Shown: piece by piece, positions 1-49,052 of the stretch
How positions within the stretch are numbered: position 1 is the first letter of the stretch
How the letters are laid out: each line of letters starts with the position of its first letter
Assembly: GCA_017478725.1 (NCBI GenBank)
Contig: JAFVDD010000003.1
Span: forward strand, 1-49,052
DNA length: 49,052 nucleotides
Reading direction: 5' to 3'
DNA from: Paludibacteraceae bacterium
GTDB taxonomy: Bacteria; Bacteroidota; Bacteroidia; Bacteroidales; Paludibacteraceae
Translations under genes and position numbers: made by a program
The notes under the pieces: model-generated
The model's database searches: none
What the model was told of the DNA's origin: nothing
Seen by the model: only the letters and a program-made list of their open reading frames with translations

Positions 1-131
1 AGGTTGCGTTTCTGTTTTTTAGTCTTCTTGGTAAGGATGTGACTTTTGTACGCATGCTTACGTTTGATTTTACCCGTTCCGGTAAGCGTGAAGCGCTTTT
101 TGGCACCGGAATTAGTTTTTACCTTTGGCAT
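1..131 (-). CDS. rpmI: 50S ribosomal protein L35 (partial, C-terminus beyond window edge)
   Basis: Reading the minus strand from the ATG at 131 gives [20 protein letters not shown] and then a Lys/Arg/His-rich stretch containing [20 protein letters not shown], which is bacterial ribosomal protein L35. About 43 codons are visible; the family is usually near 65 residues, so the C-terminal third lies outside. It follows infC on the same strand, the widely conserved infC-rpmI-rplT order, so rplT is expected next beyond the left edge. The gap of 200 bases between infC and rpmI is long for this operon and is largely 11-bp periodic repeat DNA. Confidence 0.95.
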
Positions 132-244
132 TTTGTATAAATATTTAGATGTTAATAATAAAGTCTCGGGCAGCCACGCGCACCCGGCGCGTAATTAAGG
201 TAGGCCCTACGACTTATGTGTTGGTATCTATTGTTTTGCAGGGA

Positions 245-326
245 TGAACCCGACATGCTGCCGATCCGATCCCGATCCGATCCCGATCCGATTCTCTCTC
301 GTTAGTGTCTCGCCAGTCTGATTTGG
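245..326. repeat. 11-bp periodic CCGAT repeat with conserved tail, infC-rpmI gap
   Basis: CCGAC/CCGAT occurs at 250, 261, 272 and 283, exactly 11 bases apart. It is followed by a tail (about 288-326) containing CGATTCTCTCTCG, TAGTGTCTCGCCAG and TCTGATTTGG. Nearly the same tail occurs at 30756-30795, and its first half at 48890-48915. On the transcribed strand the tail begins about six bases after the infC stop codon. It therefore forms intra-operon spacer DNA between infC and rpmI. Confidence 0.85.
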
Positions 327-331
327 CGGAG

Positions 332-889
332 TTACTTGCCGCTCTTGGGGCTGAGGTTGAGAATCATGCGCTTGCCCTCGAGGGTAGGCACATTGTCGGG
401 TTTTCCGTACTCGGCGAGGTCGTTGGCAAAGCGTGCCAGGAGGAGTTCACCCTGCTCCTTGAAGACGATGGAACGTCCGCGGAAGAAGACATAGGATTTG
501 ACTTTGTTGCCGTCCTTGAGGAACTCGATGGCATGCTTGAGTTTGAAATTGTAGTCATGGTCGTCGGTTTGCGGTCCGAAACGGATTTCCTTGACTTCCA
601 TTTTCTTGGCATTGGCCTTAGCCTCTTTCTGCTTTTTCTTCTGGGCGTAGAGGAATTTCTGGTAGTCGATGATCCGGCAGACAGGCGGAGTGGCGGTAGG
701 TGCGATCTCGACGAGGTCGAGGTTCTGGTCATCCGCCATGCGCATGGCTTGTTTGAAATCGTAGATACCGGGCTCTACGTTGTCGCCGATAAGGCGTACT
801 TGCAGGACTCCGCGAATTTTGTCGTTGATACGGTGCGGATCCTCTTTGATAACACGACCGCCACGCGGTCTGGGTTGAGGTGTTGCTAT
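332..889 (-). CDS. infC: Translation initiation factor IF-3 (ATA start)
   Basis: The 185-residue protein is IF-3, which binds the 30S subunit and polices initiator tRNA and start-codon choice. The N-domain carries [20 protein letters not shown], then a linker rich in Lys ([20 protein letters not shown]) and the C-domain with [20 protein letters not shown]. The first ATG in frame (745) would delete half of the N-domain. The conserved reading continues upstream to ATA at 889, eight bases after GGAGG, with an in-frame TGA just beyond. A rare AUU/AUA/AUC-type start is the known autoregulatory hallmark of infC. The leader (890-1000) contains a small hairpin (970-984) and a 7-bp CAGCCRT repeat; thrS, often upstream, is absent. 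It is co-transcribed with rpmI from a promoter at 1003-1033. Confidence 0.95.
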
Positions 890-910
890 AGTTTTATCCT
901 CCCAATTATT

Positions 911-941
911 CAGCCTTCAGCCATGAGCTGTCAGCCGTCAG
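911..941. repeat. 7-bp repeat, CAGCCRT family, in infC leader
   Basis: Four consecutive 7-mers (CAGCCTT, CAGCCAT, GAGCTGT, CAGCCGT) plus CAG, in exact register. The same family occurs inside coding sequences at 18899, 19525, 21425, 21644, 22625, 23581, 45204 and 47541. Here it lies in the 5' leader of infC, between the promoter and the GGAGG/ATA start. Confidence 0.85.
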
Positions 942-1002
942 ATTAATAATTATTGACCCTTTTTCGTGTGGGCACACTATGCCCTACCCTTGAAAAAGCG
1001 GA

Positions 1003-1033
1003 CAAAGGTACAACAAATTTTCGACACATGCAA
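1003..1033 (-). promoter_or_regulatory. Bacteroidetes-type promoter for infC-rpmI
   Basis: On the minus strand the -7 box TACCTTTG (1010-1003) is preceded by TTG (1033-1031) with 20 bases between. The -33 region reads TTGCATGTGTCGA, closely resembling the pheS promoter (TTTGCATATGTCGA). It leaves a leader of roughly 110 bases to the infC start. Confidence 0.8.
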
Positions 1034-1069
1034 GAAAAATGCTTTTTTTTTTACTTTTTTCTATAATTA

Positions 1070-1101
1070 TTTGCGCGTGTGAGAAAAAATGTGTATCTTT
1101 G
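1070..1101 (+). promoter_or_regulatory. Bacteroidetes-type promoter for the OB-repeat lipoprotein
   Basis: TTTG at 1070-1073, a 20-base spacer, then TATCTTTG at 1094-1101. It is divergent from the infC promoter and lies 73 bases upstream of the ATG at 1174. Confidence 0.8.
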
Positions 1102-1173
1102 CATGCTTTTTTATGAAAATGCGCATTGTGCACATTCCTTAAACGATATCGAAACACACAAAATAAGAGACAT

Positions 1174-2838
1174 ATGAAAAATTATCAGTTGATTATCACA
1201 TCGTTAGTGGCATTTGGATTGTTCGGTTGCAACGAGCCTGCGTATATAGACGCTCCGGGTGTAAACAGCCATAACCAGGATTCCCTGCCTGTGCTGGTAG
1301 ATCCGGATCCGACTCCCGACCCGGAGGGTTTTGCCGTGCCGGACGGAACGATCAATGTATATGAAGCGGTACGCATCTCTAAGAAACTGAAGGACAAAGA
1401 GGTCAGCGAGCAGAAATACTTCATCAAAGGCTGGGTGACAGGTTTCAACCGCGGCAATTCGTTTGACAGTGATTTCCCAAGTTACGGCAACGATTTCGTC
1501 TATATCAGCGCGACGAACGACGGCACCAGCTCCAAGCAGTTCTATGCTTACCGCGTATTAGGCAAGTTCGGCGCCAAGTTGCCGGATCTGGACTGCGTTC
1601 AGATAGGCGATTTCGTAGTGATCAGCTGCTATCCGATGAACTACGGCGGCACCTACGAATCCAGCGGAGCATGCTTTATCTACCTGTCGAACAACGAGCA
1701 TTTCAACGAGGTATTCCCTGCTTTCCCGGGTTGCCCGGCTCCGAAAGAGAATGAAATCAGCGTAACGGAAGCCGAAAAGATTTCGATGGCACTGGAGAAC
1801 AAAGCCACGACCACCGAGGCATACAAGATTCGTGGGGTAATAACCAGTGTAACCAGTGTAGATACAGGTAGCGGCAAGGCTATTTTCAACATTTCTGACG
1901 GTTTATCGTACGCCACTTGCTACCAGTTGCTCGGTCCAATTGGTTATAAATTCTCCTCTGCTGACCAAATACAAGTAGGCGACACTGTTGTCGTAAGAGC
2001 TAACATTCAAAACTTTAGCGGCACTTGCGAGCCTACATCCGGATCAGTAATCGAGTCCACCAACAAACAGTTTAGTACAGCCTTCCCCGAGTTCCCCGGC
2101 TGTCCGGATCCGAAAGAAGGAGAAATAAGCGTCAGCGAAGCCGTAACTATAGCTCAGGCTCTGCCAAACAAGAGCACATCAACCGAAAGTTACAAAATCC
2201 GTGGCGTGGTTATCAGTGTAGAGACCACCAGTTTGGGGTCCTATGGAAATATCACATTCAACATCTCTGATGGATTGACTTTTGCGACTTGCTTCCAGAC
2301 ATATGCAAGCACCGCCAATGGTAAATTCACAAATCTGAATCAAGTACAAGTAGGCGATACCGTACTGGTAGTAGGAAATATACAAAACTACAATGGTACA
2401 TGCGAGCCCTACCGCGCGTACGTTAAGGAAAGCACCAATGCTAATTTCAACGAGGCCTTTCCTCCACTTCCCCCATTCCCAGGATGCCCTGAGCCGGGAG
2501 AGGGTGAGATTAGTGTGAACCGTGCCAAGGCAATCAGCGATAGTATCGGTACAGGCAAGACCACCACGGAAATGTACAAGATACGCGCCGTGGTAACAAG
2601 TGTATCAGACAAGACTTTAAGCAGTTACGGCAACATGACTTTTGATATATCGTCGGACGGAGATGTTACCGCTACATGCTATCGCTTGTTCTACAAGAGT
2701 TCGAATAACAAATTTACCAATATCAACCAAGTACAGGCTGGTGATACAGTATTAGTGAATGCAAAAATCCAGAACTATAGTGGCACATGTGAGCCCGTAC
2801 AAGGCTATATTATGGAGAGTACTAATCCAAACTTTTGA
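1174..2838 (+). CDS. Lipoprotein with four tandem OB-fold-like repeats
   Basis: 554 residues. The ATG at 1174 was chosen because it gives a lipoprotein signal (KNYQLIITSLVAFGLFGC, lipobox LFGC) and lies below the promoter. After a Pro/Asp-rich linker come four repeats of about 123 residues (roughly 65-187, 188-310, 311-440, 441-554). Each begins ISVxxAxxI, contains YKIRGVV and a FxISDG strand, then VGDTVVVxxxIQNxxGTCEP, and most end FPGCPxP. The pattern resembles the OB-like nucleic-acid-binding folds annotated in Bacteroidetes surface lipoproteins; the ligand is unknown. Repeats 2-4 are more alike and look more AT-rich than repeat 1, suggesting internal duplication. Localisation is probably outer membrane. 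A substrate-binding or surface role is inference. Confidence 0.8.
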   Translation: MKNYQLIITSLVAFGLFGCNEPAYIDAPGVNSHNQDSLPVLVDPDPTPDPEGFAVPDGTINVYEAVRISKKLKDKEVSEQKYFIKGWVTGFNRGNSFDSDFPSYGNDFVYISATNDGTSSKQFYAYRVLGKFGAKLPDLDCVQIGDFVVISCYPMNYGGTYESSGACFIYLSNNEHFNEVFPAFPGCPAPKENEISVTEAEKISMALENKATTTEAYKIRGVITSVTSVDTGSGKAIFNISDGLSYATCYQLLGPIGYKFSSADQIQVGDTVVVRANIQNFSGTCEPTSGSVIESTNKQFSTAFPEFPGCPDPKEGEISVSEAVTIAQALPNKSTSTESYKIRGVVISVETTSLGSYGNITFNISDGLTFATCFQTYASTANGKFTNLNQVQVGDTVLVVGNIQNYNGTCEPYRAYVKESTNANFNEAFPPLPPFPGCPEPGEGEISVNRAKAISDSIGTGKTTTEMYKIRAVVTSVSDKTLSSYGNMTFDISSDGDVTATCYRLFYKSSNNKFTNINQVQAGDTVLVNAKIQNYSGTCEPVQGYIMESTNPNF

Positions 2839-2876
2839 GAAAGAAAACTAAATAAATTAATAACTAAATACAAAAA

Positions 2877-4868
2877 ATGGCAACATTACAAAAAATTCGT
2901 AACCATGGCGCCCTGCTGATAACCATTGTGGGTTTGGCCATGCTGGCATTTATCCTTGGAGACTTTTTGAACTCGGGTAGTAGTTTTTTCAACCGCAGCC
3001 GTGAGAACGTCGGCGAGATTGAAGGTCAGAAGATTCACTACACCGAGTACGAAGCCGCCAAGGAGCAACTGACCGAAGTCTATAAGATAGAGACCGGTCG
3101 CTCAGATTTTGACGAGGACATGAGTGCGCAGATCCGCAACCAGGTATGGAACATGCTGATGATGGATTACACGCTGCGCGCACAAGCCAAAGAGATCGGC
3201 ATGGACATCACCGCTGATGAGCTGAGCGAACTCTGCATCGGCGAAAATCCCCACCAGATCATCCGCAGCCGTCGTGCTTTCTACGACGAGAACGGCCAAT
3301 TCAACCGCCAGTCGGTAGTAGGTCTGCTGCAGGCAATCAACGCCGATGACGACGAGAACCCCAACCTGCAGCAAGCCAAGACCTACTGGCTGTATTGGGA
3401 GAACGCCGTACGCATCAGCTACATGCAGGAGAAATATGTCAACCTGCTGCAGCACCTGCTGAAAGCCAACAGTCTGGATGCCCGCTTTGCGTTTGACAAC
3501 CGCCAGCACGGCGTAGCAGCGGAATACGTGATGCAACCGTATTTCACAGTAGCCGACAGTCTGGTGAAAGTGAGCGAAGGCGACGTCAAGAAACTGTACA
3601 AACAGCATAAGGAGCAATACAAACAGACTCCCAATCGCGCCATCAAATACATTGCCTTTGATATTGTTCCCTCCGAGGATGATTTCAAAGCCGCCGAGAC
3701 GCTAATGGAGGGTCTAAAGGATGAGTTCCGCACCACCGAGGACATCGCACTGGTAGTGAACACCAACTCGGATGTGATGTATGACGGCCGCGATTATTCG
3801 GCAGAGACCGTTCCGGCACAGTTCAAAGATTTTGCGTTCGCCAAAGGCGCCAAAGCCGGTCAGTGCACCGAGATCCTTTTTGAGGACAACACCTACGCTA
3901 TGGCACGTATCATGGAGTGCGGCTACAACAAGGCTGACTCCGTAGAACTGAAAGCTATCGTAGAGGGCGGCGAGGATCAGGAATTAGGCTGGTTCCGCGC
4001 AACCGACCTGCCGAAGAACATCGCCGAGCCCGCATTTGCAGGCAAGCGCGGCACACGCTTCACCGTAGCACAAGGCATGGGCGAACAGACCTACGAAGTG
4101 ATGGAGATCAGCAAGCCTACGCCGAAAGTGAAACTGGCTATCCTCGCCCGCGAGGTGACTCCGTCCAGCAAGACCTATTCGGTCATCTACAACCAAGCCA
4201 AACAGTTCATTGTGGCTAACCCGACCGCCGAGAAGCTGGAGAACGCAGCCAACGAGGCAGGCTTGACCGTTGTGCCGCAGTTCAACCTGACCGCCAACAC
4301 TGACAAAGTAGGCCAGCTCAAGAGCAGCCGTCCTATCGTTCGCTGGGCGTTTGAGGCTAAAGAAGGCCAGGTTTCGGATGTGTTCGAGTGCGGTCAGCAG
4401 TTCATTGTGGCTGCGCTGACGGAGGTGAACGACGGTGATTACCGCTCGCTGAATGCCGTACGCGCCGAGTTGACCTACGAGGCAACCAACAATGCCAAAG
4501 CAGCCTATATCGCCCAACAGTTGAAAGGTGTTGAGAGCCTGGAGGCTGCCGCAGAGAAACTGGGTCAGAAAGTACAGAGTGTTGACCGTGTGACCCTCAA
4601 CGACAGCCGTTTCGGCAATGCAGGCATGGAGCCGGCAGCCATCGGTGCGGCTATCGCATTGGGCGAGAACAAACTGAGCGAACCCGTTCAGGGCAACATG
4701 GGCGTGTTTGTCATCAAGACCGGCGCCGCTATTGATGCAACGGATGAGTTTGTAGCAGAGACAGAGAAGAGTCTGCTGGAAAGCCGTCTGGCTTACCTGT
4801 CCTACCAGGCTATGCAGATTATGGAGGAGAAAGCCGACGTTGTGGACAACCGTGCTAACTTCCAGTAA
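2877..4868 (+). CDS. ppiD: PpiD/SurA-type peptidyl-prolyl isomerase, membrane-anchored periplasmic chaperone
   Basis: 663 residues. A short cytoplasmic start (MATLQKIRNHG) precedes one membrane helix (about residues 12-30, ALLITIVGLAMLAFILGDF). A SurA/PpiD N-terminal chaperone region follows (EIEGQKIHYTEYEAAKEQL, then RNQVWNMLMMDYTLRAQAKE). A parvulin-like domain around residues 345-440 contains LGWFRATDLPKNIAEPAFA. A second degenerate parvulin-like region lies near the C-terminus. The family assists folding of outer-membrane proteins leaving the Sec translocon. The length is slightly below the roughly 700 residues common in this phylum. It overlaps the next gene by one base (TAATG), so translational coupling with the permease is likely. 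Confidence 0.9.
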   Translation: MATLQKIRNHGALLITIVGLAMLAFILGDFLNSGSSFFNRSRENVGEIEGQKIHYTEYEAAKEQLTEVYKIETGRSDFDEDMSAQIRNQVWNMLMMDYTLRAQAKEIGMDITADELSELCIGENPHQIIRSRRAFYDENGQFNRQSVVGLLQAINADDDENPNLQQAKTYWLYWENAVRISYMQEKYVNLLQHLLKANSLDARFAFDNRQHGVAAEYVMQPYFTVADSLVKVSEGDVKKLYKQHKEQYKQTPNRAIKYIAFDIVPSEDDFKAAETLMEGLKDEFRTTEDIALVVNTNSDVMYDGRDYSAETVPAQFKDFAFAKGAKAGQCTEILFEDNTYAMARIMECGYNKADSVELKAIVEGGEDQELGWFRATDLPKNIAEPAFAGKRGTRFTVAQGMGEQTYEVMEISKPTPKVKLAILAREVTPSSKTYSVIYNQAKQFIVANPTAEKLENAANEAGLTVVPQFNLTANTDKVGQLKSSRPIVRWAFEAKEGQVSDVFECGQQFIVAALTEVNDGDYRSLNAVRAELTYEATNNAKAAYIAQQLKGVESLEAAAEKLGQKVQSVDRVTLNDSRFGNAGMEPAAIGAAIALGENKLSEPVQGNMGVFVIKTGAAIDATDEFVAETEKSLLESRLAYLSYQAMQIMEEKADVVDNRANFQ

Positions 4869-6295
4869 TGTTTGCGCGCGTGCGTAATATAAATAAGGAG
4901 AGTACGCCCTCAAAAGGGTTGCTCTCCTTTGTTTCTCCCTGGGCATGGGTGCCGACTCTGTATTTCACGGAGGGTATTCCCTATTTTCTGGTGAACAGTA
5001 TCTCTGTGATGCTGTTTGCCAAGATGGGGGTTCCGAATGACCAATTGGCGTTCTTCACCACCCTGCTCTATTTCCCGTGGTTTCTGAAAGGGCTGTGGAG
5101 CCCGTTTGTGGACATCATCCGCACCAAGCGGTGGTGGGTGGTTGCGATGCAGGCCCTGATGACTGTGTTGTGCCTATTGCTGGTGGTCACGCTGCCAAGC
5201 CCTGACAATCAGACTATTGCCGCCAAAGCCACCTCTGTCGGCACTTTCCGTTGGACACTTGTCCTGTTCATCATCACAGCTTTTGCCTCCGCCACGCACG
5301 ATATTGCAGCCGACGGGTTCTACATGCTGGCGCATGACACGAAAAGCCAGGCGGCTTTCATCGGCATCCGTTCCACTTTCTACCGCATTGCGGCAGTGTT
5401 CAGCCAAGGCGTGCTGGTGTATATAGCCGGACGGATTGAGGACGCCACAGGCGATATACCTCTCTCATGGCGCATCACCATAGGAGTAACCGGTTTGATC
5501 ATGCTGTGCGTGACCCTCTACCACCTCTTCCTGCTGCCCCGTCCGGCGGACGACCGGCCCAGGCAGGTGAAAGGCAAAGAGATCTGGCACGAACTGGGCG
5601 AAGCCTTCGCTACGTTCTTTACCAAGCCAGGCGTATGGCTGGCAATCGCCTTCATGCTGCTGTACCGCCTGAGCGAAGGGTTTCTGGTCAAACTGTGCAT
5701 GCCTTTTCTGGTCGATGCACGCGATACGATTGTCAGCAACGGACGTATCACCGGCGGCGGACTCGGTTTAAGCACCGACACCGTAGGACTGCTCTACGGC
5801 ACCATCGGCGTCATATGCCTGCTGGCGGGCGGCATACTGGGAGGCATCTATATCTCCCGCCGCGGACTCAAACGCTCGCTATGGCTCATGGCGGCGGCGC
5901 TGACTCTGCCGAGTTTCGTATATTGCTACCTGAGCATGGCGCAACCCGAATCGCTCTGGCTCATCGGAGCGGCGGTCAGCTTTGAGAACTTCGGTTACGG
6001 CTTCGGTTTCACGGCATACATGATGTACATGATGCATTTCTCCGAAGGAGAATACAAGACCTCGCACTACGCCATCTGCACGGCGTTCATGGCACTGAGT
6101 ATGATGATCCCGGGCTTTGTGGCAGGCGCTATTGAGGTGGCGGTGGGCTACACGGCGTTCTTCTGGATTGCCAATGCCTGCAGCCTCACGACGTTTATCG
6201 TCACCTGGTTCGTGTACAAAAAACTTGAAAAACAGTCAACTAGTCAGCTAGCCAACTATTCAACTGGAAAAACAACAATATCACTCTATGAATAA
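4868..6295 (+). CDS. MFS permease, AmpG-like
   Basis: 475 residues with about twelve hydrophobic segments. SPWAWVPTLYFTEGIPYFLV opens the first helix and ASATHDIAADGFYML marks the AmpG/acetyl-CoA-transporter-like branch of the major facilitator superfamily. Such proteins import muropeptides in Proteobacteria; the substrate here is not provable. It starts on the last base of ppiD and overlaps pssA by 8 bases, so the three genes form an operon. The C-terminal tail (residues about 456-466, QSTSQLANYST) is encoded by an 8-bp tandem repeat (6235-6266). The same repeat family fills the gap at 33473-33504, so this end of the protein appears to be repeat-derived. Confidence 0.85.
   Translation: MFARVRNINKESTPSKGLLSFVSPWAWVPTLYFTEGIPYFLVNSISVMLFAKMGVPNDQLAFFTTLLYFPWFLKGLWSPFVDIIRTKRWWVVAMQALMTVLCLLLVVTLPSPDNQTIAAKATSVGTFRWTLVLFIITAFASATHDIAADGFYMLAHDTKSQAAFIGIRSTFYRIAAVFSQGVLVYIAGRIEDATGDIPLSWRITIGVTGLIMLCVTLYHLFLLPRPADDRPRQVKGKEIWHELGEAFATFFTKPGVWLAIAFMLLYRLSEGFLVKLCMPFLVDARDTIVSNGRITGGGLGLSTDTVGLLYGTIGVICLLAGGILGGIYISRRGLKRSLWLMAAALTLPSFVYCYLSMAQPESLWLIGAAVSFENFGYGFGFTAYMMYMMHFSEGEYKTSHYAICTAFMALSMMIPGFVAGAIEVAVGYTAFFWIANACSLTTFIVTWFVYKKLEKQSTSQLANYSTGKTTISLYE
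6235..6266. repeat. 8-bp tandem repeat (GTCAACTA family) inside permease 3' end
   Basis: Units GTCAACTA, GTCAGCTA, GCCAACTA, TTCAACTG in exact 8-bp register. The reverse complement of this pattern occurs at 33473-33504. It encodes part of the permease C-terminal tail. Confidence 0.85.
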
Positions 6296-6989
6296 ACGTA
6301 TCATTCCTGACGCCATCACTTGCTGCAACCTGCTTTGCGGCAGTATAGCGGTGTTCCTCGCCACCCAAAATGCCTTCATCTGGGCGTTTGTGTTCATCCT
6401 GGGCGGTGCTTTCTTTGATTTCTTCGACGGACTGAGTGCCCGTTTGCTCAAGGCTCCCAGCCCCATCGGTATTCAGTTGGATTCGCTGGCTGACGATATC
6501 ACGTTCGGACTGGCACCGGCAATGATGCTCATGTGCTGGCTCCGGCCTATACTCGGTTGGTGGGCTATGCTCGCATTGGTGATGGCGGCTTTCTCTGCAC
6601 TCCGCCTCGCCAAATTCAATGTGGACGAGCGCCAGCATGACTCGTTTATCGGTCTGGCTACTCCGGCCAACGCTCTCTTCTGGGCGCCTATCTGCTGCCT
6701 GCCTGTCTCGGTGCTGGCATACGACTGGATGGCATGGGTGCTCATCGCGCTGTCGCTCGTCAGCTGCTGGCTCATGAACGCAGAGATACCTTTCTTCAGC
6801 TTCAAATCCTACAGCCGCGACAAGCTGACCATCAGTCTCTTTATCGCCGGATGTATCCTGCTCACCGGTTTCTGCATAGCCCAAGCCATCAAAACGGCGC
6901 ATATCGAGTTCGCTGTCTTCAGCGGAACAGCCTGTATCATCTGGTACGTCACGCTGAACCTCCTGTTGGCGTGCATGCCCAAGAAATAA
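6288..6989 (+). CDS. pssA: CDP-diacylglycerol--serine O-phosphatidyltransferase
   Basis: 233 residues, integral membrane. The CDP-alcohol phosphotransferase signature is complete at residues about 46-70: DGLSAR, then eight residues, G, then LDSLADD (DG-AR-G-D-D). These Asp residues bind the metal and CDP. The enzyme makes phosphatidylserine from CDP-diacylglycerol and serine, the precursor of phosphatidylethanolamine. Six or more helices are visible. It overlaps the AmpG-like permease by 8 bases, at the end of the ppiD-MFS-pssA operon. Confidence 0.92.
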   Translation: MNKRIIPDAITCCNLLCGSIAVFLATQNAFIWAFVFILGGAFFDFFDGLSARLLKAPSPIGIQLDSLADDITFGLAPAMMLMCWLRPILGWWAMLALVMAAFSALRLAKFNVDERQHDSFIGLATPANALFWAPICCLPVSVLAYDWMAWVLIALSLVSCWLMNAEIPFFSFKSYSRDKLTISLFIAGCILLTGFCIAQAIKTAHIEFAVFSGTACIIWYVTLNLLLACMPKK

Positions 6990-6999
6990 ACCATCCGGC

Positions 7000-7108
7000 T
7001 TGCCTCCGCGTCAAGTCGGGTCAAACGTATACCTTTGCTATACCCTTGCTATACCCTTAGACCACTCCCGGGTGATGCATAAACATACACGATTATTAAG
7101 ATTTTAAT
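7000..7108 (-). repeat. Composite 11-bp repeat element upstream of endonuclease gene
   Basis: Three 11-mers, TATACCTTTGC, TATACCCTTGC and TATACCCTTAG, at 7028-7060. They are followed at 7086-7108 by a 23-base motif (core CGATTATTAAGATTTT). That motif is an exact reverse-complement copy of 20407-20429. Read on the minus strand the order is core motif, then 11-bp units, as at 20407 and 42500. Confidence 0.8.
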
Positions 7109-7118
7109 CCATACCACC

Positions 7119-8942
7119 ATGCAAAGACTTCTATCTCTTATCGCCGCAGCGATGCTGACCCTCTCTCTTTCCGCAGAGACCTATACCATCGTGTTTAACA
7201 GCAGTACATCTGACGCCACCAACACGCCACAAGAATTGTCCAATTTTGTGTTGACCGCCACAAGTAATTGCGTTGACAGATTGATTTATTCCGAAAAAGT
7301 AAACCGTGCAAAGGAGGGATTCGGTATTAAGGGTGGAACCGGTAGCGCCAAAGGTATTCTTACACTTGGGTTAGATGACACCTACCATATCACCACCATG
7401 ACCATTTATGCCGCTACATATCCTCACGCGAAAGACACAGCAGCTACCAAGGGATTCATTGTTTATGATCAAACAATCATATGGGAAGCCGGCCACCGTA
7501 CAGAAATTCGCCCATATTCAATTAATGTCAACGCAGATGTAGATAGTATCTTTATCTCTTCCGCAGCAGCATCCTACAACCGCTGGTATGTTCAGAAGAT
7601 CGAGTTTGAAGCGGAAGATCCTCACCCGGGACGGGCTTGCGTGGAGATGCAATACCCCAAGATGGATTTCGGGGGTGTCAAATGGCAAAGCAAAGAGGAA
7701 CCGATGGAAGATGTGCTCAACCTGAATCTGACAGGAAAAAACGTGGTGGGTAACATCTCTCTTGCGCTGCAAAAAGGCACTACCTTTACCCTCACCGAGA
7801 CCTCCATCCCCGCGGAAGGAGGAGAAATCGGTATTTTCTATAGCATCACCATGGACACGGTGGAAAAAGCCTTTCCTATTGAGGATGTGCTGATTACCAA
7901 GGCCACAGGCTCCGATGGTATAGAGCGTTCGCGCGAACTGGCTATTGTGCTTACCATTGTACCTCCCAGTTCCGGCGGCGCAAGTGCCTTCGTCCTGGAC
8001 ACGGCAGGGATGGTCTATGGCCCGATGCCCGGCGACTACTATGCCTATGCGCAGGGCACAGCCGACTCTACGCTCAAGAACCATCTGGGCTATATCATCT
8101 GCCGCGGTGTGCGCTACCGTTACGGCAGCGGCAGCAAGCATTCGTGGGACGCGTTCTTCCATACCGACCGTGATACACTCACCAATGAGGTGCTGGATAT
8201 GTATTCCAACAATCACCGCTATTTCGACCCGGAGAGTCCTGCGGCCAGTGTTTCGGGATTTGATATCGAGCACATGCTTCCCAAAAGCTGGTGGGGCGGC
8301 GAGGTCAACCCAGCCTACTGCGATATCTACCACCTCGTGCCGGGTGACGCTTCCGCCAACCGCTCCAAGTCCAACCACGCACCGGGCGTTCCTGCGGACA
8401 GCAGTTTCTACAACGGCTCGTTCGTTACCGGCAAAGACACCCTTCACGGCCTTACACGTGTCTTCTGCCCCGCAGATGAGTACAAAGGCGATTTCGCCCG
8501 CGCTTATTTCTATATTGCCACTTGCTATGGCGACAGCCTGACATGGCTCACCTCCGGCGAACCGGCACAGGCTATGACCAACGAAGGGTGGCAGGAGTTC
8601 CGCCCGTGGCTGCGCGATCTGCTGCTCACATGGCATCGCATGGACCCGGTGAGCAAAAAAGAACTGGACCGTGCCGTTGAGGTCAACAAGATCCAGGGCA
8701 ACCGCAATCCCTTTATCGACTACCCCGAACTCGCAGAGTATATCTGGGGTAACAAACAAGGCACAGCGGTTGATTTCCGTACCCTGACACAGAGCTACGG
8801 CGATCCGTATGATGACGGCAGCACTACCGCTATCGGGCAGACCCCCTCAGCCCCCGCTGCACGCAAGCAACTGAGAGACGGAAAACTGATTATTCTACGG
8901 AATGAGTCAGTTTATACACCCGTTGGACAGAAACTCCGCTAA
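7119..8942 (+). CDS. Secreted endonuclease I family nuclease
   Basis: 607 residues with signal peptide MQRLLSLIAAAMLTLSLSA. Residues 20-165 are beta-rich and not recognised; about 170-290 look like an immunoglobulin-like spacer. The endonuclease I domain (about 295-545) carries FDIEHMLPKSWWGG near residue 382 and YCDIYHLVPGDASANRSKSN. The His and Asn residues match the metal-binding core of the EndA/NucM/Vvn family, non-specific DNases usually exported. The C-terminus (KQLRDGKLIILRNESVYTPV then GQKLR) resembles that of the protein ending at 16929 and may be an export or sorting signal. A nutrient (DNA scavenging) role is inference. Confidence 0.88.
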   Translation: MQRLLSLIAAAMLTLSLSAETYTIVFNSSTSDATNTPQELSNFVLTATSNCVDRLIYSEKVNRAKEGFGIKGGTGSAKGILTLGLDDTYHITTMTIYAATYPHAKDTAATKGFIVYDQTIIWEAGHRTEIRPYSINVNADVDSIFISSAAASYNRWYVQKIEFEAEDPHPGRACVEMQYPKMDFGGVKWQSKEEPMEDVLNLNLTGKNVVGNISLALQKGTTFTLTETSIPAEGGEIGIFYSITMDTVEKAFPIEDVLITKATGSDGIERSRELAIVLTIVPPSSGGASAFVLDTAGMVYGPMPGDYYAYAQGTADSTLKNHLGYIICRGVRYRYGSGSKHSWDAFFHTDRDTLTNEVLDMYSNNHRYFDPESPAASVSGFDIEHMLPKSWWGGEVNPAYCDIYHLVPGDASANRSKSNHAPGVPADSSFYNGSFVTGKDTLHGLTRVFCPADEYKGDFARAYFYIATCYGDSLTWLTSGEPAQAMTNEGWQEFRPWLRDLLLTWHRMDPVSKKELDRAVEVNKIQGNRNPFIDYPELAEYIWGNKQGTAVDFRTLTQSYGDPYDDGSTTAIGQTPSAPAARKQLRDGKLIILRNESVYTPVGQKLR

Positions 8943-8970
8943 GACGTCAATTTTTACACATTTTTCGTGG

Positions 8971-9009
8971 TTTTGTGCACGCGCACGCGAGAAATATTGT
9001 GTAACTTTG
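8971..9009 (+). promoter_or_regulatory. Promoter for the IgGFc/OmpA envelope operon
   Basis: TAACTTTG at 9002-9009 preceded by TTTTG at 8971-8975. The spacer is 26 bases, not the 20 seen at the other promoters, so the -33 assignment is weak. The -7 position lies downstream of an earlier in-frame codon (8967), supporting the start at 9051. Confidence 0.6.
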
Positions 9010-9050
9010 CACTCGTAAAAAAGTGCAAATCATTTAACGTATCTATGTAT

Positions 9051-11642
9051 ATGAAAAAAAAAGTTTTTTGGGGGTTGGTTGTAGCAACACTTACTCTGCT
9101 TCCCAACACCACCCTTTTTGCTCAATCTACTGAAGGTACCGATTTCTGGCTTACTCTCATGCGGGGCGATGAGCGCAAGTATGATGAGTTATCGCTCACT
9201 TTCTCTGCCAAAGCGGCTACCAAAGTGTATGTAGAGAACACATACACCGGCTACTACGACACAGTCTCTGTGGGCGACAATGAGATCCAGCGTTTGCTGC
9301 TTAACAGCCATGAGTCTTCGTGCTATGTGCATGATGCGGATGAAGAACGCGTTTCCAACCATGCTCTCCATGTGACGTCAGATAAGCCAATTTCACTCAT
9401 TGCTGCCAACTACAAAGATAAATCGTTCGACGTAGCAGCCATCCTGCCTACTCCTGCATTGATGAGCGAATACCGCATTCAATGCTACACTCCTACTGCT
9501 CACGAAAACAATGAGCAAGGCAGTCATTTCGCCATCGTGGCTGCAGATGACGATGTGGTAGTGGATTATATCTTGACAGAGAATAGCGACTACGGCAAAC
9601 GCGCCGGAGATACGTGCACGACTGATACACTCAAGAAAGGACAGGTTTGGTATGTATGGAGCGGTCAAAACAAAGGACGTGATTTTACCGGTTCTATCGT
9701 CAAGGCACGAAATAATAAAAAGATTGCTGTCTTCAACGGCAACTCTCACACCAACATCCCTAACGCCATCCGCGACCGTGACCATGTGTATTCGCAAGCC
9801 ATGCCAATTAACTATTGGGGAAAACGCTTTGCTATCACATCATCGCTTACCACTATTGACGGACAAACAGGATATTGGGAGCGCATTGATAAAATCCGCG
9901 TGCAGGCATTGGTGGATGGCACCGTTGTTCGTATCGACGGCGACTCGGTCTATACGTTTGATTTCAGCAAGAACCCCAAACACTTCTATGAGTTTGATTT
10001 TGGAGCGAAAGACAGCAAAACCGGTTATACCGAGTCAAGTAGCATGCCGTATTTCGAAGGGGCAAGCCATTATATCGAGACGACCTGCCCGAGCGCAGTA
10101 CACCTCTTTATGACCAGCAACCGCTACGACCATGCCAAGGTTAAGAACGTAAATGAGAAATACTGCAACGGTGATCCTTCGTTGATTTGGGTAAACCCGA
10201 TTGAGCAGAAAATCAAGACACTTACATTCGGTACTTTTGAGACCCAGCAGGTAAAAGACCATTTTATCAATATCGTCACTACTGCAGACAATAAAAACAG
10301 CGTAGAACTGGACGGAACAAATATTGCTGATAAGTTCACGGTTCTGAAAGGCGACTCTGACTACGTATATGCACGTATTACAAATGTTGCAAACGGCACG
10401 CACACGCTTAGTTGCGATTCCGGTTTTATAGCCCACGTTTATGGTTTCGGTCAGCGCGAGAGCTACGGCTACCCGGCCGGAGGTGAGACCAAGGACCTGA
10501 CGGCATCCATTACTATCAACGGAGAGGTGTACAAGCCCGGTTCGGACAACACCCTCTGCGGAGATGACAAAGTGCTCTTCAATTGCGATCTCAACTACGA
10601 TGCTGACAGTATCTATTGGAGCTTCGGCGACCAAACGGACACCACCATCTACCAGAAAGGCGCTTCTGTGGAGCACTACTACAGCAAAGCAACTGCCTAC
10701 AAAGCCTATGTGCTCATCTACCGCCATTTTGGAGAAGAAGACCAGTGTCTCAACCTCAGTGCTTACGACAGCATCGCCTTCCATGTTAATGTCGGCAACT
10801 ACAAAGTAGATACTACCCGTACCTTACTTCCCTCATGTTTCAATAAGGGCGACGAAGTGGATTTACGCATCTCTCTGGACAACCCGTCCCTGGTTTCGCT
10901 CACCGGCGATAGTGTCCGCATCACGTTTGATGCTACTGCCAAAAACGACGGATTCGACGAAAAAGACCTGAAGATTGAGGGCGACACAGTACTGATTATA
11001 CGTATCCCTAAAGATGCAGATGACAATAAACCTTATTCGCTCAACCTATACATCGGCTCGGAGTGCCCGAACAGCGTATTAGACAAGGATTTTACCTTCT
11101 CCCTCAAGTTCTCTAAGAAACTTTTAGAGCAGCGGTATAATAATATTTTAGGTCTGATGAAAGACTCTTTCCCGAACAAGACACTCAGCGATTTCGTATG
11201 GTTGCACGACGGTGACACCATACCAGACCAAACCTCCTCTGTGCTCTATCTGGACGAAACAAATCCAAATAATGATGGAGAATATATAGTGTGCTACACC
11301 ATTCACGAAGCGGGCAAACCTGACAAGTATGATTGCACCTGCCCGGTTGCTTTCAAAGCGGAAAGCAAGACCCATGAGTTTGAGGCGGACGCGCAGAATG
11401 TAGAGGCGGCATACAAGATTGAGGGCAACAAGATTTATGTCAACGCCGATTACAAAGGCGAGACCAATATCGAATGTTATGCCCAGTGGATCACAGCCAG
11501 CGGAGCCGTCTATCAGAACCGCCGGTACGACATACCCGACGGAGGATGCACCATCGAGACACCGGCTGAAAACGGACTCTATCTGCTCCGCGTAGTAACA
11601 GGCAAGAACGCACGCAGTTTCAAATTTATGATTAACCATTAA
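9051..11642 (+). CDS. Secreted IgGFc-binding-like protein with PKD domain and type IX-like tail
   Basis: 863 residues. The ATG at 9051 gives a clean signal peptide ending NTTLFAQ and lies below the promoter. Residues 22-480 match the IgGFc-binding N-terminal pattern: STEGTDFWLTLM at the start, the repeated theme HVTSDKPISLIAANY, QAMPINYWGKRFAITSS, GDPSLIWVNPIEQKIKTLTF and IAHVYGFGQRESYGYPAG. A PKD-like domain (about 500-585; YWSFGDQTD) and Ig-like segments follow. The end, ENGLYLLRVVTGKNARSFKF, resembles the C-terminal domains of type IX secretion substrates. A paralogue lies at 13999. Cell-surface adhesion is the usual inference; true IgG binding is not implied. Confidence 0.82.
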   Translation: MKKKVFWGLVVATLTLLPNTTLFAQSTEGTDFWLTLMRGDERKYDELSLTFSAKAATKVYVENTYTGYYDTVSVGDNEIQRLLLNSHESSCYVHDADEERVSNHALHVTSDKPISLIAANYKDKSFDVAAILPTPALMSEYRIQCYTPTAHENNEQGSHFAIVAADDDVVVDYILTENSDYGKRAGDTCTTDTLKKGQVWYVWSGQNKGRDFTGSIVKARNNKKIAVFNGNSHTNIPNAIRDRDHVYSQAMPINYWGKRFAITSSLTTIDGQTGYWERIDKIRVQALVDGTVVRIDGDSVYTFDFSKNPKHFYEFDFGAKDSKTGYTESSSMPYFEGASHYIETTCPSAVHLFMTSNRYDHAKVKNVNEKYCNGDPSLIWVNPIEQKIKTLTFGTFETQQVKDHFINIVTTADNKNSVELDGTNIADKFTVLKGDSDYVYARITNVANGTHTLSCDSGFIAHVYGFGQRESYGYPAGGETKDLTASITINGEVYKPGSDNTLCGDDKVLFNCDLNYDADSIYWSFGDQTDTTIYQKGASVEHYYSKATAYKAYVLIYRHFGEEDQCLNLSAYDSIAFHVNVGNYKVDTTRTLLPSCFNKGDEVDLRISLDNPSLVSLTGDSVRITFDATAKNDGFDEKDLKIEGDTVLIIRIPKDADDNKPYSLNLYIGSECPNSVLDKDFTFSLKFSKKLLEQRYNNILGLMKDSFPNKTLSDFVWLHDGDTIPDQTSSVLYLDETNPNNDGEYIVCYTIHEAGKPDKYDCTCPVAFKAESKTHEFEADAQNVEAAYKIEGNKIYVNADYKGETNIECYAQWITASGAVYQNRRYDIPDGGCTIETPAENGLYLLRVVTGKNARSFKFMINH

Positions 11643-11660
11643 GCACAGGAGGACACAACT

Positions 11661-13853
11661 ATGGCAAACATTTTTCGCAATATCATGATGGTCAGCCTGG
11701 TGCTGAGTCTGACCTGCGCACCCGTTGTAGCATCAGCTATGCCTAACCCGGCTCCTGCCACACAGACCGACAAACAGAAAGCCGCTGCACAGAAGAAGAA
11801 AGAGGCGGAGAAGAAAAAGAAAGAAGCAGAAAAAGCCAAGGCTGCCAAGGAGAAGCAGAAAGCCGCTGCCGCCAAGCAGAAAGAGGCGGAGAAGAAAAAA
11901 GCCGCAGCTGCCAAGGCTAACGAGCAGAAACAAAAAGCTACCGAGAAACAGAAAGCCGAAGCTGCCAAACAGCAAGCCAAGCAACAGGCTGAGCGTGACA
12001 AGGCTGCAGCCGAGCGCGCCAAACAAGCCCAGGAGCGTGAAGCCGCTCAGGCCAAGCGCGAGGCTGAGGAAGAAGCAGCACGCCAGAAACAAGTACGCGA
12101 ATATGAGAAACAAATGGCTGAACTGGAGAATCCCAAACCGGAACCTGTACATATGTTCAACATCGGTATCCGCGCCGGCTACTCGGCTATGATGGACAAG
12201 ATACAGACGGGCACAGCCCCTGCCGGCAACAGCGCTGACCAGCGGCTCAAGGGAGGCGGAGGAGCCGGACTCGATCTGTCGTACAGCCTGGCTTACCTCC
12301 ATTTCATGTTTGAGACAGGTCTGGATTTCCGTTTCCTCAACTCCACATCGGCATATGCCTTCTCCACCGTGCGCAACGATCTGGCATACCCCGGAACCAA
12401 ATACACCTATCTGTTCGACAACCTGAGCGAGACACGCAACATGCTGGGTATCGGTATTCCCGTGATGCTCGGTGCGCAGTTTGAGCGTTTCTATTTCCTC
12501 TTGGGTGCCAAGATTCACTATGCGCTGCCGATGGGCTACAGCCAGAGCGGCAAATACGACATCACCGTCAAAGACCCTGCCTATATAGACCCGTACGGAA
12601 TGGGTATCCATGACATCAACGGACAGACGAATCAGAAGATTCAGTTCAAAGTGCCGGAAGTCAGCCTGGCGGCAGAGATAGGTCTTGACCTGGACGACTG
12701 GCTGCAAGCACAGCCCGATCCCAAGAAACGCTCCAAGGTCAAAGCAGGCGAGCGGCTTCCGTTCGGCAAGGAATATATCCACTACCGCGTCGGCCTTTTC
12801 GCCGAATACGGTGTAGTCAACACCAATGCCACGCCGGCAGCGCTGCCCGTAGAGTTCGCTCCGGGCAATGTGGAAGTGCAGAACACCAACACGCTTCTCG
12901 CCATGAACGGGGACACCAAACTCAACAACCTTTTTGTAGGTGCCAAGTTCACTATCCAGTTCGAGGTGCCGGGCAAGAAACCCAGCCAGATGACACCTCC
13001 GGCTTCGTTTGCCATCTACAGCGTAGTGGATGCCACTACCAACGAACCGCTCCAGTTGGCTACCGTGGAAACGACCGACGGCAAGGGAAAGATAGCTATG
13101 CGCGAGAAAACCATCAAGGCCAAAGGCACCCGCCAGCGTCACGGCATAGGCTCCTATACAGCGGTTGCCAAGGCGGAAGGTTACTACGACGGCTCGGCGC
13201 AGTTTGAGATTGAGCGGGTCGGCATGACCGAATATGTCACTATCCGTCTGCGCCAACGTCCTGTCTTTCGCGTGCGCGTAACTAATATGGAGACAGGTGC
13301 GGCACTGCCGGCTGCGGTAGAGATCCGTCCGCGCGGCACCGAGACTGCGGCTTACACGCTCGCTACCGACTCCGCTTCCGGCGCAGCACGTATGCAGCTG
13401 GCGGAGGGAACGTCCTACTCGCTGCATATCGACCAGATGGGTTATGAAGCACTCGATATGCCTATCTCATTCATCGGCGACTCGATGAACGTGCAACTCA
13501 AACCGATTAAGAAAGGCGAAGTCTTTATCATGCACAATATGTTCTTCGCTACCAACCGTACACGTATTCTGCCTGTCTCCGAGCAGGCGCTGCAAGACCT
13601 CTATATGTATCTGGAGCGCAATCCGGAGATCCGCATCAGGATCATAGGCCATACCGATAATGTCGGCAAGGACGCTGCCAACCAGAAACTCTCTGAGGGC
13701 CGTGCTGCAGAAGTCCGCAAAGACCTTATTGAGCGTGGTATAGCCCCCGAGCGTATCGAGTCGGAAGGCCGCGGCGAGAGCCAGCCTATCGACACCAACG
13801 ATACGGAAGAAGGCCGCCAGAACAACAGACGTGTGGAGGTTGAAATCCTATAA
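11661..13853 (+). CDS. OmpA-family outer-membrane protein with long Lys/Ala-rich coiled coil
   Basis: 730 residues, with an unusually strong ribosome site (AGGAGG) before the ATG at 11661. Order: signal peptide (to about residue 27); an Ala/Lys/Glu-rich helical or coiled-coil segment (about 38-160, repeats of KEAEKKKAAAAK type); a beta-barrel-like region (about 168-440, begins MFNIGIRAGYSA); two carboxypeptidase-regulatory-like beta domains (about 449-610); and an OmpA C-terminal peptidoglycan-binding domain (618-730) with IRIIGHTDNVGKDAANQKLS, the SEGRAAEVR helix and NNRRVEVEIL. It probably links outer membrane and peptidoglycan. It lies between the two IgGFc-like genes in one direction, so it may help anchor or display them (inference). 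Confidence 0.88.
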   Translation: MANIFRNIMMVSLVLSLTCAPVVASAMPNPAPATQTDKQKAAAQKKKEAEKKKKEAEKAKAAKEKQKAAAAKQKEAEKKKAAAAKANEQKQKATEKQKAEAAKQQAKQQAERDKAAAERAKQAQEREAAQAKREAEEEAARQKQVREYEKQMAELENPKPEPVHMFNIGIRAGYSAMMDKIQTGTAPAGNSADQRLKGGGGAGLDLSYSLAYLHFMFETGLDFRFLNSTSAYAFSTVRNDLAYPGTKYTYLFDNLSETRNMLGIGIPVMLGAQFERFYFLLGAKIHYALPMGYSQSGKYDITVKDPAYIDPYGMGIHDINGQTNQKIQFKVPEVSLAAEIGLDLDDWLQAQPDPKKRSKVKAGERLPFGKEYIHYRVGLFAEYGVVNTNATPAALPVEFAPGNVEVQNTNTLLAMNGDTKLNNLFVGAKFTIQFEVPGKKPSQMTPPASFAIYSVVDATTNEPLQLATVETTDGKGKIAMREKTIKAKGTRQRHGIGSYTAVAKAEGYYDGSAQFEIERVGMTEYVTIRLRQRPVFRVRVTNMETGAALPAAVEIRPRGTETAAYTLATDSASGAARMQLAEGTSYSLHIDQMGYEALDMPISFIGDSMNVQLKPIKKGEVFIMHNMFFATNRTRILPVSEQALQDLYMYLERNPEIRIRIIGHTDNVGKDAANQKLSEGRAAEVRKDLIERGIAPERIESEGRGESQPIDTNDTEEGRQNNRRVEVEIL

Positions 13854-13860
13854 GGAGAAT

Positions 13861-13945
13861 ATACGGATAAGTAATAATCGTTCCGTATGAATGTACGGAT
13901 AAGAACAGGACCATCACGGGACCATGTTCCGAGAAGAACTTAATA
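13861..13945 (+). repeat. 11-bp periodic element with AATAATCGT core
   Basis: GTAATAATCG at 13871 matches the core of the composite elements at 20407 and 42602. It is followed by 11-mers in register (GGATAAGAACA, GGACCATCACG, GGACCATGTTC, CGAGAAGAACT). This fills most of the gap between the OmpA-family gene and the second IgGFc-like gene. The match is weaker than at the other loci. Confidence 0.55.
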
Positions 13946-13998
13946 AAAGTACAATCAGAACAATTCAAGCCCTCGCGGCTAAACATAAAATAATACGT

Positions 13999-16929
13999 AT
14001 GAAAAGACAAAGCAAAATAGCACTGCTCTTCGCATTGTGTGTAGGAATAGTAGTTCCTCAATGTCTTCAAGCCCAACAGGCATCCACTGAAGGCAAAGAG
14101 TTCTGGGTTGCTTTAACCTTGTGCGCTGCGCCAAGCACAGGACTGCCTGAACCGTTTATAGCTGTTTCGACTAAAGAAAAGACCAAGATTACTATAACTA
14201 ATCCCAATAATCCGACTTGGAGCGGAATCGAGACTACAATTCAGGCAAACCAATGGGAAGTGTTTGAAACGGGTAATGGCGCCTATAATATTCCACTCGA
14301 AATGTGGTACTCCACTTCAGCAGACTCTATTGCCAATGCAGCTGCCCAAGCAGGGAAGACCAATAACCTTGGTTTAAAAGTAGTAGCAGACAAGGATGTC
14401 TCGGTTTTCGCAGCACTGCGTATGACCAATTCCTTCGATGCTGCGAATATACTTCCGCTACATGTACTGGAGAATGCCCAATATGAGTATTACACTCAGG
14501 ACTACCCTCCTTATATCAAACCCTCAGACGGAGAAGCTTTGTCAATGTTTACTATTCTGGCTACAGAAAATGGAACGAATGTTACGATCACACCCGCCTG
14601 TGATACTCACGACGGGAAAACAGCCAACACTCCATTCCCTATCTCATTAAATGCCGGACAGACATACTATGTCATTTCAAAGACACTACTTTCACTCTCT
14701 GGTTCTCATGTTGTCGCAGATAAGCCTGTAGCTATTTTCCAAGGAGATGTTTTCACACAGATTCCTGGTGGCAAATCTGCGCGTGACTGTACATTTGAGC
14801 AAGCAATGCCAGTGGATTATTGGGGAACTCAATTCGTTATTACACGGAGTAAAGAGAAAGATGCCAATCGTGTGCGCATCACTGCAATGAATGACAATAC
14901 GCAAATATATCTTGGACCGAAAGAAAACGATAATGTCCTTTACACAATTACCAATGCAGGAGAGACATTTGAGATTGAAATGTATAAAACACAACCGACG
15001 CAACAAGATCTTGTACACAAACCTGATGTTGTACTGACAGAGGATGCTGTTTTCATTGAATCTTCCTGTCCGGTTGCGGTGTACTCCTATGACGTTAGCA
15101 ATGGATACAAAGCCACTCCCTCGGAAATGTCAGGTGGTTACGGAGACCCGTCCATGGTGTGGATTTCACCTCTAGAACAAAGAATCAAGGACATTACCTT
15201 TGGTGTCTGCGGTACAGATAAGACAGACAAGCATTTTATAGATATTGTTTGCCAAACTTCTGATATTGCGAATACAACATTATCTCCTGCTGCAGTAGAT
15301 CCTATTTCCTTCACTCCTGTACCTAATAACCCTTTATGGTCTTACGCTCGCATCCATTTAACTACGGTGGGTACTGGTTCGGGTAACAAAGTATTTACTC
15401 TGACTAATCCCAGCGGAGTTATAGCACATGTATATGGTAATGGAAATGATGAATCCTATGCCTATTCTGTCGGTTCTGCGGCCGTTGCACTTGGCTCTAT
15501 TAATGTTGGCGATCAAACATTTAGTAATGAAAACAATTTCTCATATGAACCGTTCTGCGCAAATAGTGAACTGACATTTGATGCATCAGCCGGCTCCATA
15601 ACAATCGACAAGGTAGAATGGGATTTTGGTGATGGGACTTATGAAACAATCACAAGCGCACAGCATACACATACTTACTCTGTACCGGGATGGTATGATG
15701 TAACTGCCAAGCTGTATGCTCATAAGGATTGTCCGGCTACTACATACCCTCCCTTTGATGTCACTTTTACCTTCAGAGTTTTACCGAACATCAACAAAGA
15801 TACAGCGGTTGTATTGTGTGCGAACGAATTTCCTTACACCTTTGACAAAGCTCTGGACAAAAAAACATACACAATTTCTGATCCTACAAAAGATGATGTG
15901 ATTACAGACGTTGTGGAGGGAGAGAATTGCACAACGTACTATCTTACACTATATGTCTATGCCAATGCGGAAACCACTGATTATTTAGGCGTACGCCAAG
16001 ACAAAGCTTGGATTCCTGCGGATGATCATGGTCATGCAGGCGAATGGGTTTATTCATCCATCAAACCTACCGACCCTGCCGTTACACGTACTTTCTACCG
16101 CAAAGGCTCGGGATGCGATAGCGTAGTTACATACCTGGTGGATATTACCAAGTGTCTGGACTTCCAAATGGAAAATGACTTGGTCAATCCTTATACCAAC
16201 TGCGAGAACGATAGCGGAAAAATCAAAATCCCCTACTCCTATTGCCGTGATGGAAAATACGATGCGAACACAGCATACTTTGAATACATCTCAGGAGAAA
16301 AAACATTGACATTAAAGGTTGATTTGGGAGAAGAAACAGATTTAGGAGAAGCCGCCGGACGCATCAACGGATTTGCGACCATTCCTGCCAATAAATGGCC
16401 GGTAGGGCAATACCAAGGTATGGTTTATGTGACGGATGCCAACTGTACGAATCCGGACGGTTCGCAGCGGGTGGAGACATCCGAAATGCTGGACATCACA
16501 GTCAATTATCCTGACTCGATCTTCAAACTGAAATTCGGTACAACACTGGCTATCTACAAGTCCGGCTACGGCGGCAATGTGATTCCGGGCAAGAAAACCG
16601 GCTACACATTCACAGCCTACCAGTGGTATCACGACGGCGTGGCTATCCCCGGCGCCACCAATGCCAACTACTACAGCGAGGCGTTTGACGCCGAAGGCAA
16701 ACCTCTGCCGCTGGACGGAGAATACTACGTTGAGCTGACCGGAACCGACGGCAAGGTATTCAAGTCCTGCCCGCAGTATATCAAGGAAGGCAAAAAGACC
16801 GAAGCCCCTGAGACGGAAGACACCCTGCAGAGCAATCCGGCTCCTGCCAAGAAAGTGCTGCAAAACCACCAGATATTCATTCTTCACGACGGTCACACCT
16901 ACAATATCTACGGCCAGAAAGTGGAATAA
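13999..16929 (+). CDS. Secreted IgGFc-binding-like protein with PKD domain (paralogue)
   Basis: 976 residues. The ATG at 13999 gives signal peptide MKRQSKIALLFALCVGIVVP ending near CLQAQQ. Residues 25-500 repeat the architecture of the protein at 9051: STEGKEFWVALTL, VVADKDVSVFAALRM, QAMPVDYWGTQFVITRS, GDPSMVWISPLEQRIKDITF and IAHVYGNGNDESYAYSVG. A clear PKD domain follows (about 530-600; VEWDFGDGTYE, HTYSVPGWYDV), then Ig-like segments with paired Cys. The C-terminus is KKVLQNHQIFILHDGHTYNI then YGQKVE, like the end of the nuclease at 7119. Its codon use is more AT-rich over the first two thirds. Surface protein; ligand unknown. Confidence 0.82.
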   Translation: MKRQSKIALLFALCVGIVVPQCLQAQQASTEGKEFWVALTLCAAPSTGLPEPFIAVSTKEKTKITITNPNNPTWSGIETTIQANQWEVFETGNGAYNIPLEMWYSTSADSIANAAAQAGKTNNLGLKVVADKDVSVFAALRMTNSFDAANILPLHVLENAQYEYYTQDYPPYIKPSDGEALSMFTILATENGTNVTITPACDTHDGKTANTPFPISLNAGQTYYVISKTLLSLSGSHVVADKPVAIFQGDVFTQIPGGKSARDCTFEQAMPVDYWGTQFVITRSKEKDANRVRITAMNDNTQIYLGPKENDNVLYTITNAGETFEIEMYKTQPTQQDLVHKPDVVLTEDAVFIESSCPVAVYSYDVSNGYKATPSEMSGGYGDPSMVWISPLEQRIKDITFGVCGTDKTDKHFIDIVCQTSDIANTTLSPAAVDPISFTPVPNNPLWSYARIHLTTVGTGSGNKVFTLTNPSGVIAHVYGNGNDESYAYSVGSAAVALGSINVGDQTFSNENNFSYEPFCANSELTFDASAGSITIDKVEWDFGDGTYETITSAQHTHTYSVPGWYDVTAKLYAHKDCPATTYPPFDVTFTFRVLPNINKDTAVVLCANEFPYTFDKALDKKTYTISDPTKDDVITDVVEGENCTTYYLTLYVYANAETTDYLGVRQDKAWIPADDHGHAGEWVYSSIKPTDPAVTRTFYRKGSGCDSVVTYLVDITKCLDFQMENDLVNPYTNCENDSGKIKIPYSYCRDGKYDANTAYFEYISGEKTLTLKVDLGEETDLGEAAGRINGFATIPANKWPVGQYQGMVYVTDANCTNPDGSQRVETSEMLDITVNYPDSIFKLKFGTTLAIYKSGYGGNVIPGKKTGYTFTAYQWYHDGVAIPGATNANYYSEAFDAEGKPLPLDGEYYVELTGTDGKVFKSCPQYIKEGKKTEAPETEDTLQSNPAPAKKVLQNHQIFILHDGHTYNIYGQKVE

Positions 16930-17651
16930 TGAAACAGTTGCTCAAACAAAACGCCGTCTTTATCACGCTAAGCCTGATGCTCTTTGTAGCATTGGGCTTA
17001 GCCATACTATGTATCCCCAAAGGCGAATTGCACCTGTTGCTTTGCAACCATCACACACCCGCGCGCGATATATTCTTTAGGTATTATACCCAAATAGCGG
17101 AATATCTGCCCTATATAGTCTGCTGCTTGCTGCTCCTGTTCGGGCGGACAGGCGACGGCGCGATGGCTACTGCCTGCGTGGCAGGCGCTGAACTGACGAC
17201 ACAGATCGTCAAGCATATAGTCAACGCGCCGCGGCCTGTTACATGGTTTGCCACCCATATGCCGGATGTACAACTGCCGCTGGTAGAGGGCGTGAAGATA
17301 CACCACTGGTTCTCTTTCCCCAGCGGACACACCACCTCTTTCTTCGCCCTGTTCTTCGTGCTCAGTATCATCGTAACCCAAAACCTGACAGGCACAGGGA
17401 ATGCCGGTCTGACAGCCAAGCGGTATGACAGCGCCAGCGGTATGACAGGCGTAGCCGGTCTGCTGCAAGCATCATTTTTCGTGCTTGCAGCTATAGGCGG
17501 TTACAGCCGGATCTATCTGAGTCAGCATTTCGCCGCCGACGTCATGGGAGGCATCGGAGTAGGCTTGACCATCTCGTGCATTGCATATGCCGTTTTTGCC
17601 CGACAGAGGGACAAAAAGTGGTATAATTACCGGCTTTTTACAAAAAAGTGA
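16929..17651 (+). CDS. PAP2-family membrane phosphatase
   Basis: 240 residues with about six helices. The three PAP2 signatures are present: KHIVNAPRP, FPSGHTTSF and GYSRIYLSQHFAAD, with the catalytic His residues in PSGH and SQH. Family members dephosphorylate undecaprenyl pyrophosphate, phosphatidylglycerol phosphate or lipid A. Lipid substrate specificity cannot be read here. The ATG overlaps the stop of the preceding gene (TAATG). Between signatures 2 and 3 there is an extra loop of about 25 residues, encoded by periodic DNA (17382-17460; TGACAG recurs at 17386, 17410, 17426, 17443). This looks like an in-frame repeat insertion. Confidence 0.87.
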   Translation: MKQLLKQNAVFITLSLMLFVALGLAILCIPKGELHLLLCNHHTPARDIFFRYYTQIAEYLPYIVCCLLLLFGRTGDGAMATACVAGAELTTQIVKHIVNAPRPVTWFATHMPDVQLPLVEGVKIHHWFSFPSGHTTSFFALFFVLSIIVTQNLTGTGNAGLTAKRYDSASGMTGVAGLLQASFFVLAAIGGYSRIYLSQHFAADVMGGIGVGLTISCIAYAVFARQRDKKWYNYRLFTKK

Positions 17652-17679
17652 GGTAAAATGCAAAAAAAATGCAAAAATA

Positions 17680-17711
17680 TTTGGTCATATCAAAAAAAAG
17701 CAGTACCTTTG
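17680..17711 (+). promoter_or_regulatory. Promoter for tRNA-Val
   Basis: TTTG at 17680-17683, a 20-base spacer, TACCTTTG at 17704-17711. The upstream half ATATTTGGTCATAT is identical to that of the promoter at 27492. Confidence 0.85.
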
Positions 17712-17753
17712 CACTCGCTTTTGAAAAAGAAGTAGATGCGTCGCTGACGCGAC

Positions 17754-17828
17754 GGGCGTTTAGCTCAGCTGGTTTAGAGCATCTGCCTTACAAGCAGAGG
17801 GTCTGCGGTTCGAATCCGTAAACGCCCA
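17754..17828 (+). tRNA. tRNA-Val (anticodon TAC)
   Basis: 75 bases folding into a cloverleaf. The acceptor stem is GGGCGTT / AACGCCC. The D-arm has AGCTCAGCTGGTTTAGAGC. The anticodon stem is TCTGC / GCAGA with loop CTTACAA (anticodon TAC, reading GTA). The T-arm is TGCGG TTCGAAT CCGTA. CCA is not encoded. It has its own promoter and is followed by a hairpin terminator. Confidence 0.97.
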
Positions 17829-17944
17829 CAAAAAATGAAAGGAAACTTCGGTTTCCTTTTTGTTTTATAGCGTGGCATGTCATAACTTGTTATAGACAGG
17901 CTGCGCTATAAAACAAAAAAAAGGTTTGCCTCTTTCATTTTTTG
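17829..17944. repeat. 116-bp nested foldback directly 3' of tRNA-Val
   Basis: Outer arms CAAAAAATGAAAG (17829-17841) and CTTTCATTTTTTG (17932-17944) are perfect inverted repeats of 13 bp. Inner arms TTTTTGTTTTATAGCG (17857-17872) and CGCTATAAAACAAAAA (17904-17919) are perfect over 16 bp. The centre can pair TGTCATAAC with GTTATAGACA. The foldback starts at the base after the tRNA. It may act as a two-way terminator or be a miniature inverted-repeat element. Confidence 0.85.
17838..17861 (+). terminator. tRNA-Val terminator
   Basis: Perfect stem AAAGGAAAC / GTTTCCTTT with a TTCG loop, running into TTTTTG. It lies ten bases after the tRNA. Confidence 0.88.
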
Positions 17945-17968
17945 CGCAGAACTCACAGCGTTGCCTCT

Positions 17969-18041
17969 GGATTACGCAGAAATTCTAAACGCCCACACAC
18001 CGAGCCGGGTATTTCGGATTACGCAGAAATTCTAAACGCCC
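17969..18041 (+). repeat. 26-bp direct repeats ending in copies of the tRNA-Val 3' end
   Basis: A 26-base sequence starting GGATTACGCAGAAATTC and ending TAAACGCCC occurs at 17969-17994 and, identically, at 18016-18041. The end TAAACGCCCACA of the first copy (17986-17997) equals the tRNA-Val 3' end (17819-17830). This resembles attachment-site scars or decayed tRNA fragments. The remainder of 17829-18149 holds no gene that I can see; 18045-18130 contains short hairpins only. Confidence 0.75.
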
Positions 18042-18149
18042 CGAAAAACAAACGGCCTTCTACGGGCCTTGCACCGTACGTAGTGGTCACGGTGTGGTAA
18101 CGGGATTGAACCGACTCAGGGCCTATTTTTACGCAAAAATCTTCTTTTA

Positions 18150-18181
18150 TTTGTGTATGTCAAGTTTTTTTTGTACCTTTG
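18150..18181 (+). promoter_or_regulatory. Promoter for cstA
   Basis: TTTG ending at 18153, a 20-base spacer, TACCTTTG at 18174-18181. The upstream sequence TTTGTGTATGTC resembles that of the lptD promoter (TTTGTATATGTC). Confidence 0.85.
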
Positions 18182-18212
18182 CGCGTTATTTACGCGCATA
18201 GGAGATAATTAT

Positions 18213-19748
18213 ATGATCACATTTATTATTGCGTTAACTCTTTTGGTAGTGGGTTTCCTGACCTACGGCACTCTGGTGGAGAAGATTTTCGGCATTGAGC
18301 CGGAGCGTAAGACGCCCGCCTTGACCAAGACAGACGGAGTGGATTATGTGCCGATGGCACCCTGGCGCATTTTCCTGGTTCAGTTTCTGAACATAGCAGG
18401 CTTAGGTCCGATTTTCGGAGCCATCATGGGTATTTTCTATGGTCCGGCCGCCTTTCTATGGATTGTATTCGGTACTATTTTTGCCGGAGGCGTACATGAT
18501 TATCTGAGCGGCATGCTCTCCATCCGCAAAGGCGGAGCGAGTCTTCCCGACATCATCGGTGACGAGTTGGGCGAAGGCACCAAACTGTTCATGCGTATTC
18601 TCTCGCTTGTGCTGCTGATTCTGCTGACCACCACGTTTCTGAGCGGTCCGGCTACATTGCTGCAAGGCCTGGCGGGATTAGGAACCATGGATTTTCATGG
18701 TCATATGATTCCCATTGTATGGGTATTGATTATTTTCGGCTACTATGCGCTGGCAACCGTTCTGCCGGTAGATCAACTGATAGGAAGGTTCTACCCTATT
18801 TTCGGCGGAATATTGCTGTTTATGGGTATCGGCATCATGATCGTTATGTTAGGCTGGCACAGTTCGGAAATGCCGGAGGTGTGGCATATATGGGATTTCA
18901 GCCATCAGCATTCAGCCTTCAGAACAGGGCGGAGCCTGCCGCTGTTTCCGATGATGTTCGTCAGCATTGCCTGCGGCGCAATCTCGGGTTTTCACGGCAC
19001 GCAGAGCCCCATCATGGCGCGTTGCTGCACCAACGAGCGGCAGGGACGCTGGATCTTCTACGGCGCGATGGTGGCGGAAGGTATATTGGCACTCATTTGG
19101 GCGGCAGCCGCCGGTACGTTCTTTGCCGACCCTGAGAAAGGGCTGTACGGCATTGACGGTTTGCAGGCTTTTGCGGCGCAACATCCGGGCGAGAACATCG
19201 CCGCGCTGGTGATTGACAAAGTGAGCCGCAGCTGGCTGGGCACGATAGGCGGCATCCTGGCTATCATCGGCGTCATTGCCGCGCCTATCACCAGCGGCGA
19301 CACGGCTTTGCGGTCGGCGCGACTGATTGTGGCGGATTTCCTGAAATGGGACCAACGCCCTATTCCCAAGCGCTTGATGATTGCGCTGCCGCTGTTTCTT
19401 TGCGTTTTCGGCATGGTGTTTGTGGATTTCAACGTCGTTTGGCGCTATTTCGCCTGGACCAACCAGACACTGGCGGTGTTCACGCTTTGGGCGGGCACGG
19501 TGTGGCTGTATAAGAAAGAGCTTTCAGCTGTCAGCCGTCAGCTATCAAATCGTTTCGGGTATTTGGTTGCGATGATTCCGGCGCTGTTCATGACGATGGT
19601 CTGCAGCAGCTATATCATCATTGCCCCGGAGGGACTGAATGTAGCGCCTGAGTTCAGATGGCTCGGCTATCTGATTGCCGGCATCGTGACCCTCAGCTGC
19701 CTCTGCGGCTTCTGCCTGTGGGCAAGAAAGGTGAAAGGTGGAAAGTGA
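18213..19748 (+). CDS. cstA: Carbon starvation CstA-family transporter
   Basis: 511 residues; the ATG at 18213 follows GGAGA and lies below the promoter. More than ten membrane helices. Family blocks are clear: FLNIAGLGPIFGAIMGIFYG, IFAGGVHDYLSGMLSIRKGG and FVSIACGAISGFHGTQSPIM. CstA/BtsT proteins import pyruvate or peptides. Two stretches do not belong to the family pattern: residues about 230-240 (SHQHSAFRTGRS) and about 438-447 (LSAVSRQLSNR). Both are encoded by the 7-bp CAGCCRT repeat family and sit in loops. The stop codon lies within a GTGAAAG repeat that also provides the ribosome site of engB. Confidence 0.92.
   Translation: MITFIIALTLLVVGFLTYGTLVEKIFGIEPERKTPALTKTDGVDYVPMAPWRIFLVQFLNIAGLGPIFGAIMGIFYGPAAFLWIVFGTIFAGGVHDYLSGMLSIRKGGASLPDIIGDELGEGTKLFMRILSLVLLILLTTTFLSGPATLLQGLAGLGTMDFHGHMIPIVWVLIIFGYYALATVLPVDQLIGRFYPIFGGILLFMGIGIMIVMLGWHSSEMPEVWHIWDFSHQHSAFRTGRSLPLFPMMFVSIACGAISGFHGTQSPIMARCCTNERQGRWIFYGAMVAEGILALIWAAAAGTFFADPEKGLYGIDGLQAFAAQHPGENIAALVIDKVSRSWLGTIGGILAIIGVIAAPITSGDTALRSARLIVADFLKWDQRPIPKRLMIALPLFLCVFGMVFVDFNVVWRYFAWTNQTLAVFTLWAGTVWLYKKELSAVSRQLSNRFGYLVAMIPALFMTMVCSSYIIIAPEGLNVAPEFRWLGYLIAGIVTLSCLCGFCLWARKVKGGK
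18899..18926. repeat. 7-bp CAGCCRT-family repeat inside cstA
   Basis: Units CAGCCAT, CAGCATT, CAGCCTT, CAGAACA in register. In frame within cstA, it encodes the loop SHQHSAFRT. Confidence 0.8.
19525..19552. repeat. 7-bp CAGCCRT-family repeat inside cstA (second)
   Basis: Units CAGCTGT, CAGCCGT, CAGCTAT in register, in frame. It encodes SAVSRQLS in a cytoplasmic or periplasmic loop of CstA. Confidence 0.85.
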
Positions 19749-19771
19749 AAGGTGAAAGGTGAAAGGGAAAG
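19731..19771. repeat. 7-bp GTGAAAG repeat spanning cstA stop and engB ribosome site
   Basis: Units GTGAAAG, GTGGAAA, GTGAAAG, GTGAAAG, GTGAAAG, GGAAAGA in exact register, ending at the base before the engB ATG. The TGA stop of cstA lies inside it. GGAAAG at its end is the likely ribosome-binding site of engB. Confidence 0.9.
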
Positions 19772-20419
19772 ATGATTATTAGTGCGCAATATATTATTTC
19801 CAGTCCGGATGTGAAGGATTGTCCGCGGACGGACAAGCCGGAGTATGCGTTTATAGGCAGGAGCAATGTGGGCAAATCGAGCCTCATCAATATGCTGTGC
19901 CACAACCCGAAGCTGGCCAAAACAAGTCAGAAGCCCGGCAAGACGCTGCTGATCAATCATTTTAGAATCGAGTTTTCTCCCTCCTCGGCGGAGGCCGCTC
20001 CTCCCGCTTCAACGGGAGGACGCTCCGGGTATCTGGTGGATTTGCCGGGATACGGGTATGCACAGGCGGGACAGAAACAACGGGAGGCACTGAGACGGAT
20101 GATCGAGCGGTATTGCCTGCTGCGCGAGGAACTGGTTTGTCTGTTTGTGCTGATAGACTGCCGGCATGAGGCGCAGAAGATTGATTTGGAGTTCATCAAC
20201 TGGCTGGGCGAGAACGGCGTGCCGTTTGCGATTGTTTTTACCAAAGGCGACAAATTAGGCAAAATGCGGCTGGCAGAGAACGTCGAGGCATACAAAAAAC
20301 GCCTGCTGGAGGAATGGGAAGAACTGCCGCCGGTATTTGTCACTTCGTCAGAGACCAAACTGGGCGGTGAGGAGTTGACCGCTTACATTGAAGGGCTCAA
20401 TGAAGAATTAAAATCTTAA
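19772..20419 (+). CDS. engB: Ribosome-biogenesis GTPase EngB/YsxC with a low-complexity insertion
   Basis: 215 residues. G1 is GRSNVGKSS (29-37), G3 DLPGYG (90-95), G4 TKGD and G5 SSETK. The family binds GTP and assists 50S assembly. Between the switch-I strand (NHFRIE) and the strand before G3 (YLVDLPG), homologues have only a few residues. Here there are about 18 extra ones (68-85, [17 protein letters not shown]). They are encoded by GC-rich inverted repeats at 19976-20033 (CCTCCTCGGCGGAGG and CTCCCGCTTCAACGGGAG). The insert is in a surface loop, so activity is probably kept. The last codons and stop (TTAAAATCTTAA) lie inside a repeat element core. Confidence 0.94.
19976..20033. repeat. GC-rich hairpin insertion in engB
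   Basis: Two adjacent short hairpins, CCTCC-TCGGC-GGAGG and CTCCC-GCTTCAAC-GGGAG, within the reading frame. They code for residues absent from the usual EngB pattern. Confidence 0.7.
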
Positions 20420-20500
20420 TAATCGTGTACTTTTACGCCCCTGTATTACCCCCGACAAAACCCCGATTTACCCCCGATATAACCCCGATATTCCCCCGTA
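20407..20500 (+). repeat. Composite 11-bp repeat element between engB and TonB receptor
   Basis: The core motif (20407-20429; contains AATCTTAATAATCGTGTAC) is followed by CCCG at 20451, 20462, 20473, 20484 and 20495, exactly 11 bases apart. The element includes the engB stop codon and ends at the receptor start codon. Its core is an exact inverted copy of 7086-7108. The whole element aligns with the reverse complement of 42500-42602. Confidence 0.88.
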
Positions 20501-23055
20501 TGGGAAAAATCTTAAAAATAGTAAACTTTTGGCTCCTGCTGTGCGTGTGTACTGTTTCTTTGTACGCGCGCAATGCACGCGTGTATGGGTACGTGGTGGA
20601 TCAGGACAATATCGGTATTGAGTTGGCGAATGTGGCGGCGAGTAAAGGCGAATGGATGAATGGCGAATGGCGAACGGGTGAACTGTTGGGCGGAACGGCG
20701 ACTAACAAAAACGGTTATTATGAGTTGCTGCTGGAAGAAACGGACACGGTGGTTCTGACGTTTTCGATGATAGGCTATACCACTGTGCAACAGCGGATTA
20801 TAGACTTGCACGACGTGCTGAACGTGAATGTTCAGTTGCTGACCGACGAGCAGTTGCTGACCGAGATAGAGGTGCGCGGCATCAAACGCACACAGGGCAC
20901 GATGGATCATATTGACGCCGAGACGATGCGTATCATGCCGGACGCTACGGGCGGAAGCATAGAGAGTCTGCTGATCACTTTTGCCGGCGTGAGCCAGACG
21001 AACGAACTGAGCAGCCAGTACAATGTGCGCGGCGGTTCGTTCGACGAGAACTCGGTTTATGTGAACGGAATAGAAGTACACCGGCCGTTATTGATCCGCA
21101 GCGGGCAACAAGAGGGATTGAGTTTCGTCAATCCCGAGATGGTGGAGAACGTCCATTTCTCCGCCGGCGGTTTCGGTGCGCAATACAGCGACAAGATGTC
21201 TTCCGTATTGGATATCAGCTACAAACGTCCTGACAAGTTCGAGGGAAGTCTGAGTGCCAGTCTGTTGGGCGCACAAGTGTATGTGGGTCACGGCGACAGC
21301 ACCTACAGTATGATGCACGGCATCCGCTACAAAACCAGCCGCTACATGCTTGGCGCACTGGCCACAGCCGGCAACTACCAGCCGAACTACCTGGATTATC
21401 AGACGTATATTACGTGGAAGGTGGGCCGTCAGCCGTCAGCCATCAGCCGTCAGCCGTCAGGCTGGACGATGTCTTTTTTAGGCAACGTGAGCCAGAACGA
21501 CTACCGCTTCAAGCCGGACAGCATGAGCGAGAGTTTCGGCGGACAGAACGCCAAGAACCTGAGCATTTACTATGAGGGGCAGGAGAAAGACAAGTTTCTG
21601 ACCGCCTTTGCGGCGCTGAGTGCGAAAGGGAAATACAAGCTGTCAGATGTCAGCCTTCAGCCTTCGGAAATTGAGATAGGTTTTGACCTCAGCGGGTTCT
21701 ACACCAACGAGCGTGAGAATTTCGACATTACCGGCGAATACGTTCTCTCCAACGCTCCCATGGACGGCTCTGCGGGTCCCAACGTGACCACCGAACATGT
21801 AAATCCGTCAGAAGGTCAGAGCGATGTGCTGGGCATCGGCGTTTTTCACCAGCATGCCCGCAACAGTCTGGCAGCAGGCGTGATCACCCTGGCGCATAAC
21901 GGTGTCTGGAGCCTCGGCGAGAACCGATTGAGTTGGGGCGTCAGCGGTCAGGCGGAACTGATCAGCGACCGTATCAACGAATGGGAATGGCGCGACTCGG
22001 CGGGTTACTCCATGCCCGATGACGGCAAGACGATGGAACTGTACTACGCGATGCGCGGCGACAGCAGTATGCGTTCGGCGCGTGTGCAGGCATATGTTCA
22101 GAACCAGCACAAGTGGGTCGGTTCTTCCGGTCAGTGGATTCTGACGGTAGGCGGCCGGTTGCAATGGTGGAGCTGGAACAACGAAGTGCTGCCTTCACCC
22201 CGCGCCAGCATCGAATGGATACCCGGCTGGAAACGCGATTTCTGCTTCCGTCTGGCAACGGGATTGTATTACCAGGCACCGTTCTACAAGGAGCTGCGCG
22301 ACACCGTAACCGACAATTTAGGTATCACGCGCATCAAACTGAACAAAGACCTGAGGGCGCAACGGTCGGTGCATGTGGTTTTAGGCGGCGACTACTATTT
22401 CCGCGCATGGGGCAGACCCTTCAAACTGACCGCCGAGGCATACTACAAATACATTGACCGCATGGAGAGTTACACCGTTGATAATGTGCGTGTCCGTTAT
22501 TCGGGTGTGAATGATTCGCAGGGTTATGCCGCGGGCTTGGACCTGAAACTATACGGCGAGTTGGTACCCGGAGCGGACAGTTGGATTTCCTTCTCCACGA
22601 TGACGGCCAGGCAGAAAGAGCTATCAGCCGTCAGCAATCAGCCATCAGCTTGGATTCCCAGCCCGACAGAGCAGCGGTATAATTTCTCAATGCTATTCCA
22701 GGACTACATTCCCCAGCTGCCGCAGTTGAAATTCCATTTGAAGATGCAGTTCTCGGAAGGTCAGCCTTTCTATGCCCCACGTAACACACAACAATGGGGC
22801 CGCATGCCGATGTACAAGCGCATCGACCTGGGTGCCACCTATGTGTTCAACGAGAAAACCGCCAAGTTCATGCGTGCCGCAAGCGCCAAACATGTCAAAC
22901 AATGGGCTATTCAGTTTGAGGTATTCAACCTGGTGGGCTGGCGCAACGTCAACTCGTATTTCTGGGTGGCAGACGCTTATGGACGCCAGTGGGCAAGCCC
23001 CAATTACCTGACCGGGCGCATGTATAATTTGAAAATAACAGTAGATTTGAGATAA
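20500..23055 (+). CDS. TonB-dependent outer-membrane receptor
   Basis: 851 residues; the ATG at 20500 gives signal MGKILKIVNFWLLLCVCTVS ending LYA. Residues 25-115 are a carboxypeptidase-like domain (VYGYVVDQDNIGIELANVAA). The plug (about 130-240) has EVRGIKRTQGTMDHIDAETM, SSQYNVRGGSFDENSVYVNG and VHFSAGGFGAQYSDKMSSVL. The rest is beta-barrel ending MYNLKITVDLR. There is no adjacent SusD, so it is not a classical SusCD pair; the ligand is unknown. Four repeat-coded stretches interrupt it: residues about 50-62 (EWMNGEWRTGE), 309-321 (RQPSAISRQPSG), 382-389 and 709-718 (SAVSNQPSAW). The signal-peptide codons themselves match a repeat variant at 48955. Confidence 0.9.
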   Translation: MGKILKIVNFWLLLCVCTVSLYARNARVYGYVVDQDNIGIELANVAASKGEWMNGEWRTGELLGGTATNKNGYYELLLEETDTVVLTFSMIGYTTVQQRIIDLHDVLNVNVQLLTDEQLLTEIEVRGIKRTQGTMDHIDAETMRIMPDATGGSIESLLITFAGVSQTNELSSQYNVRGGSFDENSVYVNGIEVHRPLLIRSGQQEGLSFVNPEMVENVHFSAGGFGAQYSDKMSSVLDISYKRPDKFEGSLSASLLGAQVYVGHGDSTYSMMHGIRYKTSRYMLGALATAGNYQPNYLDYQTYITWKVGRQPSAISRQPSGWTMSFLGNVSQNDYRFKPDSMSESFGGQNAKNLSIYYEGQEKDKFLTAFAALSAKGKYKLSDVSLQPSEIEIGFDLSGFYTNERENFDITGEYVLSNAPMDGSAGPNVTTEHVNPSEGQSDVLGIGVFHQHARNSLAAGVITLAHNGVWSLGENRLSWGVSGQAELISDRINEWEWRDSAGYSMPDDGKTMELYYAMRGDSSMRSARVQAYVQNQHKWVGSSGQWILTVGGRLQWWSWNNEVLPSPRASIEWIPGWKRDFCFRLATGLYYQAPFYKELRDTVTDNLGITRIKLNKDLRAQRSVHVVLGGDYYFRAWGRPFKLTAEAYYKYIDRMESYTVDNVRVRYSGVNDSQGYAAGLDLKLYGELVPGADSWISFSTMTARQKELSAVSNQPSAWIPSPTEQRYNFSMLFQDYIPQLPQLKFHLKMQFSEGQPFYAPRNTQQWGRMPMYKRIDLGATYVFNEKTAKFMRAASAKHVKQWAIQFEVFNLVGWRNVNSYFWVADAYGRQWASPNYLTGRMYNLKITVDLR
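20649..20684. repeat. 7-bp GAATGGC repeat inside TonB receptor
   Basis: GAATGG at 20650, 20658 and 20665, then GAACGG at 20672 (spacings 8, 7, 7). In frame, encoding GEWMNGEWRTGE. Related copies are at 31938, 40928 and 48779. Confidence 0.8.
21425..21460. repeat. 7-bp CAGCCRT repeat inside TonB receptor (longest copy)
   Basis: GCCGT, then CAGCCGT, CAGCCAT, CAGCCGT, CAGCCGT, CAG in exact register. In frame, it encodes GRQPSAISRQPSG between barrel strands. Confidence 0.92.
21644..21666. repeat. 7-bp CAGCCTT repeat inside TonB receptor
   Basis: CAGATGT, CAGCCTT, CAGCCTT in register, encoding SDVSLQPS. Confidence 0.8.
22625..22651. repeat. 7-bp CAGCCRT repeat inside TonB receptor (third)
   Basis: CAGCCGT, CAGCAAT, CAGCCAT, CAGCTTG in register, encoding SAVSNQPSAW in a barrel loop. 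Confidence 0.85.
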
Positions 23056-23168
23056 AAAAGTCTGCAAGTAGGTCACACATCCGTCTAAGACGTCCGTAAT
23101 GCGAACGAGATGGTAACGTAAATGACCGCAAAAACACTCTAACAACAGAAGAAAACAGAAACATAGAT

Positions 23169-25805
23169 ATGGCAGAAGAATTAACACCGATGATGAAGCA
23201 GTTCCGGGATATCAAAACCCAATATCCGGATGCCATGCTGCTATTCCGTTGCGGCGATTTCTACGAGACGTACGCGGAAGATGCGGTTCGCGCGGCGAAA
23301 ATACTGAATATCACGCTGACCCACCGCAGCAACGGCGGCAGCGCGGCTGCACAGGCATTAGAGATGGCCGGTTTTCCGTTCCATGCCCTGGATACCTATT
23401 TGCCCAAACTGGTGAGAGCCGGTTTGCGTGTGGCGATATGCGACCAACTGGAGGATCCGAAGTTAACGAAGAAACTGGTCAAACGCGGCGTGACGGAGTT
23501 GGTGACACCCGGTGTGAGTTATTCCGACACCACGCTGACGCAGAAGGAGAACAACTGGGTGGCATGCCTGCATTTCAGCGGCCGTCAGACATCAGCTGTC
23601 AGCTATCAGATAGGAGTGGCATTTCTGGATATCAGCACAGGCGAGTTTCTGGCAGGCCAGGGCGACAGCAGCTACATAGACAAACTGCTGACCAATTTTG
23701 CGCCGAAAGAGGTGCTTCTGCTCCGCGGCAAAAAAGCAGAGATGGAGCAACTGTTCGGCAACCGCTGGTTCACCTTTGAGTTGGAAGACTGGATGCTGGT
23801 GGAGAGCACAGCGAAAGAGCGTCTGCAGAAGTTGTGGGGCGTGAGTTCGCTCAAGGGCTTCGGTCTGGAGAAAATGCCGGCAGGCGTGACCGCCGCAGGC
23901 GGTATATTGATGTATCTGGATATGACGCAACACCTGCAGACAGGCCATATCCAGCACCTGAGCCGCATAGAAGAAGAGAAATACGTGTGGCTCGACCGGT
24001 TTACGGTGCGCAATCTGGAACTTACAGGCGGCAACACTGCGGAAAGCAAAACACTATACGAAATCATCGACCGTACCATCACGCCGATGGGAGGCCGCAT
24101 GCTGCACCGATGGCTGGCTTTTCCGCTGAAAGATGTCCGTCCTATCCGCAACCGCCAGACCGTAGTGGAGCACCTTTTCCGTCATCCGGAAGCCCGTGAG
24201 ACCCTGCAACAAGCGCTGCAGCAGACAGGCGACATGGAACGGATTGTCAGCAAAATATCCACCGGCCGTATCGGTCCGCGCGAGATGGTGCAACTCGGCC
24301 GCGCACTACGTGCGATAGTGCCGATCAAACGTATCTGCGACGAGGCGAAGGACAATGCCTATCTGAGTCTGTTAGGCGAGCAGCTGGACGCATGTTCGGA
24401 GATGCGTATGCGCATCGAACGCGAGATAGTGCCGGACCCGCCCATGGCACAAGGCAGACCCAACATCATTGCACGGGGCGTGGACACCGAGCTGGACGAA
24501 CTGCGTGCCATTCAGTCGGACGGCAAAGATTATCTCCTGCAGATACAGCAACGCGAGATAGAGCGCACCGGCATCCAGAGCCTGAAAATAGGCTATAACA
24601 ATGTTTTCGGATATTATCTGGAGGTCAGAAACACGTATAAGGAGCAAGTGCCTGCAGAATGGATACGCAAGCAGACTTTGGTCAGCGCCGAGCGATATAT
24701 AACCGAAGAACTGAAGGCCTATGAGGAGAAAATCACTACGGCAGAGGAGAAAATCCAGATTATAGAGACCCGCATCTATCAGGAACTGATGCTCGCCCTT
24801 TGCGAATGGGTTCCGCAGATGCAGCTGGATGCCAATGTGCTGGCGCAACTGGATTGCCTGCTCGGGTTTGCCACTATAGCGACCGAAAACAGGTATGTCT
24901 GCCCGGATGTGAACGACAGTCTGGTGATTGATATCCGTCAAGGCCGTCACCCGGTGATAGAGCAGCAGCTGCCTGCAGGCGAACAGTATATAGCCAATGA
25001 TGTGATGCTGGACAACAACAGCCAGCAGATTGTTATTATAACCGGCCCTAACATGGCGGGTAAATCCGCCCTGCTCCGCCAGACGGCACTCATTGTGCTG
25101 ATGGCTCAGATAGGTTCGTTTGTACCCGCAGAGAGTGCCAGCATAGGCGTGGTTGACAAGATTTTCACGCGCGTAGGCGCCAGCGACAACATTTCCATGG
25201 GCGAGTCCACCTTTATGGTGGAGATGAACGAGGCCGCCTCGATTCTGAACAACCTGAGCGAAAGGAGCCTGGTGCTCTTCGACGAACTGGGACGCGGCAC
25301 CAGCACCTACGACGGCATCTCCATCGCATGGGCCATCGTAGAATATATACATGAAAACCGCGGGCATGCCAAGACACTGTTTGCCACCCATTACCATGAG
25401 TTGAACGAGATGGAGAAAACTTTCGACCGCATCCGCAACTATAATGTATCGGTACGCGAGGTGAACGGCAAAGTAATTTTCCTGAGAAAACTGGTACGCG
25501 GAGGCAGCGAACACAGTTTCGGTATTCATGTGGCGAAACTGGCCGGCATGCCGGCATCCATAGTGGAGCGTGCCAACCAGATTCTTGCCGACCTGGAGCG
25601 CGCAGCCAAAAGCGGCGAGATAGCCAAACCCGTAGAGCACATAGGCAACAGCAGGGAGGGCATGCAACTAAGCTTCTTCCAACTGGATGACCCGGTGCTG
25701 GAACAAATCCGGGACGAGGTACAAAGCATGGATATCAACAACCTGACTCCCTTGGAGGCACTCAACAAATTATCAGAAATCAAACGATTGGTAGGAGGCA
25801 AATAA
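23169..25805 (+). CDS. mutS: DNA mismatch repair protein MutS with repeat-coded insertion
   Basis: 878 residues, full length. The mismatch-reading Phe-x-Glu is F31/E33 in GDFYETY. The connector, lever and clamp regions follow. The ATPase has Walker [15 protein letters not shown] (about 626-639), the [20 protein letters not shown] stretch and Walker [13 protein letters not shown]. It recognises mismatches and recruits MutL. Around residues 138-148, between NNWVACLHF and [15 protein letters not shown], about nine extra residues ([10 protein letters not shown]) are encoded by a 7-bp CAGCCRT-family repeat (23581-23612). This is a connector-domain loop, so function is probably retained. The gap to mltG is only 9 bases. 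Confidence 0.96.
23581..23612. repeat. 7-bp CAGCTRT repeat inside mutS
   Basis: GCCGT, CAGACAT, CAGCTGT, CAGCTAT, CAG in exact register and in frame, in a loop of the MutS connector domain. Confidence 0.88.
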
Positions 25806-25814
25806 TCCGCATAT

Positions 25815-26855
25815 ATGAAATCATCTACTTTATATACCATTATCGGAGTCATTACAGCCATCCTGCTGTTGGCATTCGCTTTTGGAGTAGAGCAATACTA
25901 CCGCCTGCACGTGAGCAATTTTGTTGCTCGTGACGGCAAAGAGCATGCCTACAACATCTACCCGGGCATGACCATCGACTCGACCCTCAACCTGATTCGT
26001 CAGGACTATGAGATCAGCGGAGAGACCGACCTGAAGATGCACATGAAACTGATTGCCATTGCTCATCCCGAGCCCGGGCACTATGTTTTCCCTGCCGAGA
26101 TGGGCGACAAGATGTTCATCAACCGCCTGAAATTCGGCGAACAGACACCTGTGAAACTCAAATGGACCAATGCAGTCCGCACGCGCGAAGAACTGGCAGG
26201 AAAAATCAGTTCGCAGCTTATGATGGATAGCCTGTCCATCCTGGAAAAGCTGGAGGACGACAAGTACATGGCTCATTTCGGGATGGACAAAGAGACCAGC
26301 CGTTGTCTGTTCATTCCCAACACCTATGAGGTATATTGGACCATCAAACCCGATGCCCTGTTCAAACGGATGGAACGTGAGTACAACCTGTTCTGGAACG
26401 AAGAACGCCGGCAGAAAGCCGCGGCAAGAGGCCTGACGCCCATCGACATCGCCATCATCGCATCAATCGTGGAAGGAGAGACCTACAACACCAAGGACAT
26501 GCCAACTATCGCCAGCCTTTATATGAACCGCTTGCGGCTAGGAATGCCGTTGCAGGCCTGTCCCACTATCAAATACGCACTGGGCGATTTCGGATTAAGA
26601 CGTATTCTGAACCGCCACCTCAAAGTGGAGTCGCCGTACAACACCTATAAGAACAAAGGCCTTTCTCCCGGTCCTATCCGCTGTCCGCTGCCACGGACCA
26701 TGGATTATGTGCTTGATGCACCCAAGACGAATTACCTGTATATGTGCGCCAGCCCTGCATTAGACGGCACGCATATTTTCTCATCGTCGTACGGCACGCA
26801 TGCTTCCGCAGCGAAGAGTTACCACAAAACAATGGATCAAATGCATATCAAATGA
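25815..26855 (+). CDS. mltG: Endolytic murein transglycosylase MltG (YceG-like)
   Basis: 346 residues. One N-terminal membrane helix (about 8-27, IIGVITAILLLAFAFGVEQY) precedes a LysM-like region. The catalytic YceG domain carries SIVEGETYN with the expected catalytic Glu at 220, SLYMNRLRLGMPLQACPTIK, SPYNTYKNKGLSPGPIRCPL and a terminal block with HIFSSSYGTH. The family cleaves nascent glycan strands and sets their length. It is nine bases downstream of mutS and overlaps the next gene by ATGA. Confidence 0.94.
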   Translation: MKSSTLYTIIGVITAILLLAFAFGVEQYYRLHVSNFVARDGKEHAYNIYPGMTIDSTLNLIRQDYEISGETDLKMHMKLIAIAHPEPGHYVFPAEMGDKMFINRLKFGEQTPVKLKWTNAVRTREELAGKISSQLMMDSLSILEKLEDDKYMAHFGMDKETSRCLFIPNTYEVYWTIKPDALFKRMEREYNLFWNEERRQKAAARGLTPIDIAIIASIVEGETYNTKDMPTIASLYMNRLRLGMPLQACPTIKYALGDFGLRRILNRHLKVESPYNTYKNKGLSPGPIRCPLPRTMDYVLDAPKTNYLYMCASPALDGTHIFSSSYGTHASAAKSYHKTMDQMHIK

Positions 26856-27412
26856 TCTGGGACGGAAATGAAGACATACGGCTGGTGGAGTGCAAGAATG
26901 AGCGTCGCGCTATCCGGCATGCACTCAACGAATGCCGTGAGGAGAGACGGCCATATGTGTTTGTCACCTCAACCATGACCACCCCACCCGTCAGACGCAT
27001 ACTGGTGCCTGTTTCAATGCTGGAGGAGGAAACATACAAGGCAGAAATATCCACCTATCTGGCACGCAAAACAGGTGCTCATATCATTTTGCTGCAAGCC
27101 AACGATTACGGCAGTCATGCGCAGCAAAATGTCAACAGGATCGTGACCCATATCAAAAACATATCCTCGCGTACAGGAGAAGAGATCAGTTACGAAATCA
27201 TCAAGGCACGCAAGGATAGTTTTTCCTTGGTTCGCGAAGCCGGTGAACGGCAACGCGATTTTCATTACGACTTGCTTATCCTCACTGCCAGCCGTGATTA
27301 CGGGTTGGATGATATTTTGTTCGGTCCGCCGGAGCTGCATGCCATCCGCATGTCTCCCGTACCCGTTATGCTCGTCAATCCGCGTGAGGACTTGTTCTCG
27401 CTCTGCGATTAG
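26852..27412 (+). CDS. Universal-stress-protein-like protein
   Basis: 186 residues starting at the ATG in the ATGA overlap with mltG. After a short head (MIWDGNEDIRLVECKNERRA), the core TPPVRRILVPVSMLEEETYK, GAHIILLQANDY, YDLLILTASRDYGLDDILFG and MSPVPVMLVNP follows the alpha/beta UspA layout. These are strand-1 VPVS, the central strand, and the C-terminal PVPVMLV strand. The canonical ATP-binding GxxG(9)GS motif is not clear. Role unknown; stress-related nucleotide binding is a family inference. It is the last gene of the mutS-mltG run. Confidence 0.72.
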   Translation: MIWDGNEDIRLVECKNERRAIRHALNECREERRPYVFVTSTMTTPPVRRILVPVSMLEEETYKAEISTYLARKTGAHIILLQANDYGSHAQQNVNRIVTHIKNISSRTGEEISYEIIKARKDSFSLVREAGERQRDFHYDLLILTASRDYGLDDILFGPPELHAIRMSPVPVMLVNPREDLFSLCD

Positions 27413-27491
27413 CGCAAAACAAACATTTAGACACGTTTTTGCCAAATCAATTTGACAAAATTAAGTTTATAAGCATTTTTTTTGACAAATA

Positions 27492-27523
27492 TTTGGTCAT
27501 ATTGCAAAAATGTAGTACTTTTG
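27492..27523 (+). promoter_or_regulatory. Promoter with no annotated gene downstream (possible small RNA)
   Basis: TTTG ending at 27495, a 20-base spacer, TACTTTTG at 27516-27523. The upstream half ATATTTGGTCATAT is the same as at the tRNA-Val promoter. It points to a short stretch ending in a hairpin terminator at 27571. Confidence 0.8.
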
Positions 27524-27529
27524 CATCGT

Positions 27530-27597
27530 GTTTTTCATGGTATTAGATTTAAGGTTAAATGAAAAGATTGGGTTGTCGTGAGACAACCTTCTTTTTT
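27530..27597 (+). ncRNA. Candidate small RNA or leader peptide transcript
   Basis: Between the promoter at 27492 and the hairpin plus T-run at 27571-27597 lie about 65 transcribed bases with no conserved protein. A 34-codon reading frame starts at the ATG at 27560 and runs through the terminator into the repeats, so a short peptide is possible but weakly supported. Function unknown. Confidence 0.45.
27571..27597 (+). terminator. Intrinsic terminator of the small transcript
   Basis: GGTTGTC-GTGA-GACAACC stem-loop followed by TTCTTTTTT. Confidence 0.82.
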
Positions 27598-27740
27598 ATC
27601 TTTTGTACGAGTGTAACGAGTAGAAAAGATAAAGAAGTTCAACCTTCTTTTTTATCTTTTGTACGAGTGTAACGAGTAGAAAAGATAAAGAAGTTCAACC
27701 TTCTTTTTTTATCTTTTGTACGAGTGTAACGAGTAGAAAA
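27584..27740 (+). repeat. Three tandem 56-bp units, each with an internal hairpin
   Basis: CAACC starts units at 27584, 27640 and 27696 (period 56). Each unit contains CTTCTTTTTTATCTTTT, a loop with ACGAGTGTAACGAGT, and GAAAAGATAAAGAAG, which pairs with the first arm. The first unit begins with the tail of the terminator at 27571. The array therefore looks like triplication of a terminator-hairpin segment. The third unit has one extra T and a diverged end. No spacers are present, so it is not a CRISPR array. Apart from this array and the promoter, small transcript and terminators, the gap 27413-27796 shows nothing else. Confidence 0.9.
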
Positions 27741-27744
27741 AGGA

Positions 27745-27774
27745 AAAAGAGACTCGGAATTCCGAGTCTCTTTT
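27745..27774. terminator. Bidirectional terminator
   Basis: Perfect palindrome GAGACTCGGAATTCCGAGTC-TC (27749-27770) flanked by A-run and T-run. It separates the plus-strand region from the convergent minus-strand gene ending at 27797. Confidence 0.92.
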
Positions 27775-27796
27775 GTTTATCAGTGCGATCAGATGG

Positions 27797-28558
27797 TTAC
27801 TCAGCCTTAGGAGCGGCCTTACGCGGTGCGCGCTTCTTGGCAGGCTTTTCTGCTTCGGGAGCAGCTTCTGCAGCAGGTGCGGCAGGTGCAGGAGCGGCAG
27901 GCGCAGGTTTAGCGGCAGGTGCCGAAGCAGGAGCAGCCGGTTCCTCGTCCTTGTCCAAAGCCAGAGTCTTGTAGATAACCGCCTCAACGCCTACGAAAGC
28001 AGGAACTGCGAAGATTGCCAGCACGGCAGCAATAACAGCTCCAATAGCCTCCAGCCAGTCGAGATTACCGATGCTGAAGAGGGCGTTGATGATCGCTACA
28101 GCCACACAGAGGCAGATAGCCAGTAATGCCTCGGCACAGAAAATGCGCCATTTGTTGCCATAAGTAAGATTGTTGGACTCACGCAAAGCCTCGAGTGCCG
28201 GACGATCCTGATCCACAAAAAGGACGGTAGCAAGCGAGAAAGCAAGCCCCAAAACAATACCGGGGATATACATAAAGAGGAATCCCATGCCGATTGCGCC
28301 ATACATGAGCGAGATGAGGATGAAGAACTCGCCCATGTTGCGGCGGTACTTGCCGTCGAAGATAAAGAGCGGGTTAATCACATTGCCTTTGGCCATCTCT
28401 GCAGGCAGCGAAGCCATGGCGATAGTAGTACCGACGTTGAGATACGGAATCCAAATCGTGATTACGTAAAGCGCTACAGCGCAAACGATACTCAAATAGT
28501 TGACAAGGGCCAACGATACACCATCCTTGATGGTCTGAATAATGTCGAGTTTCTTCAT
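27797..28558 (-). CDS. Membrane protein with Ala/Pro/Lys-rich C-terminal tail
   Basis: 253 residues. Five to six hydrophobic segments occupy residues 15-195 (YLSIVCAVALYVITIWIPYL, then FFILISLMYGAIGMGFLFMY, and further helices). Between them is a conserved-looking DRPALEALRESNNLTYGNKW. The last 50 residues are low complexity (PAAPASAPAAKPAPAAPAP type) and end with basic KPAKKRAPRKAAPK. I do not recognise the family with confidence; the layout resembles small DUF-type membrane proteins of Bacteroidetes. The basic AP-rich tail recalls histone-like tails and could bind nucleic acid or peptidoglycan (speculative). It is last in the reductase run, separated from the SDR by a 41-base periodic repeat. 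Confidence 0.65.
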   Translation of the reverse strand: MKKLDIIQTIKDGVSLALVNYLSIVCAVALYVITIWIPYLNVGTTIAMASLPAEMAKGNVINPLFIFDGKYRRNMGEFFILISLMYGAIGMGFLFMYIPGIVLGLAFSLATVLFVDQDRPALEALRESNNLTYGNKWRIFCAEALLAICLCVAVAIINALFSIGNLDWLEAIGAVIAAVLAIFAVPAFVGVEAVIYKTLALDKDEEPAAPASAPAAKPAPAAPAPAAPAAEAAPEAEKPAKKRAPRKAAPKAE

Positions 28559-28562
28559 AACG

Positions 28563-28610
28563 GTTAGAGAGTTAAAGAGTTAGAGAATTAGAGAGTTAGT
28601 GAGTTATTTT
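28563..28610. repeat. 8-bp GTTAGAGA repeat filling the SDR-membrane gene gap
   Basis: Units GTTAGAGA, GTTAAAGA, GTTAGAGA, ATTAGAGA, GTTAGTGA, GTTATTTT in exact register. It occupies essentially the whole gap between the genes and includes the SDR stop codon. Confidence 0.9.
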
Positions 28611-29431
28611 TGGTATTTGCCTACGTATTTAATGGCCAGGAAAACGAGCCAGTCAGGGGTGTGTTTGAGAAGCGGCGTGGCCAGCCAGTTGAGAAATCCC
28701 GGAGTATCCGCTTTCTTGTTGCGGAACATGTCACGCAATGCACGTTTGACCAGTTTCTCAGGAGGAATGCTGACCGTCAGATTGACAGCCAGTTTGCGCA
28801 GGTTGGGCGCCAAGCCGAACAGCGCAGTATCCACCGCTCCGGGAGCCATCACCGTGATTCCCACATTCTTTGGTTTCAGCTCATACCACAGCGATTTGGA
28901 GAAATTGTATATAAACGCCTTGGTGGCATTATAGGTCTGGATTCCCGGCATCGCCATCCATGCAGACATAGAAGACATATTCAATATATACCCACGCATG
29001 CGTTTATGGCCGCATATACGTTGGGACGCCTCGTCCGGCGTCAACTCGCGGCGAATCATATCTTCGGCAAAGAGGCGCGTGAGTTTGGCCACGGTGATCA
29101 TATGCAGTTGGAGCATGAGATTGATGCGTTTCATCGACGTCTCGCAATAGGGATTGAAGAAGAAAACGCCGGCGTTGTTGATCAACACATCCACTATATA
29201 CTTGTTTTCCGTACACCAGTCATGCAACTGTTCTGCGGCATCAGACAAACTGAGGTCTGCATAACGTGCAATCGTGCGCACCCCATATTGCGCAGCGAGG
29301 TCAGCCGCTACCTGATTGAGTTCCTGCTCCTGATTGCTCACCAAAAGCAAGTCGCAATGATAATCGCGAGCGAGTTGTGTGGCATATTGCAAGCCAATGC
29401 CACTGCTGGCACCGGTAACTAACGCGAGCAT
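28604..29431 (-). CDS. Short-chain dehydrogenase/reductase (candidate hydroxysteroid dehydrogenase)
   Basis: 275 residues. A Rossmann fold starts at residue 1: MLALVTGASSGIGLQYATQL (TGxxxGIG cofactor motif). NNAG lies near residue 88, a Ser at about 149 (MSSMSAW), and the catalytic YNATK follows. The strand-2 sequence LLVSNQEQELN lacks an acidic end, which slightly favours NADPH. The C-terminal extension (to LVFLAIKYVGKYQK) is typical of membrane-associated steroid or acyl reductases of the DltE/17-beta-HSD type. It overlaps the OYE gene by 13 bases. With a 5-alpha-reductase homologue in the same run, a 3-beta- or other hydroxysteroid dehydrogenase is plausible, but substrate is not provable from sequence. 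Confidence 0.88.
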   Translation of the reverse strand: MLALVTGASSGIGLQYATQLARDYHCDLLLVSNQEQELNQVAADLAAQYGVRTIARYADLSLSDAAEQLHDWCTENKYIVDVLINNAGVFFFNPYCETSMKRINLMLQLHMITVAKLTRLFAEDMIRRELTPDEASQRICGHKRMRGYILNMSSMSAWMAMPGIQTYNATKAFIYNFSKSLWYELKPKNVGITVMAPGAVDTALFGLAPNLRKLAVNLTVSIPPEKLVKRALRDMFRNKKADTPGFLNWLATPLLKHTPDWLVFLAIKYVGKYQK

Positions 29432-30699
29432 GATTCTTCTGCTTTTTTCTCCAGTTTGTTAATTTCCCGTTGCAGGCGTGCCGGAATCATTTCTCCGTCA
29501 CGTTCCACGCACTCGTGGCATTTCATATCCTTGCTGTACATACGTCCCACACAGTAGTTGGAACGACGGCAACCGGCATGGTAGTGCGGGTTCTCCTTGA
29601 CATGATTGACAAAGTCGGGATCCTTGATAAGCACGTGTGCTATCTGGAAGAGTTCGAAGCCCTCGTCCATGATGGTCTGACAGTTGTCGCCCGACTGCAC
29701 GCCTCCCACATAAATGAGCGGTATGTTAATATCTTTCAGCGCCTCTTGGAAGAGTTTGGCTTTCTCCATGAAATAGAGCTCCTTGAAGGGCGATGTAGGC
29801 GTCATGATTGCCGCCACGCCGGGGATATTGAGTGCCGCCTTGAGCCACCAGAATGATTTCATCGGCATATAGTGGGCGAGTGTCTTGTAAGGCATCGCGC
29901 CGGAGAGGATAGTCATCGGCGAACGACTGACCGTACCGCCTGAGAGGACAATACCATGTACCTTGTGAGCAGCGATGTTTTTGGCAATCTCAATACCTTC
30001 TTCGACAGACACGCCGCGCCAGCAGTCGTCCCACATATTGGTTTTAACGACTACTGCCATGTCATCTTTGGCATGCTCCATAACAGCATCCAGCACTTCG
30101 TTCATGAAGCGCATACGATTCTCCAGACTGCCTCCGTACTCGTCGTGACGGTGGTTGGTGCGGCGGGCGAGGAACTGGGAGATAAGGTAGGCATGACCGG
30201 CATGAATCTCCACGCAGTCGAAGCCACACTCGCGGGCAAAATCAACCGCTTCGCCGAACTTCTGAACCAGGCGCTTGATTTCCGGCACTCGGAGACGGCG
30301 ATGGACGGTAGGCGAATAGAGGTTGAACCACGTATCGGCACTTACCGGCATGCAATGGCAGGTATAGAAGTGCGTCATGTTGCCGCAGTGACCGAGCTGT
30401 ATGGAGGCTTTTGCGCCTTCAGCATGGATGGCATCGGTCATCTTTTTCATGTCGGGGATAATCTCCGGGCGGACATAGAGTTGTCCGTCGAAGGAGACGC
30501 CGCTGAGATCCACCGCCGCATAAGCGACTGTGGTCATACCTACCCCGCCACGTGCAACAGAGACATGGTAGTCCTGCAGTTCTTGGGTCGGTTTGTTGGC
30601 ACGAGCCATATTCTCGAACGCTGCGGAGCGGATAAAACGATTGCGCAGCGTGACAGGTCCCAGTTGGAAGGGAGTAAAGAGTTTGTTGTTGTCAGCCAT
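29419..30699 (-). CDS. NADH:flavin oxidoreductase, Old Yellow Enzyme family with Cys cluster
   Basis: 426 residues. The FMN TIM barrel runs from LGPVTLRNRFIRSAAFENMA through EIHAGHAYLISQFLARRTNH and DEYGGSLENRMRF (the classic H-(G/A)-Y-L, QFLSP, YGGSxENR series) to IYVGGVQSGDNCQ. Near the C-terminus CRRSNYC, then CHEC, could hold a 4Fe-4S cluster as in 2,4-dienoyl-CoA reductase and BaiCD/BaiH proteins, though the spacing differs. The C-terminal FAD/NAD domain of those long enzymes is absent. Such enzymes reduce enone C=C bonds, including delta-4-3-ketosteroids (5-beta reduction). It overlaps the SDR. The 11-bp repeat element lies between it and the 5-alpha-reductase homologue. Confidence 0.9.
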   Translation of the reverse strand: MADNNKLFTPFQLGPVTLRNRFIRSAAFENMARANKPTQELQDYHVSVARGGVGMTTVAYAAVDLSGVSFDGQLYVRPEIIPDMKKMTDAIHAEGAKASIQLGHCGNMTHFYTCHCMPVSADTWFNLYSPTVHRRLRVPEIKRLVQKFGEAVDFARECGFDCVEIHAGHAYLISQFLARRTNHRHDEYGGSLENRMRFMNEVLDAVMEHAKDDMAVVVKTNMWDDCWRGVSVEEGIEIAKNIAAHKVHGIVLSGGTVSRSPMTILSGAMPYKTLAHYMPMKSFWWLKAALNIPGVAAIMTPTSPFKELYFMEKAKLFQEALKDINIPLIYVGGVQSGDNCQTIMDEGFELFQIAHVLIKDPDFVNHVKENPHYHAGCRRSNYCVGRMYSKDMKCHECVERDGEMIPARLQREINKLEKKAEESCSR

Positions 30700-30718
30700 A
30701 TTCAGCAGTAAATAATTT

Positions 30719-30798
30719 CGATATTGTTCCGATTTGGTATTGACGTAGTCCCGACTCGATTCTGTCTCGATAGTGTCTCGCCAGTCTGATTTGGATTG
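30719..30798. repeat. 11-bp element with conserved tail between reductase genes
   Basis: Units start at 30719, 30730, 30741 and 30752. They are followed by a tail containing CGATTCTGTCTCG, ATAGTGTCTCGCCAG and TCTGATTTGG, nearly identical to 288-325. On the coding strand the tail begins shortly after the 5-alpha-reductase stop, just as at infC. Confidence 0.85.
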
Positions 30799-30800
30799 AA

Positions 30801-31604
30801 TTAATAGATGAAAGGAATGATGCGTTTGAGGCGTTTGCGGTCGAATTCATCGGGAAATTCCTCTTCATATTTATTGTAGATGGAATTGCTGCGCGGGATG
30901 AGGTTGCAGCAGCTGAACCAGAAGAAGAGCAGTCCGGCAAGCGACCAAGTGAGGATAGCAAAGCCGAGCCATTCGGTTATTTCGCCCAAGTAGTTGGCCG
31001 AAGTAACATATTTATAGAGTCCTTTCTTAGGCAGATAGTGGTTGGTGTCACCGGGTTTGCGCAGATGGCGGATGACATAGTCGGAGTGCATGTTGATGCC
31101 CCAGCCGATGAAGAAGATGATTGTTCCGATGATAAACTGCGGCGTGGTGACCCACGAAGTGGTATAGAGATCCGGATAATACTGCGGGGCAAGGTGGAAA
31201 AGCCAGAAGCCCTGGATATAACCGTTGATGAGATTCCACACCACCGAGAGAATCATAATAGCGAAAGGCATTTTGCCGTTTCCCTTGAGCAGGAACGGGA
31301 AGATGAAGGAGCGTTGGAAATAATGGAATTCAAAAATCAGGAAGAAGAGCCAGTAAGGCACATTCCTGGTGAGTCCGCCGTAAAGAGGAAGCGACTTGAA
31401 ATAGAGATAGAGCACAACGAGAAAGACCGGAGCCTCCATGAGGAACCAACCCGCCTTGTTATTCATAGCAGGTCCCCATTTCTCGGAACGCATCTTGCCG
31501 TAGCCTGCATCCACAAAATACAGCGAAATAAAGACTACCAGACCTACAACAAACATGATGTAGAGCAGGTCGTAGAAAAAATCAATGGTGTAAATGTTTT
31601 CCAT
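30801..31604 (-). CDS. Steroid 5-alpha-reductase family membrane protein (DUF1295-like)
   Basis: 267 residues with six to seven helices. The C-terminal half carries the family marks: HLRKPGDTNHYLPKKGLYKY, VTSANYLGEITEWLGFA (NYxGExxEWxGFA), NLIPRSNSIYNKYEEEF and terminal RLKRIIPFIY. In eukaryotic SRD5A these residues bind NADPH and the steroid. The fold is shared with trans-2-enoyl-CoA reductase TECR, so lipid enone substrates are also possible. It is first in the run 5AR - OYE - SDR - membrane protein, with its own promoter. That gene set matches clusters of 5-alpha-reductase, 5-beta-reductase and 3-beta-HSDH reported from gut Bacteroidales acting on bile-acid intermediates (established knowledge; application here is inference). 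Confidence 0.85.
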   Translation of the reverse strand: MENIYTIDFFYDLLYIMFVVGLVVFISLYFVDAGYGKMRSEKWGPAMNNKAGWFLMEAPVFLVVLYLYFKSLPLYGGLTRNVPYWLFFLIFEFHYFQRSFIFPFLLKGNGKMPFAIMILSVVWNLINGYIQGFWLFHLAPQYYPDLYTTSWVTTPQFIIGTIIFFIGWGINMHSDYVIRHLRKPGDTNHYLPKKGLYKYVTSANYLGEITEWLGFAILTWSLAGLLFFWFSCCNLIPRSNSIYNKYEEEFPDEFDRKRLKRIIPFIY

Positions 31605-31636
31605 ATATTTCCGATATAATAGTTACAAATTGCGTA

Positions 31637-31668
31637 CAAAGTTACGAAAAATATTTCGAACCTACAAG
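31637..31668 (-). promoter_or_regulatory. Promoter for the reductase run
   Basis: On the minus strand TTG (31667-31665), a 20-base spacer, TAACTTTG (31644-31637). It lies 33 bases before the ATG at 31604 and downstream of the EamA stop. Confidence 0.72.
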
Positions 31669-31675
31669 CATGTTC

Positions 31676-32629
31676 TTAAAATTTAGTCGTTTTTTCGCGT
31701 TTTTGACACACAAATAGCCCGATTATAATAAGAATCATACCTATCCACTTGCCGAGGGGCAGTGTTTCGTGGAAGAAAAGGAACATCCACAGCGCGGTGA
31801 AAGCCGGACGGATATTATTGAAAGCGTTCGCCTGGGTGACTCCAATTTGGCGAAGCGCATAACAGAAGAGGATGAAGGCGATGACGCTGGCAAAGACGGT
31901 AAGATAGGCGACGCATAGCAAAGCTATGGTAATAGCCGAATGGTCGAAAGTCGAATGGACGAAGGTGGCATCCAGGGCTGCCGGTCCCTCGCGGACGAAC
32001 CATATGGGCAGGAAGAACAGAAGGCTGATAAGCTGGGCGTAGAAGATGAAGGAAAGAGAACTATAGCTCGCCGGGACCTTGCGCATCATGATCGAATCGA
32101 CGACAGCCGCCGAGACAGCAGCAAAAGCAAGCAGTATGCCCCAGTAGTTGCCGATAGAATAGCCTGCACTCCCCAAAAGCGTCAACATAAACACGCCGAG
32201 CGTGGAGATGAGGATGCCGATGATGTTGTATTTGGTAACCCGTTCGCGCAGCAAGACGGAGGCAAAGACCGGGCTGAGCAACGGGCTGGTGGAAAGGAGC
32301 GTCTCGGCGATAGTAGGGCTGTTGAGCGCATCGTAGGTGAAAGTCTCCAGCAGATAATAGAGGAAAGGCTGGCAGAAGCCGGCTATGAGGAAAAGGGGCA
32401 GGTCGCGCAGTTGGAGCCGCTGCAGTCCGAAGAGAGGGTTATTGCGGCAGATGAGGCCGATGATGAGCATGAGCAACACCGACGGCACAAAGCGCAGGAT
32501 GATCATCGTAAACGGCGGCAGGACGGCAAGCGCATGTTTGATAGCGATGCCGCTGACCGACCATATTATCATCGACGCTATCAGAGCGACGACGGCCAAG
32601 TATTGCGGGTTATTCCGGCTAGACGGCAT
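31676..32629 (-). CDS. EamA/DMT-family permease
   Basis: 317 residues, ten predicted helices in two EamA repeats. The first opens AVVALIASMIIWSVSGIAIK, the second with the helices after GNYWGILLAFAAVSAAVVDS. The end is GKWIGMILIIIGLFVCQKRE. Family members export metabolites such as amino acids; substrate unknown. It overlaps the acyltransferase by 49 bases. Residues about 221-232 (TFVHSTFDHSA), in a loop between helices, are encoded by the GAATGG repeat family. They share TFDHSA with the DUF177 protein at 40769. Confidence 0.87.
   Translation of the reverse strand: MPSSRNNPQYLAVVALIASMIIWSVSGIAIKHALAVLPPFTMIILRFVPSVLLMLIIGLICRNNPLFGLQRLQLRDLPLFLIAGFCQPFLYYLLETFTYDALNSPTIAETLLSTSPLLSPVFASVLLRERVTKYNIIGILISTLGVFMLTLLGSAGYSIGNYWGILLAFAAVSAAVVDSIMMRKVPASYSSLSFIFYAQLISLLFFLPIWFVREGPAALDATFVHSTFDHSAITIALLCVAYLTVFASVIAFILFCYALRQIGVTQANAFNNIRPAFTALWMFLFFHETLPLGKWIGMILIIIGLFVCQKREKTTKF
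31938..31968. repeat. GAATGG-family 7/8-bp repeat inside EamA permease
   Basis: CGAA occurs at 31938, 31946, 31953 and 31961 (spacings 8, 7, 8) within CCGAATGGTCGAAAGTCG and the bases after it. On the coding strand it gives TFVHSTFDHSA. The sequence GCCGAATGGTCGAA is shared with 40927-40940. Confidence 0.8.
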
Positions 32630-33462
32630 ATTGTTTCGTGGGTTTGTACGAGCAGCCGTTCAGTCTCTGCGGCACGCGGCTGCGTGGTATCGGGATAAAT
32701 AGGAGCACCTATGATGACCTGCGTAAGCGGTTCGTCTTTCTGTCCCAACAGGCGCCAAATGCCGGTACGAGGACGATAGGTGACGGCAAACGGGATAATA
32801 GGTTTGTTGTATTTGTAGGCCATCGTGAAAGTGCCTTTCTGGAAGGGGCGGACAGGCTTGTACCAGTCCCAGCGCTTGGCCTCAGGGAAGATATGAAACC
32901 AGTAACCAAGGCGATTATATTCGTCGAAAGCGGCATTGAAGGCCTTCATCGCACTCAGTCCCGCTTCGGGCGCCGGAATAGGTATACCGCCTACGATGCG
33001 GAGAAAGAACTGGTCCTTGGTTCGGAAATTAGGCGCAAACATAGGGATGCGCGTGTGAAACGAGGCATGGATGGTAGTCAGGACAGAGGCGCAGTCGTGG
33101 CGGTAACAGTGGTTGGCTACCGTAATGGCTCCGCGGCTGAGGTCGAACTGTCTGAGCCATTTGCGCACACCGCAGGACGAGCGGCGCCATTTTGTCTCCC
33201 CCTCGATGCGCCAACGCAGGCCATACTTGACGCGCAAAATCCATCCCAGCGGGCGCAACACAAAAGCATAGCCCCATGCCATGCGCAACTTGTTGGCGAA
33301 CGACTCGTCAAAATAAGGATAGGAGGCGTCCACCGGCGGGAAATCGCGGTCGTACACCGGCTGGTAGAGCCCTACGTAAGGGTCGTCTTCCGGAAAAGCG
33401 GTCTTCACAGGCGGGACGTAGGTGCCAGAAGTGACAGTAAGATCTTTATAACGTTTATTCAT
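32581..33462 (-). CDS. PlsC-like acyltransferase
   Basis: 293 residues. The glycerolipid acyltransferase box HX4D is present in AITVANHCYRHDCASVL (His and Asp six residues apart). The second box FPEAKRWDW corresponds to FPEGTRS, and KGTFTMAYKYNKPIIPFAV to the third. The N-terminal 90 residues (PVYDRDFPPVDASYPYFDES) are unusual and not shared with small PlsC enzymes. It probably transfers an acyl chain to a glycerol- or amino-type acceptor at the membrane. It sits between a HAD hydrolase and an EamA permease in a run with GH3 and MMPL genes. This suggests synthesis and export of an acylated product rather than plain phospholipid synthesis (inference). Confidence 0.85.
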   Translation of the reverse strand: MNKRYKDLTVTSGTYVPPVKTAFPEDDPYVGLYQPVYDRDFPPVDASYPYFDESFANKLRMAWGYAFVLRPLGWILRVKYGLRWRIEGETKWRRSSCGVRKWLRQFDLSRGAITVANHCYRHDCASVLTTIHASFHTRIPMFAPNFRTKDQFFLRIVGGIPIPAPEAGLSAMKAFNAAFDEYNRLGYWFHIFPEAKRWDWYKPVRPFQKGTFTMAYKYNKPIIPFAVTYRPRTGIWRLLGQKDEPLTQVIIGAPIYPDTTQPRAAETERLLVQTHETICRLAGITRNTWPSSL

Positions 33463-33472
33463 GATTGGTATA

Positions 33473-33504
33473 GTTGACTAGCTGACTAGCCGACTAGTTG
33501 ACTA
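33473..33504. repeat. 8-bp tandem repeat (GTTGACTA) between HAD and acyltransferase genes
   Basis: Units GTTGACTA, GCTGACTA, GCCGACTA, GTTGACTA in exact register. It is the reverse complement of the family at 6235. The TAG stop of the HAD gene lies inside the array. Confidence 0.92.
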
Positions 33505-34096
33505 GTAAAAATTCAGCACCGACGGCACGTGCGGAGGCTCCGTCTTTATCATCCCTGTCGCCAATGAAGATAGTTGTCTGCGGGTCTGCCGAGAGCGCCT
33601 TCATCGCTTTCTCCGCTGAAGTTCTAGCAGGTTTGAGAGCTCCGGTAGAGGGAGCATCCATTCGCAATGAGAAAAGCGAAAGATCCATACCTAACGCACG
33701 GAGTTTGTCGTCCACACAGCCATAATCGGAATAGACTGCCATCGTCACTATGTTTCTGTCGATATTGTCAATGAGAGACAGTACTTCGGCTCGCGGCTTG
33801 CAATATTTGGCGATGAGGTGAATCATGGCGGGCAGATAGATGTGGTGATACCATTTCTCTGCCATACCGGCAGTCCACCAGTGTCCACGCGCCATTTGCA
33901 CAAAGAATGCTTGATAGAAAGCCTGCTCGGAGCCGAACACACGATTGTGCATGGTCCTCCGCGCCACTCTCTCTGCCGCCAGCAACGGCAAACACCACCA
34001 AAGCCGGCGTACCATACGATGCGCCAAACCGCGCTTGTCGTAGATAGTGCCGTCCAAATCGAAAATAACAGTCCTTATGTTGTCAGGAATTTTCAT
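33494..34096 (-). CDS. HAD-superfamily hydrolase
   Basis: 200 residues. The ATG at 34096 is preferred over an in-frame GTG at 34129. It gives a 14-base overlap with the GH3 gene and begins close to motif I. Motif I is VIFDLDGTIYDK, motif II the AVYSDYG segment (here AVYSDYGCVDDKLRALG), motif III the Lys in GALKPARTSAEKA, and motif IV IFIGDRDDKDGASARAVGA. A helical cap lies between I and II. This is the phosphatase-type HAD fold (phosphoglycolate-phosphatase-like); substrate unknown. The final codons LLVN-stop are read from the 8-bp repeat. Confidence 0.88.
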   Translation of the reverse strand: MKIPDNIRTVIFDLDGTIYDKRGLAHRMVRRLWWCLPLLAAERVARRTMHNRVFGSEQAFYQAFFVQMARGHWWTAGMAEKWYHHIYLPAMIHLIAKYCKPRAEVLSLIDNIDRNIVTMAVYSDYGCVDDKLRALGMDLSLFSLRMDAPSTGALKPARTSAEKAMKALSADPQTTIFIGDRDDKDGASARAVGAEFLLVN

Positions 34097-35939
34097 GTCT
34101 GGCTTTGCGTTCCTTACGACGAGCGGCACGCGCTTGACGGCGGTCGTCTATCGTGCCGGCACCCGCGATAATATTATCACCCAGGCGTTCGAAACCGGTT
34201 TCCAGACGCTGGATAAGGTTGAATTTGGAGCGGCGTTTCTCATCTTGCATGAGCAGGTTGAACTTGAATTGTCCGTCGCGGAAACCATCCTTAAGGCACG
34301 CGGCCTTGAAGCGCGCATAGGCATTGGAGAGCAGTATATGCGTCTCAGGTTCGTGCAGACGGAAAGACTGGCGTTTGGATTCGTACTCCAGATTTATATG
34401 CTGGAGTTTGGCATCCACCACCCGGGTAAACATCTCGGCCTCCGACTGACGGATTTTTTCGTTCTCAAACTCGTAATAGAAATGATATTTCGACTCCTCG
34501 ACATCGGCAAAACCGACAAAGAACTTGGTTTTAATACCTGTTTCTTCCTCAGCCTGATGCACTGCGTCCAGGAACTGCGGCTCATAGAGTTTCTCGCCTG
34601 TCATGGATACAATGCCGTTCACCTTGCTGACCATATGTACCGTAGGCGTGTTGCGGAAGAACCCGCCTACCTCAATAAGGTCGTTCATATTATAGCGGAA
34701 AAGGCCTGAATAAGTGGTCACATAAGCACAATAGCGTTTTCCCTTTTCCAGTTCGTCAATCTGCAGGAAATGTTTGTTGGGTTGATCCAATTCACTCTCC
34801 TCCACAAACTCATAATAGTGGAAATGCGGGAAGAGGACTGATTCGTTGGTATCGTCAAGCGAGAAGCCGAAACGGCACTCGGTGGCAATATAGCCCAGTT
34901 CCTGATAAAAAGTCTTGTCCCAGTCAAACATGTCCATATACTTGTCCATGTAAATCTTGGTGTTGCCGCATTTCCATGTGCTCAGATATTGCAGCCACGG
35001 CCAGAAATCCTTAGGCTCAAGAGTGCCTTTCCAGGCCAAAATCTCCCGCAGTTCGGCTGCGCGTTCCGGATTAGGCGACATATACGCATCCAGCTGATCG
35101 CGGATATCAAAGGGTATATCGAAGTCCTCGGTAAGCGAACCATGCTCGATATCGTTGATCATGAGTCCGGTATTCTCCTGAAGCGTACGGAGCAGTTCCA
35201 ATATGGTAGATGGATTGGCAGTGGCCCATAGTGTGACATCGCGATGCTGGAGTGCCAGACGCATGAGCGTATAGTTGCGCGCCGCATAGTCAGGAATAGA
35301 CATGACACATGAAGGCGCAGTATAGTGTTTCTTGATAATCGGCGGAATGTCGCGAACAAGCACACCGCTGACCGAACCGTAGAGCGTGCCGTCCGGCGCA
35401 TAGCCCTCACACTCTTTGCCTACCGTTGTGAATATATGTCCGCCGAAAATGCGGCTGCGGTGTTTCACGAAATTCCACGTCCACACATGACTCATTTTGC
35501 CATACACATCCTTGAGGTATTTATGGGTCATGGGAATCCATTTGGGCTCGGAAGTAGTGCCGGAAGTGGTTGCATACATATCCGGTTTACCGGGAAAGAG
35601 AATATTCTCCTCGCCGTTTTTATGACGCTCTACATAGGGACGCAGAGTCTCGAAAGAGTTGTTGACCGGCACATAGAGACGATACAACCGGAAAAGATCC
35701 TCGGCTGTAGTAGCAGACAATATACGGTCGAAATGATGTTCCTTGCCATAGACCGTATCACGGCTGATTGTGAGAATATCGCGCAATGTCTTCTCCGCAG
35801 TATGTCTGGGTTTGCGGCTCCAGAACCGCAAACGGAGTGTCTGCGAGCCGCCTACCAGCATCAGCATCAGGTTAATCAAAAACGGATAAGGAAGCGGCTT
35901 ACCCTCTTGGTCAAGATACGTTTTCTTACTCTTGTTCAT
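34083..35939 (-). CDS. GH3-family adenylate-forming protein
   Basis: 618 residues from the ATG at 35939, which overlaps the MMPL gene by 14 bases. Earlier in-frame starts would extend into MMPL. The ATP/AMP-binding motif is YATTSGTTSEPKWIPMT (residues 122-138). Further GH3 blocks are WATANPSTILELLRTLQ and TTYSGLFRYNMNDLIEV, with the AMP-binding Y/F-R and Asp. Plant GH3 enzymes join amino acids to acyl acids through an acyl-adenylate. Bacterial members are common in Bacteroidetes and mostly uncharacterised. Next to MMPL, HAD and PlsC genes, an acyl-amide or acyl-acid conjugation role is plausible but unproven. The C-terminal 25 residues are very basic (RRQARAARRKERKARHENS). Confidence 0.88.
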   Translation of the reverse strand: MNKSKKTYLDQEGKPLPYPFLINLMLMLVGGSQTLRLRFWSRKPRHTAEKTLRDILTISRDTVYGKEHHFDRILSATTAEDLFRLYRLYVPVNNSFETLRPYVERHKNGEENILFPGKPDMYATTSGTTSEPKWIPMTHKYLKDVYGKMSHVWTWNFVKHRSRIFGGHIFTTVGKECEGYAPDGTLYGSVSGVLVRDIPPIIKKHYTAPSCVMSIPDYAARNYTLMRLALQHRDVTLWATANPSTILELLRTLQENTGLMINDIEHGSLTEDFDIPFDIRDQLDAYMSPNPERAAELREILAWKGTLEPKDFWPWLQYLSTWKCGNTKIYMDKYMDMFDWDKTFYQELGYIATECRFGFSLDDTNESVLFPHFHYYEFVEESELDQPNKHFLQIDELEKGKRYCAYVTTYSGLFRYNMNDLIEVGGFFRNTPTVHMVSKVNGIVSMTGEKLYEPQFLDAVHQAEEETGIKTKFFVGFADVEESKYHFYYEFENEKIRQSEAEMFTRVVDAKLQHINLEYESKRQSFRLHEPETHILLSNAYARFKAACLKDGFRDGQFKFNLLMQDEKRRSKFNLIQRLETGFERLGDNIIAGAGTIDDRRQARAARRKERKARHENS

Positions 35940-38900
35940 TTTTATTTTGCTGGAGTTCATCTGCCTGTCCGGCTGATGTTTCAAAACGGTTTTCCTTGCC
36001 ATATATCACCCATTTGTCCAAGGCGACAAGAATAGCCGGAACGACTGTAAGTATAAGCACGATTGCCACAAATGCACCTACGGCGATGCACCCTACAATA
36101 TTGGAAATCATAAGATCGTCAATCAGCAATGCCATCACTGCCGGCGCAATCACCATAATCAGGCCGGATGTAGTAATCGTTCTGATCGAGCCGCGATAAG
36201 CTGCCATGACAGCATCATTGGGCAGCATCGTACGGCGGTATTCGCGGTAATAATTGGCCAACAGAATACCGTAATCAATCGTGGCACCCATCAGTATGGC
36301 TTGCACCACCAGATATGCGAGGTAGAGCATTTTGCCAGCTACGAGTCCCGATACCACCACATTGACATACACCGCAGTCATCACGGTTACCACCAGGATA
36401 GTCGGTACAATAAAAGAACGGAATGTGATTGCCACAATCAGGAAAATAGACAAGATTGTCAGCAACGTGACGATATTCATCTCATGGTTGAATCCGGCGC
36501 GCATCTCAGCGTACATAACCGATTCACCTACATAGTAATGCTCGTTATTCAGATGTTCGTCGGCTATAGCGGTCAGATTTTCCACGAACTCATAGGTCTG
36601 CGCTGATTCGTACGGCAGAGTGGTTAGCAGCACCAGCAATGAATGGTCAGGCAGACGCATCTGGCCTATACCGTCCATCACCTGAGTGCGCACACCGGCT
36701 ATTTGCGAGCGGGCGCTGTCAGGAATTATAGTTGCCAGCCGGGCATCATTGACAAGTGTATCACATACATAGACAAGCAGTTTGTCCAACCCCATGCGCA
36801 TGGTGTCGCATGAACTATGGACTGCGCCGTAATAATCGTAGAGGAGAGACATCTGGTCTGCTGTCACAGGCGCTGTTTTCACTCCTGAGAGAGCCATCAG
36901 CCGTGCCAGTTTACCCGCCATCTCTACGGGCGAATAAGCCTCTTCGCCGAACACCAGTTCGGTAAACAATTCTGCCTGCAGGTCTTCGCGCGAGGGCTTG
37001 TGCTCATGTTTGACCGGTTCCTCGACAGGCTCGGTTGATACAGCCTGTTCAGCCTCAGCCGACTGCTCCAACGCTATTGCCTCATCCTCCGGCAATGCGA
37101 TAGCCGAGGGTTTGGCCGGTTTGACCGGTTCTGCCAATGCCACAGGCTCCACAGGTTTGGCCAATTGCACGGGATTGGCAAGGGCAAACAGCTGCTCGTC
37201 TGTGTAATTGTCAAGGCCGAACGAGTGTAACAGGATATTCAGTTCGTTGGGCGTGAGCGAAGCATTCTGGTCCGCCAGATCCATCAGATAAGCACGTTGC
37301 TCCAACTGACGTCGTTGTTCGTCGTTGATCATGCCCGCCAGGCCCGGACGCTTGAACAAATCATCCTTCAGCAGATGGACGTACTGCAACGGCGTGAGCT
37401 GTTTGGTTTTGCCGGGAGCGTAGCCGTAAACGAGTTGCGTCTGGATTTGCGAGGAGCCGATGAACAGCGACATCTCCTTCACCGACATCGGCAACCGGAT
37501 AGCGATTGTGTCCGCCAGTTTGCGCAACTCCAGCGTAACCGGGTTTGGTTGGTTGGCATACAGTGTTCCGACAAACGGCACAATTGCGATGCGGTTGACA
37601 TCCAGTATTGGCGTTACCAGCGTGTCCATTACAATAGGCGTAGCCTCCACTATCAGCGGATCAACGGGCACCGTATCACGGATGATGATTGTATCCTGTT
37701 CCTCTGCCTGCTCCTGAGAGACAGGAGCAGGTTCCGGTTCGGGTTGAGGTGCGGGTGCAGGCATATCCAGCATTGACTGCAACAATTCCACTTGTTGACG
37801 CATGTCATCATCGATATACGATGCGAATAGCGGATTGTTGACGCAGTGACTATGCAGGAAGCGTGCCAAATCAGGGAAACGGAGCGGTTGCTGCGGTTGC
37901 CCTTGCACCGAACGCATATAATATAGCAACTGCATCGTTTCGGGCGAGAGGAGCGCCAGCTGGTCAGCCGTCGGCTTGGGTGCGTCAGGAGGCATCATGC
38001 CGGACAGCATTTCCATCAAAGACTGTATGTGACGCGTCTGCTCGGCGGGTGTCAGTTCCTCGCACATGAGCGTGGGGTAAGAAACCAGCGTCTGCACACC
38101 CGGCTGCGCCGAGAGGCTGTCTGCCAATTGCAGGATTTTCTCTTCCTCATGTGTGTCATACACCAGCACAATGGGGTTGAGAGCAGGAAAAACCTCCTCT
38201 ATGCGCGAGTTTTTCTCTGCGGAGAAGAAGATGGTAGTGGTGTGCGAGAAATACCATGATGCGAAGAACAGCAGGACTGCTCCGACCGCCATAGTGATCT
38301 TATGCCTCGTTACGAACTGCGAGAGGGCATCGGTAGGGGGCACATAGGCTTTCTTGGCTGTGCGGTTGATTGTCTTACGGAAAAGAAGCATCAACGACGG
38401 CATCACGGTAAACGTACATACAAGCGAGCATACAACACCCTTGGCCAGCACTATTCCCATATCTGCGCCGATTTTCAGCCGCATGAAACAAAGCATCAGC
38501 AATCCTACCACGGTCGTCAGCGCGGATGACAGGATAGACGGTGCAGCAAGGCGTACAGCCTTGTTTGCGGCAATGCCGGCCGTACGGCGGTCGGTATGCT
38601 CGTCCTGTTCCTGCCGGTAGCGGTTGAGCAATACAATGCAGTAGTCCAGAGAAAGGACTGCCTGCAGGATTGAACCGATGAAGTTGGTAGTGATGGAAAC
38701 CGAAGGCAACAGGGCGTTCGTACCCATATTCAGCACTACCGCCATAAGCGTGGAAACAAGTATCACCACAGGCTCGAACCACGACTGAGCCATCAGGAAC
38801 AACACCAGCATGATCAGCACCGCTGCGATGATCATCACCGACACGGGAGGTGTAGCGCCATCCTGGCTGGTCTCCACCACGCACGTATCGCCGAACCGGT

Positions 38901-39273
38901 GGCTGATTTGTTTGCCCAGCGTTTTCTGGTCCACTGATTTGGGTACATCCAGATCGAAAACCGTGTAGGTGCTATCCGCGTTGTAGCGGTAGCTCACGCC
39001 GTGCACGTCCGGATAGGCATCCAACAACGATGTTATACCGGGTATCTCCTGCGGACTGACTCCTTCGAACATCACATGCACATCCGAGCCGGACATCTGC
39101 GCCGCCGAGCCGAACTCGGACGTTACAATCTCCAGTCCGCTTTTCATTTGCGAATCGTCCGGCAGGTACTTGGTCAGGTCTGCATTGACATTGACATGTC
39201 CCATCAATATGCCGCAAACGATGGTCAGTGCCACCGTGATTGCAAACAATATGTAATGAGTTGTCCGTTTCAC
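35926..39273 (-). CDS. MMPL/RND-superfamily exporter with repetitive linker
   Basis: 1115 residues beginning with GTG at 39273 (VKRTTHYILFAITVALTIVC reads as fMet-KRTTH). Two halves each have one helix, a periplasmic domain and five clustered helices (about 145-330 and 920-1090). SLDYCIVLLNRYRQE and GATIDYGILLANYYREY are the matched helix-4 Asp-Tyr motifs of MMPL transporters. Such proteins export lipids or hopanoids using proton flow. The linker about 690-760 is Pro/Lys/Glu/Val-rich (AKPVEPVALAEPVKPAKP) and encoded by 9-bp periodic DNA. The GTG start and upstream bases belong to a 7-bp repeat that fills the gap after rluB. Confidence 0.9.
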   Translation of the reverse strand: MKRTTHYILFAITVALTIVCGILMGHVNVNADLTKYLPDDSQMKSGLEIVTSEFGSAAQMSGSDVHVMFEGVSPQEIPGITSLLDAYPDVHGVSYRYNADSTYTVFDLDVPKSVDQKTLGKQISHRFGDTCVVETSQDGATPPVSVMIIAAVLIMLVLFLMAQSWFEPVVILVSTLMAVVLNMGTNALLPSVSITTNFIGSILQAVLSLDYCIVLLNRYRQEQDEHTDRRTAGIAANKAVRLAAPSILSSALTTVVGLLMLCFMRLKIGADMGIVLAKGVVCSLVCTFTVMPSLMLLFRKTINRTAKKAYVPPTDALSQFVTRHKITMAVGAVLLFFASWYFSHTTTIFFSAEKNSRIEEVFPALNPIVLVYDTHEEEKILQLADSLSAQPGVQTLVSYPTLMCEELTPAEQTRHIQSLMEMLSGMMPPDAPKPTADQLALLSPETMQLLYYMRSVQGQPQQPLRFPDLARFLHSHCVNNPLFASYIDDDMRQQVELLQSMLDMPAPAPQPEPEPAPVSQEQAEEQDTIIIRDTVPVDPLIVEATPIVMDTLVTPILDVNRIAIVPFVGTLYANQPNPVTLELRKLADTIAIRLPMSVKEMSLFIGSSQIQTQLVYGYAPGKTKQLTPLQYVHLLKDDLFKRPGLAGMINDEQRRQLEQRAYLMDLADQNASLTPNELNILLHSFGLDNYTDEQLFALANPVQLAKPVEPVALAEPVKPAKPSAIALPEDEAIALEQSAEAEQAVSTEPVEEPVKHEHKPSREDLQAELFTELVFGEEAYSPVEMAGKLARLMALSGVKTAPVTADQMSLLYDYYGAVHSSCDTMRMGLDKLLVYVCDTLVNDARLATIIPDSARSQIAGVRTQVMDGIGQMRLPDHSLLVLLTTLPYESAQTYEFVENLTAIADEHLNNEHYYVGESVMYAEMRAGFNHEMNIVTLLTILSIFLIVAITFRSFIVPTILVVTVMTAVYVNVVVSGLVAGKMLYLAYLVVQAILMGATIDYGILLANYYREYRRTMLPNDAVMAAYRGSIRTITTSGLIMVIAPAVMALLIDDLMISNIVGCIAVGAFVAIVLILTVVPAILVALDKWVIYGKENRFETSAGQADELQQNKNEQE
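37085..37190. repeat. 9-bp periodic DNA coding a KPxEPx linker in the MMPL protein
   Basis: Consecutive 9-mers such as GGTTTGGCC, GGTTTGACC, GGTTCTGCC, AATGCCACA, GGCTCCACA, GGTTTGGCC. They give a three-residue protein period. This is the only period-9 case seen; unlike the 7-, 8- and 11-bp arrays it keeps the frame. Confidence 0.7.
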
Positions 39274-39310
39274 CTTTGAATTTTCGCCTTTAACCTTTCG
39301 TCTTTAACCA
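39270..39310. repeat. 7-bp GTTAAAG/GTGAAAC repeat filling the rluB-MMPL gap
   Basis: On the minus strand: GTTAAAG, ACGAAAG, GTTAAAG, GCGAAAA, TTCAAAG, GTGAAAC. It runs from the base after the pseudouridine-synthase stop to the MMPL start codon, and the last unit contains the GTG start. It is related to the array at 19731. Confidence 0.88.
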
Positions 39311-40351
39311 TTACTCAAACGCTCCCATTTGCAGCATTGCCACCTCTTTGGGATTGAGGAAGCGGTATTTGCCGCGTGCTACGTTTTTCTTGGTCAAGCC
39401 GGCGAACGAAACGCGGTCCAGCGACACCACTTTATATCCCACTTTCTCAAACATACGGCGTACTACGCGGTTCTGACCGGAATGGATCTCCAGTCCGATA
39501 TGCTTGCGGTCCTCTTTGGGGAATTCCAGCGCATCGGGAATGATACGCTCGTCATCCAGAACGACGCCTGCACGCAGAATAGCCTCGTCCACTGCCTCCA
39601 GATCGCGGTCCAGCGTAGCGGCATATATCTTTTTCTTGTTGAACTTGGGATGTGTCAGTTTGGCTGCCAGATCGCCGTCATTGGTCAGCAGCAGCACACC
39701 GGTAGTGTTGCGGTCGAGACGGCCTACCGGATAAATACGCTCGGCACAAGCGTTGCGGACAATATCAATCACCGTGTGACGCTCCTGAGGATCGTCAGTG
39801 GTAGTGACGGTGTTCTTCGGCTTGTTGAGCAGGATATACACTTTGTGTTCGCGGCGCACGGGCTGGTCGTGGAAACGTACCTCATCGGTAGGGAACACTT
39901 TTGCTCCCAGAGAATCCACCACTTGTCCGTTTACGGTTATCACACCGGCCTGGATAAAATCATCCGCCTCACGGCGAGAGCAGATGCCGGCGTTAGCCAG
40001 ATATTTGTTGAGACGAATGGGTTTCGTAGGGTCTTCGTTCTGACGATTGTATGTGTAGCGTTTCTGTGCGGAATACACGTTCTGGTTGCGCTTGGGTTTG
40101 TTGAAACGCGGACGCTGCTGCTGATCCTGCTCACCCTCACGGCGGAAACGCGGACGCTGGGGATAAGACTGCGTTTGTTCGCCCTCTCGGCGGAAACGCG
40201 GACGCGGATTGGTGCCATCCTCACGTTGGAAACGGGGACGAGACGTCGGTTCGCCCTCACGGCGGAAACGCGGACGCGGAGCACGTTCGCCCTCATGGCC
40301 GAAGCCTGAGGGACGGTGGTTGTGATTGTCGGATTGAAAATCGTTGTACAT
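39311..40351 (-). CDS. rluB: RsuA/RluB-type pseudouridine synthase with Arg-rich N-terminal extension
   Basis: 346 residues. Residues 1-100 are a charged, repetitive extension (several copies of RPRFRREGE) likely to be disordered and RNA-binding. The S4 domain starts about residue 111 (IRLNKYLANAGICSRREADD). The catalytic domain has the GRLDRNTTGVLLLTNDGDLA loop with the nucleophilic Asp, and ends ARGKYRFLNPKEVAML. It converts a specific uridine of 23S (or 16S) rRNA to pseudouridine. Such an extension is frequent in Bacteroidetes members. The exact target cannot be told, so the symbol is approximate. Confidence 0.88.
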   Translation of the reverse strand: MYNDFQSDNHNHRPSGFGHEGERAPRPRFRREGEPTSRPRFQREDGTNPRPRFRREGEQTQSYPQRPRFRREGEQDQQQRPRFNKPKRNQNVYSAQKRYTYNRQNEDPTKPIRLNKYLANAGICSRREADDFIQAGVITVNGQVVDSLGAKVFPTDEVRFHDQPVRREHKVYILLNKPKNTVTTTDDPQERHTVIDIVRNACAERIYPVGRLDRNTTGVLLLTNDGDLAAKLTHPKFNKKKIYAATLDRDLEAVDEAILRAGVVLDDERIIPDALEFPKEDRKHIGLEIHSGQNRVVRRMFEKVGYKVVSLDRVSFAGLTKKNVARGKYRFLNPKEVAMLQMGAFE

Positions 40352-40465
40352 TGTAGTTTAGTTGTTAAAAATTGTACCTTAAACAGTTTAGGTTCTGTTG
40401 CGCTTATGCACGTATGTGCGCCTGCGCGTTAAAATCTAAGGAGAAAAGGCAAAAGGCATACCATA

Positions 40466-40502
40466 CCTTTCACCTTTCTTCTTTTCAGTTTTCAGCTTGC
40501 GA
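40466..40502. repeat. 7-bp periodic DNA after rpmF
   Basis: On the minus strand, after the rpmF stop: CAAGCTG, AAAACTG, AAAAGAA, GAAAGGT, GAAAGGT. It is looser than the other arrays and related to the GTGAAAG family. The rest of 40352-40465 shows no gene. Confidence 0.6.
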
Positions 40503-40503
40503 A

Positions 40504-40686
40504 TTAAGCTTCAGCCTGCTCGATAGCCAGTTTACCACGATAGTAGCCACAGCTGGGGCAAACGGTGTGATAAATGTGAAGCGCACCGCAGTTAGGGCAT
40601 GTAGCCAGTGTAGGTGCTTTCACTACGTCATGGGTACGACGTTTGGCTTGGCGGGTGTGTGATTGTCTTCTTTTAGGATGTGCCAT
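40504..40686 (-). CDS. rpmF: 50S ribosomal protein L32
   Basis: 60 residues: MAHPKRRQSHTRQAKRRTHD, then a zinc ribbon CPNCG and CPSCGYYRG, the usual L32 form with four Cys. It follows the DUF177 (YceD) gene on the same strand, the widespread yceD-rpmF pair. A perfect 12-bp hairpin sits directly at its start codon. Confidence 0.97.
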   Translation of the reverse strand: MAHPKRRQSHTRQAKRRTHDVVKAPTLATCPNCGALHIYHTVCPSCGYYRGKLAIEQAEA

Positions 40687-40715
40687 ATAGCTCGGCGTTT
40701 TTCCGCCGAGCTATA
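40686..40715 (-). promoter_or_regulatory. Perfect hairpin immediately before rpmF
   Basis: Arms TATAGCTCGGCG and CGCCGAGCTATA (12 bp, perfect) around a six-base loop. It abuts the rpmF start codon (ATG at 40686-40684), where it would bury the ribosome-binding region unless opened. Possible roles are autoregulation by L32 or a processing site (inference). Confidence 0.7.
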
Positions 40716-40724
40716 TACTCAGCG

Positions 40725-40745
40725 CCTCCACGCCGCAGGGAGGGA
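40725..40745. repeat. CCTCC-CCGCAGGGAGGG hairpin motif (intergenic copy)
   Basis: CCTCCACGCCGCAGGGAGGG lies between DUF177 and rpmF. Related sequences occur inside lptD at 45088-45106 (CCTCCACCGCAGGGAGGGA) and at 45281-45299. Confidence 0.6.
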
Positions 40746-40768
40746 TTAATTATTTAACAGTCTGTTTT

Positions 40769-41236
40769 CTATTCTTCGGGTTCCGGCTCGTCGCATAGGT
40801 GGGACTGGAGGAGAAGATCCATTTGCGGGTTGCAACCACCTTCCGGGTGACAGTGGACAAGCGGGATATTGATACATGCTATTTCATAGGCGAGCCAGGA
40901 GAGATTAACAGTCGCATGGCGAGAGGCCGAATGGTCGAATGTATCGCTGTTCGCATCCTCCTCGTCTTCTGAGAAAATCTCCTGTTCGTCATCTATTTCA
41001 AGGGGCATCGGGTCGAGGCACCGGTCGCACACAACATTGACAGTCCCATGGACTGCAATCCTGAGCGAATAATCCTCCTCCCGGAGATTAAGCGTCGCTT
41101 GCGCAGAGACTTTCCCGCCAAGGATTTCGGTCTTCTCAATGGAAGCGAAGAAGTCGTCATCCAGCTGTATATCAAAACGATGCACGCCTACAGGAAGGCG
41201 CGAAAGGTCGATGATATAAGGGTTCTGCTCGCTCAT
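40769..41236 (-). CDS. DUF177/YceD-family protein
   Basis: 155 residues. The family core GTVNVVCDRCLDPMPLEIDD with its CxxC, and the C-terminal CHPEGGCNPQMDLL block, are present. YceD-family proteins are linked to 23S rRNA accumulation and are typically encoded upstream of rpmF, as here. Residues about 98-108 (DTFDHSASRHA) are encoded by the GAATGG repeat family and interrupt the acidic middle loop (DDEQEIFSEDEEDANS). The same TFDHSA peptide appears in the EamA permease. A promoter lies just upstream. Confidence 0.9.
   Translation of the reverse strand: MSEQNPYIIDLSRLPVGVHRFDIQLDDDFFASIEKTEILGGKVSAQATLNLREEDYSLRIAVHGTVNVVCDRCLDPMPLEIDDEQEIFSEDEEDANSDTFDHSASRHATVNLSWLAYEIACINIPLVHCHPEGGCNPQMDLLLQSHLCDEPEPEE
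40928..40942. repeat. GAATGG-family repeat inside DUF177 gene
   Basis: CGAATGGT then CGAATGT, eight bases apart, in frame. It shares GCCGAATGGTCGAA with the EamA copy at 31937. Confidence 0.7.
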
Positions 41237-41253
41237 AGGCGCAAAATCGGCTG

Positions 41254-41285
41254 CAAAGGTACTGCTTTTTTTTCAAATACGCAAA
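41254..41285 (-). promoter_or_regulatory. Promoter for DUF177-rpmF
   Basis: On the minus strand GTTTG with TTG at 41284-41282, a 20-base spacer, TACCTTTG at 41261-41254. Confidence 0.82.
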
Positions 41286-41359
41286 CTTTTAGCGCAAAAA
41301 AATTGAGAAATACCCTTATTTTGGCATTTTATCGAGCATAAAAAGGCCGGGCAGCCGGT

Positions 41360-42400
41360 TTAGCAAGCCTCGAACTGACGGAGGAAGCGGACGTCGTTCT
41401 CGGAGAAAAGACGCAGGTCTTTGACGCGGTACTTGAGGTTGGTAATACGCTCTACTCCCATGCCAAAGGCATAGCCGCTGTACTCCTTGCTGTCAATGCC
41501 GCAAGCTTCCAGCACATTGGGATCCACCATTCCGCAGCCGAGTATCTCCACCCATCCTGTGCCCTTGCAGAACGAGCAGCCTTTGCCGCCGCAGATGTTA
41601 CAGCTGATATCCATTTCCGCGCTCGGCTCGGTGAACGGGAAATACGACGGGCGGAGACGGATCTTGGTCTCGGGTCCGAACATCTCTTTGGAGAAATAAA
41701 GCAACGCCTCGCGGAGGTCGGCAAAACTGACGTTTTTGTCGATATACAGACCTTCTACCTGGTGAAAGAAACAATGCGCACGGGCAGAGATAGCCTCGTT
41801 GCGATAGACACGTCCCGGGCAGAGCACGCGGATAGGCGGTTTCTGGCTGGTCATGACGCGCGTCTGGACGGACGAAGTATGCGAACGCAGCAGAATATCC
41901 GTCGGCTTCTGCACTCCCATCTCCTTCTCTACAAAGAAGGTATCCTGCATGTCGCGTGCGGGGTGTTCGGGGGCAAAATTGAGCATGCCATAGACATGCT
42001 TGTCATCCTCCACTTCCGGACCTTGCGCAATCGTGAATCCGATGCGCGAGAAGATATCCTCAATCTCCTCGCGTACAAGCGAAAGCGGGTGACGCGTGCC
42101 TAACTGGATAGGGTCAGGCGTACGGGTCAGATCCAGACGGTCAGCCTCAGCCTGTTTGGCCTCGAACTGCTCACGCATTTCGTTGATACGGTTCTCCGTC
42201 TCCTGACGAAGCTGATTGAGAAGTTGTCCGAGCTCGCGTTTCTGGTCATTAGGAACGGAGCGGAACTCATTGAACAGGGCTGTGATTTCGCCTTTTTTAC
42301 TAAGGTATTTGATACGCAGCGCCTCCAGTTCCTCCGCGCTGGACGCCTGCATTTGCTGTACTTGCCCCAGCAAATCATTAATATTATCCTTAAGTGCCAT
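41360..42400 (-). CDS. pheS: Phenylalanine--tRNA ligase alpha subunit
   Basis: 346 residues. An N-terminal coiled coil (about 1-90, with LSKKGEITALFNEFRSVPND) binds tRNA. The class II core has HPLSLVREEIEDIFSRIGFT, motif 2 VYRNEAISARAHCFFHQVEG, and motif 3 near GYAFGMGVERITNLKYRVKD. An insertion CNICGGKGCSFCKGTGWVEI with four Cys, seen in many Bacteroidetes PheS, may bind zinc. It charges tRNA-Phe as an alpha2-beta2 enzyme; pheT is not adjacent. A promoter lies 28 bases upstream. Confidence 0.96.
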   Translation of the reverse strand: MALKDNINDLLGQVQQMQASSAEELEALRIKYLSKKGEITALFNEFRSVPNDQKRELGQLLNQLRQETENRINEMREQFEAKQAEADRLDLTRTPDPIQLGTRHPLSLVREEIEDIFSRIGFTIAQGPEVEDDKHVYGMLNFAPEHPARDMQDTFFVEKEMGVQKPTDILLRSHTSSVQTRVMTSQKPPIRVLCPGRVYRNEAISARAHCFFHQVEGLYIDKNVSFADLREALLYFSKEMFGPETKIRLRPSYFPFTEPSAEMDISCNICGGKGCSFCKGTGWVEILGCGMVDPNVLEACGIDSKEYSGYAFGMGVERITNLKYRVKDLRLFSENDVRFLRQFEAC

Positions 42401-42427
42401 TCTTACGGTAATTTACAAAATCGGGTG

Positions 42428-42459
42428 CAAAGATACAACAAAAAATCGACATATGCAAA
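42428..42459 (-). promoter_or_regulatory. Promoter for pheS
   Basis: On the minus strand ATTTG with TTG at 42458-42456, a 20-base spacer, TATCTTTG at 42435-42428. The -33 region reads TTTGCATATGTCGA. Confidence 0.87.
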
Positions 42460-42499
42460 TATATGCCGAAATTTTGTACAATTTTTAAGAATTAGCATG

Positions 42500-42602
42500 T
42501 CGGAAGCACATCGGGAGTACATCGGGAGTACATCGGGAGCATATCGGGGTTTTATCGGAACATGAATACGAGCGGAAAAATATACGATTATTAAGATTTC
42601 CC
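42500..42602 (-). repeat. Composite 11-bp repeat element upstream of pheS
   Basis: TCGG occurs at 42500, 42511, 42522, 42533, 42544 and 42555, exactly 11 bases apart. It is followed at 42581-42602 by TACGATTATTAAGATTTCCC. Read on the minus strand (core, then CCGAT units) it aligns over about 100 bases with 20407-20500. The remaining gap 42603-42719 contains TATTAGATTTTAAGATA and no gene that I can see. Confidence 0.9.
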
Positions 42603-42719
42603 GTGTCCGCCAAAACCAACCTAACCTCTGCGCAGGGTCGGCGCAAGGTCTGCTGATTTTCGGTTATTTGAAACGATGTCGAAACGTATTAGATTTTAAG
42701 ATACGCCGGCTATCGATGA

Positions 42720-44288
42720 TTAGTTTTGCTTTTGGGCAGCCTTGATACTAAAAGTGACCGGCATGGTGTATTTCACGCGTACGGGGTTGCCTTTCTGTTT
42801 GCCGGGACGCCATTTGGGCATATATTTGACTACGCGCACCGCTTCTTTGTCCAATGAAGGATCGCCGCCGGATCTCACTACTTCGACATCTGAAATAGAG
42901 CCATCTTTATTGACCACAAACTGCACAATCACCCTGCCCTGAATATTGTTTTCATAAGCTACAACAGGATATTTGACCGTTTCGCTTAAAAATTGGGACA
43001 TGGCTTGCTGTCCACCCGGGAATTGAGGCATTTGCTCCACTACAACAAAAAGGGGCTCATCTTCATTTTCGACATCATTCATATAGGCAGGAGCAAACTG
43101 GTACTTAATAGGCAGTGTCAGTTGGGCGCGGACAATCTCGTTTCCAAGACGCCCGGGTGTCCATTGCGGCATAGATTCAACCGCATATTTGGTCCGTATA
43201 TCCAGAAACTCGTTTCCCGAGGAGCGCAGAATGGTAAAATCAGAGATTGAACCGTCTCTATTGATTATAATCTGGTATACTCCTTTTCCATGGAATCCGT
43301 CATCATCAGGTCTCCACACGTTCTGATTGATAAATTCATACATTTTGGCCGTTCCTCCCGGGAACTCAGGCAACTGATCAACTACCTTATAGACCTCACC
43401 TTTAGTGGGGTATCCCCACCCATCGGCTTGTGCTCTCAAGGATTGAAGCATCTCCGTTTTTTCGGGATAGCGAGCCATCATCCATTCCGTCATCATAGTA
43501 ATCAAGCGTCCACCTATTTGATTAGGGATAGCCTCTATTGGCGCGACGGCAGCACTAACAAATGGCTGAATTTCAGCAGCCTCGGTGAGCTGTTGTAGAT
43601 CATTCTCCGTAAACGAAGCGTTGAATACAGACACAAGTACAATAGGCATATTGGCTTGAACGTAATCAACTACTTGAGGGACTACCGCATCCGGATCTTT
43701 GGCTCCTTCATTACGCAACTTTTTTGCATATGATGTTCTCGTCATTTCCTCTGATATCGGAGTAGGCGTTTCCTCTGCTCTGGAAGCGGTGTAATATTTC
43801 AAGAACTGCGCGTAATATTTCTCCGTAACGGTTTTAGGCAGTTCCAGATTCTTCGGTTTTTTGCCTTTAGCCAACTGTTTTATAGCTTTTTCAAACTGTT
43901 TATTGAAGTTCTTATACTCAGGCGTATAGCGATACTCATCCAAAGCCTTTCCGACACGTCTCGCCATTTGAGTATAATTTGGGTCGGTATAGATATCCAC
44001 CAAGCGTGACAGGTCATTCTCTGAGACGTGCTCTTGAAAGAAAGGCTTAACCACCTCAATCAGGTCATCCATCAGTTGCTCGGAGGCATAGTTGTCCATC
44101 GCTTGTTTGGCACGTTCCTGATTGCCAGCAAAAAGTTGTCCTACAAGAGGATGCAGAGCCTCGGTGTAGTTCTCAGTATTCATATTTTCAGTATATTGCA
44201 GGTACCGGCCCAGCGCGTCATGATAAGAGTCAGCAAACATCGGCTGCAACAATATCGCAGCCATCAAAAACAAGAAAAAACGTTTCAT
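42720..44288 (-). CDS. Exported protein with DUF2059-like domain and two TonB C-terminal domains
   Basis: 522 residues; the ATG at 44288 gives signal peptide MKRFFLFLMAAILLQPMFA. Residues 25-130 resemble DUF2059 (ALHPLVGQLFAGNQERAKQA, FFQEHVSENDLSRLVDIY). Two TonB C-terminal domains follow: about 295-395 (LPEFPGGTAKMYEFINQNVW, GSISDFTILRSSG) and about 410-515 (MPQFPGGQQAMSQFLSETVK, DGSISDVEVVRSGGDPSLDK, MPKWRPGKQKGNPV). Unlike true TonB there is no membrane anchor or Pro-rich spacer. It is probably a free periplasmic or lipidless protein that meets TonB-box partners or acts as an assembly factor. It may be co-transcribed with the DUF805 gene 20 bases upstream. Confidence 0.85.
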   Translation of the reverse strand: MKRFFLFLMAAILLQPMFADSYHDALGRYLQYTENMNTENYTEALHPLVGQLFAGNQERAKQAMDNYASEQLMDDLIEVVKPFFQEHVSENDLSRLVDIYTDPNYTQMARRVGKALDEYRYTPEYKNFNKQFEKAIKQLAKGKKPKNLELPKTVTEKYYAQFLKYYTASRAEETPTPISEEMTRTSYAKKLRNEGAKDPDAVVPQVVDYVQANMPIVLVSVFNASFTENDLQQLTEAAEIQPFVSAAVAPIEAIPNQIGGRLITMMTEWMMARYPEKTEMLQSLRAQADGWGYPTKGEVYKVVDQLPEFPGGTAKMYEFINQNVWRPDDDGFHGKGVYQIIINRDGSISDFTILRSSGNEFLDIRTKYAVESMPQWTPGRLGNEIVRAQLTLPIKYQFAPAYMNDVENEDEPLFVVVEQMPQFPGGQQAMSQFLSETVKYPVVAYENNIQGRVIVQFVVNKDGSISDVEVVRSGGDPSLDKEAVRVVKYMPKWRPGKQKGNPVRVKYTMPVTFSIKAAQKQN

Positions 44289-44307
44289 ATAGTGAGTTTT
44301 TCGATTG

Positions 44308-44712
44308 TTACGCTTCAGGGGCGGAATAAGGGGCGCCGTACTCGTTCTCATCCGGATCAGAGGGAAGGAGCAGGAGCACCAAGAGCACAAGGCTGCCGAT
44401 ATAAGGCACAAAATTAACCAGATACCACCAGCCCGAGCGGCCTGTGTCATGCAAACGGCGTACGCATACCGTAACTGACGGAATCGCCAGTGCCAGAATG
44501 CCCAAAACAAGCAACAGCAGTAGCATCATATAGAGCATTCCTCCCTCGCTCTTGTACAAAACAGCAACGCCACCCAGCGCGGATGAAAGAACCACCAGAA
44601 TCAGGAATGTGGCAAGCGCGAACCACCAGTACTCGGCACGGCTGGCACGGCCGGAGAGGGTGAAATACTTCTCAGAGAGACAAGTTTCTACCGCCTGAAG
44701 AAAAGAAATCAT
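44308..44712 (-). CDS. DUF805 membrane protein
   Basis: 134 residues with four helices. DUF805 signatures are present: YFTLSGRASRAEYWWFALAT at the start and VCVRRLHDTGRSGWWYLVNF in the second half. The function of the family is unknown. Its promoter is at 44761-44792. It precedes the double-TonB-domain gene by 20 bases. Confidence 0.92.
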   Translation of the reverse strand: MISFLQAVETCLSEKYFTLSGRASRAEYWWFALATFLILVVLSSALGGVAVLYKSEGGMLYMMLLLLLVLGILALAIPSVTVCVRRLHDTGRSGWWYLVNFVPYIGSLVLLVLLLLPSDPDENEYGAPYSAPEA

Positions 44713-44760
44713 GTGAGTAAAAGTTTTAATGGGCTAAACGAATAGATTGTAATTTGCGTG

Positions 44761-44792
44761 CAAAGATACAACAAAAATTCCAAATATGCAAA
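44761..44792 (-). promoter_or_regulatory. Promoter for DUF805 and the TonB-domain gene
   Basis: On the minus strand ATTTG with TTG at 44791-44789, a 20-base spacer, TATCTTTG at 44768-44761. Confidence 0.85.
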
Positions 44793-44820
44793 TATTATTT
44801 GTACTTTTTTCAATTGACGA

Positions 44821-44900
44821 CACGGCGACATGACGACATGACGACATGACTACATGGCGACATGGCGAGACGGCGAGATGGCGACATGGTGACATGGTGA
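44821..44900. repeat. Ten-unit 8-bp array (CATGGCGA family) between divergent promoters
   Basis: Ten consecutive 8-mers in exact register: CACGGCGA, CATGACGA (twice), CATGACTA, CATGGCGA (twice), GACGGCGA, GATGGCGA, CATGGTGA (twice). It lies between the divergent DUF805 and lptD promoters. Units vary at positions 1, 5, 6 and 7 and always keep A2, T/C3, G4 or equivalents. Confidence 0.95.
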
Positions 44901-44951
44901 GGGAACAAAGGACGCTTTGACCGGCGATAATTGAGAAAAAATGAAGAAAAA

Positions 44952-44983
44952 TTTGTATATGTCAAAAAAAGGCAGTATCTTTG
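44952..44983 (+). promoter_or_regulatory. Promoter for lptD
   Basis: TTTG ending at 44955, a 20-base spacer, TATCTTTG at 44976-44983. It reads TTTGTATATGTC at -33. The expected start site leaves a leader of only about 12 bases before the ATG at 45003. Confidence 0.85.
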
Positions 44984-45002
44984 CAGGCTAAATTGCGTAT
45001 AT

Positions 45003-48000
45003 ATGCGCTTACGCGAACGTGCACATATAATAATGTGGGTTATTTTCCTGCTCTGCCCGGTGGCAGCGTGGGGGCAACAGATATCCCCCTCCACCGCAGG
45101 GAGGGAGGGAAGCCCCACTCCAACCCGCCCCACAAGGGAAGCAGGCTACACGGATGGCGTGTATTTGGACTACGCCCCTACCCCCGACAGTATAGGAGGT
45201 ATTCAGCCGTCAGGAGTCAGCCCTCATCCATCTGACACAACATGGGTAAAGACGGATAGCGTGGGTAACCCCACCCCGCCCCTCACCACCATGGAGGGAG
45301 AAGGGAATGGCGAAGGGCGGACCGACAGTTTGGCCACTGACAGTCCGGCTACTGACAGCACCGGCAATCCTATGGCAAACAAAAGCAGCGGAAAAATCAG
45401 CGGACCTATACACTATCAGTCGAACGACTCGCTGGTGATGCTCAAGAACGGAACGGCATTCCTGCACGGTCAGGGAGAACTGAAATACCAGTCGATGGAA
45501 TTAACGAGCGACTATATCCGCGTGAACCTCGACAGCAGCCAGATTTATGCACGGGGTGTGTATGACTCGCTATACTACGAATGGAAAGGCCAGCCTGTAT
45601 TCAAAGACGGCAACGAGAGTTATGAGACCAGCGAAATAACCTACAACATCAAAACGCAGAAAGGTTATATCCGCCGTGTGATCACCCAGCAGGGCGAGGG
45701 CTACATCATTGCCGACAAGACCAAGAAAGTGGACGACGAAGTAATGATGATGGGCGGCGGTCAGTACACCACGTGTGACAATCACGACCACCCGCATTTC
45801 TACCTGAAGATGACGAAAGCCAAAGTAAAGCCCGGCAGCTATATCGCTACCGGTCCGGCCTATATGGTGGTAGGCGACGTACCGCTGCCGCTGGCTATTC
45901 CGTTCGGTTTCTTCCCCTTTACGAACAAATACTCGTCGGGCCTGATTATGCCTAACTTCGGCGATGACTACACCCGAGGTCTGTATCTGACCGGTTTGGG
46001 CTATTATTTCGCCATCAACGATTATATGGACTTGCAGGTAACCGGCGATATTTATACGCGCGGCACATGGGCTATCCGCGCACAGAGCAAATACATCTGG
46101 CGGTATCATTTCTCGGGAAGCTTGAACATCAGTTACCGCAACGATGTGACGGGTGAAAAAGGGTTGCCGGATTACGCCGTGAGCAAGAACTTCCAAGTTC
46201 AATGGACCCATACCCAGGACAGCAAGTTCAATCCGTACAACACATTCTCTGCGAGCGTCAATTTTGCCACCAGCGGTTACAACCGCAGCAATATCAACAG
46301 TTACTACAACGCCAACCTCTATTCAGAGAACACCAAGAGCAGTAGTATCAGTTATACGCAGCGTTTCCCAGACAGTCCTTGGAGCCTGAGCGCGACAGCC
46401 AACCTGACGCAACGAACCAAGGACTCAACCATTTCATTGACCCTGCCGGAGTTGGCGGTGAGCATGAGCAGTATCTACCCGTTCAAGCTGGCACGCGACG
46501 CCACGCTCAAACGGCAAGGCAAAGTGCGTACCGGCAAAGAGAAATGGTATGAGAAAATCAAGATGAGCTACACCGGCAACGGCCGTATAGCCGTCAGCAG
46601 TATCAAGGAAAAAGATTTCCTCCATTCGAATTTCCTGCGCGACTGGCAAACAGGATTGAAGCACAACATACCTATCAATGCCAGTTTCATGCTGTTCAAA
46701 TACCTGAGTGTGACGCCGAATATCAACATGACCGACCGTATGTATTTCCAACGCATCGACCGCAACTGGAACGAAGTGGAGCAACAACTGCAAATGGACA
46801 CCACGTACGGATTTTACAACGTGTTTGATTTCAATGCCGGACTGAGCATGAGCACCAAGATATACGGATTCTACACTCCGTTGAAGCGTTTGTTCCCCAA
46901 AGGCAAGGTAGAGAAATTCCGGCATGTAATCACTCCAAGACTGAGTGTCAGTTACCACCCAGACTTCGGGAAAAGCGGCTGGGGCTATTACGGCAGTTAC
47001 GACCAGCCTGTGTATAGCGGCACGGACAGCATCACCGGCCGTCAGATACAAAAAGTGGATGACGCGGGCAATCCGGTTTACCAGCACCAGGTCTATTCGC
47101 GTTTCCCGAACGGCATCTACGGCAACGCCACGAGAGGTTTGTCAGCCACGTTGAGTTTCGGCGTGGACAATAACCTGGAGATGAAAGTGGTGAACAAAGA
47201 GGACACTACCGGCAAAGCGCCGTACAAAGTAGTCAGCCTGATAGACAACCTCGGCATCTCCGGCGCCTACAACTTTGCAGCCGACAGTATGAACTGGAGT
47301 CTGTTCCAAGTGAACCTGCGTTTGAAATTCCCGAAGCTGAACAATTACAGCCTCAACCTAAGCACAACGCTTGACCCGTACATGTATGAGCTGAACGCGT
47401 TGGGCAATCCCGTACGAACCAACAAGCAATACTGGCACAACGGCCGTTTCCCGCACTGGAGCGGACTAAGATGGAACTTCAGTTACACCATTTCCAACCA
47501 GACTATCAAGAAATGGAAAGAAAAGGCAGAAGGGCGTAGAAAGCCGTCAGGCGTCAGCGATCAGCCATCAGAAGACGATAGTGGCGGAGCGAACACGGAA
47601 AACATGGTGCGCAACGAAGACGGCACGATGAGCAACGGCAAACTGAACAGCGGCAAGAACAGTACCACCGAAGAGTTGGATGACGGCTACGTGAGAACAG
47701 AGATTCCGTGGAGCATCAGTCTCAGTTATTCGCTGGCATATGCACCGGGCAGCACATTCGACTACGACAGGATGTACTACAAGATGCAGTTTACCAACAA
47801 CCTGAGCCTGAACGGCAACATCGGTTTGGGCAAAGGATGGAAAGTGAGTGCATCAATGACCTATGATTTCAACTATATGCGCGTGACGAGCTGTACTTTC
47901 AACGTGAGCCGTGACCTGCACTGCTGGAACATGAGCGCCAGCATCAACCCTATCGGTCCGTTCAAGAGTTACACCTTCCATATAGGCGTGAACGCATCCA

Positions 48001-48068
48001 TCCTGAGCGACCTGAAGTATGACACCAACAGCAACCAGCGAACCAACGCCCGCGTGAACTGGTGGTAG
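45003..48068 (+). CDS. lptD: LPS-assembly outer-membrane protein LptD with repeat-rich N-terminus
   Basis: 1021 residues from the ATG at 45003; signal MRLRERAHIIMWVIFLLCPV ending AAWGQ. The OstA-like beta-jellyroll starts only near residue 133 (IHYQSNDSLVMLKNGTAFLH, then GYIRRVITQQGEGYIIADK). It is followed by the conserved plug/barrel junction AIPFGFFPFTNKYSSGLIMP and a long barrel. LptD inserts lipopolysaccharide into the outer leaflet. Residues 27-130 are low-complexity (PSTAGREGSPTPTRPTREAG; GGIQPSGVSPHPSD). Their DNA holds a CCTCC/GGAGGG hairpin, a CAGCCRT repeat and a GGGAATGGCGAAGGG run. A second CAGCCRT insert (KPSGVSDQPSEDD) is at about 847-858 in a barrel loop. Confidence 0.92.
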   Translation: MRLRERAHIIMWVIFLLCPVAAWGQQISPSTAGREGSPTPTRPTREAGYTDGVYLDYAPTPDSIGGIQPSGVSPHPSDTTWVKTDSVGNPTPPLTTMEGEGNGEGRTDSLATDSPATDSTGNPMANKSSGKISGPIHYQSNDSLVMLKNGTAFLHGQGELKYQSMELTSDYIRVNLDSSQIYARGVYDSLYYEWKGQPVFKDGNESYETSEITYNIKTQKGYIRRVITQQGEGYIIADKTKKVDDEVMMMGGGQYTTCDNHDHPHFYLKMTKAKVKPGSYIATGPAYMVVGDVPLPLAIPFGFFPFTNKYSSGLIMPNFGDDYTRGLYLTGLGYYFAINDYMDLQVTGDIYTRGTWAIRAQSKYIWRYHFSGSLNISYRNDVTGEKGLPDYAVSKNFQVQWTHTQDSKFNPYNTFSASVNFATSGYNRSNINSYYNANLYSENTKSSSISYTQRFPDSPWSLSATANLTQRTKDSTISLTLPELAVSMSSIYPFKLARDATLKRQGKVRTGKEKWYEKIKMSYTGNGRIAVSSIKEKDFLHSNFLRDWQTGLKHNIPINASFMLFKYLSVTPNINMTDRMYFQRIDRNWNEVEQQLQMDTTYGFYNVFDFNAGLSMSTKIYGFYTPLKRLFPKGKVEKFRHVITPRLSVSYHPDFGKSGWGYYGSYDQPVYSGTDSITGRQIQKVDDAGNPVYQHQVYSRFPNGIYGNATRGLSATLSFGVDNNLEMKVVNKEDTTGKAPYKVVSLIDNLGISGAYNFAADSMNWSLFQVNLRLKFPKLNNYSLNLSTTLDPYMYELNALGNPVRTNKQYWHNGRFPHWSGLRWNFSYTISNQTIKKWKEKAEGRRKPSGVSDQPSEDDSGGANTENMVRNEDGTMSNGKLNSGKNSTTEELDDGYVRTEIPWSISLSYSLAYAPGSTFDYDRMYYKMQFTNNLSLNGNIGLGKGWKVSASMTYDFNYMRVTSCTFNVSRDLHCWNMSASINPIGPFKSYTFHIGVNASILSDLKYDTNSNQRTNARVNWW
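45088..45106. repeat. CCTCC-CCGCAGGGAGGGA hairpin motif inside lptD
   Basis: CCTCCACCGCAGGGAGGGA, in frame; 18 of 19 bases match the intergenic copy at 40725 when a two-base gap is allowed. A third related copy is at 45281-45299. Confidence 0.6.
45204..45233. repeat. 7-bp CAGCCRT repeat inside lptD (N-terminal)
   Basis: CAGCCGT, CAGGAGT, CAGCCCT, CATCCAT in register, encoding QPSGVSPHPSD. Confidence 0.78.
47541..47575. repeat. 7-bp CAGCCRT repeat inside lptD (barrel loop)
   Basis: AAGCCGT, CAGGCGT, CAGCGAT, CAGCCAT, CAGAAGA in exact register, encoding KPSGVSDQPSED. Confidence 0.85.
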
Positions 48069-48080
48069 GGCGAAGCGGAG

Positions 48081-48180
48081 CGTTGCGATAGCAACTCCGC
48101 GAAGACCGCGCGTCCCCAACGCGCCCTCCCGTCCGCGCCCAGCGCGGAAGCCACGGTCTCTGCGGAGTTCTATCGCAACG
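48081..48180. repeat. Long GC-rich inverted repeat between lptD and slyD
   Basis: The arm at 48081-48108 (CGTTGCGATAGCAACTCCGC then GAAGACCG) pairs with 48154-48180 (CGGTCTCTGCGGAGTTCTAT then CGCAACG). There is a one-base gap and about two mismatches. The 45-base loop is GC-rich with CGCG tracts. No T-run follows, so it is not a classical terminator. It resembles a REP-like foldback. Confidence 0.85.
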
Positions 48181-48237
48181 AGTGGAAGGGGAAAAAAAGA
48201 AAAAATAAGACAAGAAAACAAATAAACAATAATAGAT

Positions 48238-48840
48238 ATGAAAATCGAGAACCAAACAGTAGTGAAAGCCACGTACGAGTTGTACATCAACGGCGAGGGT
48301 GGCAAAGAAGAGTTAATGGAGAAAATGACGGAGGAAGCTCCGTTGGTATGGTGCCAAGGCGAAGGGATGATGCTTCCCGCCTTTGAGGCTGCGATGGCAG
48401 GCAAAGAGGCAGGCGATGCGTTTGACTTTGTTCTCAAAGCCGAAGATGCCTACGGCGAGTATCTGGAAGAAGGAGTAATGGAACTGCCGAAGAAGATGTT
48501 TTACAACGGAGACGGCGAGTTTGACGATGAGCGTGTGTATGTAGGAGCCGTCGTGCCGATGAACACCGTGGACGGTCAAATAGTGAAAGCACAGGTTTGT
48601 GAGATTACCGACGAGAAAGTGACCATTGACCTCAATCATCCCTTCGCAGGCGAGGATCTGCATTTCAAGGGCAAGATTCTGGAACTGCGTGCGGCTACAG
48701 AGGCAGAGTTGGATGCCATCCGTCATCCGCGACGCGGTTGCGGAGGCTGCGGAGGATGTAATAGCGAAGGGAAAAAGGCGAATGGCGAATGTGGTAGTTG
48801 CGGAGAAGGCGGCTGCGGCAGTTGCGGAGGATGCGAATAG
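48238..48840 (+). CDS. slyD: SlyD-type FKBP peptidyl-prolyl isomerase with Gly/Cys metal-binding tail
   Basis: 200 residues. The FKBP core begins MKIENQTVVKATYELYINGE. It contains GMMLPAFEAAMAGKEAGDAF, the insert-in-flap domain (EDAYGEYLEEGVMELPKKMF) and DLNHPFAGEDLHFKGKILEL, the SlyD signature NHPLAG. The tail (about 168-200) is rich in CGGC and CGSC, ten or more Cys, suited to binding Ni or Zn. It is a cytoplasmic folding helper and metallochaperone. Part of the tail (about 181-185) is coded by CGAATGGCGAATG of the GAATGG repeat family (48779-48792). It is preceded by the foldback at 48081. Confidence 0.93.
   Translation: MKIENQTVVKATYELYINGEGGKEELMEKMTEEAPLVWCQGEGMMLPAFEAAMAGKEAGDAFDFVLKAEDAYGEYLEEGVMELPKKMFYNGDGEFDDERVYVGAVVPMNTVDGQIVKAQVCEITDEKVTIDLNHPFAGEDLHFKGKILELRAATEAELDAIRHPRRGCGGCGGCNSEGKKANGECGSCGEGGCGSCGGCE
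48779..48792. repeat. 7-bp CGAATGG repeat inside slyD
   Basis: CGAATGG, CGAATGT in register, in frame in the Gly/Cys tail. Short copy of the family at 20649. Confidence 0.6.
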
Positions 48841-49030
48841 TACCGAGTTGTACCCGATTTGAACCCGAGATGTTCCCGAGATGATCCCGATCCGATTCTC
48901 TCTCGATAGTGTCTGACTAAACCTGAAAAAGGTTGACTCGAAAACTGAGTTAGGATCTTAAAAATCGTAAACTTTTGACTCGATACCTAAAAAGGTTGAC
49001 AGGAGACCGAAAAAGGTTTACTCATTTGAA
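48841..49030. repeat. 11-bp CCGA element plus AAAAAGGTTGAC repeats at right edge
   Basis: CCGA at 48843, 48854, 48865, 48876 and 48887 is exactly 11 bases apart and begins right after the slyD stop. The tail GATTCTCTCTCGATAGTGTC matches 292-311. Then come a core variant ATCTTAAAAATCGTAAAC (48956-48973) and three AAAAAGGTTGAC-like units; the last two are 22 bases apart. No gene is seen in this stretch. Confidence 0.88.
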
Positions 49031-49038
49031 AGACGCTG

Positions 49039-49046
49039 CAAAGATA
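49039..49046 (-). promoter_or_regulatory. -7 box at right edge, pointing left
   Basis: TATCTTTG on the minus strand (49046-49039), in the same TTGTTGTATCTTTGCA context as the pheS and DUF805 promoters. Its -33 box lies outside. It reads into repeat DNA with no gene before slyD's 3' end, so it may drive a non-coding or antisense transcript. Confidence 0.6.
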
Positions 49047-49052
49047 CAACAA

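Follow-up and report, generated by a model that had tools for sequence, protein, structure and literature searches.

How short tandem arrays with units of 7, 8 and 11 bp come to fill gaps and to lie within conserved genes, and whether they belong together, is the question raised by a 49,052-nucleotide stretch of DNA from a Paludibacteraceae bacterium of the gut (the window). The first-pass annotation had taken them for a single repeat system. However, two array classes coexist in the genome: the 11-bp class belongs in good part, as a module, to intergenic elements that are distinct and dispersed, and it is nearly absent from genes.

Abundance and unit families of the arrays

The short-repeat array signal is genome-wide and is confirmed not to be due to chance. 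In the window, a lag scan gave 6 period-7, 5 period-8 and 6 period-11 arrays, where 10 order-4 Markov copies averaged 0.0-0.1, and TRF returned 53 rows, which overlap one another. Twenty further stretches of the same genome (398 kb) yielded 80, 29 and 24 arrays of these periods, whereas Markov copies, one per stretch, gave 0, 0 and 1. Across 447 kb of this genome, there were 95 period-7, 32 period-8 and 30 period-11 arrays, periods 5, 10 and 13 were close to zero, as were the Markov controls, and a stricter first scan showed the same period peaks with fewer arrays. Many of the 20 stretches were chosen with knowledge of the CAGCCRT hit list and, thus, their CAGCC density is inflated, a bias that the pattern counts over the whole genome do not carry: two CAGCCRT units with at most one mismatch gave 206 matches vs 5 for the reversed pattern, and TCGG-N7-TCGG-N7-TCGG gave 220 vs 1 in the control. 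The earlier claim that the arrays are not accidental is therefore upheld for the main families, which are scarce in both Markov copies and reversed-pattern controls.

The recurrence described for individual families fared unevenly. CAGCCRT (TCAGCNN), assigned to nine loci, does form nine clusters (starting at 910, 18898, 19524, 21429, 21643, 22624, 23585, 45203 and 47547), with 33 window matches vs 3.5 expected and few outside the clusters, and AAAGGTG has 14 matches vs 4.3 expected. For CCGAT-11, the recurrence stands (14 matches vs 0.27 expected, 1 of them outside the strong loci), but the strong loci are four (250-291, 20452-20499, 42500-42558 and 48843-48890) and not the five or more proposed. 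GAATGGC, placed at four loci, was found at three by pattern search. The two loci of GTCAACTA/CTAG were recovered, whereas CTAGNNNNCTAG with one mismatch does not rise above chance in the window (6 matches vs 10 expected). The four arrays said to fill intergenic gaps do occupy them (19726-19775, 28563-28606, 33471-33506 and 39268-39312), the last three in gaps of about 30-60 bases.

Table 1. Periodic arrays and associated features of the window.
Coordinates	Strand	Feature
250..313	-	11-bp TCGGN7 array; type C flank GCGAGACACTAACGAGAGAGAATC
909..942	+	7-bp TCAGCNN array
6234..6265	-	8-bp CTAGNNNN array, close to MFS transporter gene end
7028..7058	+	11-bp array TATACCCTTGC; type B flank motif copy at 7089-7103
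18897..18923	+	7-bp TCAGCNN array within cstA-like gene
19519..19547	+	7-bp TCAGCNN array within cstA-like gene; other arrays or a hairpin-like insert at the equivalent place in relatives
19726..19775	+	7-bp AAAGGTG array over cstA-like stop codon (gene end 19748) and gap before GTPase gene, as far as the next ATG (19772)
20412..20522	+	Intergenic element of type B; 11-bp CCCCGAT array 20446-20498 between two direct repeats 96 bp apart, AATCTTAATAATCGT (20412) and AATCTTAAAAATAGT (20508)
20593..23055	+	TonB-dependent-receptor-like gene (plug domain), arrays in its variable segments
20647..20678	+	Receptor loop 1: GGCGAAT array, 8/7/7 spacing
21425..21460	+	Receptor loop 2: TCAGCNN array; other units in congeners
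21638..21665	+	Receptor loop 3: TCAGCNN array
22619..22649	+	Receptor loop 4: TCAGCNN array
23585..23610	+	7-bp TCAGCNN array within mutS
28563..28606	-	8-bp GTTAGAGA array, fills intergenic gap
30758..30781	-	Type C flank (one mismatch), weak 11-bp units
33471..33506	+	8-bp CTAGNNNN array, fills intergenic gap
39268..39312	-	7/14-bp array, gap between MMPL gene and rRNA pseudouridine synthase gene
42494..42598	+	11-bp TCGGG array, pheS downstream of it; type B flank motif, one copy at 42584-42598
44818..44900	+	8-bp CGACATGR array upstream of lptD-like gene
45203..45228	+	Weak 7-bp TCAGCNN array, lptD-like gene
47547..47572	+	7-bp TCAGCNN array, lptD-like gene
48843..48968	-	11-bp array; type C flank (48894), type B-like motif (48954)

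Placement and flanks of the 11-bp arrays

Gaps and genes having been assigned by a simple gene caller, period-11 arrays were intergenic in 30 of 30 cases in the sample of this genome, 89% of which is called coding, in 9/9 cases in genome G175 and in 6/7 in G126; 12 of 15 new distinct loci in three genomes were likewise intergenic, and the other three lay inside called genes. G126 carries seven 11-bp but four 7-bp arrays in 200 kb, thus, the 11-bp class varies independently of the 7-bp class. In most 11-bp arrays the unit, ATCGGRNNNNN, is repeated imperfectly and in register, with no spacers between units; TCGG is present in 61/61 full units of 19 arrays, and the spacers within the unit are variable. 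The TCGGN7 pattern was matched in 71 of the 81 genomes of the genus and in 10 of 32 other genera, with 0-4 matches each, which is the control level, and its spacers look species-specific at the places listed.

Moreover, 19 of 30 11-bp places share flanking sequence with another place, compared with 3, 7, 0 and 6 of 30 control gaps, and at least three flank types (A, B and C) occur in one genome, while the 11-bp loci of G222 have a common leader of their own. The flank motif AATCTTAAWAATMGT, with one mismatch allowed, has 15 matches in 447 kb, each adjoining an 11-bp array, and 0 in a Markov copy. Five of its six pairs are 96 or 107 bp apart, and the spacing of the element flanks varies by one 11-bp unit. 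On inspection by eye, the aligned flank types showed neither obvious terminal inverted repeats nor obvious target duplications. Some of the similarity between flanks could stem from leftover units.

A promoter-only role is rejected because some 11-bp arrays lie between convergent genes and their orientation varies; their gene position is inconsistent as well. The case for the receptor gene having a fixed upstream array site is weaker than it first seemed: some array is present there in 18/57 orthologs vs 5/285 random windows, which are mostly coding, and an 11-bp array in 16/57 orthologs vs 26/163 gaps of this genome at one threshold, which is not far above.

Variable gene segments, 7-bp units and the origin of the arrays

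Nearly half of the 7-bp arrays lie within genes, and 29 of the 39 TCAGC arrays are in coding sequence. The main families (TCAGCNN, AAAGGTG, AAAGTCG and AATTNNN) all lack G-tracts that would form G-quadruplexes; families differ from species to species, and several unrelated ones occur in one genome. As had been claimed, unit families recur at distant places far above expectation, with 809 of 4465 period-7 array pairs alike, where random genomic 7-mers gave 92 on average and units with shuffled letters 82. Flank sharing of the 7-bp arrays was no higher than control rates, and when orthologs were sought through the array flanks, only 27 of 222 arrays of this genome gained a partner.

That arrays are targeted to spacers and to variable segments of genes, as the first-pass annotation had it, agrees with the gene-position counts and with the orthologs of the TonB-type receptor. 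In its loops (the variable segments of the receptor alignment), period-7 arrays were found in 22/57 orthologs at loop 2, 10/57 at loop 3, 6/57 at loop 4, 1/57 at loop 5 and 4/56 at loop 1, compared with 0/1022 control segments outside the loops. The same loops carry arrays of different units in different species. The first-pass annotation had named orthologous loci without periodicity as a refuting outcome, and this comparison was made: many congeners have no array at an orthologous segment and others a different one, which indicates gain and loss and not composition bias. Arrays are swapped between the orthologs L010 and L114 at 88% identity, and those of L163 are missing from L161 at 92% identity. 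At positions 26, 34, 41 and 48 of loop 1, a C of L114 is G or A in L110 or L159, which is one clear case of every unit being altered in parallel with the irregular 8/7/7 spacing retained. Receptor loop swaps could also be allele exchange between species.

Replication slippage followed by decay, in which simple repeats of 5-11 nt arise from local sequence, polymerase geometry favours heptamers, and arrays are tolerated in variable segments, seems an unlikely explanation. The period-7 peak and the period-10 gap would suit it, as would the homogeneity of 8-bp and 11-bp arrays, which resemble one another far more inside a locus than across loci (0.76 vs 0.50 and 0.71 vs 0.45, respectively), so that local duplication also acts; heptamers are, moreover, the commonest long repeats in several bacteria, for which slippage was proposed in the available excerpts of PMC4679880 and PMC4692102. 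However, the same unit families recur at unrelated loci, conservation in TCAGC units is position-specific and shows no uniform decay (the TCAG core is kept at 96-100% and neighbouring spacer positions are free), the 8/7/7 spacing outlasted the change of all loop 1 units, and a MutS with all Pfam domains is encoded in the window. Since TCAGCNN spacers differ about as much within one array as between arrays, being nearly independent, slippage alone does not fit this family, in keeping with the earlier view that it is insufficient. Slippage alone does not explain the unit swaps, the core with free spacer or the parallel change in the receptor loops.

With a confidence that stops short of even, we favour a two-class explanation in which small, mobile-like dispersed intergenic elements have, as their internal repeat module, a good part of the 11-bp arrays, and the 7-bp arrays are copied in short patches. 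Copies of the 11-bp elements would reach new gaps as whole elements, after which units would be gained and lost locally in 11-bp steps; we infer both the movement, past or present, and an enzyme behind it. The 7-bp arrays, and perhaps the 8- and 9-bp ones, would be quickly gained, lost and rewritten in variable gene segments and gaps, and their writer would most likely be short-patch copying in the course of repair or replication, through template switching or ectopic conversion. The template would be a species-specific pool of similar units at other places of that genome, and the presumed copying step may be seeded by a match of 4-5 bases, which would account for the kept core and the free spacer; selection would afterwards remove gene-breaking arrays. 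The copying or patch-filling suggested at first is, thus, retained for the 7-bp class as a process that we infer.

Several candidate causes were tried and rejected. Block copying of TCAGCNN haplotypes was not detected, with two-unit spacer runs common to arrays at the chance rate (129 vs 141 +- 19) and three-unit runs at 18 vs 12.4 +- 4.5; runs no commoner than chance do not support whole-block copying in this family. Hairpins at most 12 bp from an array do not behave as seeds, since for 7-bp arrays their excess over expectation is inconsistent (18/95 vs 12.4 in this genome, 1/36 vs 4.9 in G175, 7/26 vs 3.8 in G210 and 2/4 vs 0.4 in G126); 8-bp arrays show some excess (12/36 vs 6.6 here and 5/10 vs 1.4 in G175), and 11-bp arrays gave 6/34 vs 4.9 here and 3/11 vs 1.1 in G175. 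The AAAGACCGC composite regex did not exceed Markov sequence here (8 matches vs 14), in G126 (3 vs 2) or in G210 (1 vs 2), and gave 5 vs 2 in G175. A Y-family polymerase was discarded because IMS is present in 10/10 genomes, including the array-poor G126, loss of mismatch repair because of the MutS mentioned above, and CpG decay behind the R of CAGCCRT because it fails to generalise, the CpG of TCGG and CATGTCG being among the most conserved parts.

The omega protein binds heptads and ParR binds iterons, with lengths of 7 and 11 bp. Arrays selected as binding sites, whose core would be read at fixed spacing by a putative oligomerising DNA- or RNA-binding protein with a drifting specificity that makes families species-specific, are quite unlikely here. 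The fixed core with free spacers, the genus-wide TCGG repeating at about one helical turn and the parallel change of all units in loop 1 are what such sites could look like, and centromere sites of 7-10 iterons and plasmid-dispersed iterons are known from the available excerpts of PMC5016525 and PMC3235114; nevertheless, the several unrelated families within one genome, the predominance of coding positions among TCAGC arrays and the lack of consistent orientation or gene position of 11-bp arrays argue against them. It is improbable that a sequence-specific writing process, rather than a copying accident, makes and maintains the arrays; a trans-acting factor or a nicking-and-copying enzyme would then recognise the 4-5 base core and, where the site tolerates it, add units of 7, 8 or 11 bp, and a shift in specificity would have every unit of an old array rewritten, so that loci outlive speciation and their spelling changes in concert.

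Allele exchange, by which congeners living in one gut would swap gene segments and gaps through homologous recombination, is decidedly improbable as the general account. L110 and L114 share 29/31 bases of the loop 3 array at a gene identity of 78%, and L128 and L129 have the same loop 2 array at 85%, yet exchange explains neither how many unrelated loci of a genome come to carry one family nor how the units originate, and the puzzle of where each array first arose would remain. Misincorporating telomerases make a core plus degenerate positions, which resembles the arrays described here. Telomerase-like reiterative copying by a reverse transcriptase with a short RNA template is, in spite of this likeness, barely credible and was rejected: RVT_1 is above the cut-off in this genome, G210 and G187, but it occurs in 4/10 genomes, in one of them below the cut-off, does not track array density and was not found in five array-bearing draft genomes (G175, G021, G134, G235 and G200). 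Chance or composition bias, which has in its favour only the CTAG 8-bp pattern that stays within expectation in the window at one mismatch, is the least credible of all and is refuted by the nearly empty controls of the main families.

Relation to known repeats and significance

Cyanobacterial short tandemly repeated repetitive sequences (STRRs) and long simple sequence repeats with units of 5-11 nt, for which PMC4679880 and PMC4692102 cite Mrazek (2007), prefer heptamers and are dispersed. Both features are shared by the arrays studied here, and the likeness to known heptamer repeats drawn in the first-pass annotation is apt. According to the available excerpt of PMC4692102, GGGNATC heptamers of Xanthomonas and Nostoc are degenerate, genome-dispersed and preferentially of four units, lie partly within genes in Nostoc, and occupy positions common to relatives with variable length and sequence. 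The 7-bp class resembles them in these respects, its arrays being over-represented; it differs from what is described there in that the TCAGC and AAAGTCG families lack G-tracts, several families coexist, nearly half of the arrays are genic and, at one and the same segment, congeners can have exchanged one unit family for another. TAACTGA heptamers, in the excerpt of PMC4679880, occur in Beggiatoaceae, cyanobacteria and some Bacteroidetes, with two sets in Paludibacter, as short, strain-specific arrays, many of them close to start codons; Beggiatoaceae have essentially one heptamer, mainly intergenic, whereas many families with core and free positions are found here, also in frame within genes.

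For the 11-bp class, the closest parallel is BrickBuilt, a minisatellite-bearing MITE of Porphyromonas gingivalis with a 23-nt unit, as far as the excerpt of PMC4596501 describes it. Both are intergenic repeats of Bacteroidales with many dispersed copies, imperfect tandem units without spacers, conserved and variable sites inside the unit, and conserved flanks next to the array. However, compared with that description, the unit here has 11 bp and a TCGG core, at least three flank types occur per genome, one of them a direct-repeat pair, the spacers vary between species under a genus-wide core, and terminal inverted repeats were not obvious by eye.

The birth and spread of bacterial heptamer arrays is a question left unsettled by the published heptamer work, as far as its excerpts go, and no ortholog series with segment-by-segment array replacement was found in the excerpts of its open-licence part. 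Because one receptor segment bears different arrays, or none, across many species of the genus, gene trees can be used to date when arrays were born, lost and rewritten. Concerted unit change at unchanged irregular spacing is hard to square with simple slippage and provides a direct test of it. Moreover, the range of minisatellite-bearing, mobile-element-like repeats widens past Porphyromonas with the 11-bp elements, whose core is common to a genus. For annotation, it matters that the arrays bring stops, start regions and segments of foreign appearance into conserved genes.

Reality and classes of the arrays

Short tandem arrays in strict register are a real feature of this genome: a lag scan of the window and 398 kb of the same genome showed pronounced peaks at periods 7, 8 and 11 and next to nothing at 5, 10 and 13, whereas order-4 Markov copies yielded 0–1 arrays at periods 7, 8 and 11. 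After reduction of multiples, 447 kb held 95, 32, 7, 1 and 30 arrays of periods 7, 8, 9, 10 and 11, respectively, the density of the CAGCCRT family being inflated because many sampled stretches were picked with its matches in view. Whole-genome counts against reversed patterns, which are free of this selection bias, gave 206 versus 5 for two CAGCCRT units (at most one mismatch), 220 versus 1 for TCGG-N7-TCGG-N7-TCGG and 125 versus 0 for one further pattern. The nine CAGCCRT loci reported for the window by the first-pass annotation were all recovered; GAATGGC does recur, at three loci by pattern search and not the four reported, and the CTAG pattern, also proposed as recurrent, is no more frequent at one mismatch than expected by chance.

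The same annotation had placed all of these repeats in a single system, but by gene location and distribution they form two classes, of 11 bp and 7 bp. All 30 period-11 arrays lie between genes, in a sample of which 89% is called coding; period-7 arrays are divided between coding (45) and intergenic (50) sequence and period-8 arrays between 8 and 24. The 163 gaps of at least 60 bp in this genome include 26 with a period-11, 31 with a period-7 and 16 with a period-8 array. Arrays of 11 bp inside called genes at 3 of 15 new distinct loci (simple gene caller; two further, already sampled loci of this genome left out) and at 1 of 7 in the congener G126 count against strict intergenicity. In G126, 7-bp arrays are scarce (4 in 200 kb) and 11-bp arrays common (7), and the congener G175 is rich in both (35 and 9); 20 other genera of the family, at up to 20 kb each and 257 kb in total, had 10 period-7, 1 period-8 and 6 period-11 arrays.

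The window is the whole of contig C30 from a draft genome of 2.16 Mb, and its gene set looks ordinary (MutS, CstA-like, TonB-type receptor, LptD, PheS, tRNA-Val). From its MutS, which shares 88–90% identity with the MutS proteins of five Bacteroidales bins (RUG552, UBA3808, RUG11936, RUG372 and RGIG3530, the last from goat rumen and labelled Paludibacteraceae), the host is read as an uncultured member of the Bacteroidales, probably of gut origin.

Coordinates of features in the window and in other sampled stretches (L-numbers)
Stretch	Position	Feature	Details
Window	7028	TATACCCTTGC array	
Window	8967-16929	Two large genes for IgGFc-binding/PKD proteins, flanking an OmpA-family gene	Endonuclease I gene adjoins
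Window	20593..23055 (+)	TonB-dependent-receptor-like gene	
Window	27528-27600	FopS-family small RNA (RF04319)	75.7 bits; overlaps start of 56-bp repeat
Window	27584-27740	56-bp tandem repeat	2.8 copies, 99% match
Window	40177-40303	Imperfect 36-bp repeat, 5' part of rRNA pseudouridine synthase gene	3.5 copies; probably a low-complexity protein stretch
L091	from 336	Long 7-bp array, AAAGGTG and AAAATTG mixed	About 28 units (usually four or five)
L098	7751	Type A element	Palindrome TATAATATACATAGTATATTAT (or one change) after the array
L102	17667	As L098	
L104	116	As L098	
L107	19025	As L098	

Seven-base arrays and the receptor loops

Units of the 7-bp arrays combine a fixed core with freely varying positions. 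The TCAGCNN unit (39 arrays, 133 units) consists of TCAG (96–100%) followed by C (88%), then C/T/A and then A/G/T. All 29 coding arrays of this unit read TCAG on the coding strand, since the opposite strand has stops, and in codirectional gaps the coding-strand orientation is found for AAAGGTG in 10 of 11, for TCAGC in 6 of 8 and for the 8-bp CGACATG in 7 of 9. Unit families recur, in that 809 of 4465 pairs of period-7 arrays have similar units, where random genomic 7-mers average 92, and they differ among species: CAGCCRT pairs are abundant (76–206 matches) in 5 of 35 same-genus genomes and reach 24–28 in four more, and samples of other congeners contain AAAGTCG, AACAGCC, AATTNNN, AAATCTC or TACTGAN families instead. 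AAAG-type 7-bp arrays broken up by a small GC hairpin (AAAGACCGC...GCKCAAAGAC) occur at L128, L129, L010, L115 and L118 (loop 2), with a similar composite at further loci and species (L203, L200, L093); this composite may be a separate small element.

In 57 receptor orthologs, the closest pair being 95% identical, the variable segments between conserved alignment blocks (termed loops without structural assignment) carry period-7 arrays in 22/57 (loop 2), 10/57 (loop 3), 6/57 (loop 4), 1/57 (loop 5) and 4/56 (loop 1, where the arrays of L159 and L162 fall just under the threshold). Segments outside the loops have none in 1022 and three arrays of other periods, a comparison affected by the choice of loops in which arrays had already been seen. 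Loop 2 may hold CAGCCRT, AAAGTCG, GGTGAAA, AAAATCA, AAGAGTC, CAGCAGT or no array. The orthologs L010 and L114 (88% identical) have different array families in loop 3, and L163 carries an array in both loop 2 and loop 3, whereas L161 (92% identical) carries neither; the swaps look recent. Upstream of the gene, 11-bp arrays are present in 18/57 and 8-bp arrays in 7/57, with mostly different sequences, against 5/285 each in random, mostly coding windows; compared with ordinary gaps of this genome (16/57 versus 26/163 for 11-bp arrays), the excess is modest.

Judged by their spacers, TCAGCNN arrays clearly fit neither recent duplication of a single unit nor copying in blocks, because likeness is barely higher within arrays (0.649 adjacent, 0.578 non-adjacent) than between them (0.589), and two-unit runs common to different arrays are at chance level (three-unit runs, 18 versus 12.4 ± 4.5). 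In this they are unlike the longer units, for which the corresponding values within and between loci are 0.76 and 0.50 for 8-bp arrays and 0.71 and 0.45 for 11-bp arrays. In loop 1, an irregular 8, 7, 7 spacing is kept in L114, L162, L110, L159 and the window, while positions 26, 34, 41 and 48 all carry C in both L114 and L162, A in L159, and G in L110 and the window, a pattern that indicates a concerted change of all units within a retained array. A 9-bp CTAG array compared between this genome and G175 is weaker evidence of the same kind. Possible causes are transient misalignment, selection favouring an altered core and conversion templated by a donor array; unit loss with re-expansion fits poorly, as the spacing would hardly survive it.

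Units and flanks of the 11-bp arrays

The unit ATCGGRNNNNN is found in 19 of 30 period-11 arrays, with TCGG in 61/61 of their units. Of the 81 genomes of the genus, 71 contain three TCGG cores in register, with between 1 and 220 matches apiece; reversed-pattern controls are mostly at 0–3, with exceptions in G237 (2 versus 42), G187 (20 versus 12) and G200 (23 versus 8); in other genera, 10 of 32 genomes have matches (0–4 each), on a par with their controls. Among the places listed, the seven bases between cores differ from species to species, yet recur on several contigs within one genome, as TCGGGTGCTSA in G222, TCGGTCCGTTR in G228 and TCGGTTGACCG in G220; spacers are more mixed in the present genome.

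Flanks are alike at another place for 19 of 30 period-11 places, a count that leftover units in the flanks could raise, whereas four control draws of 30 gave 3, 7, 0 and 6. Three flank types are found in this genome: type A contains TATCATACCC, and four of its five copies also have a palindromic tail resembling TATAATATACATAGTATATTAT, which might fold or serve as the site of a dimeric protein; type B has direct copies of AATCTTAATAATCGT surrounding the array; and type C has GCGAGACACTATCGAGAGAGAATC ahead of it. The type B motif (at most one mismatch) has 15 matches in 447 kb and none in a Markov copy. All 15 adjoin 11-bp arrays: 14 are close to a TCGG pair and the remaining one is next to the TATACCCTTGC array. 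Pairs of the motif lie 96 or 107 bp apart, a one-unit difference, in five of six cases and 166 bp apart in the sixth. The G222 loci have a distinct leader of their own.

Precedents and proposed origins

Both classes are variants of published kinds, heptamer arrays (PMC4679880, PMC4692102) and minisatellite-bearing elements (PMC4596501), while nothing was found in the open-licence literature about arrays exchanged segment by segment among congeners or about 11-bp elements with a TCGG core. BrickBuilt of Porphyromonas gingivalis is outlined as a mobile-element-like repeat of leader, tandem units and tail (PMC4596501); the 11-bp elements have a similar layout but another unit, and inverted ends are not evident by eye in their aligned flank types. 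Searches of the genomes lent no support to a reverse transcriptase (RVT_1) as array maker or to a Y-family polymerase as array cause.

For the 7-bp class, short-patch copying is the favoured origin, with replication slippage, binding-site selection and allele exchange as less likely alternatives. Unit recurrence, swaps and core constraint point to such copying, which would draw on a species-specific pool of units, with selection then acting as a filter. The 11-bp class, given its shared flanks and recurrent spacers, would instead have been dispersed as small intergenic elements, with local gain and loss of units.
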